The notes beneath the pieces were generated by a model. That model did not search any database and was not told the origin of the DNA. It worked only from the letters and a program-made list of their open reading frames with translations. Shown piece by piece: positions 1-64,000 of a DNA stretch of 64,000 bases. A program made the translations under genes and the position numbers. This stretch comes from Agelas oroides (Eukaryota; Porifera; Demospongiae; Agelasida; Agelasidae), in assembly GCA_949130485.1 (NCBI GenBank), contig OX422184.1:22219506-22283505 (forward strand). The letters run 5' to 3'. Numbering within the stretch: position 1 is the first letter of the stretch; every line of letters starts with the position of its first letter.

Positions 1-506
1 CAAAGTAGCAGACATAGCTCAACTAGGTTTGAGGAACAAGTGGAGCATAATGGGAGCAATGCAAGAATGATAATTTAAAGTGAATTTCACGGAAGTTTCC
101 TAAAAGCATAACTTGGGCCAAAATTTGAAGCATAATAGACTCAGGCTATAGATGTGCAAAGTTAACATACATGTGTGGTGCCATGGTGATAATTAGAGCA
201 ATTTGTCAAATGTAACAATGAGGCAGATAGATTTCTAATTGACACCAAACAAGTGGTTAATTACACCCTCACAATATATTCAGCCATACCTTGAGGCTTC
301 ACCCTGGATATTGACCATAAATCTCCTTGGCTACCATAAAAAATGAATCTGTTCATATTCAAGATTAATCCGTAGGCATGAGAATATTATGCCTATAATA
401 TCATTCTATGCTCTTATGCTCAAACAATGTGATGATTGTCCTGTTAACCCTTTGAACGCGATAGGCATACATATGCCTAATCTTTACTTCCCGTGAGTAT
501 GAACGG

Positions 507-944
507 TAGCCTCGTTCCCAGGCCCTCGCCCAGCTTCCCGTCGCTTGCAGCACGGTAAAGCGGGAGAGGGCCTGGTACATTTCCTCACGTGAGTGACGTC
601 ACGGACAGGGCAAATTATGTGAACGTGGGCGTCATGTAAACCACAAAAAACTTTGCCCGCACGCACGCACTGGAGCACGATATTCCGAGTCGAAAGATGG
701 CTGCACATGAAGGCGCTTTTATGTCGCTCTTCACGAGACAGTCGGGAGGACAGAGAGTTTTACCAAGCCAAGATAGTGAAGACACACAGCAACAATTTAG
801 TCATGCTCGCCCACGTTCAATTAAAGTCTTTCTACCGTCTTTCTACCCGTGATGTCACTCACGTGAGGAAATGTACCAGGCCCTCTCCCGCTTTACCGTA
901 CTGCAAGCGACGGGAAGCTGGGTGAGGGCCTGGGAACGAGGCTA
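507..944. mobile_element. TAGCCTCG-family TIR element with internal fragment
   Basis: It has long terminal inverted repeats of about 95 bp (507-602 against 848-944), running from tagcctcgttcccaggccc to its complement. Flanks tatgaacgg and catgaacgg are a 9-bp target duplication with one mismatch. The empty site is visible in units B and C (17600, 30285), where the sequence reads straight through gcatgaacggtg. The interior (about 700-845) holds a short plus-strand reading frame (REFYQAKIVKTHSNNLVMLA), possibly a captured exon that I cannot identify. Confidence 0.85.
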
Positions 945-1107
945 CATGAACGGTGTATTTATACACCTGCATTACATTTGGGCCCCTACCATGTGAAGAA
1001 GCAAAGCCAAGCAGCTCATGAGGGTACATCCTTTCCTATTTAGTGGTAACTGTTGAGGCCACACCTTTTCACTTACATCACTATCCAGGAAAAGCAGAAA
1101 GGGGCGG

Positions 1108-1191
1108 TAGTCTCGCAAGCCAGACCTAGTGCGGATCGCTTTCAGTATAACGCACGGTGCTGGGGTTGGTTGGGTCTGGCTTGCGAGAGTA
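1108..1191. mobile_element. short TAGTCTCG foldback element, unit A
   Basis: An 84-bp inverted repeat: tagtctcgcaagccagacc, a core with gcggatcgctttcagtata, and the complement ending gagagta. Flanks aaggggcgg and aaggggtgg fit a 9-bp target duplication. The same insertion is in units B and C, so it predates the unit duplication. In unit A about 8 bp of the left arm are missing. Confidence 0.75.
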
Positions 1192-1680
1192 GAAGGGGTG
1201 GTACTACTTTGTGAGTGTGATTTGCCCAAGGGCTGCCAAACACGAAGCTTTTTCTCAAATGAGGGAAGCAAATGACCTCCAGTTTTCACATATGACAGAA
1301 GTACTACCTTCAAATAACTTAGAAATTGGCTGAATCTGTTGGGGCTATGGGTATCAAGTGGGAAAATTGGCACTATTTCAAAGTGCTGGTAAGTTACGAG
1401 TATAGTCACACATAAATGGCTTCAAACAAGAGGAAATAGCTTACTTAGCAGTGGTGAGTAACTTAGATAAACTAGTCCACCCTAGTTACACGCCACTTTT
1501 ATGCAAATCAGGCAACTGGCTAAGCCTAGCGCATGCTTAGCATGCTTGACACTTTGGTGCCTTTCAATTGAAGTCGGATAAAAAATTGCCAACAGTACCT
1601 TTCGAGTGTTTCTGCATTTAAGCCACACAAACGTGATCCTCCAGCATAGCACTGGAGGATCACGTTTAACATCATCTCAC

Positions 1681-1779
1681 CTCTTTCTGTTGGTTTACAT
1701 CAGCTCCATTTTTCAATAGGTAGGCAACAACATTTTGATGACCTCGCCAGCTGGCAAGGTACAGTGCACTCTGGCCAGT
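1681..1779 (-). CDS. ankyrin exon, first type, repeat unit A
   Basis: A 99-nt, phase 0-0 exon with acceptor gtattcacag and donor gtgaga. It encodes TGQSALYLASWRGHQN, then VVAYLLKNGADVNQQKE, the diverged homologue of the B and C exons (changes include E to Q, AK to WR, and QI to NV). It is the last ankyrin exon visible before the window ends; the gene must continue below position 1, because no stop codon or poly(A) region belonging to it is seen. Confidence 0.88.
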
Positions 1780-2638
1780 CTGTGAATACAAGGGATGCAG
1801 AATAAATTGCTGGTTATTCCCACTGTTTTACAAATGCTCACACTGTCTGCTTAGCTTCATTCCCAGGCATGTCTACCCCTCCAGTTTTTGGTTGATGAAA
1901 ATGATAAAGAGTGGAGATTGGGAAAGGCCTGGGAATGTGGCTGTAGCTAGTTCAGACAGTTCACCATTCAATAAGCATAACAATAATTATACAGAGTGGA
2001 CTATGTAGTTCTTGTAAATTGATGACCTTCCTCACTATTTACTGTTAACAGGTAAATGGTAAAATTAATGTACTTGTGAGGTACCATTGATAGTGGTGAT
2101 TAGAGCAATTTGTCCAACATAATTGATGACCTTCCTCACTATTTACTGTAGTAGATAATGACATAGAATCAATGTACTTGTGTGGTGCCATGGTGATACA
2201 TGTAATAAGAGTAATTTGTCCAACATAACAGTGAGACAGGTAGTGTTGAACTCTAGTCGATGTCATCTTGGAGGAGAGTCTCAGCTGATGAATAATCATA
2301 TTCTCACAGTATATACGGACAGGGATCAGTGTGAGGTTAAGTTTCAATACAAGTATTAGTGTGCATAAGCACAACAGTATTGTCTCAGATACAGCCCTTG
2401 TGAAGTGGAAATGCAGTGCCTCTTACGTAGCCGTAGCTTACATTGTAGTATGGCACATGTGGTTTGAACAGCACACTTTGGAAATGGTTTGGAATTTTAT
2501 GTCAGGTTGGGTGCTTAGTGTTCGACTTCTGATTTGATAGCTGGCAATAGGTAGAACAAAATTTCAACATTTCATGCAGCTTAAACAATCTTCTATGCAT
2601 GTTGAGTGCAACCTCTGGGAAGCAATCAGACTACTACA

Positions 2639-2897
2639 TGTGACAGTCCTGTGCAGAAATCGAAGATTGTTTCGTTGTGTATTTCGTTTGCATCGCTGTG
2701 TTTGAAGTGCCGTATTGCTGAACTTCCATTAAGGGCAGGGCTCATGTGCTTCGTAGATGCAAGAACATCTTCTGAGTCTATGAAGTGCGTATGAGCCCCG
2801 ACCTTAACGGAAGATCAGTGATATGGTGCTTTGAACGCAGCAATGCAATCGAAACATGCAACGGAATGATCTTCAATTTCTACACGGGACTGCCACA
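2639..2897. mobile_element. palindromic MITE, old copy
   Basis: A diverged relative of 9454-9714. Ends are tgtgacagtcctg and gggactgccaca; the centre holds the two arms around gggctcatgtgcttcgtag. Many mismatches between the arms show age. Absent from the matching place in units B and C (about 19155). Confidence 0.75.
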
Positions 2898-3139
2898 CAC
2901 ATATGTATCAACCAAAACCGCAGAGGGAGGTAAATGAAGTTAGTGGTGTACATTTTCATACATGGCAACCAAATGATGCTGCTAAATCCCTAGCAACAAA
3001 TTGCAGAATCTCACATCTGTATACACATACGTACACTGGTATGACACAAGGCTTCCATGGGACACACCCTGTGGTGCTGGCAAACTATGTTACACATTCA
3101 ATGTGCTTAATGAGAAATTGGTATGGCTAAGTTTTATCA

Positions 3140-3719
3140 CAACCTCGTTTCCACACTCTCCCCACATGCAAACAAAAAACCTAAAAGAAAGAGGAGAGCC
3201 TGGAAAAATTTATCACACGAGAAATGTCATAGGTGGAGAGAAATGTGTGTGAACGAATGAACTCACCCACGCTTTATGGACAGAATACTTGCTTGGTTGG
3301 GAAAGCTTTCTTGCCAACAGAACGGTACTAGGTGGCACTACACTACATTACATGGCAGTACAGCTAGCTATGGTGAGGGTACACAGACCCGCACTTTTGA
3401 AAATCACGCTAACTTACTCGCTTACCTACCAAACTGACCACTGTACACTCCGGAGAATGGCTTTCTAAGTGCTATTAAACACAAATGTGCCCCTTTCCTA
3501 GGCTTTGGTCAAGTCTACTCTGCGCTTACTCTTTGAAAAAAAACACAGAATGGGCTCCTACTAAAACACGGCTATGTGTACTGTCGATTAAGCAATTACG
3601 TGCGTGGGATCCGCATATCCTCAATTAAATCCTCTACCCTCTTTCTGTCACTCACGTAATAAATTATTCCAGGTCCTTTACTGCTTTTCTGTACTGGGTG
3701 GGGCCTGGCAATGAGGCTA
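3140..3719. mobile_element. old TAGCCTCG-family element carrying a decayed reading frame
   Basis: The left end (aacctcgtttccac, then atttatcacacgagaaatgtca) and right end (gtcactcacgtaataaatt...ggcaatgaggcta) match the ends of the elements at 25340-25994 and 37871-38512 in reverse. The interior (about 3300-3590, plus strand) is a mutated copy of the unknown frame carried by those elements, for example tactcgcttacctaccaaactg and ctaggctttggtcaag. It sits at a different site from the B/C element, so it is an independent insertion. Confidence 0.7.
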
Positions 3720-3747
3720 ACTTTATCGTAGCCCAGGGCAAATAGCT

Positions 3748-3860
3748 ACACTCTTGTATCTGGTCAGTGGTTAGGTTGGGGCTTCCCCTACTAATATGAG
3801 TGGGTTGGTCTAGAAGCCCTCAAGGGGCAGAGTACAATGAATGGTAGAAGGCTGCCAGAG
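3748..3860. repeat. dispersed repeat, truncated copy (SINE-like head)
   Basis: It shares gtggttaggttggggcttcccctactaat and agaagccctcaaggggc with 7583-7990 and 42930-43320. Only the first 110 bp are present. Confidence 0.55.
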
Positions 3861-3931
3861 ACTGACAATGAGGCTGTATTTTGTACACCTCTTGAACAAT
3901 TTTGTTCCTAATTATCTATGATTGCACCAAC

Positions 3932-4030
3932 CTTGTCCTGGGAGTTGATATGAGCACCATGCTCTATCAGCAGTTTCACTACTTCTTCTTGACCCTCTTG
4001 TGACGCAACTGATACGGGAGACGCACCATC
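3932..4030 (-). CDS. ankyrin exon, second type, repeat unit A
   Basis: A 99-nt, phase 0-0 exon with a strong acceptor (caccctgcag) and a weaker donor (gttggt). It encodes DGASPVSVASQEGQEE, then VVKLLIEHGAHINSQDK, an ankyrin repeat with SPVS in the TPLH position. Only unit A keeps this exon intact. In units B and C the matching position holds only the last few codons next to the same donor, followed by unrelated or decayed sequence. On the minus strand it precedes the exon at 1681-1779. Confidence 0.85.
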
Positions 4031-4444
4031 CTGCAGGGTGAACAATACAACCCACATGTTAATCAACAACATTCTTCTTAGCAACAATCAATACTCGTCT
4101 CTTACTGACTGTCACTAAGAACCACATTATTGATTATTGTGATATTCATTTGGTGTCTAGCACAAATTGTTTACTGCTAACGTGGAGCTACTGGTAAACA
4201 CAAGTGTACTAGGTGACCATCTTTTGTGGATGAATGTGAGAACACTTGAGTGTCCACTCCCCTCATTGGTGAACATGCAAGGTGCACTGCTCAATGGCAG
4301 GTCTTTCACGAGACAACACTACTTGCAGACTGATTACCTTCTTCACTATCTACCACAATATACATACACGTGACTGTAAATGGAACACTATGGTGTGTAA
4401 CTTCATTTGCCATGGTGATAACTACATCGTTTGGTCAACTATAA

Positions 4445-4550
4445 GTAATAGTTATATCCCTCCCTGGGGGTGGTCGTTTTACACATTTGTGTCGGGCATA
4501 GCCCAACACAAATGTGCAAGACCACACCCCAGGGAGGGATATAACTATTA
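4445..4550. repeat. foldback (perfect-arm hairpin)
   Basis: taatagttatatccctccc pairs with gggagggatataactatta, followed inwards by ggggtggtc and acaaatgtg arms, with a short loop. A MITE relic; no reading frame of interest. Confidence 0.75.
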
Positions 4551-4632
4551 TATAACCTGTTACCTAGGCAACATCACTGTAGAAGAGAGATATGGGCAAC
4601 ATTCTTATATGTTGCCTAGGTAACAGGTTATA
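4551..4632. repeat. second foldback adjoining the first
   Basis: tataacctgttacctaggca at the left and its exact complement ending at 4632, around a 30-bp loop. It directly abuts the preceding hairpin, so one foldback may have inserted at the end of the other. Confidence 0.75.
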
Positions 4633-5311
4633 TCTATCATTAATAGTTACTGTCAAATTTGTAACTAATGCAAGTTTATACCCTCACAATCCATTTGGCT
4701 ATGCATGTGTAGTGATTCACATATACACACACTGCAGTACAAATTCATCTTATTACACATCTAGTATGGTACATGGCTGTCCTTGGTCTTCAAAAGCACC
4801 CTTAGTGGTATCAGTTGTCAGGAAATAGCAACCAACTATAAACATTGGTACAACCTTTAAATCTGTAAACATGGAAAACTGATCTACTGGTTTCAAGAAA
4901 TGTGGTGATTTCATGCTCCTCCTAATCTGACTTGCTCTTGTTATCATGGAGGTTTCCACATGCTAAAAATCTACATAATTATAAGGAAACCTTATCAGCA
5001 ACTGTTGAGTGTAAACAGAGTCAAGTACTTTATAGTGCATGATGCACTATATAAATTTACAGTGCTGTATAGCAACCAAAAGGTACTGCTATATCCCTAG
5101 CAACAACACTGCTGACCCTCTCCTCTGGTACCTCTCATGTAGTTAAGGCTTCAGTTAGCTCGATGACAGCTTCATTTCAAGACCCGTTCCAAAAATTGGA
5201 GAAAATGGGTCTGATATCCACTGTTTGCGCATGTGCAATTAGTGCGTAAAGCTCACTTGAAAACCACGTATGAATGTGTCAAATGACATACATCAGCTTT
5301 CATATTCAATA

Positions 5312-6117
5312 TACCGTAGTGTCCCGTTAATACGCCCCCCCATTTTGTACACTACATCCCGCCTAAAGTGGGGGGGGGGGGCTTATATTCGAGGATGCAA
5401 TTAGTCTCGACTATAAGCCCCCCCCCCCTCCCCCAAAAAAGATTTTACGCAAGTGCTATGTACGCAATTAGGACACTTCCAAAGCTCATGTTTGCCTTTC
5501 ACTATCAACTAACTACGGCGACGACTTTCAGGATCGAGAGTACTGTTCGCGGACATCACGTTTACAAAGCTGCGTGGTCTCCCTACATCGGAGAAGAGCT
5601 GCCAGTTCAACACGAGGTCAATAACATTCACGACGACTTCGCTGTAGCTGTCCTCAAGAACGGCAACACTGTCGGTCATGTACCACGGGAAATTTCCAGA
5701 GTCTGCTGGTATTTCTTGCACAAGAGTGGCAGCGAGATGACCGTTGCATCGTCAATGGTGACAGAAGACGTTCTGAAGTTGATGGGAAAGGACTCGTGGT
5801 TCCGTGCGTGTACATCTTCAGAGGGAAACAAAAACACCTTGACAGACTGATAAACCTGTTTGCTAAACTAGCAGCTTAAAACTTGGAACATCTAACCAGC
5901 TTTTCTAAAAGCCACAAAACTTACAAAAGATTCACCGACTACTATAGTCCTACTGAACGCACTTGCAACGCATAGTAAGCACGTGTAGTTTTGATGTTCC
6001 AGAAGACGCTCACCGGGGGGCGTTATAACGAGTCAAACTACCCTGTGCAGGAACTTTGGCGGAAAAGAGGGGGGGGGCGTATTTTCGAAGGGGGCGTATT
6101 AGCGGGACACTACGGTA
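5312..6117. mobile_element. TACCGTA-family TIR element carrying a HIRAN-like fragment
   Basis: Termini taccgtagtgtcccgttaat and its near-exact complement attagcgggacactacggta, followed inwards by C-rich and G-rich arms (tacgcccccc; ggggcgtat). A nested G/C hairpin lies at 5369-5436. The interior carries a protein-coding fragment (5458-5879). Possible TA target site. The element at 41307-41876 has related termini (taccgta...tacggta). Confidence 0.8.
5458..5879 (+). pseudogene. captured HIRAN-like domain, frameshifted
   Basis: From Met at 5458 the frame includes RIESTVRGHHVYKAAWSPYI, GEELPVQHEVNN, HDDFAVAVLKNG, VGHVPREISRVCWYFL and SEMTV. This is the HIRAN-type pattern (VRG.HVY..W.P..GE.L, D..AVAV, VGH.PR.IS). 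Near 5745-5760 the meaningful frame shifts: the family-like C-terminus VVPCVYIFRGKQKHLDRLIN is read in another frame and stops at 5877-5879. The unshifted frame runs on to a stop at 5848. HIRAN domains bind DNA ends in helicases and nucleases, but a frameshifted fragment inside a transposon is unlikely to be functional. A single sequencing error could also explain the shift. Confidence 0.75.
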
Positions 6118-6654
6118 TTGGTAACAAGTGAGTGCTGCTTCCCTAGATCTTTGAACACACCTTCCAACCCCAGTGCTTATCACTTGAACTGTGGTGTCGA
6201 CGTAGGACAATTTAGACACCACAAATGTAAGCTGTAACTTTGTAACACAAATCATAACTAGCCAAACCCATAAGCAGTCATACTTCCCTAGGAATGTATG
6301 TTTCAAAGATGCTTTCTTTTCAAGTTTCAGCACCATTGCTCCACCTCAAATTTGCAAGAAGGCATACAACATGGCAGAATCTAGGTCTTACACACAAATA
6401 ACCATCGTTAACATGCAGTGTACGATTAAATGTACGACAATATACATGTACCTGAGTCTTATCCCAAATTCCCAGGGAAATTAAGCGCATGTGAAAACAG
6501 GCTAGCTCGACAAGGATGTGCTGAGCATAACATACTTGCACATGGCACCAGATGTCATGTAAGGGTGCTTTGTTTTACACCCACAACACTGCTGTTTTCA
6601 CATGCATGTATTACATCCAAATGCATTTGTAATCCAAAAAATCATGGAATGTGG

Positions 6655-7306
6655 TAGCCTCGTACCCAGGCCATGTGGGAAGAGGGAAAAGTGGCCTGGT
6701 ATCCACTGTTTGCGCATGCGCAAAAAAAAACATGATTTCATGGGGTATAGTATACCATCGTTTACGAACCATTAATCTTTACCGTATACTGGCATACAGC
6801 TCTGAAGCACGTCCGTCTCGAGCTTATCCCACGAACATGGCAGGTAAAAGCAAGGACTTTGATAAAGCGTTCAAGTTCGTTCTTTGTTGTATTGCAAAGG
6901 GAGATTTCACGTTGAAAGCAGAGCAGCTGGATGCGATCAAATGTATCTACGATGGTAAAGACGTATTCCTGTGGCTACCCACGGGATTTGGTAAGTCCAT
7001 CTGCTACGAGACTCTGCCGTTTGTTTTCAACTACAAGCACAGTGACGGTGGAACCGGCGGTGGTTGTAGCGTAGTCCTTGTCGTGTCACCCTTTGTGTCT
7101 CTGATAATGGAAGCCATCGCCACGTAAACACAGCTGCCTCACTGCAAGCCGTATATCTAGTTTGGTTATTTCTCGCATAACAACCACATGTAACTTGTCC
7201 ATAATTGGACTCTTTTGCGGAAGATTTCCGGAATCGTTCACGCATGCGCGAACAGTGGATACCAGGCCACTTTTCCCTCCTCCCACGTGGCCTGGGTACG
7301 AGGCTA
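6655..7306. mobile_element. TAGCCTCG-family element carrying a RecQ fragment (Pack-type)
   Basis: Inverted ends tagcctcgtacccaggcca...tggcctgggtacgaggcta, with arms extending through ggcctggtatccactgtt and the gcgcatgcgc core (about 65 bp each). A perfect 9-bp target duplication, ggaatgtgg, flanks it at 6646-6654 and 7307-7315. The interior holds the helicase fragment at 6837-7127. The 9-bp duplication, long TIRs and captured coding DNA fit the Mutator (Pack-MULE) pattern. Confidence 0.88.
6837..7127 (+). pseudogene. captured RecQ-family helicase N-terminal fragment
   Basis: A 96-codon frame from ATG 6837 to TAA 7125. It holds the RecQ motif 0/I block: FTLKAEQLDAIKCIYDGKDV, then FLWLPTGFGKSICYETLPF with the Walker A lysine in GFGKS. 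A motif Ia-like VVLVVSPFVSLI follows before the frame stops. A functional RecQ needs the DEAH box, the RecA2 lobe and the RQC domain, all missing. The frame is still open and unmutated, so capture was recent or the fragment is conserved. It lies inside a TIR element and has no introns in the part seen. In the intact parent, VSLM would continue into motif Ia/II. Confidence 0.85.
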
Positions 7307-7582
7307 GGAATGTGGCTACACACTTCATGTGACTTCCAGGCATAGAGTGTAGAGTGTAGTAAATGGAAAGTTGACTTATTTGGATACTTTGAACAGCACC
7401 CTTTGGAAATGGTCCTGATTTTCATGGCAGGATGAATGCCTGGTGTTTGACTCCTGATTTGATAGCCGATTACAGTTACAAAGTTTCATACAGCTCAATC
7501 GATTATACGTGATAGATGCAAATACACGTCACAGCAGCAATTGAGTTTCATCACAGCCGTAGGCAATTAGCAACACCTTAGA

Positions 7583-7990
7583 TATCTGGTCTGTGGTTAG
7601 GTTGGGGCCTCCCCTAGTAACATGTTGGGTTTGATCTAGAAGCCCTCAAGGAGAGGAGCATAGTGAAACCAAGAAGCCATGATGGTTGTTGATCAGGTCG
7701 ATCACAAAAGTGACTCATTCGCCTCATTTTCTTTCAACGCCTGTAAGCAGAGACACAACGCTACCTACAAAGGTGCAGCGGACATTAGGCTTCATACCTA
7801 TCAAATCAGTTCTGGGATTGCACCTCATTGTCAACAAGAAAAGCCAAAGACGCTACACACAACTATCCCAGAAGTAAGTGTTCCACACAAACTGGTACTA
7901 CTATGCTTCAGAACCACTTACACAGGTTAAAATTAACCTTGTAAAACCTTTCTTCATCTTTTTTTCCTTGGTCTGTAGAGTTCTGTTTCA
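7583..7990. repeat. dispersed repeat, about 400 bp (SINE-like head)
   Basis: It matches 42930-43320 along its length: tctgtggttaggttggggc, agaagccctc, the middle gtaagcagagacacaacgct and the end ttgtaaaacctttcttc. The first 60 bp resemble a decayed tRNA-type promoter (gtggttaggttgg as A box, ggtctagaagccc as B box). No long reading frame is shared by the copies. Confidence 0.55.
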
Positions 7991-9453
7991 GATCTCAGAC
8001 GCTTCAAATTTTAGATAGAAGTTTTTATAATGGTTCACCTCATGTGACACCAAATTCCTGCATGTAAAGTTAAAGTACATTCCAATGAACTTAGGGTATA
8101 ATCGGTTAAACTATCTTGTAGGCATGTTGAGTTCAAACTCTGGGAAGTAATCAGACCAACAAATGTACGTACAAGTAAACAAGATTTTCAAGACAAAAGT
8201 TTCTAATTCTTAGAGGTGAAGCCCTGCTATCTGTAAACACATTCAAGTGTTGGGAGGTACTTAGTGGTGTACTGTGTTACATACAAATGTTGATGCATAG
8301 CAAACAAAATAGTGCTGATTAGCAACAACATTCCTGACCCTCACCTGTGAATACTCATACATTGGTCATGAAACAAGGGTTCCATCATATGCACAGAACA
8401 GAGATAGTCAACATAATAGGAAAAATTCTGTAACCCTTGTTAAGGTCATGTGGATGCTCGAGCAGCGGAGTGGGGATGGCAGACACAAACCCAGCTGTGG
8501 TTTGTGATTGAGACAATGGATGAAAATTATTAATTTGGATGATCACATTTGACTGTGAACACATTAACACGGGATGCTGGGCGACTCAGGTGAGCAAAAA
8601 CTTGTGCACATTATTATGGACAGGTGTATCTGAACTTCAAATTCCAGCATATAGCAGTTATTCACAGATGATTGCTTGCTGTGTATGGGAATAAAGTGAT
8701 GCATACTGCTGTAAATTGGGAAAAGTTTGAGCTGTAAAATTTTGCAAGATAACTTTTCATGCTAAAATATTTTCATAGGCCGTCATTTCTATCAAATGTT
8801 TTAACACTGAAAGATTCATGTGAAGCATCAAGGCGATCGAGCTCTGGTGTGGGCATGTGAGAGATTCAACTGTGGATGAGCTACCTCTGGCCAAAGACTA
8901 TAGTTGCATTTGTGCCTACCATTATGTACCTTGATTGCAATCACTCGTGAAGGCAGACGACACCCCTTGAGCAGATGCTTCAAAAGCAACATCTAAATAA
9001 ACATACTGCACTAGCACTGCTGCCTCGATCTGATTCATTTGTACTCTGAACTTCTGATCCCAATGCTCAAGTTTGCTGGTAGCAGTACTTACCTTGCAGG
9101 CAAGTAAGAAAACTGAGATTTACATATTTTGTTTTATAAAATTAGCCATGAGTTTGATTTTCGTTGCTATCTACGACCACAAAAATATTGTAATGCTGAA
9201 ATTTTCACAATTTACCGTAGTTCATAAATGTTATTGTGTTTACATATAGGTGCAAGAAATGCTCTAGACACTTAACAAATTTGTAATGGTGTGGACATAA
9301 CAATAATGTGTACTGCAGAAAGCAAATGATAGCACTATGCATTGTATATAGCCGTTGCCTATCTCTATTCTGTGTGTATATTATCTATGCTTCCATCTTA
9401 TTAACGCGCTTCAGAGTAACTCTGCTATACCAAATACCATGCTACAATGCATA

Positions 9454-9714
9454 TGTGGCAGTCCCATGTAGAAATCGAAGGTTATTCCGTCGCATATTTT
9501 GACCGCATTGCTGCATTCGAAGCGCCGTATCGCTGAACTTCCGTTAAGGGCGGGGCTCATACGTGCTTCGTAGATGCATGAATATCTAATGAATCTACGA
9601 AGTGCATATGAGCCCCGCCCTTAGCGGAAGTTCACCGATACGGCGCTTCGAATGCAGCAATGCAGTTGAAATACGCGACGGAATAACCTTCGATTTCTAC
9701 ACAGGACTGCCACA
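9454..9714. mobile_element. palindromic MITE, young copy
   Basis: 261 bp, almost entirely one inverted repeat: tgtggcagtcc...ggactgccaca, with long arms through aaatcgaaggttattccgtcgc and cgccgtatcgctgaacttccg. Flanks aatgcata and tatgcata suggest a target duplication of 7-8 bp, hAT-like in size. The empty site is seen in unit B (about 19450, acaatgcatacg). It codes for nothing and would fold into one long hairpin. Confidence 0.85.
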
Positions 9715-10268
9715 TATGCATATGACGTGATTTCTCAGGGTAGGTAGGTAGAAACATGGTGAGGCCGATGGAGCTAACTGGTAGAGGAGAGAGACTGGTG
9801 GTAAAAGGTAAGGGGAAGGGCTAGGGTAAACTAATTCTACACTACTAGTACTATGCAGCATGCATGGAGTTACGGACTCAGCTGTTCTAAGAATTAAGTA
9901 TGGGCATTTTGCCATCATTCTGTGTCTTCAGGGGCTATGAAATGGGGTTATAAAATTGTCGCAAGGGATTGAGGTGATGACGGTTGGTTCCTTGACAAGA
10001 AAATCAAGGCAAATGTCGGGGGATTCTGACTTTATCTTTCTGATGTAGCGGTAAACAATATAAACAGTGGAGATTAGTTCAGGAAATTGAAGAACTAAAT
10101 GTTTCACATCACATCTACAAATCCACAGTGATACACAACAGTAGCTAGCTAGCTAGCCCATGAATCCATAGCACTACATGCTACAACTATCATGATTCAC
10201 TCTTTTGAAAAAGGACCTAGGCAGTTTAGCTTAACTTTGCTAGATAGTATAGCTTTATAGCTCTGCGT

Positions 10269-10503
10269 AGATGGTTTTCATGGGGCGTGGCTTCACTTCC
10301 GGAGGGCAAGAGTCGGGGTCTGTGTTTCGTGCAGTTACGTGCAAAACACAGGCTAGTAAGCGCTACATCAAGTCCTTACCATTAGTACTTAAAGATAAAA
10401 GAAGCTGCTTCTCTCAAGGTGAAAGATCCGCTGTACAGCTGCCTCTTGATCGCACGTTTACCCTCCGGAAGAAGGATGCTTAATTGACATTTGGAAACCA
10501 TCT
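10269..10503. mobile_element. TIR element with open frame, unit A only
   Basis: Inverted ends agatggttttca...ttggaaaccatct, with secondary inverted motifs cttccggagggcaa and taccctccggaaga. Units B and C read straight through at this place (gctctgtatagtcaatgagc), so it is a unit-A insertion of about 235 bp. The interior is open on the plus strand (10271-10483, YIKSLPLVLKDKRSC region) and may be captured coding sequence; not recognised. Confidence 0.65.
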
Positions 10504-11300
10504 ATAGGCAATGACCTATGGGGTAGCTATTAGTGTGTATATACAGCACTGTGATTTTGCTGGCTAGCAACTTTGTGTAGTGCTGTAGATTTCCTGGCTA
10601 GCTATATATATAAGCACAGCTAGCATCAATACATGCAGCAATATCCAACTACTGAACTGCCACTGAGAAGCTTTGACTCACCCTCTCTCTGGCTGTAGGC
10701 TGTTAGCTCTCAGGCATGTCAGTAGCTGTACCTTGACTAGGGGCCAGCAGTAAAGCCAAACAAGACCTACTAACTCAACATTTTATTGAGCTTGAAGAAG
10801 ACTAGAAATTTGAAAAAAAAATGAACAGCAGCTGTACTTTGCAGCTGCTATGAGTTTGTGGAGCCATGGTAATTGTTTACAGTATCATTTGTGCATGTAT
10901 GGCTGTTCTATGCATGTAAAGAACAGAACCACGCCTGATCATGTATGGGCTGGAAGGAAGACTGATGAATGAAACGTACGTGGACTTGTACACTGATGCA
11001 TACAGTGGTAGATCTGTGCATGTATCGTACATGTACCACAATCTCTCAAAAATAGGCCCACCCTCAAAAATAAGCCCACCCCCCTTTTTGAATGAAGTTG
11101 TTGCAAAGGGTGCTTTTCTCCTGATAGTACTCCCACCAATTCATGCTGTAGTACATGCATTTAGGGCAAGCAAGAAGCACCAAAGAAGCAGTAGTGTATA
11201 AGAGGAGGGACTAACAAATGAAGGCAGACACCATTTGCTGTTGTTGCATAAGCAAGCGCATGCATTGCAGAATCACTACATGCGTACATAACTAGGACTA

Positions 11301-11676
11301 ACTGCGAGGGAGGTGGGTGTATTTTTCGAGAGAAATATCACAACTCTCGAAAATACGCCCAACCTCTTTATTGAGGAGCCACTTAAGTTCATTGCCCATG
11401 GGCGTATTTTTGAGAGATTATGGTATTATGCAGCGTACATGCACAGATCTATAATTCCATGAACATTAATGCAATGGATATGGAATTAACTGCGAGTGAT
11501 GTGGGCGTATTTTCAAGAGAAATATCACAACTCTTGAAAATACGCCCACCACCCTCTTTGAGGAGCCACTTAAGTTCATTGCCCATGGGCGTATTTTTGA
11601 GAGATTATGGTATTATGCAGCATACATGCACAGATCTATAATTCCATGAACATTAATGCAATGGATGTGGAATTAC
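11301..11676. repeat. 188-bp tandem duplication containing hairpins
   Basis: Two copies starting at actgcgag (11301 and 11489). Each contains an inverted pair (gggtgtatttttcgagag / ctctcgaaaatacgccc) and gcccatgggcgtatttttgag. The nearby 11040-11090 has related ctcaaaaataagcccaccc. These resemble ends of the TACCGTA/AATACGCCC family, rearranged in place. Confidence 0.7.
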
Positions 11677-12744
11677 TCGAATGTACAACACATTGTCCAT
11701 AGACTATGTGTAGTGTAATTGGAAGCATAATTAAGCAGGCATTGCATGGTGCATAACTGGGCCTGGTATGCAGTGGGCATTAACCATTATTCCAAGGTTC
11801 TCATTACACACAAGAACATGGTATGCTGTGGTCTTGTGGTTTGTAGCATAACTTCTGACTTGCTATGTAAACATGGAAGCCTGTCTCAAGATCCTTAGTC
11901 AGGGTTTCATTTGGGGGTGGGGAGTGGGGGGCATTTGCACCACGTTGCCAGTGTCTCGCTTCCCCTTGGAAATTAAGTTAGCCTTTTTTTTTTCAAGGGG
12001 TAATTGGATGTAATGAATATACAGAACTGAAACTCAACACAAGGAATATACAGCATAAGGTGACCTGAGGCTAAACACAAGGAGAATGTACAGTTTTTAA
12101 CCTAAACAGCTATTCTTCTACTCTTTCTGTTCCACGTATCTACAATGTCTTCAAGGTCACTATCTATAGACAGTGTGCCTGCATGGGGGTGGTCCATATA
12201 TTATACTTGAAAGTATACGATTTTCCGCATACTCACTGCCATTTTGTAGGGCAGCAGAATATAGCAGTAATGTACACGTGGACCCCTTGTTGGCTCCTTA
12301 CCAGCAATACTGACAGCTGGATTGATTAGTGGCTAATGTATGTTATAAGGCTAATAGTGATGTATGTCATACGGCAGCGATTTTAGATGCGGGTCATGGT
12401 AATGCTCAGCAGTCAGCTCACAACCTCGTCGCTGTATAAACTTGCTGTCCACAGAGCAATTTTTTTGCCCTACATTACTTCATCAGAATATGACGTCACT
12501 GCCACTTGTAACCACGCTCAATTAGGCACATGGTCTATAGGTGTTAAGTGTCTTATCAGCACCAGAAATATGGTCATCTCATCATGTCACTTGAAAACCA
12601 CAAATGGTCTGAAAATGCACCAGAAGCAATCTCAGAGGGTCGGAAATTAGTGGCCGTTATCCGTATTAACGAGTGACTGTTCAGTGGGTGCTAGTATGAA
12701 TATAGCGTATTGGCAAATATTTTGGGACCATCCTTACTGACTGC

Positions 12745-12787
12745 TATATCGTAGGTGATGGTGACCATCACCTACGATATAGCCGTC
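12745..12787. repeat. palindrome
   Basis: ctatatcgtaggtgatgg is followed at once by ccatcacctacgatatag with only a few bases between. It probably marks a MITE centre or end; gaggtttcactgta at 12818-12831 resembles a pogo/Tigger-type terminus. No coding region is seen in 11900-13480 apart from such repeats. Confidence 0.6.
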
Positions 12788-13488
12788 ATACCGCTTAACT
12801 AAGGTGACCGCAAGGTGAGGTTTCACTGTATGAGCAAATTGTATTGTCATTAACTTTCCACTGTTAATATTTTGAATTTTGCAATTGTTCCAGATGAAAC
12901 CAAAGGTGGCATAGTTAGGTTTCTCATTGGGACAACCCACAAAACACACTACAAGTTTGAGCATTTTATAAGCAACCCAAACTATCAATGCCTAAACTCA
13001 GCTATTTTACAATGCAACTAAATGACATAACACAAATTTGGAATCGTCTCTCATAACTGTGCACTCCATTAATCATGTACATCTGATTAGGCCAACTAAA
13101 GTGAATTATTACTTCCTCATCAGCTTATACGTCCAGGAACTTTCTGCTGTGACAAGCACATGTTCAATCAGTTGTTTATGAGATCTTGGGGTGATCACCC
13201 GATGTGCGCCACAACAGAAGCTGTCTGATATTGGTCTGGCGAAGTTCAATTCCAAATTTGAGTTATGTCAATTAGTTGCATTATTTGATATAAATTCGCC
13301 AGCTATATTTGGTATTTCACGGGACTTGCCAGAATGTGAACGTGACTGGTCTAGCTACAGCTCTAGTGTCCACAAATTATATGGTCGTTGTTGTACTATA
13401 AATTTGTTACCACGCAAGGGTGCTGAAACCTTGGTCTAGCTGTGCTGTGCCAGAAAATGCAACAATATCTGATGTCAACTATGAGTAC

Positions 13489-13693
13489 AGCTCGGGTGTG
13501 CTCGATCAGGGAACAACCAGTTCCTGATCAAGCACACCCGAGCTGATCGAGCACACCCGAGCTGATCGAGCACACCCGAGCTGATCGAGCACACCCGAGC
13601 TGATCGAGCACACCCGAGCTGATCGAGCATATCCTAGCTGATCAAGCACACCCGAGCTGATCGAGCACACCCGAGCTGATCGAGCACAGCCAC
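13489..13693. repeat. 19-bp minisatellite with an inverted first unit
   Basis: Nine direct copies of gatcgagcacacccgagct start at 13526, 13545, 13564, 13583, 13602, 13621, 13640, 13659 and 13678 (the last partial). One inverted copy (agctcgggtgtgctcgatc) lies at 13489-13507. Flanking arms ttgatataaattcgccagctat (13287-13308) and atagctggcgaatttatatcat (about 13720-13741) form a larger inverted repeat around the block. Confidence 0.85.
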
Positions 13694-14795
13694 ACGAACC
13701 TTGCCTGGCAACAATTTCATAGCTGGCGAATTTATATCATTATGTCATTGTTTATAAACATGCAGCTGTAAATAAAATGTTGTGCATGCCGGTTGAAGAG
13801 CATGCACACGGGGACGAGAAACTAATAATTTATTTTACTTGACCTTAGAGCCAGTATTTATTTCATTTTTCTCAATGAGCCTGCATGTGTTCCAACTGCA
13901 TGTAATACTCCGCAACCTAGCCTATGCAGTGGGGAGGTTATTAACCATTGTCATGGTTATATTGTACTTTTACTCACTCTGAATACTGAATCGAAGTACT
14001 TTCCCCTTATGTCAATTATCGCAATGTTCTGCACACGTGGATTTTCCTTAAAACCATGTGGCATCCTTTGGACTTCAAAAGTGGCTGCCATGAGAGTGTG
14101 AGTCTATGCCAACAGTCGGGAAGTAGCCCACTGAGTCAGATTCTTGTTTAGCTTCATTTTTGTCTGAAAGTTACTGAAGACAGCGCAGTGATTATCAATA
14201 AGCTCCTTGCAAGACTTGTGACCAAGCACTCTCGCGAAAGCCAGCAAAAGAAATATCTTTGTTAATTTTTTGGCACCAGCATGTGTTTAAAGGGAATGTT
14301 TTAGCATAGCTGGGCACAGATGATAAGCCTTTTATTTCAAAGAATGTCAACATGCTTGTTTTAATATAAGTAAACATTAGACAACATACTAATGCATATC
14401 TGACAAATGAAAACAAAATGAAACTATCACCTTTAGTCATACTTGACAGCATTTTCACATCAATAGTCTAATGCTAGATACCAATCCTCCTGTAACAATC
14501 AATATCATACATAAGTGTGTATGTATACTAGGCAAATGTAGGACATTGTGGAAGTGAGCGAATGCTGCAGTCGTCATCAGGGTGAAATAGCGTGTTAAAA
14601 ATTCCATTCTGTTGAAACGTTGGCAGGTTGGTAACAGATAACCTTCCTCTTCATTTCTGATAATTTTTGGGCCTGCTCATTCTCACACACACTTTAGCCA
14701 TGCAGATAGAAGACTCACAGTGCAGACTTACCATACTCTAACTTAGTGTTCACAACAGCTACTGTGGCTACACAGTCTAGGGATTAAGAGATCCA

Positions 14796-15260
14796 TACAC
14801 TGCAAAAACTAAAAGGTTGTTTAAACCCAGCTTGGGTTGCCTCAGTTACAGAAAAAATGCGCACACAAGCCGATCAACTATAGCTCTCCAATTTCAGAGT
14901 GAAATACGCAAGAATGTTAGCTAGTCATGTTTCCTGGATAACATTACCTAGTTTAATTGTTTACTCTTATGCCTTAAGTCTCCAATTTCAAACAGAGGAG
15001 TAAACAATTAAGCTAGGTAATACTGTCCAAGAAACATGACTAGCTAACATTTTTCCGCATTTCAGTACGATTATCTGAAAATGGAGGTCTATTAACAATG
15101 TAATTGATCTGCTTGTATGCACATTGCTTGGCAGTGAAGCCACAACTACGTAAGGAAAGTATTACTAATTGATCTGCTTGTATGCACATTTTTTGGTACT
15201 GAAGCTGCAACTGAGATAACCCTAGCTGGGTTAAAGTAACCCTTTATTTTTTGCAGTGTA
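14796..15260. mobile_element. CACTGCAAAA-type TIR element with nested foldback
   Basis: Termini tacactgcaaaaac and ttttttgcagtgta, with arms through aacccagctt and agctgggtt. Inside, a second inverted repeat (ttagctagtcatgtttcctg...caagaaacatgactagctaa) surrounds a short centre. A direct repeat attgatctgcttgtatgcac occurs twice at 15100-15190. No transposase is seen. Confidence 0.75.
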
Positions 15261-15956
15261 TAACATGAAGCAAGTATGGTGATCTCTGCTCTCTATATAC
15301 CAGAGTAGCATAGCTTGGTCACCCATTACCTTGCTTGATAGTCATGCATTGTTAGTCCTGTTCCAAGACCATATTGTTTACACTAGCTGGCTGTCAGCAG
15401 CATGACTTTCTGTCTTGCATATCACCCAGCTTGAGACAGCTTTGGGAGCTGAGGCAAATTAACATGTTTGTCATGCAACTGGCAGTTGATATGGAACTAC
15501 ACAATTTTCCACTGAGTACATGTGGTGCAATAATAATTACTGTATTGTCCCGGGCAAGCAAGCGCTCACCCCCCTATTTCGACTGCTCTATGGTTTTTAG
15601 AAGTCGTTTGTTTAACCGCCAACCACACAAAATTCTTGTGTAATGACTCACAATTTGTTTGCCGCTGAGCTCATATACATAGCTGCGATCATTTTGATGA
15701 GCTTCAGGTGCCACTGCAGTCGGCAGCAAGGTTTGCACACACCGGTCATAGCCTCGTCCGCTATGTTCTCCTCTAGCAGTGCGATATTCATGTACTGCAG
15801 GCGATCAACGCTGCAAGCCTTGGAAACGAGACTGCAGGTTGGCCCGTTTTCTAGCACACTACAGCTTTCTACACTGCCATGCTGCCCTCACTTGGCTAAA
15901 GGATGAAGCATGCGTGAAGCGACAATGTGATAGCTCCTGTCTGATCAGGGTGGGTG
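15261..15956. other. non-coding stretch before unit B
   Basis: Only short chance reading frames occur. No splice-bounded exon, domain or inverted repeat convinced me here. Confidence 0.5.
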
Positions 15957-16634
15957 CTTGCACAGGATAGTTAAACTATTCAAGCACCTCCTTTTTGCAA
16001 CCACCCACCCCCCATTTTTTGTGTTTGACTGGCGAGTGCCCATGGGTACTTGCCCAGGACAATCCAGTAATACCAAATCCATTCCAGGCCCAGTTAAAAA
16101 CATCCAATGCACTCATTCCTGCTTGCTGATACCTGCTTGATTATGCTTCCGGTACCAATGTATACACAAGAACATGCCATGCTACGGCCATGTGGTCTGA
16201 CTCTGACTTGCTATGTAAACATGGAAGCCTGCCTCAAGATCTTTAGCAACCTAGTTACAGCTATAACAGCTTGATTGGAGGCCAGTAGCAAAGCTAAGCA
16301 AGGCTAACTCAACAATCATAACCACAGAACTACTTGAGCTAGACTCCTCCATGCAAACCTTACAGAAGTTTAAAAATAAATGAACAGCAGCTGAATTTTG
16401 CAGCCACAAAAGCTTTGTGGACACTGGTAATTGTTTACAGTATCATTTGTCTACGCATTTCTGTTCCATACCTGAATAGATGTAAACCATGCCTGCATGC
16501 ATGTTCCATGCATGGAATGTTAGACTCATGCAAGTCCCATACAGACTTTGTGTAGCCAAAGTAACCTTTAGCTGTCCATACACGCCTGTTCCATCTATTT
16601 AATGAGCATGAAATGAACAGAACCATACCTTTAT

Positions 16635-16768
16635 TAGCCTCATTCCCAGGCCTCCTCCATTTTCGTTCTTCGGTTTGCGTTCAATATACTACACGCTCTT
16701 CCGCCTCCGTTTATTATATTGAACGCAAACCGAAGAACGAAAATGGGGGAGGCCTGGGAACGAGGTTA
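16635..16768. mobile_element. TAGCCTCG-family foldback element, unit B
   Basis: tagcctcattcccaggcctc...ggcctgggaacgaggtta, with arms cgttcttcggtttgcgttca and complement. Perfect 9-bp target duplication tacctttat at 16626-16634 and 16769-16777. Confidence 0.88.
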
Positions 16769-17773
16769 TACCTTTATCATGCATGGCATAGAAGGGAGAG
16801 TGGTACATGGAAGATGCATAGAATGGTAGACTCATGCATAGAATGGTAGATCCGTGCATGTATTGTATATATAAGGAAAAGAACTGGTATTTTGGCAATG
16901 TACTTTTAGTCACTCTTTGGAAACAGCGATGTCATAGTTGGTCATGTGATTATCAAAGTGGGCATGGCAATAAAGTTAATGAGATATGTTTTCTCTCAAA
17001 ATTCAGATTACGTATGTTAAGTGGAAAGAAAGTTACGGAAACCTCCTACTTTTGTTTTCCACTCGTGCCATACACCTGAGTATGCCTAAGACCCCAAAGG
17101 TAGCAGACTTAGCTCAAAATTGGAATGCTAGGTCTGAGGAACAAGTGGAGCATAATGGGAGCAATGCAAGAATGATAATTTAAAGTGAATTTCACGGAAG
17201 TTTCCTAAAAGCATAACTTGGACCAAAATTTGAAGCATAATAGACTCAGGGTATAGATGTGCAAAGTTAACATACATGTGTGGTGCCATGGTGATAATTA
17301 GAGCAATTTGTCAAATGTAACAATGACGCAAATAGATTTCTAATTGACACCAAACAAGTGGTTAATTACACCCTCACAATATATTCAGCCATACCTTGAG
17401 GCTTCACCCTGGATATTGACCATAAATCTCCTTGGCTACCATAAAAAACGAATCTGTTCATATACAAGATTAATCCGTAGGCATGAGAATATTATGCCTA
17501 TAATATCATTCTATGCTCTTATGTTCAAACAATGTGATGATTATCCTGTTAACCCTTTGAACGTGATAGGCCTATATATATATATATGCCTAATCTTTAC
17601 TTCCCGTGAGCATGAACGGTGTATTTATACACCTGCATTACATTTGGGTCCCTACCATGTGAAGAAGCAAAGCCAAGCAGCTCCTGAGGGTAAATCCTTT
17701 CGTATTTAGTGGTAACTGTTGAGGCCACACCTTTTCAATTACATCTCTATCCAGGAAAAGCAGGAAGGGGCGG

Positions 17774-17866
17774 TAGTCTCGCAAGCCAGACCTAACCAAC
17801 CCCAGTGCGGATCGCTTTCAGTATAACGCACGGCGCTGTGGTTGGTTGGGTCTGGCTTGCGAGAGT
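17774..17866. mobile_element. short TAGTCTCG foldback element, unit B
   Basis: Orthologous to 1108-1191, with the full left arm (agacctaaccaacccc) pairing with the right arm (ggttggttgggtct). Confidence 0.75.
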
Positions 17867-18347
17867 AGAAGGGGTGGTAATACTTCGTGAGTGTAATTTG
17901 CCCAAGGGCTGCCAAACACGAAGCTTTTACTCAAATGAGGGCAGCAAGCGGCCTCCAGTTTTCACATATGACAGAAGTACTACCTTCAAATAACTTAGAA
18001 ATTGGCTCAATCTGTTGGGGCTATGGGTATCAAGGGCACTATTTCAAAGTGCTGGTAAGTTACGAGTATAGTCACGCATAAATGGCTTCAAACAAGAGGA
18101 AATAGCTTACCTAGCAGTGGTCAGTAACTTAGATAAACTAGTCCACCCCAGTTACACACTATTTTTATGCAAATCAGGCCACTGGCTCAGCCTAGCACTT
18201 GCTTAGCATGCTTGACACTTTGGTGCCTTTCAATTGAAGTCGGATAAAAAGTTGCCAACAGTACCTTTCGAGTGTTTCTGCATTTAAGCCACACCAACTG
18301 GCTCCATGCAGCATAGCACTGGAGGATCATGTTCAACATCATCTCAC

Positions 18348-18446
18348 CTCTTTCTGTTGGTTTACATCCGCTCCATTTTTCAATAGGTGGGCAACAATCT
18401 GTTGATGTCCTTTTGCGCTGGCAATGTACAGCGCACTCTCGCCAGT
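18348..18446 (-). CDS. ankyrin exon in repeat unit B
   Basis: The unit-B counterpart of the unit-C exon, identical across all 99 nt and with the same splice sites. It encodes one ankyrin repeat (SALYIAS...GADVN). If both are used, the protein carries two identical consecutive repeats, which would be a very young duplication. If B and C are haplotypes wrongly joined in assembly, only one exists. Confidence 0.8.
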
Positions 18447-20135
18447 CTGTGGATACAAGGGATGCAGAACAAATTGCTGGTAATTCTCACTGTTTTACAA
18501 ACGCTCACACTGTCTGCTTAGCCTCATTCCCAGGCACGTCCACACCTCCAGTTTTTGGTTGATGAAAATGATAAAGAGTGGAGATTGGGAAAGGCCTGGG
18601 AATGTGGCTGTAGCTAGTTCAGACATTTCACCATTCAATAAGCATAACAATATACAGAGTGGACTATGTAGCTCTTGTAAATTGATGACCTTGCTCACTA
18701 TTTACTGTTACAGGAAATTTGTTATACTACATAAAAATCAAAGTACTTGTGTAATAATTAGAGCAATTTGTCAAACATAACAATGAGACAGATATTGTTA
18801 AACTCTAATTGATGCCATCTGGGAGGAGAGTCTCAGCTGATGAATAATCATGTTCTCATAGTATATACAGACAGGGTTCATTGTGAGGTCAAGGTTCAAT
18901 ACAGTATAAATATTAGTGTGTATACCCACGACAGTATTGTCTCAGATACAGTCCTTGTGAAGTGGAGATACAGTGCATCTTATTTAGCCGTAGCTTAGTA
19001 TGGGACGTGGTGTGAACAACACCCTTTGGTGGATTTTTATGCAGGATTGGTGCCTGGTGTTGGACTCCTGATTTGATAGCTGGCAATAGGTAGAACAATA
19101 TTTCATGCAGCTTAAACTATCTTCTATGGATGTTGAGTGCAACCTCTGGGAAGCAATCAGACTAATAGATGTATGTTTAAGGCAACAAAATTATCAAGAC
19201 AAGGTTTTCAAGTCTTGCAGGTGAAGCCGTGTTCAATTGTAAACAAATTCAAGTGCTTTGGGAGGTACATGCAGTTAGTGGTGTACCATGTCACATGCAA
19301 ATGGTGATACATGCCAAACAAATGAATCCCTAGCAACAACATTGGTGACCCTAACCTCTGTATACACATACATTGGTCGTTGCATCAGTGAAACAAGGCT
19401 TCCATCTTATCACTGTGCCTCAGATTGACTATACCAATTACCATGGTACAATGCATACGTCTATCACAGATATGACATGATATTTCAGGGTGGGTCTCAA
19501 TTAGAAATCTCCTGGAAAATTAGTACACAACATTTGGGAAGCAGTAAAGGTACGGCCAGAAAGGGAAATCGAAATGAAAACAGAAACGGAACGCTTTGTA
19601 TACAGATGGCATAAGTACGGATTACAGAATGGAGTGGTCAAAACCACTTACTCTGTGCATTCTGTTCCCAGGACACCACCCAGCTCTTGTCACTTTCAAT
19701 ATGGAAAAGCAGGGGGTCCTGAGAATTTTATCTTGTAAGCGACATCAAGGATTAATAAACACAGGTGGGACCATTTTCACTACATACACAGTATTGCTGG
19801 TGACCTTTTCTGAGTAGTCCTTTTAACTTCAGTTACACACTTCTTACAAAGTTTAGTATCAACGTTTAGCACCACAGATGTACGGTAGTATATAAATAAC
19901 ATGCAGAGGCTGTGTAGCTCCACAACAATTAAACACACGTGCAAACAGTTAACTTTCACTTCTTCTTTGGGCTACTTCAGGTGGTATGACACAAAAGTTT
20001 CTACTACCATATTTCTACCCCTGATGTCACTCTGACGATAAAAGTTCCCAACTGCAAGAGATGGAATGCTGGGTGGGGGCATGAGAATGAGGCTGTATCA
20101 TGTGCTTTAAGAGTGTCATCTATGACTATACCAAC

Positions 20136-20190
20136 CTTGTCCTGGGAGATGACATCATGAATAGCATATTTCATATTCCAGATGTACACA
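20136..20190 (-). pseudogene. decayed ankyrin exon remnant, unit B
   Basis: This is the same remnant as in unit C. The donor-side bases matching CCCAGGACAAG are kept, but the residue before SQDK has changed (ggagatgacatc against ggagttgactatg in C) and the ankyrin core is gone. The decay predates the B/C duplication and has continued independently since. The upper boundary is approximate. Confidence 0.45.
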
Positions 20191-21949
20191 AGCAAACACT
20201 CATGCATAAACACTTGATCCTGATTAGGAAACTCAAGAGTGTGAAGATTATTTCTAGTCTTAAGGTGGCAGTTCAAAGTAAGAGTGATGAAGCCATGCTG
20301 AGTACTTAACACACTACAAATTGGATTACAAACACTGGAAACCACAAGATTGTGCCACTAAAGTGCGTGATAACGAGTTCATAATTCATTTGCAGCAGCT
20401 TTTGTGCAGAATTTCAAATATCTCGGAACTGTATCCCTGATTGGAACCGGATAAGCAGTGAACGATTCTGCACGCGTCGGCCTTTTCGGTGATGTATGAT
20501 ATAAGGCTGAGGTCAAAAATTGTGCTCGCTGTAATAATTTTAGATATGATTGATGCGCTGCAAGAACAGGTTTTTAGCGCTATTGCCCAAAGTCTTTATA
20601 GCAAGCGCTCAAGCATACATCGCTGCAAATGGAACATAAAAAAAAAAAAAAAATTCATAATTTTCTGACCAACACCAAGTCAGATATTTGGAATGTAGAA
20701 TTCTTATACAAGCTAAGTTCTAAAAAATGGTTTCTGCTTACTGCTGCTTAAGCTGCAAACTAGAGATATTCAAACAGAGCAGTCTTAGAGCTTACAAAAA
20801 GGCCAATATTGCTAGGTAGGGTGTGGAAAAAATGCACATCTTATGACTAGTTCATCCCAGAAGGTTGAACCGCCACCTTAATATTGTATAGTGGGTTATT
20901 TTCATAAATTCAGCCGGTCCCTCAAGCTGTACCCTGGTTACTGACCATAAACTATGATGCAGTAACTAGTAACTAATAGCTGCTTAGTCTTAAACCAAGG
21001 CCCATCCACATTCACACGTCTAGTTCTTGACAGCCGAAAAAGTGGAGCTGGAAAGGCCTGGAAATGTGGCAGTAGCTAGTTCTTCCGAGAGAAGACTTTC
21101 CACGGTTCAATGAGCATAACATTATACAGAGTGGATTATGTAGTTCTTGCAGACTGAATATCTCCATCAATATCTACTGTTACTTGTGAATGGTTATTGC
21201 CGAGCACATTAGGGCGAGGCTACCGATCTTGCATTGTCTGTTCTCGGTTGGCAGGGTGTGGCTTACATAGTTATGTGCTAACATCTGTCACACAAAAATC
21301 TGTCACATTTAGAAACGCAAACAACATTATGCTTAGGAATGAAAACATTAATCATAGTTAGGAATGCCCCAGCACAGCAGCATTGCTAGCAGTCTCATTG
21401 TTTCATACCGGCTGCGGTTTCATACCAGTACTGGGGTCAGCAGAGCGCGGCCAGCGTGTGCCAGCACCAGCAAAGCGAAGGCAGAGAGCTAGACAGTGTA
21501 GAGCGATAAACAGAGCTCGAGGAAGTGGATTCCGAGAGGCCATCAGAGTGCAGTCCAATGCCTTACAACAGTAAGGGAGTGACAGCAAAGAGGCTAGTAG
21601 AGTGAAGCAAAAAGACAGTGATAGTGAAGTTACTATGCCATGCCATTTTGGTGCTAGGCAACGGCTGCAAAAATCTCCGCAAACCCATCAAAAGCATCAC
21701 TTTGATATGCTTCATTCATGATCATGTCTCAAGATCACTGACCATGCCTTTATATATATGTACAAGCAAAGAAGATTTCAAGACAAAAGTTTCTAATTCT
21801 TAGAGGTGAAGCCCTGCTATTTGTAAACACATTCAAGTGTTGGGAGGTACTTAGTGGTGTACTGTGTCACATACAAATGTTGATGCAAACAAATAATGCT
21901 GATTAGCAACAACATTCCTGAACCTCACCTGTCAATAAACATATATTGG

Positions 21950-22170
21950 TCATGAAACAAGGGTTTCGTCATATGCACAGAACAGGGATAGGCAACATAA
22001 TAGGAAAAATTCTGTAACCCTTGCTAAGGTCATGTGGATGCTCAAGCAGCTGAGTGGGGATGGCATACACAAACCCAGCTGTGGTTTGTGATTGAGACAA
22101 TGGATGAAAACTGTACTTCTTATTGATTGGAAGATCACCTGTGACTGTGAACACATTAACATGGAATGCT
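21950..22170. repeat. internal block repeated twice in each of units B and C
   Basis: The segment from gaaacaagggtt to gacaatggatgaaaa recurs at 8370-8580 (A), 21950-22170 and 25030-25250 (B), and 34490-34710 and 37560-37780 (C). B and C therefore carry an older internal duplication of about 3 kb that A lacks. Confidence 0.75.
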
Positions 22171-22865
22171 AGGAGACTCAGGTGAGCAAAAATCTATACA
22201 TTTTCAGTGGCCTCTCAGATGGCTTCTGCACAAAATGCAAATACTCAAAAACACTGGCCTGATGATGACTGGAGCATTCAGTCGAAACTGCGGCAAGTTA
22301 TTTTCCGAGCTCAAGTTGGTAACAGATAACCTTCTCTTCTAAATCTATACAGTTTTATGTACACGTTATTATGGATGGGTGTAGCTGTACGTAGGGGAAT
22401 AAAGCCAGTACCTACAGTCTCGTTCCCACTGTCAAGTGTTGGAAAGATGGGCAGGGGCCTGAAAATCAGCTTCCATTTTGTTTATGTACACGTGTACAAT
22501 TGGTTCGGAGCTGAAAATAGTGGGGCTTTTAAGTTACCTGGGAGTGGGGCAGTCATGATTAAATAGGTGGAGCATTTGTGATGGGCAGTGATGGTTATGT
22601 GGGTGGATATATCAGTTCCCAGTATCATTTAGATACGTATGTTCAAAAAAACACTGGCCTTCGGTGTAGTACCCTTTCTGATCATTGCATGGGGATTGAG
22701 GTGATGAGGGTTGGTTCCTTGACAAAGGTTTCAAATTCTGACAGCACTTCTGTGACAGAGCAGTGAACACAATGAAAAGTGGAGGAGATCAGTTAAAGAA
22801 AATTGAAGAACTAAACATTTTGCATCACATCCGTGAATCCACAGTGATGCACAACAGTAGCTAGC

Positions 22866-22990
22866 TAGCTAGCAAGTTAATCCACAGCACTACTTGTTAC
22901 CAAGGGTGCATCAAGCTGCCAAAGGTGAGACTACTTGTTACCAAGGGTGCATCAAGCTGCCAAAGGCGGCTCGATGCACCTTTGATGTTA
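22866..22990. repeat. 41-bp tandem pair with hairpin
   Basis: actacttgttaccaagggtg occurs twice 41 bp apart, followed by an inverted ggtgcatcaag/ctcgatgcacc pair. The same structure is present in unit C (about 35438-35535). Confidence 0.65.
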
Positions 22991-24660
22991 AATTATCACT
23001 GATTCAAAAGATTCACTCTTTTGTAAAGGAAGCTAGGCAGCTGGCTAGCTATATATAGGCACAGCATTACTACAAGTATCAATACAGTATTCAACTACCT
23101 GAACAGTGTTTCACCTAGAAGAAAATGTTTGAAAGTGAAAGTGTTTGGAAATTGCACAGCACAAAGCACTTTGTGACACTCTGATTTTGGCTCCGTGCAC
23201 TTTGCTAATTCGAGAACACCAAGCTTCTAGTGGGGTGTGGCTGATGAGTTAGCTCTTAGTTTATTAAGCTACTAGTATAGAATAATTTGTGATTAAACAA
23301 ATTTCTATCCCTTCGGAGGAAAGCTAGACTGCTTGGGGGAAGTTTCCCCCCTTCCCCCACCTGTAGGTTAAACCCTGCCAAACTACTCAAAACTGGAACT
23401 GAGAAGCTTGGATTCACCCTATCTCTGGCGGTACTAGGCAGCTAGCCCTCAGGCATGTCAATAGCTTGATTTGGGACTAGTAGTAAAGCTAAGCAAGGCT
23501 ACCTCAACAGTCATAACCACAGAACTACTGGAGCTAGACTCCTCTTGCAAACCTTACAGAAATTAATAAAAGGCAGCTGAACATCTTTGTGGAGCCAAGG
23601 TAATTGTTTATAGTATCATTTGTCTATGCATTTCTGTTCCATGCCTGAATAGATGTAAGCCATGCCTGTTCCATGCATGGAATGGTAGACTCATGCAGAC
23701 TTAGTGGAGCAAAGGTCATTTTTTAGAGTAACATGTGTCCACACTTGGCTGTTCCATCTATTTCATGCATAAAGTTACACATGAACTTATGTATGAAGAG
23801 AACCATACCTGTATTATGCATGGCACAGGAGAATGATGAATGGAACGTGCATGGAATCGTAGATTCGTGTAGTGCATGCATTACGCATGATACATGTATG
23901 GATCAACCACACTATAGGTGCACATGTGCAGTTTAGCATTAATCCAATGGATATGGATTACTCACAGACGTACAAACAATACATTCCATAGACCTACTGC
24001 AATGTAATAATGATCAATGCCCACTCAATACACAAGAACATGCCATGCTGTGCTGTTGTGGTTTTGTAGCTTATTAACCTCTGACCTGCAGTGCAAACTT
24101 GGAACTGTCCCAAGATCCTTCCTTAACCACTTCCCAGCTTTTAATATACCACTATGTCATTACCACCTCGTATTACATAAGCTCCCAAAAGGTAAAAGTT
24201 GGGAGAAGGTGTATGCTCGAATATTCAATTAGCATCGTTCATACACCCCACACCCCACCAGGTTCCTCGTGATGTTACACACAAGAAAAAAATCACGACG
24301 GCTTCTGTGACTATCTGGAAGAATGGCAGCTTAGCCAAAGTGCACTACGGAAACTCACTGACACTTGTATAGATACTAAGCTGAGAAGTATTGAAGTAAC
24401 TTGCTTCGTCAGTGGTGACATAGAACGACCCTGTGTAAGCTTGTACTGCAAGCAACAATGACACTTGCTATGGGGTATTTACACAAGCAAGAAATACTTA
24501 TGCAAGGGTTAGGAGGGCATTTGCAAAGAAGCAAGCACAGCAAAGTAGACAGCGATAGGGAAGTCACTATGCCATCTGATTTTGGTGCTAGTCAAAGGTT
24601 GTAAAACCTCACTAATGTCCACAAACCCATCAAAAACACACTCGTACACCCTTGGGTACA

Positions 24661-24830
24661 AACTCTGGGAAGCAATCTGATCAACACAGTACATCACTAT
24701 CTTCAAGGCATCTTGGGTGCAAACTCTGGGAAGCAATCTGATCAACACAGTACATCACTATCTTCAAGGCATCTTGGGTGCAAACTCTGGGAAGCAATCT
24801 GATCAACACAGTACACCACTAAGTACCTCC
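24661..24830. repeat. 61-bp tandem repeat, three copies (unit B)
   Basis: The motif aactctgggaagcaatctga starts at 24661, 24722 and 24783. Unit C has only two copies (37253, 37314), so the array has changed length since the unit duplication. Confidence 0.85.
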
Positions 24831-25339
24831 CAACACTTGAATGTGTTTACAAATAGCAGGGCTTCACCTCTAAGAATTAGAAACTATTGTCTTGAAAATC
24901 TTGTTTGCTTGTGTGTACATGTATTGTCTGGTATGTACATTTATTGTTGTCAATGATGTATAGCAAACAAAATAGTGCTGATTAGCAACAACATTCCTGA
25001 ACCTCACCTCTGAATACACATACATTGGTTATGAAACAAGGGTTCCATCATATGCACAGAACAGGGATAGGCAACATAACAGCAAAAATTCTGTAACCCT
25101 TGCTAAGGTCATGTGGATGCTCAAGCAGCTGAGTGGGGATGGCATACACAAACCCAGCTGTGGTTTGTGATTGAGACAATGGATGAAAATTGTACTTTTT
25201 ATTAATTTGGATGATCACATTTGACTGTGAACACATTAATATGGGATGCTAGGCAACTCGGGTGAGTAAAAACGTATCCAGTTTTATGTGCACATTATTA
25301 TGGACAGGTGTAGCTGTAAGGAAATAAAGCCAGTATCTA

Positions 25340-25994
25340 TAGTCTCGTTCCCAAGCCTTCCCACTGTCCAGTTTTGGTCAATAACTGGACAGTTCCCAGG
25401 CCACTCCCAGTTTTTCGTCGTTTGCAGCACAGAAAACCGGTAGAGGGCCTCGAATAATTTATCACGTGAGTGACATAGAAGGTAGAGAGAAGGTAGACAG
25501 GACTGAATTGAGTGTAGGCAGATCATCGATGTGCCCACGCACGTGGTTACGTAATCGACAGTACATGCAGCTGTGTTTTAGTAGGAGCCCATTCTGACAG
25601 TTTTTTAGTGCAGATAACACTTGAGCAAAGCCTAGGAAAGGGCTGCCTTGGTGTTTAATACGTAGCACCTGGAAAGCCATTCTCCGGGTGTACAGTGGTC
25701 TGTTTGCCAAGTAAGCGAATAAGTTAGCATGATTCTCGAATGTACAAGTCTGTGTATGCTCACCATAGCTTGTCGTACTGCCAGGTAATGTAGTGTAGTG
25801 CTGACTAGTCCCGTTCGATCGGCTAAAAAGCTTTCGCAACCGAACAAGTATTCTGTTAATAAAGTGTGGGCAAATTCATTCGTTCGCCCACTTGTAATTC
25901 ATCTCCCTCTACCTATGACATTTCTCACATGATAAATTTTACCAGGTTCTCCCCTTTCCTTTCAGTTTTTTGTTCGTGCGTGGGGATGAAGCTA
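25340..25994. mobile_element. TAGTCTCG-family element carrying an unknown frame, unit B
   Basis: Left end tagtctcgttcccaagcc, with the subterminal stretch ggcctcgaataatttatcac; right end aattttaccaggttctcccc...ggggatgaagcta. A small hairpin (ccagttttggtcaataactgg) has inserted near the left end. The interior is open on the minus strand (25462-25839). Absent from the matching site in unit A (about 9130). Confidence 0.75.
25497..25839 (-). pseudogene. captured reading frame of unknown function, unit B
   Basis: About 114 codons open on the minus strand inside the TIR element. Residues include NGTSQHYTTLPGS, ENHANLFAYLANRPLY, RRMAFQVLRIKHQGSPFLGF, AQVLSALKNCQNGLLL and HSCMYCRLRNHVRGHIDDLP. The composition looks like genuine protein, with a possible Cys/His pair near the C-terminus, but I do not recognise a family. 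The frame is kept in unit C (37949-38359) with very few changes and is broken in the independent old copy at 3140-3719. It may be a piece of a host gene or of the element's lost protein. Confidence 0.6.
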
Positions 25995-26939
25995 AGACTT
26001 TTCTGAGTTTCATTTTCGTTGCTATCTACGACCACAAAAATATTGTAATGCAGAAATTTTCACAATGTACAGTAGTTCATAAATGTTTTTGTGTTCACAT
26101 ATAGATGAAAGAAATGCTCTAGACACTTCATAAATTTGTAATGGTGTGGACATAACAATAATGTGTACTGTACAAAGCAACGTAAATGATGTCACTATGC
26201 ATTGTATATGGCTGTTGCCTATCTCCATTGTGAATATTATCTATGCCCCTGAGTTATTCAACAACCTCATCCAAAACATCTGTATGCCCCACCTCCAATT
26301 TGTGTAGCTATATTAAACACAGACTTGTTAGGTACAATCTCGACAAGCATTGACCTTTACCACTTCCTGTCCTAGATACTAGGTGCTCTAGTTACTATCA
26401 CAGCAAATATGATCAAATATCAGAAAACATTCTGGTGAAGGTTAAAGGTGAATGCGTGAGGGCAATGGGGCTAACTGGTAGAGGAGAGAGACTGGTGGTA
26501 AAAGGTAAGGGAAGGGCTAGGGTAAACTAATTCTTCACTACCAGCACTATGCAGCATGCATGGAGTTACGGACTTGGCTGTTCTAAGCATTTAGTATGGG
26601 CATTTTGCCATCATTCTGTGTCTTCAGGGGCTATGAAATGGGGTTATAAAATTGTCACAAGGGTTTGAAGTGATGATGGTTGGTTCCTTGACAAAGGTTT
26701 CCCTGAAAAGCAAGACATATGTCGGGGGATTCTGACACTATCTTTCTGATGTAGCGGTGAACAATATGAACAGTGGAGATTAGTTCAGGAAAATTGAAGA
26801 ACTAAATGTTTCACATCACATCTACAAATCCACAGTGATAAACAGTAGCTATCTAGCTAGCCCATGAATCCACACCATTACATGTTACAACTATCATGAT
26901 TCACTCTTCAGTGAAAAGGGAGCTAGGCAGCTTAGTTTA

Positions 26940-27232
26940 CAAGGGGTAGTCATGTATGTGTCCCATGTAGAAGCATTTGAGACCGGGATCAAAATCGAAT
27001 CAAGCGAGATCAAAGCCCTTTTGAGGAGCCGATCAAGGGATCAAGGTGACCTCCAAACTCTTAAAATCAACGGATCAAGAATGCGCGGCCACAATTTGAC
27101 CTTTGACCCTTGCAAATCAAGCAATCAAGAGCCTTAGAAGGTAACAATCAAGCAATCAAGCACACTTTTGCCGATTAAAAAAATTGGTCGCAATCGTAAA
27201 CGCTTCCATAGGCAACAAGTGACTACACCTTG
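26940..27232. mobile_element. MITE with GATCAA-rich interior, unit B
   Basis: Inverted ends caaggggtagtcat and agtgactacaccttg; flanking gttta/tttta fits a 5-bp target site. Unit A has the empty site (gcagtttagcttaacttt near 10228). The interior (26985-27170) is a degenerate array of gatcaa/aatcaag motifs. Confidence 0.7.
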
Positions 27233-29319
27233 TTTTAACTTTGTATATACCTTTATAGCTCTGTATAGTCAATGAGCTATGGGGTAGCTATTAGTGTGTA
27301 TATACAGCACTGTGATTTTGCTGGCTAGCAAGTTTGTGTAGTGCTGTAGATTTCCTGGCTAGCTATATAGGCACAGCAAGCGTCAATACATGCAGCAATA
27401 TCCAACTACTGAACTGCCACTGAGAAGCTTGGACTCACCCTATCTCAGGCTGTAGGCAGTTAGCCCTCAGGCATGTCAGTAGCTGTAGCTTGACTAGGAG
27501 CCAGCAGGAGAGCCAAACAAGACTAACTCAACATTTTATAACCACAGAGCTTGAGCAAGACTCCTCTAGAAATTTGAAAATAAATGAACAGCAGCTGTAC
27601 TCTGCAGCTGCTATGAGTTTGTGGAGCCATGGTAATTGTTCACAGTATCATTTGTCCATGTATGGATGTTCCATGCATGAAAAGAACAGAACTACGCCTG
27701 TATCATGTATGGTCTGGAAGGAGACTTGTAGACTCATGCATATAATGGATAGATCTGTGCATGTATCGGACTTGTAGACTCATAAATACAATGGGTAGAT
27801 CTGTATACATGTATTATGCACAATACATGCACGGATCTACCATATACTATGCATAGCCCATTGGCAATGGATATGAAATTACTCACAGACGAACGTACAA
27901 ACATTTCTTTCCATAGAGTACATGTAGTGTAATAATGATGTGAACTTGTAGACTCATACACACAATTTTTGCCTTTTCTAGCATAGTACAATGATTAATG
28001 TACACTTCATACCAGGCCAAGTTATAAACATGTCATGCACCAAAGCCTGCTTGAGGGTGTTTCTAACATGCTAATCATACACTAGAACATGGCATGCTGT
28101 GGGCTTGTGGTTTATAGCCCAATAACCTCTGACTTGCTATGTAAACATGGAAGCCTGTCTCAAGAGCCTTAGTAACTATGAGTGCTAGCTACTCCTCTCC
28201 CACTTCTCACACAACACAGTGGTCAAAATGTATTGAAACAGCAGTGTACATAGTGAACATGCCAGAAAAAAGATAGGAGTGCAAATTGAAGTAAAACTTA
28301 AAAACTATTCTATGGTAGACCAGTTACAATTTTTGTCTCTTCTAGCGTAGTACAAGAGATAACAACCTCTCCTGACTACACCAACTGGTGCTGCTAAACC
28401 TCTAGTAACAACACTGCTGCCCCTCACCTCTCTATACACATACACATATGCATTGCAGCATCATAGTTCAGTCAATCTCAAGTGCAGTGATGAGATGGAA
28501 GCCTGATGTATCACAAATGTGACATCATTTTTGAGGATAGATCACAGTTGGCATCAATTAGAAATCCTCTGGAAACCTACTTTAACCATGTAAATATCAT
28601 CATGGTAAATAACCAATCCACACAATTAAACATCCTATTTATTTGCACAGGATAGTTAAACTATTCAAGCACCTCCTTTTTGCAACCACCCACCCCCCAT
28701 TTTTTGTGTTTGACTGGCGAGTGCCCATGGGTACTTGCCCAGGACAATCCAGTAATACCAAATCCATTCCAGGCCCAGTTAAAAACATCCAATGCACTCA
28801 TTCCTGCTTGCTGATACCTGCTTGATTATGCTTCCGGTACCAATGTATACACAAGAACATGCCATGCTACGGCCATGTGGTCTGACTCTGACTTGCTATG
28901 TAAACATGGAAGCCTGCCTCAAGATCTTTAGCAACCTAGTTACAGCTATAACAGCTTGATTGGAGGCCAGCAGCAAAGCTAAGCAAGGCTAACTCAACAA
29001 TCATAACCACAGAACTACTTGAGCTAGACTCCTCCATGCAAACCTTACAGAAGTTTAAAAATAAATGAACAGCAGCTGAATTTTGCAGCCACAAAAACTT
29101 TGTGGACACTGGTAATTGTTTACAGTATCATTTGTCTACGCATTTCTGTTCCATACCTGAATAGATGTAAACCATGCCTGCATGCATGTTCCATGCATGG
29201 AATGTTAGACTCATGCAAGTCCCATACAGACTTTGTGTAGCCAAAGTAACCTTTAGCTGTCCATACACGCCTGTTCCATCTATTTAATGAGCATGAAATG
29301 AACAGAACCATACCTTTAC

Positions 29320-29453
29320 TAGCCTCATACCCAGGCCTCCCCCATTTTCGTTCTTCGGTTTGCGTTCAATATACTACACGCTCTTCCGCCTCTGTTTATT
29401 ATATTGAACGCAAACCGAAGAACGAAAATGGGGGAGGCCTGGGAACGAGGTTA
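29320..29453. mobile_element. TAGCCTCG-family foldback element, unit C
   Basis: The unit-C copy of 16635-16768. It has about four differences in the left arm, a concentration higher than in the surrounding sequence. Confidence 0.85.
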
Positions 29454-30458
29454 TACCTTTATAATGCATGGCATAGAAGGGAGAGTGGTACATGGAAGAT
29501 GCATAGAATGGTAGACTCATGCATAGAATGGTAGATCCGTGCATGTATTGTATATATAAGGAAAAGAACTGGTATTTTGGCAATGTACTTTTAGTCACTC
29601 TTTGGAAATAGCGATGTCATAGTTGGTCATGTGATTATCAAAGTGGGCATGGCAATAAAGTTAATGAGATATGTTTTCTCTCAAAATTCAGATTACGTAT
29701 GTTAAGTGGAAAGAAAGTTACGGAAACCTCCTACTTTTGTTTTCCACTCGTGCCATACACCTGAGTATGCCTAAGACCCCAAAGGTAGCAGACTTAGCTC
29801 AAAATTGGAATGCTAGGTCTGAGGAACAAGTGGAGCATAATGGGAGCAATGCAAGAATGATAATTTAAAGTGAATTTCACGGAAGTTTCCTAAAAGCATA
29901 ACTTGGACCAAAATTTGAAGCATAATAGACTCAGGGTATAGATGTGCAAAGTTAACATACATGTGTGGTGCCATGGTGATAATTAGAGCAATTTGTCAAA
30001 TGTAACAATGACGCAAATAGATTTCTAATTGACACCAAACAAGTGGTTAATTACACCCTCACAATATATTCAGCCATACCTTGAGGCTTCACCCTGGATA
30101 TTGACCATAAATCTCCTTGGCTACCATAAAAAACGAATCTGTTCATATACAAGATTAATCCGTAGGCATGAGAATATTATGCCTATAATATCATTCTATG
30201 CTCTTATGTTCAAACAATGTGATGATTATCCTGTTAACCCTTTGAACGTGATAGGCCTATATATATATATATGCCTAATCTTTACTTCCCGTGAGCATGA
30301 ATGGTGTATTTATACACCTGCATTACATTTGGGTCCCTACCATGTGAAGAAGCAAAGCCAAGCAGCTCCTGAGGGTAAATCCTTTCCTATTTAGTGGTAA
30401 CTGTTGAGGCCACACCTTTTCAATTACATCTCTATCCAGGAAAAGCAGGAAGGGGCGG

Positions 30459-30551
30459 TAGTCTCGCAAGCCAGACCTAACCAACCCCAGTGCGGATCGC
30501 TTTCAGTATAACGCACGGCGCTGTGGTTGGTTGGGTCTGGCTTGCGAGAGT
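30459..30551. mobile_element. short TAGTCTCG foldback element, unit C
   Basis: Identical to 17774-17866 within what I can compare by eye. Confidence 0.75.
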
Positions 30552-31032
30552 AGAAGGGGTGGTAATACTTCGTGAGTGTAATTTGCCCAAGGGCTGCCAA
30601 ACACGAAGCTTTTACTCAAATGAGGGCAGCAAGCGGCCTCCAGTTTTCACATATGACAGAAGTACTACCTTCAAATAACTTAGAAATTGGCTCAATCTGT
30701 TGGGGCTATGGGTATCAAGGGCACTATTTCAAAGTGCTGGTAAGTTACGAGTATAGTCACGCATAAATGGCTTCAAACAAGAGGAAATAGCTTACCTAGC
30801 AGTGGTCAGTAACTTAGATAAACTAGTCCACCCCAGTTACACACTATTTTTATGCAAATCAGGCCACTGGCTCAGCCTAGCACTTGCTTAGCATGCTTGA
30901 CACTTTGGTGCCTTTCAATTGAAGTCGGATAAAAAGTTGCCAACAGTACCTTTCGAGTGTTTCTGCATTTAAGCCACACCAACTGGCTCCATGCAGCATA
31001 GCACTGGAGGATCATGTTCAACATCATCTCAC

Positions 31033-31131
31033 CTCTTTCTGTTGGTTTACATCCGCTCCATTTTTCAATAGGTGGGCAACAATCTGTTGATGTCCTTTTG
31101 CGCTGGCAATGTACAGCGCACTCTCGCCAGT
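31033..31131 (-). CDS. ankyrin exon in repeat unit C
   Basis: A 99-nt, phase 0-0 exon with acceptor tatccacag and donor gtgaga. It encodes TGESALYIASAKGHQQ, then IVAHLLKNGADVNQQKE: the ankyrin core with SALY in the TPLH position and GADVN in the loop. Its nucleotide sequence is identical to the exon at 18348-18446, 12,685 bp away. Both read in the same frame as ankyrin exons 1-3, so both could be spliced into one transcript. Confidence 0.85.
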
Positions 31132-32821
31132 CTGTGGATACAAGGGATGCAGAACAAATTGCTGGTAATTCTCACTGTTTTACAAACGCTCACACTGTCT
31201 GCTTAGCCTCATTCCCAGGCACGTCCACACCTCCAGTTTTTGGTTGATGAAAATGATAAAGAGTGGAGATTGGGAAAGGCCTGGGAATGTGGCTGTAGCT
31301 AGTTCAGACATTTCACCATTCAATAAGCATAACAATATACAGAGTGGACTATGTAGCTCTTGTAAATTGATGACCTTGCTCACTATTTACTGTTACAGGA
31401 AATTTGTTATACTACATAAAAATCAAAGTACTTGTGTAATAATTAGAGCAATTTGTCAAACATAACAATGAGACAGATATTGTTAAACTCTAATTGATGC
31501 CATCTGGGAGGAGAGTCTCAGCTGATGAATAATCATGTTCTCATAGTATATACAGACAGGGTTCATTGTGAGGTCAAGGTTCAATACAGTATAAATATTA
31601 GTGTGTATACCCACGACAGTATTGTCTCAGATACAGTCCTTGTGAAGTGGAGATACAGTGCATCTTATTTAGCCGTAGCTTAGTATGGGACGTGGTGTGA
31701 ACAACACCCTTTGGTGGATTTTTATGCAGGATTGGTGCCTGGTGTTGGACTCCTGATTTGATAGCTGGCAATAGGTAGAACAATATTTCATGCAGCTTAA
31801 ACTATCTTCTATGGATGTTGAGTGCAACCTCTGGGAAGCAATCAGACTAATAGATGTATGTTTAAGGCAACAAAATTATCAAGACAAGGTTTTCAAGTCT
31901 TGCAGGTGAAGCCGTGTTCAATTGTAAACAAATTCAAGTGCTTTGGGTGGCACATGCAGTTAGTGGTGTACCATGTCACATGCAAATGGTGATACATGCC
32001 AAACAAATGAATCCCTAGCAACAACATTGGTGACCCTAACCTCTGTATACACATACATTGGTTGTTGCATCAGTGAAACAAGGCTTCCATCTTATCACTG
32101 TGCCTCAGATTGACTATACCAACTACCATGGTACAATGCATACGTGTATCACAAATATGACAAGATATTTCAGGGTGGGTCTCAATTAGAAACCTCCTGG
32201 AAAATTAGTACACAACATTTTGGGAAGCAGTAAAGGAATGGCCAGAAAGGGAAATCGAAATGAAAACAGAAATGGAACGCTTTGTATACAGATGGCATAA
32301 GTACGGATTACAGAATGGAGTGGTCAAAACCACTTACTCTGTGCATTCTGTTCCCAGGACACCACCCAGCTCTTGTCACTTTCAATATGGAAAAGCAGGG
32401 GGTCCTGAGAATTTTATCTTGTAAGCGACATCAAGGATTAATAAACACAGGTGGGACCATTTTCACTACATACACACTATTGCTGGTGACCTTTTCTCAG
32501 TAGTCCTTTTAACTTCAGTTACACACTTCTTACAAAGTTTAGTATCAACATTTAGCGCCATAGATGTACGGTAGTATATAAATAACATGCAGAGGCTGTG
32601 TAGCTCCACAACAATTAAACACACGTGCAAACAGTTAACTTTCACTTCTTCTTTGGGCTACTTCAGGTGGTATGACACAAAAGTTTCTACTACCATATTT
32701 CTACCCCTGATGTCACTCTGACGATAAAAGTTCCCAACTGCAAGAGATGGAATGCTGGGTGGGGGCATGAGAATGAGGCTGTATCATGTGCTTTAAGAGT
32801 GTCATCTATGACTATACCAAC

Positions 32822-32880
32822 CTTGTCCTGGGAGTTGACTATGTCATGAATAGCATATTTCATATTCCAGATGTACACAA
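32822..32880 (-). pseudogene. decayed ankyrin exon remnant, unit C
   Basis: At the unit-C position equivalent to the intact exon at 3932-4030, the minus strand still ends VNSQDK before the same gttggt donor. The upstream residues read IWNMKYAIHDI instead of an ankyrin core, and no acceptor is seen at 99 nt. It looks like an exon lost to mutation or rearrangement. The upper boundary is approximate. Confidence 0.5.
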
Positions 32881-35800
32881 GCAAACACTCATGCATAAAC
32901 ACTTGATCCTGATTAGGAACACTGGAAACCACAAGATTGTGTCACTAAAGTGCGTGATAACGAGTTCATAATTCATTTGCAGCAGCTTTTGTGCAGAATT
33001 TCAAATATCTCGGAACTGTATCCCTGATTGGAACCGGATAAGCAGTGAACGATTCTGCACGCGTCGGCCTTTTCGGTGATGTATGATATAAGGCTGAGGT
33101 CAAAAATTGTGCTCGCTGTAATAATTTTAGATATGATTGATGCGCTGCAAGAACAGGTTTTTAGCGCTATTGCCCAAAGTCTTTATAGCAAGCGCTCAAG
33201 CATACATCGCTGCAAATGGAACATAAAAACATAATTTTCGCACCATCATCAAGTCAGATATTTGGAATGTAGAATTCTTATACAAGCTAAGTTCTAAAAA
33301 ATGGTTTCTGCTTACTGCATGCTGCTTAAACTACAAACTGGAGATACTCAAACAGAGCAGTCTTAGAGCTTACAAAAAGGCCAATATTGCTAGGTAGGGT
33401 GTGGAAAAATGCACATCTTATGACTAGTTCATCCCAGAAGGTTGAACCGCCACCTTAATATTGTATAGTGGGTTATTTTCATAAATTCAGCCAGTCCCTC
33501 AATCTGTACCCTGGTTACTGACCATAGGCTATGATGCAGAAACTAGTAAGTAATAGCTGCTTAGCCTTATTCCAAGGCCCATCGACACCTCTCGTTTTTG
33601 ACTGTTGAAAATGTGGAGCTGGAAAGTGTGGAAATGTGGCAGTAGCTAGTTCTTCTGAGAGAAGACTTTCAGTGGATTATGTAGTTCTTGCAGACTGAAT
33701 ATCTCCATCAATATCTACTGTTACTTGTGAATGGTTATTGCCGAGCACATTAGGGCGAGGCTACCGATCTTGCATTGTCTGTTCTCGGTTGGCAGGGTGT
33801 GGCTTACATAGTTATGTGCTAACATCTGTCACACAAAAATCTGTCACATTTAGAAACGCAAACAACATTATGCTTAGGAATGAAAACATTGATCATGGTT
33901 AGGAATGCCCCAGCACAGCAGCATTGCTAGCAGTCTCACTGTTTCATACCGGCTGCAGTTTCATACCAGTACTGGGGTCAGCAGAGCGCGGCCAGCGTGT
34001 GCCAGCACCAGCAAAGCGAAGGCAGAGAGCTAGACAGTGTAGAGCGATAAACAGAAGCTTGAGGAAGTGGATTCCGAGAGGCCATCAGAGTGCAGTCAAT
34101 GCCTTACAACACTAAGGGAGTGACAGCAAAGAGGCTAGCAGAGTGAAGCAAAAAGACAGTGATAGTGAAGTTACTATGCCATGCCATTTTGGTGCTAGGC
34201 AACGGCTGCAAAAATGTCGCTAATCTCCGCAAACCCATCAAAAGCATCACTTTGATATGCTTCATTCATGTCTCAAGATCACTGACCATGCCTTTATATA
34301 TATGTACAAGCAAAGAAGATTTCAAGACAAAAGTTTCTAATTCTTAGAGGTGAAGCCCTGCTATTTGTAAACACATTCAAGTGTTGGGAGGTACTTAGTG
34401 GTATACTGTGTCACATACAAATGTTGATGCAAACAAATAGTGCTGATTAGCAACAACATTCCTGACCCTCACCTGAGAATACTCATACATTGGTCGTGAA
34501 ACAAGGGTTCTGTCATATCCACAGAACAGGGATAGGCAACATAATAGGAAAAATTCTGTAACCCTTGTTAAGGTCATGTGGATACTCGAGCAGCCATGTG
34601 GGGATGGTAGACACAAACCCAGCTGTGGTTTGCGATTGAGATGACGGATGAAAACTTGTACTTTTTATTGATTGAAAGATCACCTTTGACTGTGAACAAA
34701 TTAACATGGGATGCTAGGAGACTCGCGTGAGCAAAAATCTATACATTTTCAGTGGCCTCTCAGTTGGTTTCTGCACAAAATGCAAATACTCAAAAACACT
34801 GGCCTGATGATGACTGGAGCATTCAGTCGAAACTGCGGCAAGTTATTTTTCGAGCTCAAGTTGGTAACAGATAACCTTCTCTTCTAAATCTATACAGTTT
34901 TATGTACACGTTATTATGGATGGGTGTAGCTGTACGTAGGGGAATAAAGCCAGTACCTACAGTTTCGTTCCCACCGTCAAGTGTTGGAAAGATGGGCAGG
35001 GGCCTGAAAATCAGCTTCCATTTTGTTTATGTACACATGTGTACAATTGGTTCGGAGCTGAAAATAGTGGGGCTTTTAAGTTACCTGGGAGTGGGGCAGT
35101 TACGATTAAATAGGTGGAGCATTTGTGATGGGCAGTGATGGTTATGTGGGTGGATATATCAGTTCCCAGTATCATTTAGATACGTATGCTCAAAAAAACA
35201 CTGGCCTTCGGTGTAGTACCCTTTCTGATCATTGCATGGGAATTGAGGTGATGAGGGTTGGTTCCTTGACAAAGGTTTCAAATTCTGACATCACTTCTGT
35301 GACAGAGCAGTGAACGCAATGAAAAGTGGAGGAGATCAGTTAAAGAAAATTGAAGAACTAAACATTTTGCATCATATCCGCGAATCCACAGTGATGCACA
35401 ACAGTAGCTAGCTAGCTAGCAAGTTAATCCACAGCACTACTTGTTACCAAGGGTGCATCAAGCTGCCAAAGGCGAGACTACTTGTTACCAAGGGTGCATC
35501 AAGCTGCCAAAGGCGGCTCGATGCACCTTTGATGTTAAATTATCACTGATTCAAAAGATTCACTCTTTTGAAAAGGAAGCTAGGCAGCTGGCTAGCTATA
35601 TATAGGCACAGCATTACTACAAGTATCAATACAGTATTCAACTACCTGAACAGTGTTTCACCTAGAAGAAAATGTTTGAAAGTGAAAGTGTTTGGAAATT
35701 GCACAGCACAAAGCACTTTGTGACACTCTGCTTTTGGCTTCTTGCACTTTGCTAATTAGAGAACACCAAGATTCTAGTGGGGTGTGGCTGATGAGTTAGC

Positions 35801-37252
35801 TCTTAGTTTATTACGCTGCTAGTATAGAATAATTTGTGATTAAACAAATTTCTATCCTTTGGAGGAAAGCTAGACTGCTTGGGGGAAGTTTCCCCCCTTC
35901 TCCGACCTGTAGGTGAAACCCTGCCAAACTACTCAAAACTGCAACTGAGAAGCTTGGATTCACCCTATCTCTGGCTGTACTAGGCAGCTAGCCCTCAGGC
36001 ATGTCAATAGCTTGATTTGGGACTAGTAGCAAAGCTACGCAAGGCTACCTCAACAGTCATGACCACAGAACTACTAGAGCTAGACTCCTCTTGTAAACCT
36101 TACAGAAATTAATAAAAGGCAGCTGCACATCTTTGTGGAGCCAAGGTAACTGTTTACAGTATCATTTGTCTATGCACTTCTGTTCCATGCCTGAATAGAG
36201 GTAAGCCATGCCTGTTCCATGCATGGAATGGTAGACTCATGCTGACTTAGTGGAGCCAAGGTAATTTTTTAGAGTAACATGTGTCCACACATGGCTGTCC
36301 CACCTATTTCTTGCATGAACTTACACATGAACTTATGTATGAAGAGAACCATACCTGTATCATGCATGGCACAGAATGGAGGATGATGAATGGAACATGC
36401 ATGGAATGGTAGATCCGTGTAGTGCATGTATTACGCATGATACATGTATGGATCTACCACACTATATGTGCACATGTGCAGTTTAGCATTAACCCAATGG
36501 ATATGGATTACTCACAGATGTACAAACAATACATTCCATAGACCTACATGTAATGCAATAATGATCAATGCCCACTCAATACACAAGAACATGCCATGCT
36601 GTGCTCTTGTGGTTTTGTAGCTTATTAACCTCTGACCAGCTGTGCAAACTTGGAACTGTCCCAAGATCCTTCCTTAACCATGAGTGTTCTTCCCAGCTTT
36701 TATTATACCACTATGTCATTACCACCTCAAATTACATAAGCTCCCAACAATATGCCCCCCAACCCCTTTTTACATACCACTTTGAGGTAAAAGTTGGGAG
36801 GTGTATGCTCGAATATTCAATTAGCATCGTTCATACACCCCACACCCCACCAGGCTCCTCGTGATGTTACACACAAGAACAAAATCACGACGGCTTCTGT
36901 GACTATCTGGAAGAATGGCAGCTTTTCCAAAGTGCACTACGGAAACTCACTGACACTTGTATAGATACTAAGCTGAGAAGCATTGAAGTAACTTGCTTCA
37001 TCAGTGGTGACACAGAAGGACCCTGTGTAAGCTCATACTGCAAACAAAAATGACACTTGCTATGGGGTATTTACACAAGCGAGAAATACTTATGCAAGGG
37101 TTAGGAGGGCATTTGCAAAGAAGCAAGCACAGCAAAGTAGACAGCGATAGGGAAGTCACTATGCCATCTGATTTTGGTGCTAGTCAAAGGTTGTAAAACC
37201 TCACTAATGTCCACAAACCCATCAAAAACACACTCGTACACCCTTGGGTACA

Positions 37253-37360
37253 AACTCTGGGAAGCAATCTGATCAACACAGTACATCACTATCTTCAAGG
37301 CATCTTGGGTGCAAACTCTGGGAAGCAATCTGATCAACACAGTACACCACTAAGTACCTC
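37253..37360. repeat. 61-bp tandem repeat, two copies (unit C)
   Basis: The same motif as 24661-24830, in two copies only. Confidence 0.85.
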
Positions 37361-37870
37361 CCAACACTTGAATGTGTTTACAAATAGCAGGACTTCACCT
37401 CTAAGAATTAGAAACTTTTGTCTTGAAAATCTTCTTTGCTTGTGCGTACATGTATTGTCTGGTATGTACATTTATTGTTGTCAATGATGTATAGTAAACA
37501 AAATAGTGCTGATTAGCGACAACATTCCTGAACCTCACCTCTGAATACACATACTTTGGTCATGAAACATGGGTTCCATCATATGCACAGAACAGGGATA
37601 GGCAACATAACAGCCAAAATTCTGTAACGCTTGTTAAGGTCATGTGGATGCTCAAGCAGCTGAGTGGGGATGGCATACACAAACACAGCTGTGGTTTGTG
37701 ATTGAGACAATGGATGAAAATTGTACTTTTTATTGATTTGGATGATCACATTTGACTGTGAACACATTAATATGGGATGCTAGGCAACTCGGGTGAGTAA
37801 AAACGTATCCAGTTTTATGCGCACATTATTATGGACAGGTGTAGCTGTAAGGAAATAAAGCCAGTATTTA

Positions 37871-38512
37871 TAGTCTCGTTCCCAAGCCTTCCCACTGTCC
37901 AGTTTTGGTCAATAACTGGACAGTTCCCAGGCCACTCCCAGTTTTTCGTCATTTGCAGCACAGAAAACCGGTAGAGGGCCTCGAATAATTTATCACGTGA
38001 GTAACGTAGAAGGTAGACAGGACTGAATTGAGTGTAGGCAGATCATCGATGTGCCCACGCACGTGGTTACGTAATCGACAGTTCACGCAGCTGTGTTTTA
38101 GTAGGAGCCCATTCTGACAGTTTTTTAGCGCAGATAACACTTGAGCAAAGCCTAGGAAAGGGCTGCCTTGGTGTTTAATACGTAGCACCTGGAAAGCCAT
38201 TCTCCGGGTGTACAGTGGTCTGTTTGCCAAGTAAGCGAATAAGTTAGCATGATTCTCGAATGTACAAGTCTGTGTATGCTCACCATAGCTTGTCATACTG
38301 CCAGGTAATGTAGTGTAGTGCTGACTAGTCCCGTTCGGTCGGCTAAAAAGCTTTCGCAACCGAACAAGTATTCTGTTAATAAAGTGTGGGCAAGTTCATT
38401 CGTTCGCCCACTTGTAATTCATCTCCCTCTACCTGACATTTCTCACGTGATAAATTTTACCAGGTTCTCCCCTTTCCTTTCAGTTTTTTGTTCGTGCGTG
38501 GGGATGAAGCTA
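37871..38512. mobile_element. TAGTCTCG-family element carrying an unknown frame, unit C
   Basis: The unit-C copy of 25340-25994, with the same ends and inserted hairpin. A short indel near 38008 removes part of the gaaggtagagagaaggtag duplication seen in B. Confidence 0.75.
37990..38359 (-). pseudogene. captured reading frame of unknown function, unit C
   Basis: The counterpart of 25497-25839. The frame stays open, with substitutions such as SR to SR(P), SCMYC to SCVNC and STTS to SMTS. An open frame in both copies mainly reflects a recent common origin, so it is weak evidence for function. Confidence 0.55.
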
Positions 38513-39429
38513 AGACTTTTCTGAGTTTCATTTTCGTTGCTATCTACGACCACAAAAATATTGTAATGCAGAAATTTTCACAATGTACAGTAATGTTATT
38601 GTGTTCACATATAGATGAAAGAAATGCTCTAGACACTTCATAAATTTGTAATGGTGTGGACATAACAATAATGTGTACTGTACAAAGCAACGTAAATGAT
38701 GTCACTATGCATTGTATATGGCTGTTGCCTATCTCCATTGTGAATATTATCTATGCCCCTGAGTTATTCAACAACCTCATCCAAAACATCTGTATGCCCC
38801 ACCCCCAAATTTGTGTAGCTATATTAAACAGACTTGTTAGGTACTATCTCGACAAGCATTGACCTTTACCACTTCCTGTCCTAGTTACTAGGCGCTCTAG
38901 TTACTATCACAGCAAATATGATCAAATATCAGAAAACATTGTTAAATGTGAATGCGTGAGGCCAATGGGGCTAATTGGTAGAGGAGAGAGACTGGTGGTA
39001 AAAGGTAAGGGAAGGGCTAGGGTTAACTAATTCTACACCACTAGTACTATGCAACATGCATGGAGTTACGGACTCAGCTGTTCTAAGAATTAAGTATGGG
39101 CATTTTGCCATCATTCTGTGTCTTCAGGGACTATGAAATGGGGCTATAAAATTGTCACAAGGGATTGAAGTGATGATGGTTGGTTCCTTGACAAAGGTTT
39201 CCCTGAAAAGCAAGACATATATCGGGGGATTCTGACATTATATTTGTGATGTAGTGGTGAACAATATGAACAGTGGAGATTAGTTCAGGAAAATTGAATG
39301 TTTCACATCACATCTACAAATCCACAGTGATAAACAGTAGCTATCTAGCTAGCCCATGAATCCACACCATTACATGTTACAACTATCATGATTCACTCTA
39401 TTGAAAAGGGAGCTAGGCAGCTTGGTTTA

Positions 39430-39721
39430 CAAGGGGTAGTCACGTATGTGTCCTGTGTAGAAGTGTTTGCGACCGGGATCAAAATCGAATCAAGCGATCA
39501 AAGCCCTTTTGGGGAGCCGATCAAGGGATCAAGGTGACCTCCAAACTCTTAAAATCAACGGATCAAGAATGAGCGCCCACAATTTGACCTTTGACCCTTG
39601 CAAATCAAGCAATCAAGAGCCTCAGAAGGTAACAATCAAGCAATCAAGCACACTTTTTGCCGATTAAATAAATTGGTCGCAATCGTAAACGCTTCCACAG
39701 GCAACAAGTGACTACACCTTG
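39430..39721. mobile_element. MITE with GATCAA-rich interior, unit C
   Basis: The unit-C copy of 26940-27232. The left end caaggggtagtcac and right end gtgactacaccttg pair better here, and the target site gttta is exact on both sides. Confidence 0.72.
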
Positions 39722-39992
39722 GTTTAACTTTGCTAGATAGTATACCTTTATAGCTCTGTATAGGTAATGAGCTATGGGGTAGCAATTAGTGTGTATATAC
39801 AGCACTGTGATTTTGCTGGCTATCAACTTTGTGTAGTGCTGTAGATTTCCTGGCTACCTATATAGGCACAGCAAGCGTCAATACATGCAGCAATATCCAA
39901 CTACTGAACTGCAACTGAGAAGCTTTGACTCACCCTATCTCTGGCTGGAGGAAGTTAGCCCTCAGGCATGTCAGTAGCTGTACCTTGACTAG

Positions 39993-40352
39993 GGGCCAGC
40001 AGCAAAGCCAAACAAGACCTGCTAACTCAGCAACTGCAGAGTACAGTTGTTGTTCATTTATTTTCAAACTTCTAGAGGAGTCTTGCTCAAGCTCTGTGGT
40101 TATAAAATGTTGAGTTAGCAGGTCTTGTTTGGCTTTGCTGCTGGCCCCTAGAACAGCCATACATGGACAAATGATACTGTAAACAATTACCATGGCTCCA
40201 CAAACTGTTAGCAGCTGCAGAGTACAGTTGTTGTTCATTTATTTTCAAACTTCTAGAGGAGTCTTGCTCAAGCTCTGTGGTTATAAAATGTTAACAGTTT
40301 GTGGAGCCATGGTAATTGTTTACAGTATCATTTGTCCATGTATGGCTGTTCT
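39993..40352. repeat. complex inverted duplication in unit C
   Basis: 39993-40030 is inverted at 40111-40148. 40150-40210 is inverted at about 40290-40352. The 76-bp middle segment occurs twice in direct order (40036-40112, 40218-40292) and is reversed relative to units A and B. The unit-B order is X-M-Y (27490-27680); here it is X-M'-X'-Y'-M'-Y. Confidence 0.85.
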
Positions 40353-41306
40353 ATGCATGAAAACAACAGAACCACGCCTGTATCATGTATGGCCTGGAAG
40401 GAGACTTGTAGACTCATGCACACAATGGGTAGATCCGTGCATGTATCGGACATGTATTACGCACAATACATGCATGGATCTACCATATACTATGCATAGC
40501 CCATTGGCAATGGATATGAAATTACTCACAGACGAACGTACAAACATTTCTTTCCATAGAGTACATGTAGTGTAATAATGATGTGAACTTGTAGACTCAT
40601 GCACACAATTTTTGCCTCTTCTAGCATAGTACAATGATTAATGTACACTTCATACCAGGCCAAGTTATAAACATGTCATGTACCAATGCCTGCTTGAGGG
40701 TGTTTCTAACATGCTAATCATACACTAGAATATGGCATGCTGTGGGCTTGTGGTTTATAGCCCAATAACCTCTGACTTGCTATGTAAACATGGAAGCCTG
40801 TCTCAAGAGCCTTAGTAACTATGAGTGCTAGCTACTCCTCTCCTACTTCTCACACTACACAGTGCATGGTCAAAATGTATTGAAACAGCAGTGTACATAG
40901 TGAACAAAGATAGGAGTGCAAATTGAATTAAAACTTAAAAACTATTCTATGGTAGACCAGTTAAAATTTTTGCCTCTTCTAGCATAGTACAAGAGATAAC
41001 AATCTCTCCTGACTACACCAACTGGTCCCTATAGTAACAACACTGCTGACCCTCACTTCTCTATACACATACACATATGCATTGCAGCATGATATTTGGT
41101 ATAGTTCAGTCAATCTCAAGTGCAGTGATGAGATGGAAGCCTGATGTATAACAAATGTGACATAATTTTTGAGGATAGATCACAGTTGGCATCAATTAGA
41201 AATCCTCTGGAAACCTACTTTGACCATGTAAATATCATCATGGTAAACCAACCCACACCATTAAACATCCTATTTATTACAACTATTCATGTACATGTAA
41301 CTATAG

Positions 41307-41876
41307 TACCGTAAACTCTGGTTATTAGGCGCACATTGCTATCTATTTTATTAGGTGCATGCTTCCTTCCCAGTACATGGCATCATTTATTAAGTGCATG
41401 TGCATTAAATAGAGTATGTTACATGATGGCTGCCAGAGATCGAGTGAAAACCATGGCATCAAGAGCACACAGCACACATTGGTGGTCATCCTGAAGTCAA
41501 CTAAAGAAGAGATACACAAGCTTTTCCTGCTTTTGGCAGACACAAAGCTTGCAAGCCACATCCTTCTCGGTTTACGAGACTCGACTGATAGCAGTAGAAA
41601 GTTTTCCCACACGAAGCATGAAGCCCTGAATATACAATGGCTGCGAATCACGGTCCCCTTGAGGAGGATGAAGTCTTCTGATTTTACATCGATACTCGCC
41701 AGGTGAACGCATCTAACGATCTACTGCATCATAGCACTGCATATTACAGTCGTCAAGCCGCTTATAGGGCGTGGCTTTCATTGCATCCCTTATTTAGCGC
41801 ATATCCTCTATTAGGCACATATTTGCCTACCACTTACACTTAGAAGCGCATGGCTTATTAACCAGAGTCTACGGTA
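41307..41876. mobile_element. TACCGTA-family TIR element at the unit C edge
   Basis: Ends taccgtaaactctggttatt and aaccagagtctacggta; subterminal ttaggcgca repeats occur on both sides. The interior is open on plus (41416-41706, including KSTKEEIHKLFLLLADTKLA) and on minus, with no recognised domain. It begins about 30 bp after unit C ends. Confidence 0.78.
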
Positions 41877-42204
41877 TAGTGGGTTTCTTTCAAGGGAGAA
41901 AACTCTTACAAATTTCATGTTTGGCACTTCACAAAATTATTATTGCAAAAAACCCACCCAATTGACTTCGACACTGGGGACGCCTGTCATCATGGCTGTA
42001 CGTAGCCGTACACCATGAATTCCAGTGTGTATCTTCTCTAGAAATGATACAACCCAATCAAGTCCTGCTCTGACCTGGACACACCTATATGCACTTACAT
42101 ACTCAAGCAGTCACATGACTAGGTACAAGCAAACATTCCAAATGCCCAATACTCATTACTCAAAGTACATTAATGGAATGGGTGCGGACAGGTTACACAT
42201 GTAT

Positions 42205-42798
42205 TTAACCCTTTATGGCCAATAGCGGATTTATCTGCGCAACTACTGCAGTTAATCGGCAGCCATGTGCGACAAAGTACTGACATTATTGCTGGTAATT
42301 TGTTAGTGTTTCCACTCTCTGAAACTGTAGTAATAAGGGCAGGCTAACGTACTGAGCATCAGAGCAAGCTGTTTCAACAGAGGTAAGTGTCCAACAAGAA
42401 TATCGCTCGAATGGTAGAAGTAGGAAGGCTTATCTTGCCTTTGTTTTACGCTTACCTGGAGTAACGCTCCTGATGAGAGTTACTGTAACCTCGTTCTCTT
42501 CAGCAGCAAGGCTAACACGAGTGGTGAACAAAAAAAACAGATCAATCTATCGAACAGTGACTTGCACGCTTACCGTGTGGCTATCTCAATGATCGTCCCA
42601 CCCCTTACACCCCACCTCCTCCTGCCTAGGATAACAATCTTTACAAACAACTACCGGGACATACCCCCGAGGTTTGGGCAAGCTCCAACTATTGCTGTAG
42701 GGCACAATAGAGATTGCTACGTGCAATTTGAGTACAGTTGCAAGCAGCTATATCATGTTGAGAAATTTTTCAAAATAATATAGGCCCTAAAGAGTTAA
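42205..42798. mobile_element. piggyBac-like non-autonomous element
   Basis: TTAA at both ends (42205-42208, 42795-42798). Inverted termini ttaaccctttatggcc and ggccctaaagagttaa. The TTAA target and CCCTTT-type terminus are the piggyBac signature. The 590-bp interior shows no transposase. Another ttaaccca follows at 42803, possibly the end of a second element. Confidence 0.7.
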
Positions 42799-42929
42799 TT
42801 AATTAACCCATTATACACGAATGACGGACAAATCCATCAAAAATTTACATGCGTTAATCACGAATGACGTCTAAAGACGTCAAGGTACGGCTAAGCGTTA
42901 TTACAGCCCAGTGTGAATAACTATAAGCT

Positions 42930-43320
42930 TTGTATCCGGTCTGTGGTTAGGTTGGGGCTTCCCCTACTAATACAAGCGGGTTGGTCCAGAAGCCCTCGAG
43001 GGGCGGAGCACAATAAACGGTAGACGTCGATCATCTTGATCATAGAAAGGACTTATTGACCATGTTTTCTTCTCAACGTCTTTAAGCAGAAGCACAACAC
43101 TAGCTACGAAGGTACAGCAGCCCTTGAGCTTATAAATATCAAGCCAGTTTGGAGCTACACAATTTTATCAGCGAGAAAAGCTAAAGACGCCACCAGCAAA
43201 ACGCGGTAGGTAAGCGTCCTTTGTAAACGGTTACATATTGCTTCTGAAAAGCTTACCTAGGCTCAAAATAACTTTATAAAGCCTTTATCCACTCCTTTCG
43301 CTCCGCAGCGTTTCGTTTGG
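42930..43320. repeat. dispersed repeat, second full copy
   Basis: Homologous to 7583-7990 (ccggtctgtggttaggttgg through ctaaagacgcc and ctcctttcgctccgcag). Lies outside the 12.7-kb units, so the family is dispersed and not simply part of the tandem array. Confidence 0.55.
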
Positions 43321-44385
43321 CTTTCCTGACGCTTTAGTTCTTGGGGAAAAAAGCATTAACCAATTGCCATCACGCAAAGTTAATTTATTTCCGGGTTTTG
43401 AGGTTGATTGCATTCTATTCAATTTCGCATGTATTGGGTTAAAGGTGAAAACAAAGGGGGAGTAAGATGAACTTGGTATAACTGGAAACTTCATGAGCGA
43501 TGTAAACAAGCCTGAGCAAGCAGGACATTGTGCTGATTTATGTCATGGTACACAAACCATGAATAGCAAGAGGATTTGTGACTGTCCGCTGTCCGTCAGG
43601 GCAGCAACTATGGCTACACATGCATGGACTAAGCTAGGACACATGCATGGACTAAGCAAATCGTGAAGAGCTAAATTTCTGGAGTGTAGTTTGTACCTGG
43701 CCCCTATCTGAAGCAACTTCAGCCACCGTGTGTACCATCTGTAAGTAGTCTGCCGTGAAGTTTGTCTACAAGTCCATAGTTGAGATAGCCTTTAAAGTAC
43801 TAGAGTACAAGTGTAGTGTAAAACGATGTAGGGATAGAGCTTTGTACATTTACCTTCATTTTTATATCATCCATACCTTGTTTGCATACTTTTTAGTGTG
43901 CCATCCCTACATATTTTTAGATTTTGAACGTTTTTTTTTTATTTTTGTTTCTAGCTGTCCTTATTATCTCAGTTGTAGTAAGACCTAAGCCTAAGAAGAA
44001 TATTTCTTTCAAGTGTAATCACAACCCTAGTACTTGAAACAGCATTTGACAGTTGAGTAGTGGTTTCAAGCATGCAATATGCCAGCTGGAATCTGATGAA
44101 GAGCCAATCACTCTCCATATGAGATTTCAAGCCTTTGGTGAAGCTGATTTCCTGATTCTTGATCACATTACAACTGACTAGCACAGAAACTGTAGCGACA
44201 GAGCATGAAAACTGACCATCCCAGCTTTACTAAAGCTGTATTTATTTGTGTAGTTTTAAGTAAGCAACTGAATGCAGTGCATTACCTACGTGGTGTCCAT
44301 GAGCCTTTCCCACTACCATGGGAAGAGACAGTGCCAGCCACGCTTACTGCCCAACACTGGTCAACACGCAATTTCCCATGTGCAC

Positions 44386-44436
44386 TAGTCTCGCTCCCAG
44401 ATCAATAACCGTGGTGTTTTGTCTGGGAGCGAGACT
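44386..44436. mobile_element. minimal TAGTCTCG foldback
   Basis: tagtctcgctcccaga...tctgggagcgagact in 51 bp; only the terminal repeats remain. No clear target duplication. The flanking 43321-44385 and 44437-44940 show no convincing exon. Confidence 0.6.
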
Positions 44437-44449
44437 GCTTTGCACATGT

Positions 44450-44900
44450 GTACAAGACTAGAAAATGGTGTCCTACGCAACAGACAACAGCCGGGGAGTG
44501 CTGTGAACATCTTTACTGACCAGGGTAAATTTGGAGCTATGATAACTCTGAGTGGTCATAGAGCTCCATGCTGTGGTAAGCATCAGTTTCGTGCTAAAAT
44601 TACAGTGAGATCTTGAATCGTTGTTGAGTTATTGTTGCTTGAACAAAGCGGTCGTAACGAAAAAAGAAAGAATAACAAAAATGGCACTTTTGTTGCTGCA
44701 CATTTTTGCATTTAGCTGTCTTCCGTAAAGCTTTAGGGCAACTACACCTTGTTGATCATAAAAGCACTCAAAGAAGAAAGCTGGGTGCTTAAATAAGCTT
44801 TGAGTATATTTGTGGCAAAGTTATACGGCTTTTGCTTAAGTACTGCATATATTGCGTGTCAGCACCATACCTACATACAGAGTCTACTGACTCTCTGATA
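44450..44900. repeat. dispersed repeat shared with 52420-52860
   Basis: Shared stretches include aaaatggtgtcctacgcaac, aagaataacaaaaatggcac, tttgcatttagctgtc and tactgactctctgataa. Shorter pieces recur at 62150-62270 and 62740-62820. Non-coding. Confidence 0.65.
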
Positions 44901-44939
44901 AGTATCTACAGTGTGCTCACTCCAGAGCAGATTACAGTT

Positions 44940-45360
44940 TCATTCCTGGATTTGCTCAAAATTGGAATGCTAGATATGACTAAGACCCAGAAGGAGTCAT
45001 ACGTAGCTCAAAAATGCCAGATCTGAGGAATGAGTGGAGCATAATGGGAGCAATGGAAGCATGATAAGGCGAATTTCTCGGAATTTCCTAAGAGCATAAC
45101 TTGGGCCAAAATTTGAAGCATAAAAGTAAAATATGCAAAGTTAACATACATGTGTGTTGCCATGGTGATAATTAGAGCAACATAACAATGAGACAGATAT
45201 TGTTGAATTTTTAATTGATGCCATCTGGGAGGAGAGTCTCAGCTCATGAATAATCATGTTCTCACAGTATACACAGACAGGGTCCAGTGTGAGGTCAAGG
45301 TTCAATACAGTACAAGTATTAGTGTGTACAAGCATGACAGCATTGTCTTAGATACAGGCC
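44940..45360. repeat. partial unit relic D, ankyrin exon deleted
   Basis: It matches unit B from about 17080 (gctcaaaattggaatgctag) to 17305, then jumps at the motif attagagcaa to B positions from about 18778 (cataacaatgagacagatat) to 18960. The skipped part contains the ankyrin exon. The breakpoints fall on two direct repeats of the motif attagagcaatttgtca that are present in every full unit. Confidence 0.8.
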
Positions 45361-45455
45361 TTAGAAGTAGTGTGTAGAGTGGGGGAGCACCAACACCGCT
45401 GGCACATCGATGTTCAAAATTTCACACAAAGTGTGAAGTTAAAACATAAAGGGAG

Positions 45456-45615
45456 ATGGGGATGGGGCATTTTATGGCTTAAATGGGTGGGGCATTTATG
45501 GCTTAAATGGGTGTGGCATTTTGTGGCTTAAATGGGTGTGGCATTTATGACTTAAATGGGTGGGGCATTTATGGCTCAAATTGATGGGGCATTTATGGCT
45601 CAAATGGATGGGGCG
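45456..45615. repeat. 24-25 bp minisatellite
   Basis: About seven copies of ggcttaaatgggtggggcattta with variants (gtgtggc, ttgatggggc). The frame is open only because of the repeat. Confidence 0.8.
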
Positions 45616-46261
45616 GTTAGTTACTGTTTTTGGGAGATATGCTCAAAAAAATACTGGTCTTCAGGGGAGTACCCTTTCCGGTCCTCGCATGACCACGGGT
45701 TTCGGTCCCTTTGAACTCCCGACCCGTGGCCTACTACAGAAAGGGCGGGACCACTCCCCACCTAAGGTTTGCTTTGAGGAGCCCAGCTTTTGGTTGGCAC
45801 ATAGTGCTATGGGCATTCACAGTGCTATAAATATTCAAATTACTAAACAAATTGGGGGTGGGGCTCAATGGGTGGAGTTATCATATTAACTTATAATAAC
45901 TAGGGGGATGGGCGAACGGTTAACGTACGGGATTCTGGCTCGCTATCGTGTCGTCTTGGTGGAACGTCTGGGAGGCTTGTTCTTCGCTGGTAGGCGCTCC
46001 TGTACCGAAGATAATTCGGGTCTGTACTGCGGCGACCATCTCACGGTGAGTATTATTAGTTGTGTGTGTGTGATACTCGGTCGACGGGCTTTAAATGGGA
46101 GCGTGCTTCTCTTAGTAACGGCGTACCTATCCTAGTAACGGCATTGTTACGCTAGTTATGGCGTGTGCTTTACTATAGTAACGGTATGCCTAGGGCTGTA
46201 GTCGGTTCCGTAAGGCTGAGCTAGGGCTAGGGCTGGGTTGGGGCTGCTCTGTGTTATCTGC

Positions 46262-46575
46262 GAGGCTCACTCACAGTGTGAAGCTCATTCACATTAAAAA
46301 TTACGAGTGTGAGGCTCACTCACAGTTACGCTACAGGTGTGAAGCTCATTCACACTTGAGTTACCACTGTGAGGCTCATTCACCGTTATGTTACAAGTGT
46401 GAAGCTCATTCACATTTTTAAATTATGAGTGTGAAGCTCATTCACACTTCAGTTACATGTACTACTGTGAGGCTCATTTACCGTTACGAGTGTGAAGCTC
46501 ATTCACACTTGAGTTACTACTGTTACGTTATGGGTGTGAAGCTCATTCGCATTTTAAATTACGAGTGTGAGTGTG
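46262..46575. repeat. minisatellite of gtgtgaagctcattcac units
   Basis: About ten degenerate 30-bp units alternating gtgaggctcactcac and gtgaagctcattcac, separated by tta-cg-tac spacers, giving a higher-order unit near 60 bp. The repeated tagtaacggc at 46110-46190 precedes it. Confidence 0.8.
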
Positions 46576-46744
46576 TTAGGATAAGGGCTTTATACTTTAT
46601 ACACATGTATCTATGTGGAGATGGATAAAGACGGGGTCTTTTTGACTACAGCTGTCCTTCCTCTCGCAGTTAAATACCCTGTGGTAGCTAGGTGGAGATC
46701 CCCTGCGGACGGGGTTGCGGGCCTGGGTGGGTTGAATACTGTGC

Positions 46745-46749
<5 letters not shown>

Positions 46750-46776
<27 letters not shown>

Positions 46777-46823
46777 ACACACATACACACACATACACAC
46801 ACACACATACACACCACACACAC
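46750..46823. repeat. (CA)n microsatellite
   Basis: A run of acacac interrupted by atac and accac. Reading frames across it are artefacts. 46830-47730 has no supported gene. Confidence 0.9.
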
Positions 46824-47737
46824 CTTTAGAGATTCAACTTCGGTTCTATATACCACATATTGGGGGGAAAATGCGTGTGTCTAAAGAATGTGTCTAAAAT
46901 GGCAAGGTTTGCACAATCTTTGCTCCTTAGATGTGGACCTGATATGGCAACTGTTTTGTATTATGAGAGCTGATTAACAAGGTCAAACATATTCAAAGCT
47001 AATGTAAAACAAAACCACAAAGTGCAAGAACTGTGTTTGAATATACCCAACTTTCAATTCACATTCTTTTAACCTCAAATCTTTATTTTTGGACAAATCA
47101 CAATCCGTGCTCTAATGGTCAGTAACTCATACGTATACCATCACAGGACCTGGGAACTTTGCTTATGAACTTGTACTTGCTCCATATCAACAACCTACTC
47201 AGACCCTCAACGTGTAGTACAGAGCTGACAACCAGTGACTGAAACAATAATAACCTCAGTGCTACAAAAACACATCGTGACGACTAATGTGTGTCATGAC
47301 AAGCAGCAATAATACTGTAAAAACACTTCGGCCCAGACTAGTCAGACTAGTGGCATTTGGGTCCAAATATGGTCTCAAAAGCAACCCCAGAGCAAAAACG
47401 TTTCCTAGGGGTCATGCCTTCAGACCCCCTCAACTTGTGCATCCTTATTCATACACCAACATGTGGAGCCTAACCTATCTGACAACTGTCACACTGACCC
47501 CAACTGGCAGCTACGACTTCGGCAGAAACTTGTTACACAATGTATAGTTTGGGAATCAACATTCGGTAGTAGATGGTCTTAAAGTTTTGTTCCAAGGCTC
47601 TCCCCTCTAAAGGAGGGGTTTATTGTGGGAATGAGGCTAATCACTTAGTCCTATCCAGAATACTCATTGCTAAACATGATAGTAGTACACTGTCAGTTTA
47701 AATACTTACGTGTACAGCATTGCTACGTACTCCTTAC

Positions 47738-47836
47738 CGCTAGCTGTGCATTCACATTGGCTTGATTGGCAAGCAGAAGCATACAAATTCTTGAATCTCC
47801 TTGGTAGCATGCCGCCAACAGGGGTGTCCATCCCTC
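47738..47836 (-). CDS. ankyrin exon 3
   Basis: A 99-nt, phase 0-0 exon with acceptor ctgcag and donor gtaagg. It encodes EGWTPLLAACYQGDS, then ICMLLLANQANVNAQLA, a canonical ankyrin repeat with W in place of the usual small residue before TPL. It is the last of the three closely spaced ankyrin exons. The next ankyrin exon downstream lies about 16.6 kb away, in repeat unit C. Confidence 0.9.
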
Positions 47837-48065
47837 CTGCAGAACAATACATCAGACAAAACAATTGTTGCCTCAATGTCTTCTGGCCTCAAAACCTTAC
47901 ATATGTAGTATGGTACTGTGTATATATCATCATCACTGTGATATGCTTCTCCATTATATCATACTGGCACTTGACATATGTACTATGCAAGTCTTTCTCT
48001 TCTCCTATCATGTCCTGCAAGCAAGGCCAGTAAAACCATTGGGTTTGAGTTGCATAAGTACATAC

Positions 48066-48164
48066 CTTATCCTGTGCATTCACAGTAGCTCCACAGCCTA
48101 TTAACAGGCTGACAATGCTCAGCTGTTGATTGTAGCTCGCCAAAATGAGAGGTGTTCCTCCAAT
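48066..48164 (-). CDS. ankyrin exon 2
   Basis: A 99-nt, phase 0-0 exon with acceptor ctgtag and donor gtatgt. It encodes one full ankyrin repeat: the turn and first helix GGTPLILASYNQ, the second helix IVSLLIGCGA and the loop TVNAQDK. The key ankyrin positions G-TPL, A, V-LL and GA.VN are present. Ankyrin repeats stack as a protein-binding solenoid. Confidence 0.9.
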
Positions 48165-48901
48165 CTACAGAGTAAAAAGAAGCTGAAAATGCAAGAGCCA
48201 CTAACAAGTTGTATTCATTTCACAGAGGACTTAACAACTGGTTGCTTGTATTCTGTGTTTACCCAATCAATTCATGAGTGTTGTTTGACATGAGATACAT
48301 GAAAAAGCAGTTTCTCAGTTCTATTTCAAATGTCAGATCCACCCGTATACTTTCCCTTTAACCACAACAAGCCACACACTTTGCCATGCATTGGAGGAGG
48401 CATCTCCTGCCAAACTTTCCTGCACACATTTCTAGTTCAAAGTGGAGGTTTTCACAATGGTCTTTAAGCTTACATAACAATATGCATGTGATGTACATGA
48501 TGTAAGCTGACGTTCCATTTGGTGGCTCTCAATGTAGCTCAGCTTGTAGAAAGTATTTTCTAAAGATACCCATCAAATTACGTAGCTCATCTTGGCAAGG
48601 TTTACGATGCTACGAGAATGAATTTGCCAAGGGTGATGTTTGTGCTCTGCCTGAATTTTACTGAGTCAGTCGCATGCAAGTGGCTATTAAATCATGCACC
48701 CCATGAACTCATGGACTTGATAGATACTATGTGAAAACCTTGATAATGCAATGTTACTTTTGTCAGAGCTGAAATGCCTGGATGAGGGTTGGATGATGCT
48801 GATTGGGGTACAAAGTGTGATGCCAGGGTAACTGTAATAATAGAGGTTTGTACTCCTGACTATATATGGAAGTGTGACTCCACCACAAACACAAGCCTCA
48901 C

Positions 48902-49000
48902 AGAATCTAATTTGATGTCAACATCAACATCAGCAGCTAGTGATCTCAAGGCCGCCTCCAGATCACCCTGCTTGCAAGCCTGTAACAGCTCCTGTGGGTC
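48902..49000 (-). CDS. ankyrin exon 1 (capping repeat)
   Basis: Exactly 99 nt (33 codons), phase 0 at both ends, acceptor ttctcaccag and donor gtgagg. It begins DPQELLQACKQGDLEAA, the usual form of the first ankyrin repeat, in which the TPLH-type tetrapeptide is absent and an LL.AC..GDLE signature replaces it. It ends VDVDIKLDS. It follows the 764-nt exon after an intron of 365 bp that carries a MITE (49071-49319). The exon size equals one ankyrin repeat, so exon gain or loss keeps frame. Confidence 0.85.
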
Positions 49001-49070
49001 CTGGTGAGAACAACACAAGAAAACAATCAATTCATGGAGAAGGAAAGCTAAAGATTCATAAAATAAGAAA

Positions 49071-49319
49071 TCAAGAGTGCATAAGACGGGCGGCTTGAGT
49101 AAGAGTGTGTAACTCCAATAGAACCCTGTAGTGCGGTCAAAATTATTGAAGCGTACTAAAAAAAACACCCGGTCACGTGCTTAGCAACAATGCCTTATGT
49201 CTATGCAGCATGCCCAATATGTGTTACTATTTTTAGTACTGGTGGTAAATTCCAACCAGTTTCAAATTTTACGGAGTTACACGCTCCTACTCTAGCTGCC
49301 CGTTCTTATGCACTCTTGA
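49071..49319. mobile_element. MITE in the intron after the 764-nt exon
   Basis: Inverted ends tcaagagtgcataaga and ttcttatgcactcttga, continuing through cgggcggcttgagtaagag and its complement. A 249-bp insertion, it makes up most of the 365-bp intron between the 764-nt exon and ankyrin exon 1. Confidence 0.8.
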
Positions 49320-49365
49320 ATAAATACATGATAGGTATGTAGCAGCTTCCAGTACGACTACTTAC

Positions 49366-50129
49366 CACAACACTTTGTATGTGCTCCACAGTGCCGGCTT
49401 CCTCATCGTATACACATCGGTCATCTAGTGTCACAGATGAGATATGGTGCTGCTGAAAGAAATCACCAGCATGACGGATTTGCTTGAGTAGCCGTGGTAC
49501 CAGACCTGTCGGTATGAGCCACACCACGGTAATGCTGCTCTTGTAAATGTGGTCGAGGAGGATCGAAAGACGTGGTAGCAAGAGGTATTCAGAAACCGAC
49601 CTCCAGATGTCATCAATGTATGACAGACTCTGATCAGTCACCTTCACTTTCAGTTTCAGTGAAAGCTTGTGGTAGTATCGACGGTCGTATCTAGCAGGTT
49701 TTGGTTGGGTAGGTTGTTCTGAGTCTGACTCATCAAAACTACTGTCTGACTCAACCTCAGACAGGTAGTGGACGATCTTTGTACAGGCCTTAAATCCTGC
49801 CAAGTGAGCTTTGTACTCCTTCATCCAATCTTTCATTTGCTCATCATCTGCTCCAAAGTGCTGAACAATGTCTTCAAGTGGCTGGTAGTTCAAGAAGTCC
49901 CAAAGGCGATTGCGTGTAATGGCTTGGAAGAGCTCACAAAGGTCTGAAGATTGTGGAATGCAGTCACCTGGTGGGAAGCGGGCAATTACAAACAGACAAA
50001 ATCCTTGGACATCAGTTTGTTTCTCTTTTAGCCTGTCATAAATGTTGGTGAGTAGTGTGGCGTACTTTGCAGTGATGTTTCGTTTATTTTGAGCTGTGAC
50101 TTCAGCAGCCTCCTCATCTTGCTCTATAC
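49366..50129 (-). CDS. large exon: helical plus alpha/beta module preceding ankyrin repeats
   Basis: A 764-nt exon with acceptor gtctcaag at its high end and a consensus donor gtaagt at its low end; phase 1 in, phase 0 out. About 254 residues. The first part is amphipathic helical, with ITAKYATLLTNIYDRL, then SDLCELFQAI, LWDFLNYQPLEDIVQHF and MKDWMKEYKAHLAGF. A Ser/Asp acidic linker follows (residues about 125-145), then a second part with YYHKLSLKLKVKVT, IDDIWRSVSEYLLLP, SITVVWLIPTGLVPRLL and HHISSVTLDD. I recall this two-part arrangement in front of ankyrin repeats in sponge predicted proteins, but I cannot name a Pfam family for it. The C-terminus HIQSVV splices directly into ankyrin exons. 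An ATG at 50137-50139 lies just upstream of the proposed acceptor, so this could alternatively be a first exon of a shorter transcript. Confidence 0.8.
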
Positions 50130-50399
50130 CTTGAGACATTACAAACAGTGTGCAAAGATCAACAGTGATACAGAAGCACTAAATTATACTCACACATTTT
50201 TTCCCCAACCACTATCAGCCTTTATGGATACTACGAGGGCTAGAACTAGGTCAATTGCTCGGTTACAACTTAAAAGTTTTGTTTGTTGACTATTCAATGG
50301 TGAGTTTCACAGGTAAATTTCACCAAGATGACTACATTTGTGGTGACACTATGATAGCCAGTGATACATTTACATATGTTGCAAACCAATTACAAACTT

Positions 50400-51040
50400 G
50401 ACCAGTTTGTAATCGGGCCACCAGTTTATAAACTGGTCATCCCGTTTTTAAACTGGTTGGCCCGCTTTCAATATACAAAGCAAAGTGGTCCCGTTTAGAA
50501 ACCCGGCTGAATGGTTTGAAAGCTGGCTGAATGGCTTGGAAGCGCATTGAAAGGTTTACGAGCAGCCCGAACGGCATGAAAGCTGTACAAACTTGCCGAA
50601 CAAACAGCTTGTGGCTTGAACAGCATGAAAGCTGGCCAACGATGTACAGAAGCACACAAGCAATTCTAAGCCGGAGACCCAACCAACGCCAGCGTGGATC
50701 GCTTTCAGTATCCGATCCGAGCTGGTGTTGGTTGAGTCTTGCTTGCTAGACTAAAGTAAAGCTAAGTCTAACATGAAAAACAACTGACTAGCCTTGTTCC
50801 CAGATTGTGCTTCGCAGCTTCTTTCCAGTAGCTTTTAGCGGGACACGTGAAAGACCGTTGACCACACGCATGAGATGGTAAGCCGTCCAGCGCATGCGCG
50901 GGCCCGCTTTTTGACCATGCATGCCGGCTTATTGACCTGCTTTTTGACTTCTTGTAAACCTGACCGGTTTTAAATCCGGCTGATCAGCTTATAATCCGTT
51001 TGAACGGTTTAAAAAACGGTCAAAGTTTTGAAATCTGGCT
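50400..51040. repeat. degenerate short tandem repeats in an intron
   Basis: Many 15-20 bp variants of accngtttnnaaacnggc (ccagtttataaactggtc, ggctgaatggtttgaaag, gaccggttttaaatccggc), split by a TAGTCTCG-like foldback at 50665-50753. No coding potential. Confidence 0.7.
50665..50753. mobile_element. diverged short TAGTCTCG-like foldback
   Basis: agacccaaccaacgcc pairs with ggtgttggttgagtct around gcgtggatcgctttcagtat. This is the same core as the foldbacks at 1108, 17774 and 30459, so it is the same subfamily at a new site. Confidence 0.7.
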
Positions 51041-52027
51041 GTAACACATGTACTAAACTGACAGAAAGTGCATGTGTTCCCAACCAATTCTTTATAAATA
51101 TCTTCTACGTGCATAGTTGTTTGAGTTCTAGATACTATACATGGTGATTCAAAAGCCTGCTTTCAAACTACTTTGTGTGGAAGTGAAAAATTCTTCAACT
51201 ACTTTCAAAATTATAAACCATGGTTACTATTTCTCCAATGTAGCAAGAAAGAATGACAAAACTGTTAAAATAAAGGTTATGCTGTGGCTTGGCACACTAC
51301 AATGCAGATAGTGAATAGTCAGAGAACAAAGAGATCGGTTGGAATAGTAATTTTCAACTTTCAACCAACAAACTACAGTGGAACCCTCAGTTCTGGACTC
51401 CCTGAATTGTAGAGTTTGTGAGCATCCGAATGAATTATGCATGGTTTACCTATATAAACCTCTACAAATTACCACCCATAGTGGACAGCCAAATGACAAC
51501 AAATAGGCATTGCAGAAAAATAGTCTGGGAACAAGACTACCTGCTGCCTGGTAGAAACTGGCTACCAAATGCTTGCAGAAATCGTGTACGCTAGACTCAT
51601 TCCCAGACCAAATGTAGTCATTTGTGGTCTTAGAACGAGTATCATCGTTGAATAACCCCAGGGAGGAATGGTACAAGTAGATAATTACAACAACATAGCA
51701 GGAACGTGCATATGCACACACGTCCATGGTACAAGTTCACTTCCTGTAACTGTCATGTCAGGAAAGAGCAGCAGTAAACTGAGATATTGTGACCTTAGAC
51801 AAGTTGTATTCTGATATGACCACTGCCCTGGAGCTATAGTGTACAGTTCAACTGGCTACTCTTCTTGGTCAGGGAGGGAGGAGAAAGAGAGGAGTACAGA
51901 CACAAGCCGACTGAGGTGTCTTTGTTAGGGGTCTCTCAGCTACTACAGTATAGCGCGAGTCTTTCACCTGAGAGAGTCTTCTCCAATCCTTAACAGTCAA
52001 TGTCTAAGTGAATAGGCGAATGAGCCT

Positions 52028-52400
52028 GCCAGCTCAGTCAGACGGATGCTGCAGTACAGTACCCCAGAACCTGTAGCCGTGCACCCAGGGCACTTGGGGA
52101 TAGACACCACCAGCACACCACCTGTCACCAGCAAAGACACTTGTCAAAGTGCCTCCGTCTTCCTCAAGAGCTGCCACCTTTGTCGTACGTATGACTGAAA
52201 CAAACATAATCAGAAGCTTCCACCTTGTCAAAACTCCCACCACGTGGTTAAGAAAATGTCTATGTCTATAATTAAGTGGAGCAGGCCAGCCAGCAAGCCA
52301 GCTTAGTCAGATGGGTGCTGCAGTACAGTATCCCAGAACCTGCAGCCGTGCACCCAGGGCGCTTGGGATAGGCACCACCAGCATACCACCGAGACCACGT
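52028..52400. repeat. two-copy tandem duplication around linker exon 3
   Basis: The block agtcagacggatgctgcagt to caccaccagca at 52035-52120 recurs at 52308-52385 with few changes. Only the first copy is next to the exon-like segment at 52129-52194. Confidence 0.7.
52129..52194 (-). CDS. linker exon 3 (candidate)
   Basis: This is a 66-nt candidate exon with a good acceptor (tatgtttgtttcag) and a gtgaca donor. It is phase 1 at both ends, as required to sit between linker exon 2 and the 764-nt exon. It encodes IRTTKVAALEEDGGTLTSVFA, an acidic-centred linker with no known domain. The 100 bp next to it are present in a second copy at about 52302-52400, but that copy lacks this exon. It is weaker than the other linkers because only splice sites and phase support it. 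Confidence 0.4.
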
Positions 52401-52419
52401 GTGCGTATGTGCACACAAT

Positions 52420-52860
52420 TAGAAATGGTGTTCTACGCAACGGGCACCAGCTGCAGTGTGCTGGTAGAGCTTGGCTTCGGTTGAAGTTAAGAAGACAATG
52501 AGTATTCGTGGACCTGCAGACTGGGTTAAGAGGCAGTTTCGTGCTAAAACTATGGTCACTACTTGAAATAATCTTGAGTTATTGTTGTTGAATGAAGAAG
52601 AATGAAAGAATAACAAAAATGGCACTTTCGCTAACACACAATTTTGCATTTAGCTGTCCTCCGTGAGACGTTTGGGCAACTCTATGAATCTTGCTGATCA
52701 TAAAAGCTCTCAAAGAAGATGGTCGGGTGCCTAAATAAGCTTTTTGTGTATTTATGGTGAAGTTATATGTCAATCTTCTGCTTCAGTATTGCATACATTG
52801 CACATCTGCACCATCCCTACATACAGATCCTACCGACTCTCTGATAATGCATACATATCA
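52420..52860. repeat. dispersed repeat shared with 44450-44900
   Basis: The second copy, within the intron between linker exons 2 and 3 of the death-domain gene. Confidence 0.65.
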
Positions 52861-53455
52861 CCATTTTGTTATGTGAGTTGCAGGTGAGCACTGCAAAATG
52901 CTACATTCATGGACAGGTAATTGTGGAGTTACAATTGCTAAACTTGCATAAATTCATTACATCAACGTCCTCTCCATTCGAGCCTGTCATTTACTTACTA
53001 AGAAACAGCAAAAACATGCTTCATACACAGGTTCTTGGGGGAGAAAACATGAGCCCTTGGATCCACTGGTCATGGAAGTAATTAACTACTTATTTAACAT
53101 GTGATCAAGTGAAGGGAAGGGGAATGTAGCCAAACAGTCAGATGTCCTCAGAACAACTACACTACACTTAGTGCTATGTACTACCCTGATTTGCTATCAC
53201 AGCTTGATAACTTACAGTCTATAACTGCATAATGCTTTGTAGCACACAGATTTTCCCATAGCTATAGCCATATGTGCAGGTCTTTCCCCTTGAAACAAGG
53301 CTGATTAGAGACTCATATCTGAGGTATCTAGCCACTGGAGGGGCACAGAAGAGTAAGTAATCATGGATGGTACAGTACAGGGCCATAGCAAGCTATTTAC
53401 CCTCTATATCCCGTAGACGTGTACACATGTCATAGCTACAGGATAGTGTTATGCA

Positions 53456-53735
53456 GTAGTCTCGCAAGCCACACCCTTCGCAGAGAGGAAGGGTCTGGTC
53501 ACGCTGCGGCTATCGAGTTGTTGCCAGGGCAGAAACTTGCTGTGACCAATGAGATTCATGCTCTTCGAAGATCGCATCTTGTTGACATGAAGTAGCAGTT
53601 ACATCACGTGGTGAGCGGATGTCAGCATCTCATTATCTAACCGCTATGTTCGATGATTGCGTTCCTCGACGACAACTTGTCAGCTGCAGCGTGACCAGAC
53701 CCTTCATCTCTGCGAAGGGTGTGGCTTGCGAGACT
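53456..53735. mobile_element. TAGTCTCG-family element, 280 bp
   Basis: tagtctcgcaagccacaccc...gggtgtggcttgcgagacta, with arms continuing through ttcgcagag and ggtctggtcacgctg. Flanks tgttatgca and tgttgtgga suggest a diverged 9-bp target duplication. The interior (53510-53690) is short and unrecognised. Confidence 0.78.
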
Positions 53736-55152
53736 ATGTTGTGGAGCTGGCTACACAGCAACAAGGTGGTGCAGCCACCATGCACTTTGTTCATGGGCTA
53801 GTACTTCTGTTGTGGGGGTTCCCAAAGCTGTAGCACTTCCTGTCTTCCAAGCTAAAAGCTTAGTTTTCACAATGTAGTAGTGTGTACGTGAAACAAATTC
53901 AGAGTTATTTAAGCTTCTCTAGTACTGAAGAAGGTGCTACAAATGCTGCTTATAAGTAGCACTACTCAAAACTACCCAACTAAGCAGCAGCGCTCCCTTA
54001 GTCTACTTTGTATGCTAACCTATCATGATAAACCTGACTTATAAGCACGTGTTCGATATGGAATAACAAAAACTACACTCCACATTGTACTATTATCTGA
54101 CTGGCGCTTCTTTGAAACCTTGATAAACAATGACGCACTTGTGCTGCGAGCCACACCCTTTGTGAGACTGGGCATATATGTGTCCATGAAGGCTTCAATG
54201 AAATCGTCAGCTATTAAAATAAATTGAACCCTACTCTTGTGAATACTTTGCAGATCTTTTCTACACGAAGATAATCTAACGCAAACAATTCGACTTGCTT
54301 GACTAGGATGCGCAACGTAAGCGTATACGCACTTATCAAGGATTGAATTTCCGTTACACGTAGATTACGAAAACGTTTTCAATCCATGTAAGTAATGCAC
54401 TATCCATGATCAGACCTCTTGGCTGTACATGATGAGTCAGCAATCCTCTGAGTCCTCTGATGAGCCAGCAATCCTCTGAGTCCTCAGTTACGATGGCACC
54501 ATGAGCGGCACGTGCCAGAAAGATATGTAAACTATGCGTAAACCTGTGTATTTCAATCATAAACCTGTTACGGATATACATACAAGCACAACCTCAGACT
54601 AAGACCCCACTAGCACCCACCGCGCCCGCATGATTATGAGCCTCACACTAAGGAGTTTGGCAAATAGTATGTGCTATAATGTAATTGCCCAAGATATTAT
54701 GTACATGCATGTGTAAACAGTGGATACAGACAAGAGTAGTTAAATCCCAAGAACACAACTTATTCCATTAAACTGGATGCATGGTTGTAATGGACACAAG
54801 TTTTCTAAGCAAATACTGCCACATGTATATACTATGGATTTGCTACAATACTACCATCACAGTCATTGTCTTTACCTGCCATTGAGCATTGTCATAGTGT
54901 TGTTGCTAATAAACACTTCTTAGCATGAGGATTCTCATCCTCCAAAACATTTGTAGCCTCCAGCACAATTGGATTCTCACGAAAAAAATTCCGCTACTCT
55001 AAGCCTGAATCGACTATTGCAACATATACTAGTAGATTACATAGCCAACAGAAGAATTTGTCACTCTCTACAATACCAAATGTAATGTATTATGAAATAA
55101 GTAACCTATCCAAGAACAGTACAAGGATGATATACGTATGAGAGTGTCTTAC

Positions 55153-55209
55153 CGATAGGTGAGGAGCTGTAACCCACAGTGGCCATTGATGGTCGTGCCA
55201 GTGCTAGGT
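55153..55209 (-). CDS. linker exon 2
   Basis: This is another 57-nt minus-strand exon candidate, with acceptor ctcaccccag and donor gtaaga. Read phase 1 to phase 1 it gives LALARPSMATVGYSSSPI, a Ser/Ala/Pro linker with no recognisable domain. It joins the death-domain exon (which ends in G) through a GAC codon. Its own last G can join either linker exon 3 (giving GTC) or the 764-nt exon (giving GGT), so linker exon 3 could be optional without breaking frame. Same length and phase as linker exon 1. Confidence 0.55.
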
Positions 55210-56446
55210 CTGGGGTGAGAGCGGGAGATAATGTTGATAATATTTTGCAAAAGCAGTGAAAAAGCTTGGCACACAAATTTTCATTGGTTTTAATTGCAAT
55301 AGTGTGGTGTGCAAGCCGAATACCGATGCATGTAGTGCTTTTTGCGGTTTTTAGTTTCACAAATTCAGGCTACCTCATAAACAATAGCTATGTGAAAATG
55401 TATAAATGAGGTAGAACAGCAGTGATCACACAATTATATATTACAGTAGACTTCCTACTACACATATCCTCATCCCCAGACCTTCACACCATCCAATTTA
55501 TCATCACCTGCAGTACATACTGTATAGGTAATTGCGGTGCAGCATGGTCACATTACGACGCAACCTACTCATTCTGAAAATGTTCACCAAAGGATGGAAT
55601 TACTTTTTCAACAACATTGTCAAGACAGCTAGCTACTGTGTATGTTATCTGAGTGTGCTTGGTGAGGGGGAGGGAAGGTTACTCCATGACCTACAGCAGG
55701 TTGCAGGGTGGGTGGAGGAGGGGAGGAGTGGTCGGACAGTTTGGAGAGGGAAGAGGGTGGACCTGCCAGAAGACAACCAACAGCAATGAGCTGCTCTACA
55801 GACCATTGTGAGCTCAGGAGAAAAACAATTCTCTGCTACACTTACTCATCTGTGTTATTGTAATAGAACATTAGGAAATTAAATCTGGCTTCCACTAGAT
55901 AGATCTGAGGTTCTATTGGAAGCACATTTTCCAAGAAAATCACTAGCCACATGCAGGGAGGCCTCTTTACCCCAGGCAGTGTTGCTTGCAGTACTAAATT
56001 ACCTTAGGCTTTCCCAGAAGTGTATAAGTTCCAGGAACGTCAATCGGCTGAGGATCCCAGTGGCTATTGTCCATACTTGTTTTGATAAGAACACAGTGCA
56101 TTACAACGTCTCTACCAGTGACTTCACAAGTGGTGTTTTAATAAGAATGCTTCCTGGTGCACTGAACAGACTCGCCGGCAGGCCGTATTTCACCCATTTT
56201 GTTTTGCTAAGAAGACTTTGTGGTGTCTACTACTACTACAGGCTTTTCTGCTAAATTGGATTCAAATCAGTCCAGCTACCTTCCGCATAATTGGATTAAC
56301 AAAAATCGCGCAAAAATTACATTTCTTCCACTAGATTGGATCTATCATGATGGTATCATAGTGTACATGGTCAGAAGCTGTTACTCCCATTACTGTCATA
56401 AATTACCTTTCACCAGCACTAACAAAAGTATATCCACTCTACATAC

Positions 56447-56743
56447 CTCTAGCCTTGTGGTTCTCGGCAATCTTTGTTGCAAGAGCCACATTTGCTCCAC
56501 CTACAGGGTGGCTCACTGCCTCCACCAAACGCTGCCAGGTCGGTTCTCCAAATTTCATCACATTGTAGTTCCTATTCAGCCACTCTTTCAGCGTCGCACT
56601 CAGGCAAGCAGTAGGGTTGCCAGTCTTCGCAGCTTCAATGGTCTCTAAGAGATCAGGTTTCAGCCGCAAAGCCAACCCCAAACTCTTCCAATTTGAAGAA
56701 ATGGGGTTAACCTCACTTTGCGCATCAAAAAGATCATCGATAT
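56447..56743 (-). CDS. death-domain exon
   Basis: A single 297-nt exon, phase 1 at both ends, with acceptor tttag at the high-coordinate side and donor gtatgt. It encodes about 98 residues that read as a death domain: IDDLFDAQSEV, then NWKSLGLALRL (helix 1-2 Trp signature), a middle TIEAA and CLSATLKEWL segment, and PTWQRLVEAV before the C-terminal helix ending AENHKAR. The conserved Trp residues in the W..LG..L, EWL and PTW positions are all present. Death domains form homotypic assemblies in apoptosis and innate-immune signalling in the cytosol. Immediate neighbours on the same strand are a Ser-rich linker exon upstream and short linker exons downstream. An in-frame Met at 56777 could start translation if this were a first exon, but the phase match to linker 1 makes an internal exon more likely. 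Confidence 0.85.
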
Positions 56744-56966
56744 CTAAATTGTCGGTGGAATAATTGTTGATATACATTAAATATGTTCATGAAGTATAAT
56801 GCATATTTACGGTATGAGGAGAAATAGAGAAAAGTAAATCAAAAATCCCAGAAATTAATCCCAGGAAACTACCAGCCCTCAAATCTATACATAAATTGCA
56901 CAGGTGGTAACTGCATGGCTCAGGTGCACCACCAAGCATTCACTCTGCATGTATATATCGTCAGAA

Positions 56967-57025
56967 TAGCCTCGTACCCAGGCTCCCCCGTTTTTCTGCA
57001 GGGGAGGAGCCTGGGTACGAGGCTA
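56967..57025. mobile_element. minimal TAGCCTCG foldback
   Basis: 59 bp, tagcctcgtacccaggctcc...ggagcctgggtacgaggcta. Perfect 9-bp target duplication tcgtcagaa (56958-56966, 57026-57034). Confidence 0.9.
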
Positions 57026-57505
57026 TCGTCAGAACTCGTGGCTACTATTTTTTCGTTGCTCGTTTTCGTGCAACTACTATTTGAGGGCAGTGTTTATTTC
57101 CTTGGAAAACCCACAGACATTAACGATGGCTAGATAAAGCACATACGAGCAATACAGTGACAACGCTATCAGTAGTGCGCACATCCTCACAGTCCTGCTG
57201 TCAGTCATTGAAATGAGTCGTACAACACAAACAGCCCAGGCGCTAGCCCGGTGATTGTCGTCACAGATTTCTCACATACATGTGCATGTCTTGTGTATAG
57301 TAGCCACAGCTACTTATTTTGAAACAGAAAAACAAAGGAACAAATTCATGCATGACATCATCCATCAGGTTAGAATACACACTTATCAGTGTCCTCCTTT
57401 TTCAACATGAATTATTATCATAGATGGACAACATCCACAGCCAATTACTGAAATAGAAAGTATAGGCCACAAATGTCAAGTACGTATCTATGTAGCCACA
57501 ATTAC

Positions 57506-57562
57506 CTAGTGGAGTGGAATCAACGCCTGAGCTATCAATGACATCGGAGGAACTCTGTGCAG
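57506..57562 (-). CDS. linker exon 1 of the death-domain/ankyrin gene
   Basis: This is a 57-nt exon candidate. On the minus strand a pyrimidine-rich acceptor (tcttctctctctgtag) precedes it and a gtaatt donor follows. Read in phase 1 at both ends it encodes a Ser/Asp-rich linker, AQSSSDVIDSSGVDSTPL. The last base is G, which joins the first two bases of the death-domain exon to make an Asp codon, so the frame continues. Short phase-1 linker exons of this size recur in this gene (55153-55209, 52129-52194). No fold is expected; it probably forms a flexible low-complexity hinge before the death domain. It is the most upstream exon I can tie to the gene by phase, so the initiator Met must lie further up. 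It could be chance, but splice signals, phase and composition all agree. Confidence 0.55.
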   Translation of the reverse strand: MHRVPPMSLIAQALIPLH

Positions 57563-57751
57563 CTACAGAGAGAGAAGACACAGTCATTGATGGTGTGACA
57601 AAACATGCTTTATAGCTGACAATATTCAAAGGCCCTTTAATTTCATGGCCTTCAATGTAAATATATACCATTAAAATTGCTTGTTCTGTCCTAGTCTTGC
57701 AGGCAGACACATTTCTACAAGGTAGGTCTGGTTCATGAGGCTAGCTTTGCC

Positions 57752-57823
57752 TAGCCTCGTTCCCAGGCCCTGCGCATTCGTCGCTTGCAGTACGAATTTC
57801 GCGAGGGCCTGGGAACGAGGCTA
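57752..57823. mobile_element. minimal TAGCCTCG foldback
   Basis: 72 bp, tagcctcgttcccaggccc...gggcctgggaacgaggcta. Perfect 9-bp target duplication agctttgcc (57743-57751, 57824-57832). Confidence 0.9.
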
Positions 57824-58380
57824 AGCTTTGCCCATTCTACATAAACTAGATGTACACCCCTGTAGGCTACAGCTGAACTTGTGTGCGGTCAACAATCAAT
57901 ATCAAAATTTTAAGGTAAGTGCATAATAACGACTGCTTCTCTGCTAGCTTCATGTAGTTACTTACATCCCCTAGTTACAAAAGGGATCCACCTTCATGAA
58001 TATCTTAAAGCCATAACTATACTGTGGAAAGGGTGAAACAGCTCTTGCAAGCCAAGCTGTAGAATATGGTGTTCACCCTTGATGTAAAAGCAAACTCAGA
58101 CTAGGACAAATCTAGTATGCCATCTGATAAAATCACCAAAAATTACTGCCAGAAATCAACCTTGACAAAATCAGTGCAAAATCACTGATAAAATAAGAAA
58201 TCACATGATTTTGAAATCCTGGCGTAGGCTTCAGATATTCATTTCAGACCACTTGACCTATTGCAGGCATTTTCTATACACCAAATCATAGCAAAACCTA
58301 CATTTACACTTTTTGGCAACAACATGTGTTTAGGCAAATGAAAGTGATACAAGCTGAGGAGTCAAACATAAGGTATTAAG

Positions 58381-58744
58381 TAGTCTTTGCAAGACTGCAA
58401 GCCAGACCAACTTCCACAAAAAAAGGGAAGGGTCTGGTGAAGTGCATATACAAGCCATGTCCTACCACACAGTACAGTGCGGTCCCATCACGTTGCAGTA
58501 TCTTGTCACATGACACATTACATCATTGTTTGAATAGCAATAACAGTACAGCCTTGAAAATGGCGACAGAGAGCTATACAAGAGCTGTAAAAACATACTT
58601 CTCGGAGAGCGTGTGCACTTCGGAACAAGCATTTCAACAGTGCATTATTTCAACTGGTTACATCATTTAGCTAATTGCATTCCAGTGGGACAAAGTTCAC
58701 CAGATCCTTCCCTTTTTTGCAGAAGTGGGTCTGGCTTGAAACTA
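58381..58744. mobile_element. TAGTCTTT-family element with internal fragment
   Basis: Left tagtctttgcaagactgcaa, then gccagaccaacttcc; right aagtgggtctggcttgaaacta. Inner arms gggaagggtctggtgaa and ttcaccagatccttccc. The interior has an open plus frame with MATESYTRAVKTYFSESVC, perhaps a captured coding fragment; unrecognised. Confidence 0.68.
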
Positions 58745-59017
58745 GATCTGAAGTGCACGAGATATTGGCTCTGCTGCTGATTTAAAATCTCTCACTGTGC
58801 ACAAGATGCTTCTTTACTAGCATACGGACAAAACAAACTGCATTTCCAGCTTGATTTCTTACTCTGTGCTTTGATTACAGCATATGAAAGTTACTCTGGT
58901 GTTTTGTAGTCAGAACACCTACTAATGCATCATACAGAGTATTACTTCTTGGCACACTCACCCATCTTACTTGGACACGCCCTAGATTTATACTGTTTAC
59001 ATCATCACATGATTTAC

Positions 59018-59063
59018 TAGTCTCGGACCCAGACGTGTGGAGGTGGGGTCTGGGAACGAGACT
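59018..59063. mobile_element. minimal TAGTCTCG foldback
   Basis: 46 bp, tagtctcggacccagac...gtctgggaacgagact. No clear target duplication. Confidence 0.6.
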
Positions 59064-59163
59064 GAGGTCCATGGTGGGCGTTGTCCTAATGTAATCTAAA
59101 TGCGCTATGCATGACATCATTATCACGTGCGCCTCCTGAAAATGGCAGAACGAAGCCAGACGA

Positions 59164-60423
59164 CTAGTGGCTAGCGACAGGAACGTTGCCATCGTTATGC
59201 GCATGCGCAGTGTCTCGTTCCTGGCGCTAACCGCTACACGTATTGCGAGCTAGCGACAGGAACGTTGCCACTCTGTATTATGCATGTCCAGTAACGGTAT
59301 CTTTCCCGTGGTATTTTTTTCAGTATGGAGAAATTAAAATTAACATAGAAGAGATTAAGTCTCATATTGCTACTTGAGAACCTAGGCAAAACATGTTTCG
59401 TAAGTTCAAGTGAAGTGATAAGCAACTATCAATGCAGCTGATAGTACACACTTTCTAGAAAGCTTTGATGTATACTGACCAGAAGTGCTTGCAACATATA
59501 AAGTCCCCATGATGTAGTCTCTCTCAAGGAAAAAGGCATTTCAAGTGACAACGTACAGTGACAGAGAGCAACAACAATAATCGAATTCAAGAATAATTTA
59601 TAATGGCCTCGGCAAGGGTGAGGGAAATGTGCAAGTGAAACTAAATTTGTCAATAAGTGTAAGGGAGTTAAAAGAAGTATCTAATTAAGTTGTCAAAAAG
59701 ATCTTAAAACAATACCAAAAAAATGAGGACATGGAACTGCAACATGTTGTAAAAGAGAATGGGTTTTATTGAGTTCCATGAGCCATCCATCCTCATGCTG
59801 CTTGCAGAGACCATGTGAAGTTACAACAACCTGAAGGGTAGACACACATAATTTGACAATATACTGGCTGATTAAGCAAGTGTTTCATCTATTGTGACCG
59901 TTTTACCTGCATGAGCAGTCTTGTTCAATACCGTCGAAAAAAGGGCCTGGGATATTGGGGTGATTTATGAAAAGCAACACAAGCAGTGTCTGTGTGGTTC
60001 ACAAGTAGTCTTGTGCCCAGCCTATTTTCAGTGCAGAATACTAGTCTGGGAACTAGACTAGTTCATAAGACTGCATTATAGGCTGGTAAGCTTCCTAGGT
60101 CACTGTAAGTCTAACTCAATTTGGCAAGGTTTGTAAAGTACACAAATTTAGGACAGTGCTCTTCAATTAGAAAACAGTGCGCAACAATCATATGTTTCCG
60201 GCTACTCCCAGTTTCATATCTAACACTAAACTACTGCATAGCAAACTGATATTGAATATTGAGCCTACCTGTTGCTTTCTCCTTTGTTTCCCCTGGTTCC
60301 AGAGACTAGCTAAACTATGTCAGTGCCGAGGGCAGTGCTGTTCGAATTTCACTGTTTCACGTGAGCTAAATCTTGTATTACGTCATTTTTTGAGATGGCA
60401 ACGTTCCTGTCGCTAGCCGCTAG
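59164..60423. other. possible large inverted-repeat element (1.26 kb)
   Basis: ctagtggctagcgacaggaa (59164) is the complement of the sequence ending at 60423 (ttcctgtcgctagccgctag). The motif also recurs directly at 59250. The arms are only about 30 bp. It would enclose the exon candidate at 59693-59830, which argues either that the exon belongs to the element or that the repeat pair is coincidental. Confidence 0.4.
59693..59830 (-). CDS. alternative terminal exon candidate
   Basis: A minus-strand segment with acceptor ctacccttcag, phase 0, then 45 codons to a TGA stop at 59693-59695. It encodes VVVTSHGLCKQHEDGWLMEL, then NKTHSLLQHVAVP and FFGIVLRSF. Phase 0 matches the donor of the exon at 61389-61542, so the two could be spliced together across an intron that also contains the 60554-60686 candidate. 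An AATAAA lies inside the reading frame. There is no domain match I can name. Confidence 0.4.
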   Translation of the reverse strand, partial: VVVTSHGLCKQHEDGWLMELNKTHSLLQHVAVPCPHFFGIVLRSF

Positions 60424-60553
60424 TAGCCAGACGAGAATCTCTGTGTTTGCCGCGATCGGTTTGCCGCCATTACAGCATTAGCACAAGAACTCTAACAGAT
60501 ACGAGCAGTTACAACTAGTTGCGGTGAAGACTAACAGAACAGTCTAACTAGGC

Positions 60554-60686
60554 CTAGCTGACAGCTTGTTGTGAAGGTGGACCCTTTGAGGGGGGTGGTG
60601 ATTCCAGATAGGCGAGAGAAGACTCAACAAGATTACGGAAGCGGCTGAAGTGCAGCACACAAGTCATCATGACCTCGGCAAGGTAA
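60554..60686 (-). CDS. candidate terminal exon of an unrecognised gene
   Basis: A minus-strand segment with acceptor ccccaagccttacag, entered in phase 2, then 43 codons to a TAG stop at 60554-60556. It encodes YLAEVMMTCVLHFSRF, RNLVESSLAYLES and a Pro/Ser/Gln tail. The helical first part looks like real protein. I do not recognise it. The donor at 61389 is phase 0, so this exon cannot follow it directly; either an exon between them is missing or they belong to different transcripts. Confidence 0.4.
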
Positions 60687-60744
60687 CTGTAAGGCTTGGG
60701 GAGGACAATGAGAGAGGGGCCTGGAGAGTTGGGGGAAGGGTTAG

Positions 60745-60885
60745 GCTTGTGACCTAGTGGTAAAAGCACTTGACTGTGTACCAGAAGTTGTGAATTTGAG
60801 TGCTTCTTTACCCTGCCTCCCCTTGAGAGACCAGTTCCTGAAGCTGATCGGGCTTGGAGATAATATATTTGCCTTTTTGAGGGTG
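60745..60885 (+). mobile_element. candidate tRNA-derived SINE
   Basis: ttgtgacctagtggtaaaagc fits an A-box (TRGYNNARTGG) and cttgactgtgtaccagaag follows as in tRNA-type SINE heads. A decayed B-box (gtgaatttgagtgc) lies 45 bp on, then a conserved-looking tail (agaccagttcctgaagc). Only one copy is in the window. Confidence 0.4.
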
Positions 60886-60894
60886 TTAATAGAC

Positions 60895-61030
60895 AAGCCA
60901 TTAACGACAGTACGTTAGCATTTGTATGCTATACTGTATTTTTACCAGCCCTAACCCAACCCTAACCACACCCTAACCATATAGATCACTGTGTGGAATA
61001 TGCATGCTAATGTACTGTCGTTATGGAAAT
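60895..61030. repeat. inverted repeat with a telomere-like centre
   Basis: ccattaacgacagtacgtta pairs with tgtactgtcgttatgg. Between the arms lies ccctaacccaaccctaacca (60950-60980), a short CCCTAA-like run. Confidence 0.55.
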
Positions 61031-61388
61031 TGTTAATAGTTGGAGAGAGAGATGTGGAATGCTAGGAGGCTCCGAATTTTATTCTGACACTGAAAACTTA
61101 AACCTTCCGGCAAATTGACTGTACACAATTGTTGTTAGTTATCTGATAAGCTTTGATAGCCTCAATGCGAATGGTTTATGTGTACAAACACTACACACTC
61201 TGTGAGAGAGGCGCTTGGGAGAGAGAAGGTTGTGATCAAGTCCAGTTCAAGTGTTGTTTATGGTGACTAATTTATAGAACTGAAAGAACAATTAGCACTA
61301 TTTTTCACCTTTTGAGGGTGGGAGAGAGGGAGCTAAAATCTTACAGGGTCCCAATGATTGGTGACCACCTTCCATGCCTTTAACTTAC

Positions 61389-61542
61389 CTGATGGCCTAA
61401 TATTGCTAACTTAAGCTTCGGTAGCGTCAATAAGACATGATTACTGTGTACAAACACTGCATCGTCACTGCTGACAAACATTTCAAGCACTTTGACGTCA
61501 TGCACAGTAACATTCATTACAAGTACACGTAGCTCCATGTCA
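61389..61542 (-). CDS. candidate internal exon of an unrecognised gene
   Basis: A 154-nt minus-strand open segment with an excellent acceptor (caatcttcttcttcag) and a consensus donor (gtaagt); phase 2 in, phase 0 out. It encodes 51 residues rich in alternating hydrophobics: MELRVLVMNVTVHDVKVLEM, SSDDAVFVHSNHVLLTL and PKLKLAILGHQ. The pattern suggests beta-strands, as in a WD40-type or similar propeller, but I cannot assign a family. Its phases do not fit the phase-1 linkers of the death-domain gene, so it probably belongs to a separate upstream gene. A transposon-derived sequence lies just above it (61565-61610). Confidence 0.5.
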
Positions 61543-61903
61543 CTGAAGAAGAAGATTGTTATTAGCCTCACTCCCAGGCCACTCCCAGGCCACTCCCAGG
61601 TTTTTGTATTCACTTACCAGCTGGTTATCAGTCGCTTTTCTTTAACCTTTATCTTTTGTCAAGAGATAGCCCTGATGACGACTGGAGCATTCAGTCCGCT
61701 AAAGTTTGAACTTTCTGATGTTAAGGTGGTATCAGAGAACCTGCCTTTCCATTCGCACTCTCTTTCATCAAACGATAGCAAATTATTTTTCGTAACCACT
61801 TCATTCCTCCCCTTTTTTCACATTTCTCCTCTCCCAATTTTATTGCACGTTCTCAGACACTTGGTGTGCTTTAATTAGATTGCAAGTTTTGCATATCTTG
61901 TTC

Positions 61904-62700
61904 GTCCTGCTATTGTAGGAGTGAGGGTTATGAAAACATGTATTCAACTAGTTACAAGACGGCTACGCCCATTGGAGATGAATATGAAGTCTTTCAAATG
62001 TACAGTGTACAAAATCAGTGAACTATAGCATGTTAGTTTTGTTTGATGTCTAAGTCACAGTACAGTGCTAGCCAAACTCGGCCTGTGAGCCTGTGTTAGT
62101 ATCCTAGCAGCATGTGTATAATACACACACTAGCTGTGTACACTAAAACACTCAAAGATGAAGGTTGAGTGCATGTTCATGTAGCCTTAACGTATTTTGT
62201 GGTCCATCAAGTTTAATGCATGGTTATGCTTGTATGTATTGCACATCTGCACCATCCTTAGTAACTCGTTCCCAGACCATCAGTATGGTGTGCGCACTGC
62301 AAAAGGAGGGTCTGGTAAATATAATGTTTGACAACAGAGGAAATTTTGGAGGTAACAATCTGATTGGTTCATTTGCCAATTATCTTGTATGTACTGGGCT
62401 TCCTGACCACAAGTGTGCGTGTGCGTGTACCGAGGGTCTGGGAACGAGACTAGCACCATCTGCGCTGTGCCTACATAGAGCTAGTCTATCGTCCCTCTGA
62501 TAAACATGTATACTCAGTGAACTAGGGTATGTATCAAGCTCCCACCCCTGCTATTGTAGGAGTGTGGATTATGAAAACAAACATGTAGTCAACTAGCCAT
62601 GAGGTAGCTGCCCCTACTGGAGATCAAATCGAGCTTTTCAAATCTACAGTATTCAAAATCATTTGTTTGATGCCCAGTACGGTTGCTGCAAAAATTTAAC
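61904..62700. repeat. tandem pair, about 640-bp period
   Basis: gctattgtaggagtgagggt at 61910 recurs as gctattgtaggagtgtggat near 62552, with matching sequence for about 130 bp (gttatgaaaaca, tcaactag, gcccctactggaga). A TAGTCTCG element (62259-62452) interrupts the space between. Confidence 0.65.
62259..62452. mobile_element. TAGTCTCG-family element
   Basis: tagtaactcgttcccagacc...ggtctgggaacgagacta. Flanks gcaccatcc and gcaccatct suggest a 9-bp target duplication with one mismatch and a few extra bases on the left. Confidence 0.65.
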
Positions 62701-63239
62701 ACAACGAAAATGTTTTGCGCAAACAACATTAAGCTATTTTGTGGTAGAGTTTAATGGCTTTGCTTGTGTCTGCACCATCCCTACATAGTGAGTCTACCAA
62801 CTCTGTGATAAACAAGTATATGAAATTCACAGCTAGAGCTTATACAGTGTACCACAGAGTATGTATCAAGCGCCCACCCCAAATGGATGCCAAAATTTTT
62901 CCACATTGTTGCAATCAAATGTAGGAAGAGCCCACCTACAGACTAGAACATGTTCATGTGTTTAACAGTGGTTCTGTTTCTACTTCAGACTACAACTGAC
63001 TACATGTTAGTTTCTCCTTCCTTGCTTCCTTCTCCCTTCCTCCCCAGAGGAGCTCCTGGTGGTATAGTATGTTAGAAATATGGTTCCCATCTTGACCGTG
63101 ACCTAGTTAAGTATTGTCACACCAGCAAGCTTTCTCTTGTGCAAGTAGGACACATGTTGGACCTTCACTGGAACTGTGAGGAGGAGAGCAATAAGCTTGA
63201 ATTCATGTAACCAATACCCAACTATGTACCAACTGATTT

Positions 63240-63356
63240 TGAGTCCTCTCTACCTTCTCTTTACCATCTACGTCACTCACATGATAAAATATTTTTACCA
63301 CTCTTCCATACTGCAAGCAACGGAAAGCTGGGCAGGGCCTGGGAACGAGGCTAACC
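63240..63356. mobile_element. solo right end of a TAGCCTCG-family element
   Basis: acgtcactcacatgataaaa...gggcctgggaacgaggcta matches the right arm of 507-944 and 3140-3719, with no left arm nearby. The 30-bp flanks (ccaactatgtaccaactgat, ccaactatgttccaactgat) are duplicated on both sides, longer than a target site. 62820-63230 and 63360-63830 show nothing I can support as a gene. Confidence 0.55.
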
Positions 63357-63831
63357 ACTACCCAACTATGTTCCAACTGATATGGAGTCACCTGCTTGCT
63401 TTAGACTAGTTTGAAATAGCTATTACCGTCTTCTTTCCCAGTTTGATCGTTTGTCTGGTAACAGCTGTTTACTGCTGTGAAATGGTTGTTGATAACACAC
63501 CCACCAGCTAGTTCATACACAGGTTTAGTGGCTATAGACACACATGGTCACTGTAGCCTACATGTACATGTAGCTACCAGCCTACATCAACACGACCGTC
63601 AGTTTCAGGCGTTGACGATGTTTCTTAGTGATCTAAATTGACCACATCATGAAACCAGTACACAAGTGTTAGCAGGTGGACAAACTTGTAACACTACTCT
63701 AACACCATGTAGTCACCTGACTTGATACACGTCTCATCAAGATTCACTTTTAATTCAATTTTGTCTCCTTATATAGTACAGTGATCGATCAAGTCTGACT
63801 ATTATGAAGTGACTATACCCTTTATACACTG

Positions 63832-64000
63832 CGTACACACACACATACACACACACACACACACACACGCACATACACATGCATGTACACATACATGCAC
63901 ATGTACACACACACGCACACACCCTCACACACACACCCTCACACATGCTACACACACACACTCACACTCACACATGCACATGCACACAACATGCACACAC
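63832..64000. repeat. (CA)n-rich microsatellite at window end
   Basis: Acacac runs mixed with catgcacatg. It continues past the window. Frames across it are artefacts. Confidence 0.9.

Follow-up and report, generated by a model that had tools for sequence, protein, structure and literature searches.

Gains and losses of repeats in repeat proteins are usually inferred from the finished proteins, and a locus in the genome of the sponge Agelas oroides raises the question of whether such changes can be followed in the DNA itself. The window, as we call the whole stretch analysed here (64,000 nt; contig OX422184.1, positions 22,219,506 to 22,283,505), was read in a preliminary description as a single death-domain gene with four ankyrin exons in 12.7-kb tandem units, each duplication of which would add one repeat to the protein.

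Ankyrin exons and the start of the gene

The coding features of the window are as follows (AG/GT, AG before and GT after the exon):

1681-1779, minus strand: ankyrin exon A1, family F1, W type; 99 nt, phase 0, open, AG/GT, Pfam Ank
3932-4030, minus strand: ankyrin exon A2, family F2; 99 nt, phase 0, open, AG/GT, Pfam Ank
18348-18446, minus strand: ankyrin exon C1, family F1, identical to B1; 99 nt, phase 0, open, AG/GT
31033-31131, minus strand: ankyrin exon B1, family F1; 99 nt, phase 0, open, AG/GT, Pfam Ank
47738-47836, minus strand: proximal ankyrin exon p2; 99 nt, phase 0, open, AG/GT
48066-48164, minus strand: proximal ankyrin exon p1; 99 nt, phase 0, open, AG/GT
48902-49000, minus strand: first ankyrin-like exon, seventh of the window; 99 nt, phase 0
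49366-50129, minus strand: conserved head exon, ending in phase 0 at a gtaagt donor
56447-56777, minus strand: death-domain-like exon, followed by the donor gtatgt; 5' limit uncertain

The four exons singled out earlier (A1, A2, B1 and C1) are indeed each 99 nt long and in phase 0, with open frames between AG and GT, and they do lie downstream of three proximal ankyrin exons, all of 99 nt. The three exons tested against Pfam Ank (PF00023), those at 31033, 3932 and 1681, all passed its curated cut-off of 21.1 bits, with E-values from 1.2e-8 to 1.2e-7. Exon p1 has two more genomic copies (98-99%). Over 263.5 contiguous kb, all 20 ankyrin candidates are on one strand, and 18 of the 20 consist of one 33-codon repeat bounded exactly by AG and GT, which gives one repeat per exon in symmetric exons of fixed length (99 nt, phase 0). 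Such uniformity would also suit a cluster of alternative exons, that is, one gene with many isoforms, each transcript using some of the unit exons; the LRR exon arrays of brown algae are alternatively spliced according to PMC11378527. No feature of the DNA demands this arrangement, however, and we regard it as doubtful.

Upstream of the ankyrin exons, the head exon matches 22 public proteins at 38-85% identity, and in three of these homologues (P0002, P0013 and P0021) the head frame continues into a stretch closely similar to the exon at 48902-49000. An in-frame ATG at 50137-50139 would be usable if the head exon starts on its own. We found no named domain and no Pfam family for the head of the window, and a sequence search of PDB at E <= 5 gave no match; in the structure prediction, residues 130-258 mostly have pLDDT below 60. 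The death-domain-like exon has a Pfam Death (PF00531) match with an E-value of 0.022 and 15.3 bits, below the cut-off of 22.6, and only one of the eight homologues scanned gave a match to this family, also below threshold. Its low-confidence six-helix model retrieved death domains in seven of eight Foldseek rows, all with E >= 1. The death domain is thus supported at a sub-threshold level.

Tandem units and the gene cluster

The ankyrin exons are embedded in the following long units:

23-11899, no strand given: older unit A; matches C 17128-28173 collinearly and piecewise, large gaps having no match
15958-28642, no strand given: tandem unit C, direct repeat of B; one intact exon (C1)
28643-41278, no strand given: tandem unit B, direct repeat of C; one intact exon (B1)
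20118-20155, minus strand: unit C, remnant of an F2-type exon (decayed 3' end)
32804-32843, minus strand: unit B, remnant of an F2-type exon (decayed 3' end and donor)

Units B and C are 99.25% identical over 4.3 kb and 92-97% identical in the remaining blocks, and the junction between C and B is exact. There are, then, 12.7-kb tandem units as had been proposed, but only two of them, with one intact exon each. The 1.7-kb exon does not belong to this series and is instead found in unit A, which is offset from C by approximately 16.7 kb; the 3.9-kb exon represents a second family, F2, of which B and C retain no intact member but only a decayed end of ∼ 40 bp.

The window turned out to be one end of a cluster that occupies a 1.28-Mb stretch. 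The F1 exon (the 31.0-kb exon) has 19 genomic copies and the F2 exon (the 3.9-kb exon) has 11, all of them on the minus strand within this stretch, which is more than chance would give. There are at least seven heads, six recognized by their DNA and a diverged seventh at 22.068M; one further match to the head exon DNA (65%) is on contig C6. Copies of F1 and F2 lie downstream of several heads, one of which is only 37% identical (the assignment to genes is by position). The next death-domain exon begins ∼ 207 kb beyond that of the window, so that one gene spanning the window is plausible, and we infer that its exons are joined into one mRNA; with at least seven heads in the cluster, however, this is not the story of one gene. 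Scoring 150 of 627 candidates gave only four close death-domain exons for the seven heads; some of these heads may therefore be incomplete genes.

The number of units differs between genes. Judging from exon spacing, the two units of the window correspond to a single one in a near-identical gene at a distance of 1.2 Mb (C2:21.02M), and in a unit ∼ 98% identical to A, a 344-bp deletion has removed the F1 exon. The earlier notion that each duplication adds a frame-neutral repeat therefore holds in part: single frame-neutral exons in long tandem units can be added by copying, but exon deletion, exon decay and the one-unit copy make growth only one of the processes involved.

The single unit of the paralogue at the corresponding place might also mean that the assembly placed two alleles of a single locus side by side as B and C. 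Allelic divergence in some marine invertebrates spans the 92-97% range seen between B and C. On the other hand, none of the 49 loci (together with the window, 263.5 kb contiguous) contains an N, and B and C match each other unevenly along their length. A 1.1-kb piece of the unit has 13 copies covering more than 90% of it, at 92-100% identity, spread over 1.23 Mb, and the exon flank has 20 strong genomic copies; not all of these can be alleles of a single locus. Such an artefact is unlikely, though still conceivable for the B/C pair itself.

Divergence of exons and probable exchange between units

Each of the 19 F1 exons found has an open frame (18 exons measure 99 nt and one 96 nt), whereas 321 of 933 pairwise 99-column flank windows (pairs that are not independent) contain a frame-breaking indel; because a DNA search misses copies that are too decayed, the exon count favours intact exons. 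In a simple simulation without a tree, 18 unconstrained exons with 4.5% change were all free of stops with a probability of 0.017, and the splice sites are preserved. These observations argue against the units being debris of decaying paralogues, i.e. leftovers of segmental duplication without coding use, a reading that could draw on the units with a lost or decayed exon and on the shortage of close death-domain exons relative to heads; we consider it highly improbable.

While remaining open, the F1 exon differs about twice as much as the adjacent intron. When one flank served to select the pairs and the other to test them, divergence was 7.1% in the exon versus 3.7% in the flank (six pairs), and a second such choice gave 10.8% versus 5.6% (seven pairs). 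When both flanks were used for the choice, the exon was at 9.1% and the flank at 2.8% (seven of eight disjoint pairs), with none of the 62 overlapping flank windows reaching 9.1%; the pair left out of this comparison (L014-L016, flank 28%) had an exon value lower than that of the flank. Three of the 11 F2 copies were compared, and two of the three pairs, both involving A2, differ at 12 of 99 exon positions versus 2-3% in the flanks; the third pair (2/99) has no excess over its flanks.

Amino acid changes fall mostly at codons 11, 12, 16, 20, 23 and 32. Over whole exons, however, there was no signal of dN > dS, the pooled pN (0.075) being lower than pS (0.149). As synonymous change is also raised, the exons have diverged in a way that amino acid selection by itself does not account for, and the pattern points to reshuffled old exon alleles. 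Four-gamete violations affect 25 of 66 exon site pairs (18 copies) and, together with the positions of F1 and F2, indicate that exon families are shared and mixed between genes. Among 11 copies, such violations were found in 9 of 66 exon pairs versus 1 of 28 and 18 of 45 pairs in the flanks, so that mixing is not specific to the exon.

Local exchange is also the likely cause of the identity of B1 and C1, which falls within the 4.3-kb block, where the two units resemble each other much more closely than elsewhere, and hence provides no date for the unit duplication. The differences around B1 are clustered in one tract:

30302-31691, no strand given: stretch around B1 with clustered substitutions relative to the paralogue at C2:21.02M; putative exchange tract, in either direction

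Of the 25 substitutions between unit B and this paralogue, 21 fall in the tract, and at 20 of those 21 B equals C. Five of these 20 sites have a state found only in the paralogue and five a state found only in B and C. Such private states, along with the rise at both synonymous and nonsynonymous sites, could be taken to mean that mutation targeted to the exon, rather than exchange and selection, speeds its divergence. Many variants, however, are common to several copies as blocks, in several combinations, and the differences around B1 span ∼ 1.4 kb, well beyond the exon; exchange of existing alleles therefore fits better, and targeted mutation is very improbable.

Proposed explanation and known systems

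We consider it probable that the locus belongs to a tandem cluster of death-domain/ankyrin genes in which long units gain, lose and swap single-repeat exons. At the start of each gene there would be a death-domain-like exon, then the conserved head exon and the proximal ankyrin exons; farther downstream, 99-nt phase-0 exons of one ankyrin repeat each would lie within long, predominantly intronic units. Owing to the symmetry of the exons, unequal exchange between units would add or remove whole repeats with the frame intact; deletion or decay of an exon within a unit would be equally frame-neutral, and short exchanges between units would swap exon alleles. Individual unit changes may have been gains or losses. 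Selection would maintain open exons and presumably the variety of exons, which persists even next to introns that are now similar. We expect the encoded protein to be intracellular and to combine death-domain signalling with an ankyrin surface for recognition that varies; its role would probably be immune or self/non-self.

Thus, a single genome displays genes with one and with two units, a deleted exon, a decayed exon, a cluster of differences about an exon, and exons more divergent than their introns. If these genes do encode immune receptors, this would be an animal case of ankyrin-based exon diversification. A bolder view, which we hold only tentatively, sees here an animal equivalent of what is described from brown algae. 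In this view, death-domain genes clustered in the germline would shuffle ankyrin exons among themselves and splice them in varying sets, giving the sponge a combinatorial repertoire of intracellular recognition proteins.

The closest analogues are the one-repeat-per-exon genes of brown algae and Tetrahymena. The brown algal LRR-ROCO and NB-ARC-TPR genes, described as candidate immune receptors, resemble the sponge locus in that each exon, constant in length and phase, encodes a single repeat, that exons are shuffled, that variation is concentrated at certain repeat positions and that the signalling domain sits elsewhere in the protein (PMC11378527, which cites Zambounis et al. 2012). Their exons, however, encode LRRs and are 72 bp long in phase 2, whereas those described here encode ankyrin repeats, measure 99 nt in phase 0 and belong to an animal gene with a death-domain-like start and units of 12 kb or more; the algal paper reports positively selected sites, whereas the sponge exons showed no dN > dS in a pooled whole-exon test. 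The LRR genes of Tetrahymena, with nearly 50,000 exons of exactly 90 bp, likewise form arrays of equal symmetric exons, whose growth is attributed to unequal crossing over, although these are ciliate LRR genes with exons in phase 2 (PMC6564038). Primate NPIP/LCR16a duplicons resemble the sponge units in their duplicated blocks and fast-changing coding exons, for which positive selection is reported, but they are interspersed whole genes and not one repeat per exon (PMC7419210). At the protein level, the death-like/TRADD-N proteins of Amphimedon, a large sponge expansion, come close to the predicted product, having N-terminal death-like domains, a further head region and a variable, fast-evolving C-terminus that often carries ankyrin or other repeats; TRADD-N is only putative in our case, and the description of the Amphimedon family deals with proteins rather than with exon units (PMC8195603).

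Gene anatomy and the cluster on contig OX422184.1

The exons of the window, which lies at 22219506-22283505 of contig OX422184.1 (hereafter C2) in a genome of 259 Mb and 141 contigs, are as follows:

56447-56777, minus strand: death-domain-like exon
49366-50129, minus strand: head exon (conserved, no named domain)
48902-49000, minus strand: proximal ankyrin exon, 99 nt
48066-48164, minus strand: proximal ankyrin exon, 99 nt
47738-47836, minus strand: proximal ankyrin exon, 99 nt
31033-31131, minus strand: further ankyrin exon B1, 99 nt
18348-18446, minus strand: further ankyrin exon C1, 99 nt
3932-4030, minus strand: further ankyrin exon A2, 99 nt
1681-1779, minus strand: further ankyrin exon A1, 99 nt

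The phases, read by eye, are 1 at the end of the death-like exon and the start of the head and 0 at all ankyrin exons; these exons can therefore be joined in frame, and we infer that they would form one product. In Pfam, the death-like exon gave only a below-threshold Death match. Its model, which is of low confidence, shows six main helices; of the eight Foldseek hits, seven are death domains, all of them with E of at least 1. Related stretches number at least 150 in the genome (150 of the 627 first-look candidates were scored). Among PDB chains (CLK2/CLK3), the profile of this exon has a match at E 8e-6 to a short segment close to where the CLK2 kinase chains begin. Public data contain homologues of the head, all unnamed, and its fold search gave no match. 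The arrangement is similar to that of an expanded set of Amphimedon proteins in which death-like domains occur with TRADD-N and ankyrin repeats (PMC8195603); TRADD-N was not confirmed in the sequence here.

The genome contains 19 copies of exon B1 and 11 of A2, and every one of them is on the minus strand within C2:20.99-22.25M; we refer to the family of B1, C1 and A1 as F1 and to that of A2 as F2. DNA searches placed six heads in the same interval and one weak match on another contig, and a seventh head (37% protein identity) at 22.069M opens a second gene, which has a death-domain exon of its own. A scan of 263.5 contiguous kb, which overlooks the weak first ankyrin exon, gave 20 above-threshold ankyrin candidates. 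All of them are on the minus strand, and in 18 the 99-nt repeat is bounded precisely by AG and GT. Among the 40 of 117 candidates scored, a 1.1-kb segment of intron from unit C (15958-28642) has at least 13 copies with >90% coverage and 92-100% identity, spread in a single orientation over 1.23 Mb of C2, and such long copies are restricted to the C2 cluster. Since short matches also occur on contig C15 and only these 40 were scored, the unit may in part consist of dispersed repeats. At C2:22079000-22135000, open-frame patterns recur at offsets of ~29-34 kb, with long simple repeats, which suggests another tandem duplication towards the distal end of the stretch belonging to the window's gene. 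On contig C141 (22436 bases), mitochondrial COX1 matches are broken from 14659 to 15891, as an intron in cox1 would produce; contig C107 carries a further COX1 match, without TGA.

Tandem units and their number

Units C and B (28643-41278) form a direct tandem duplication: their starts, 15958 and 28643, read identically, the right-end match reaches 41278 and the junction homology is one base. Their identity reaches 99.25% across a 4.3-kb block containing the exon and is 92-97% in the other long blocks. The older unit A (23-11899) matches C piecewise, at an offset of ~16.7 kb, with large gaps without a match. An intact counterpart of A2 is absent from B and C, each of which retains, at a collinear position, ~40 bp of an F2-type exon end with its donor site; thus, both an F2 and an F1 exon were most likely present in the older unit, with F2 lost from B and C. 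Inside unit A, plus-strand open frames at 5320-7127 encoding HIRAN and DEAD-box helicase domains, in a stretch with no long match in B or C, are possibly a mobile element or a captured gene in the intron. At 44975-45368, two adjoining pieces that share 82-90% identity with portions of the F1 unit, but lack the exon between them, could be an older exon-less remnant of a unit.

Aligned with the head of the window gene, that of a gene 1.23 Mb away is 100% identical in all but one of 11 blocks, the exception being at 99.8%, and the partner of A1 in that gene shows zero differences across 1.2 kb of flank. Between the head and the A1-type exon there are two F1 exons in the window and one in the distant gene. 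Head and first F1 exon are 18.33 kb apart in the window versus 18.35 kb there, and the first F1 exon and the A1-type exon 29.35 kb versus 15.88 kb (these are positions from DNA searches, which a too-diverged exon would escape). Because B and C differ by ~5% while both sides of the two genes are almost identical, it appears likelier that the distant gene lost a unit than that the window gained one; possibly, C was instead copied into the window from elsewhere. Loss of an exon is seen in a unit ~98% identical to A, elsewhere in the same gene, where a 344-bp deletion removes the F1 exon and parts of its flanks. The F1 upstream flank has 20 strong copies (among 40 of 61 candidates scored), 19 of which retain the exon; the 20th, a partial copy, is the unit with this deletion.

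Divergence of the exons and their probable exchange

The unit of the distant gene (the paralogue, C2:21.02M) is 99.53% identical to B over 8.1 kb, and 21 of the 25 aligned substitutions fall within 30302-31691, around B1; at 20 of these 21, B has the state of C. To the right of this interval B equals the paralogue and both differ from C. Such a pattern is the expected trace of a local exchange, in either direction; the paralogue state is the majority among 16 other copies at only 7 of the 20 sites, and is found in no other copy at five, as is the B/C state at five. As the identity of B1 and C1 sits in the 99.25% block, it most likely reflects exchange between B and C, which may have preceded or followed the gene duplication.

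Each of the 19 F1 exons found has an open frame, with a length of 99 nt in 18 and 96 nt in one; in the flanks, 321 of 933 pairwise 99-column windows, which are not independent, contain a frame-breaking indel. Divergence was compared in 16 of the 19 copies, excluding two exact duplicates and the 96-nt copy. In seven of eight disjoint pairs, a pairing biased toward close flanks, the exons have 63/693 differences versus 117/4175 in the flanks, and none of 62 overlapping flank windows attains the exon divergence (maximum 5.3%); in the eighth pair the flanks are 28% and the exons 11% apart. When pairs were picked on one flank and tested on the other, exon divergence was 7.1% versus 3.7% in one comparison (six pairs, after one was dropped and another exceeded the limit for choosing) and 10.8% versus 5.6% in the other (seven pairs, with one beyond that limit). 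Both flanks are <12% apart in 94 of the 120 pairs, and in 79 of these the exon is more divergent than the flank. For F2, with three of 11 copies compared, two pairs, both involving A2, show an exon excess and the third does not.

Exon differences peak in codons 8-23. In F1 exons, synonymous divergence (0.149) is higher than nonsynonymous (0.075), with no dN>dS signal, and both exceed the flank value. A history in which old exon alleles were shuffled by short exchanges while the introns became alike would fit. All four combinations occur in 25 of 66 exon site pairs (18 copies); in an 11-copy subset they occur in 9/66 pairs in the exon, 1/28 in the upstream flank and 18/45 in the downstream flank, the last of which, compared with the exon, indicates that mixing extends beyond it.

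Repeat turnover and related systems

The preliminary description had four ankyrin exons in 12.7-kb tandem units of one death-domain gene, with a growing number of repeats. The locus is indeed a clear case of ankyrin exons carried in units, but one-way growth within one gene is not supported: the sequence comparisons show a cluster whose near-identical genes have different numbers of units, and repeat exons in it were deleted, decayed and mixed. Among the papers listed in searches of open-licence literature, none describes an animal ankyrin version with units >12 kb. Published relatives in kind are the LRR and TPR exons of brown algae (PMC11378527) and the 90-bp LRR exons of Tetrahymena (PMC6564038), and a survey of domain repeats attributes some of the repeat expansion to exon shuffling (PMC1553488).
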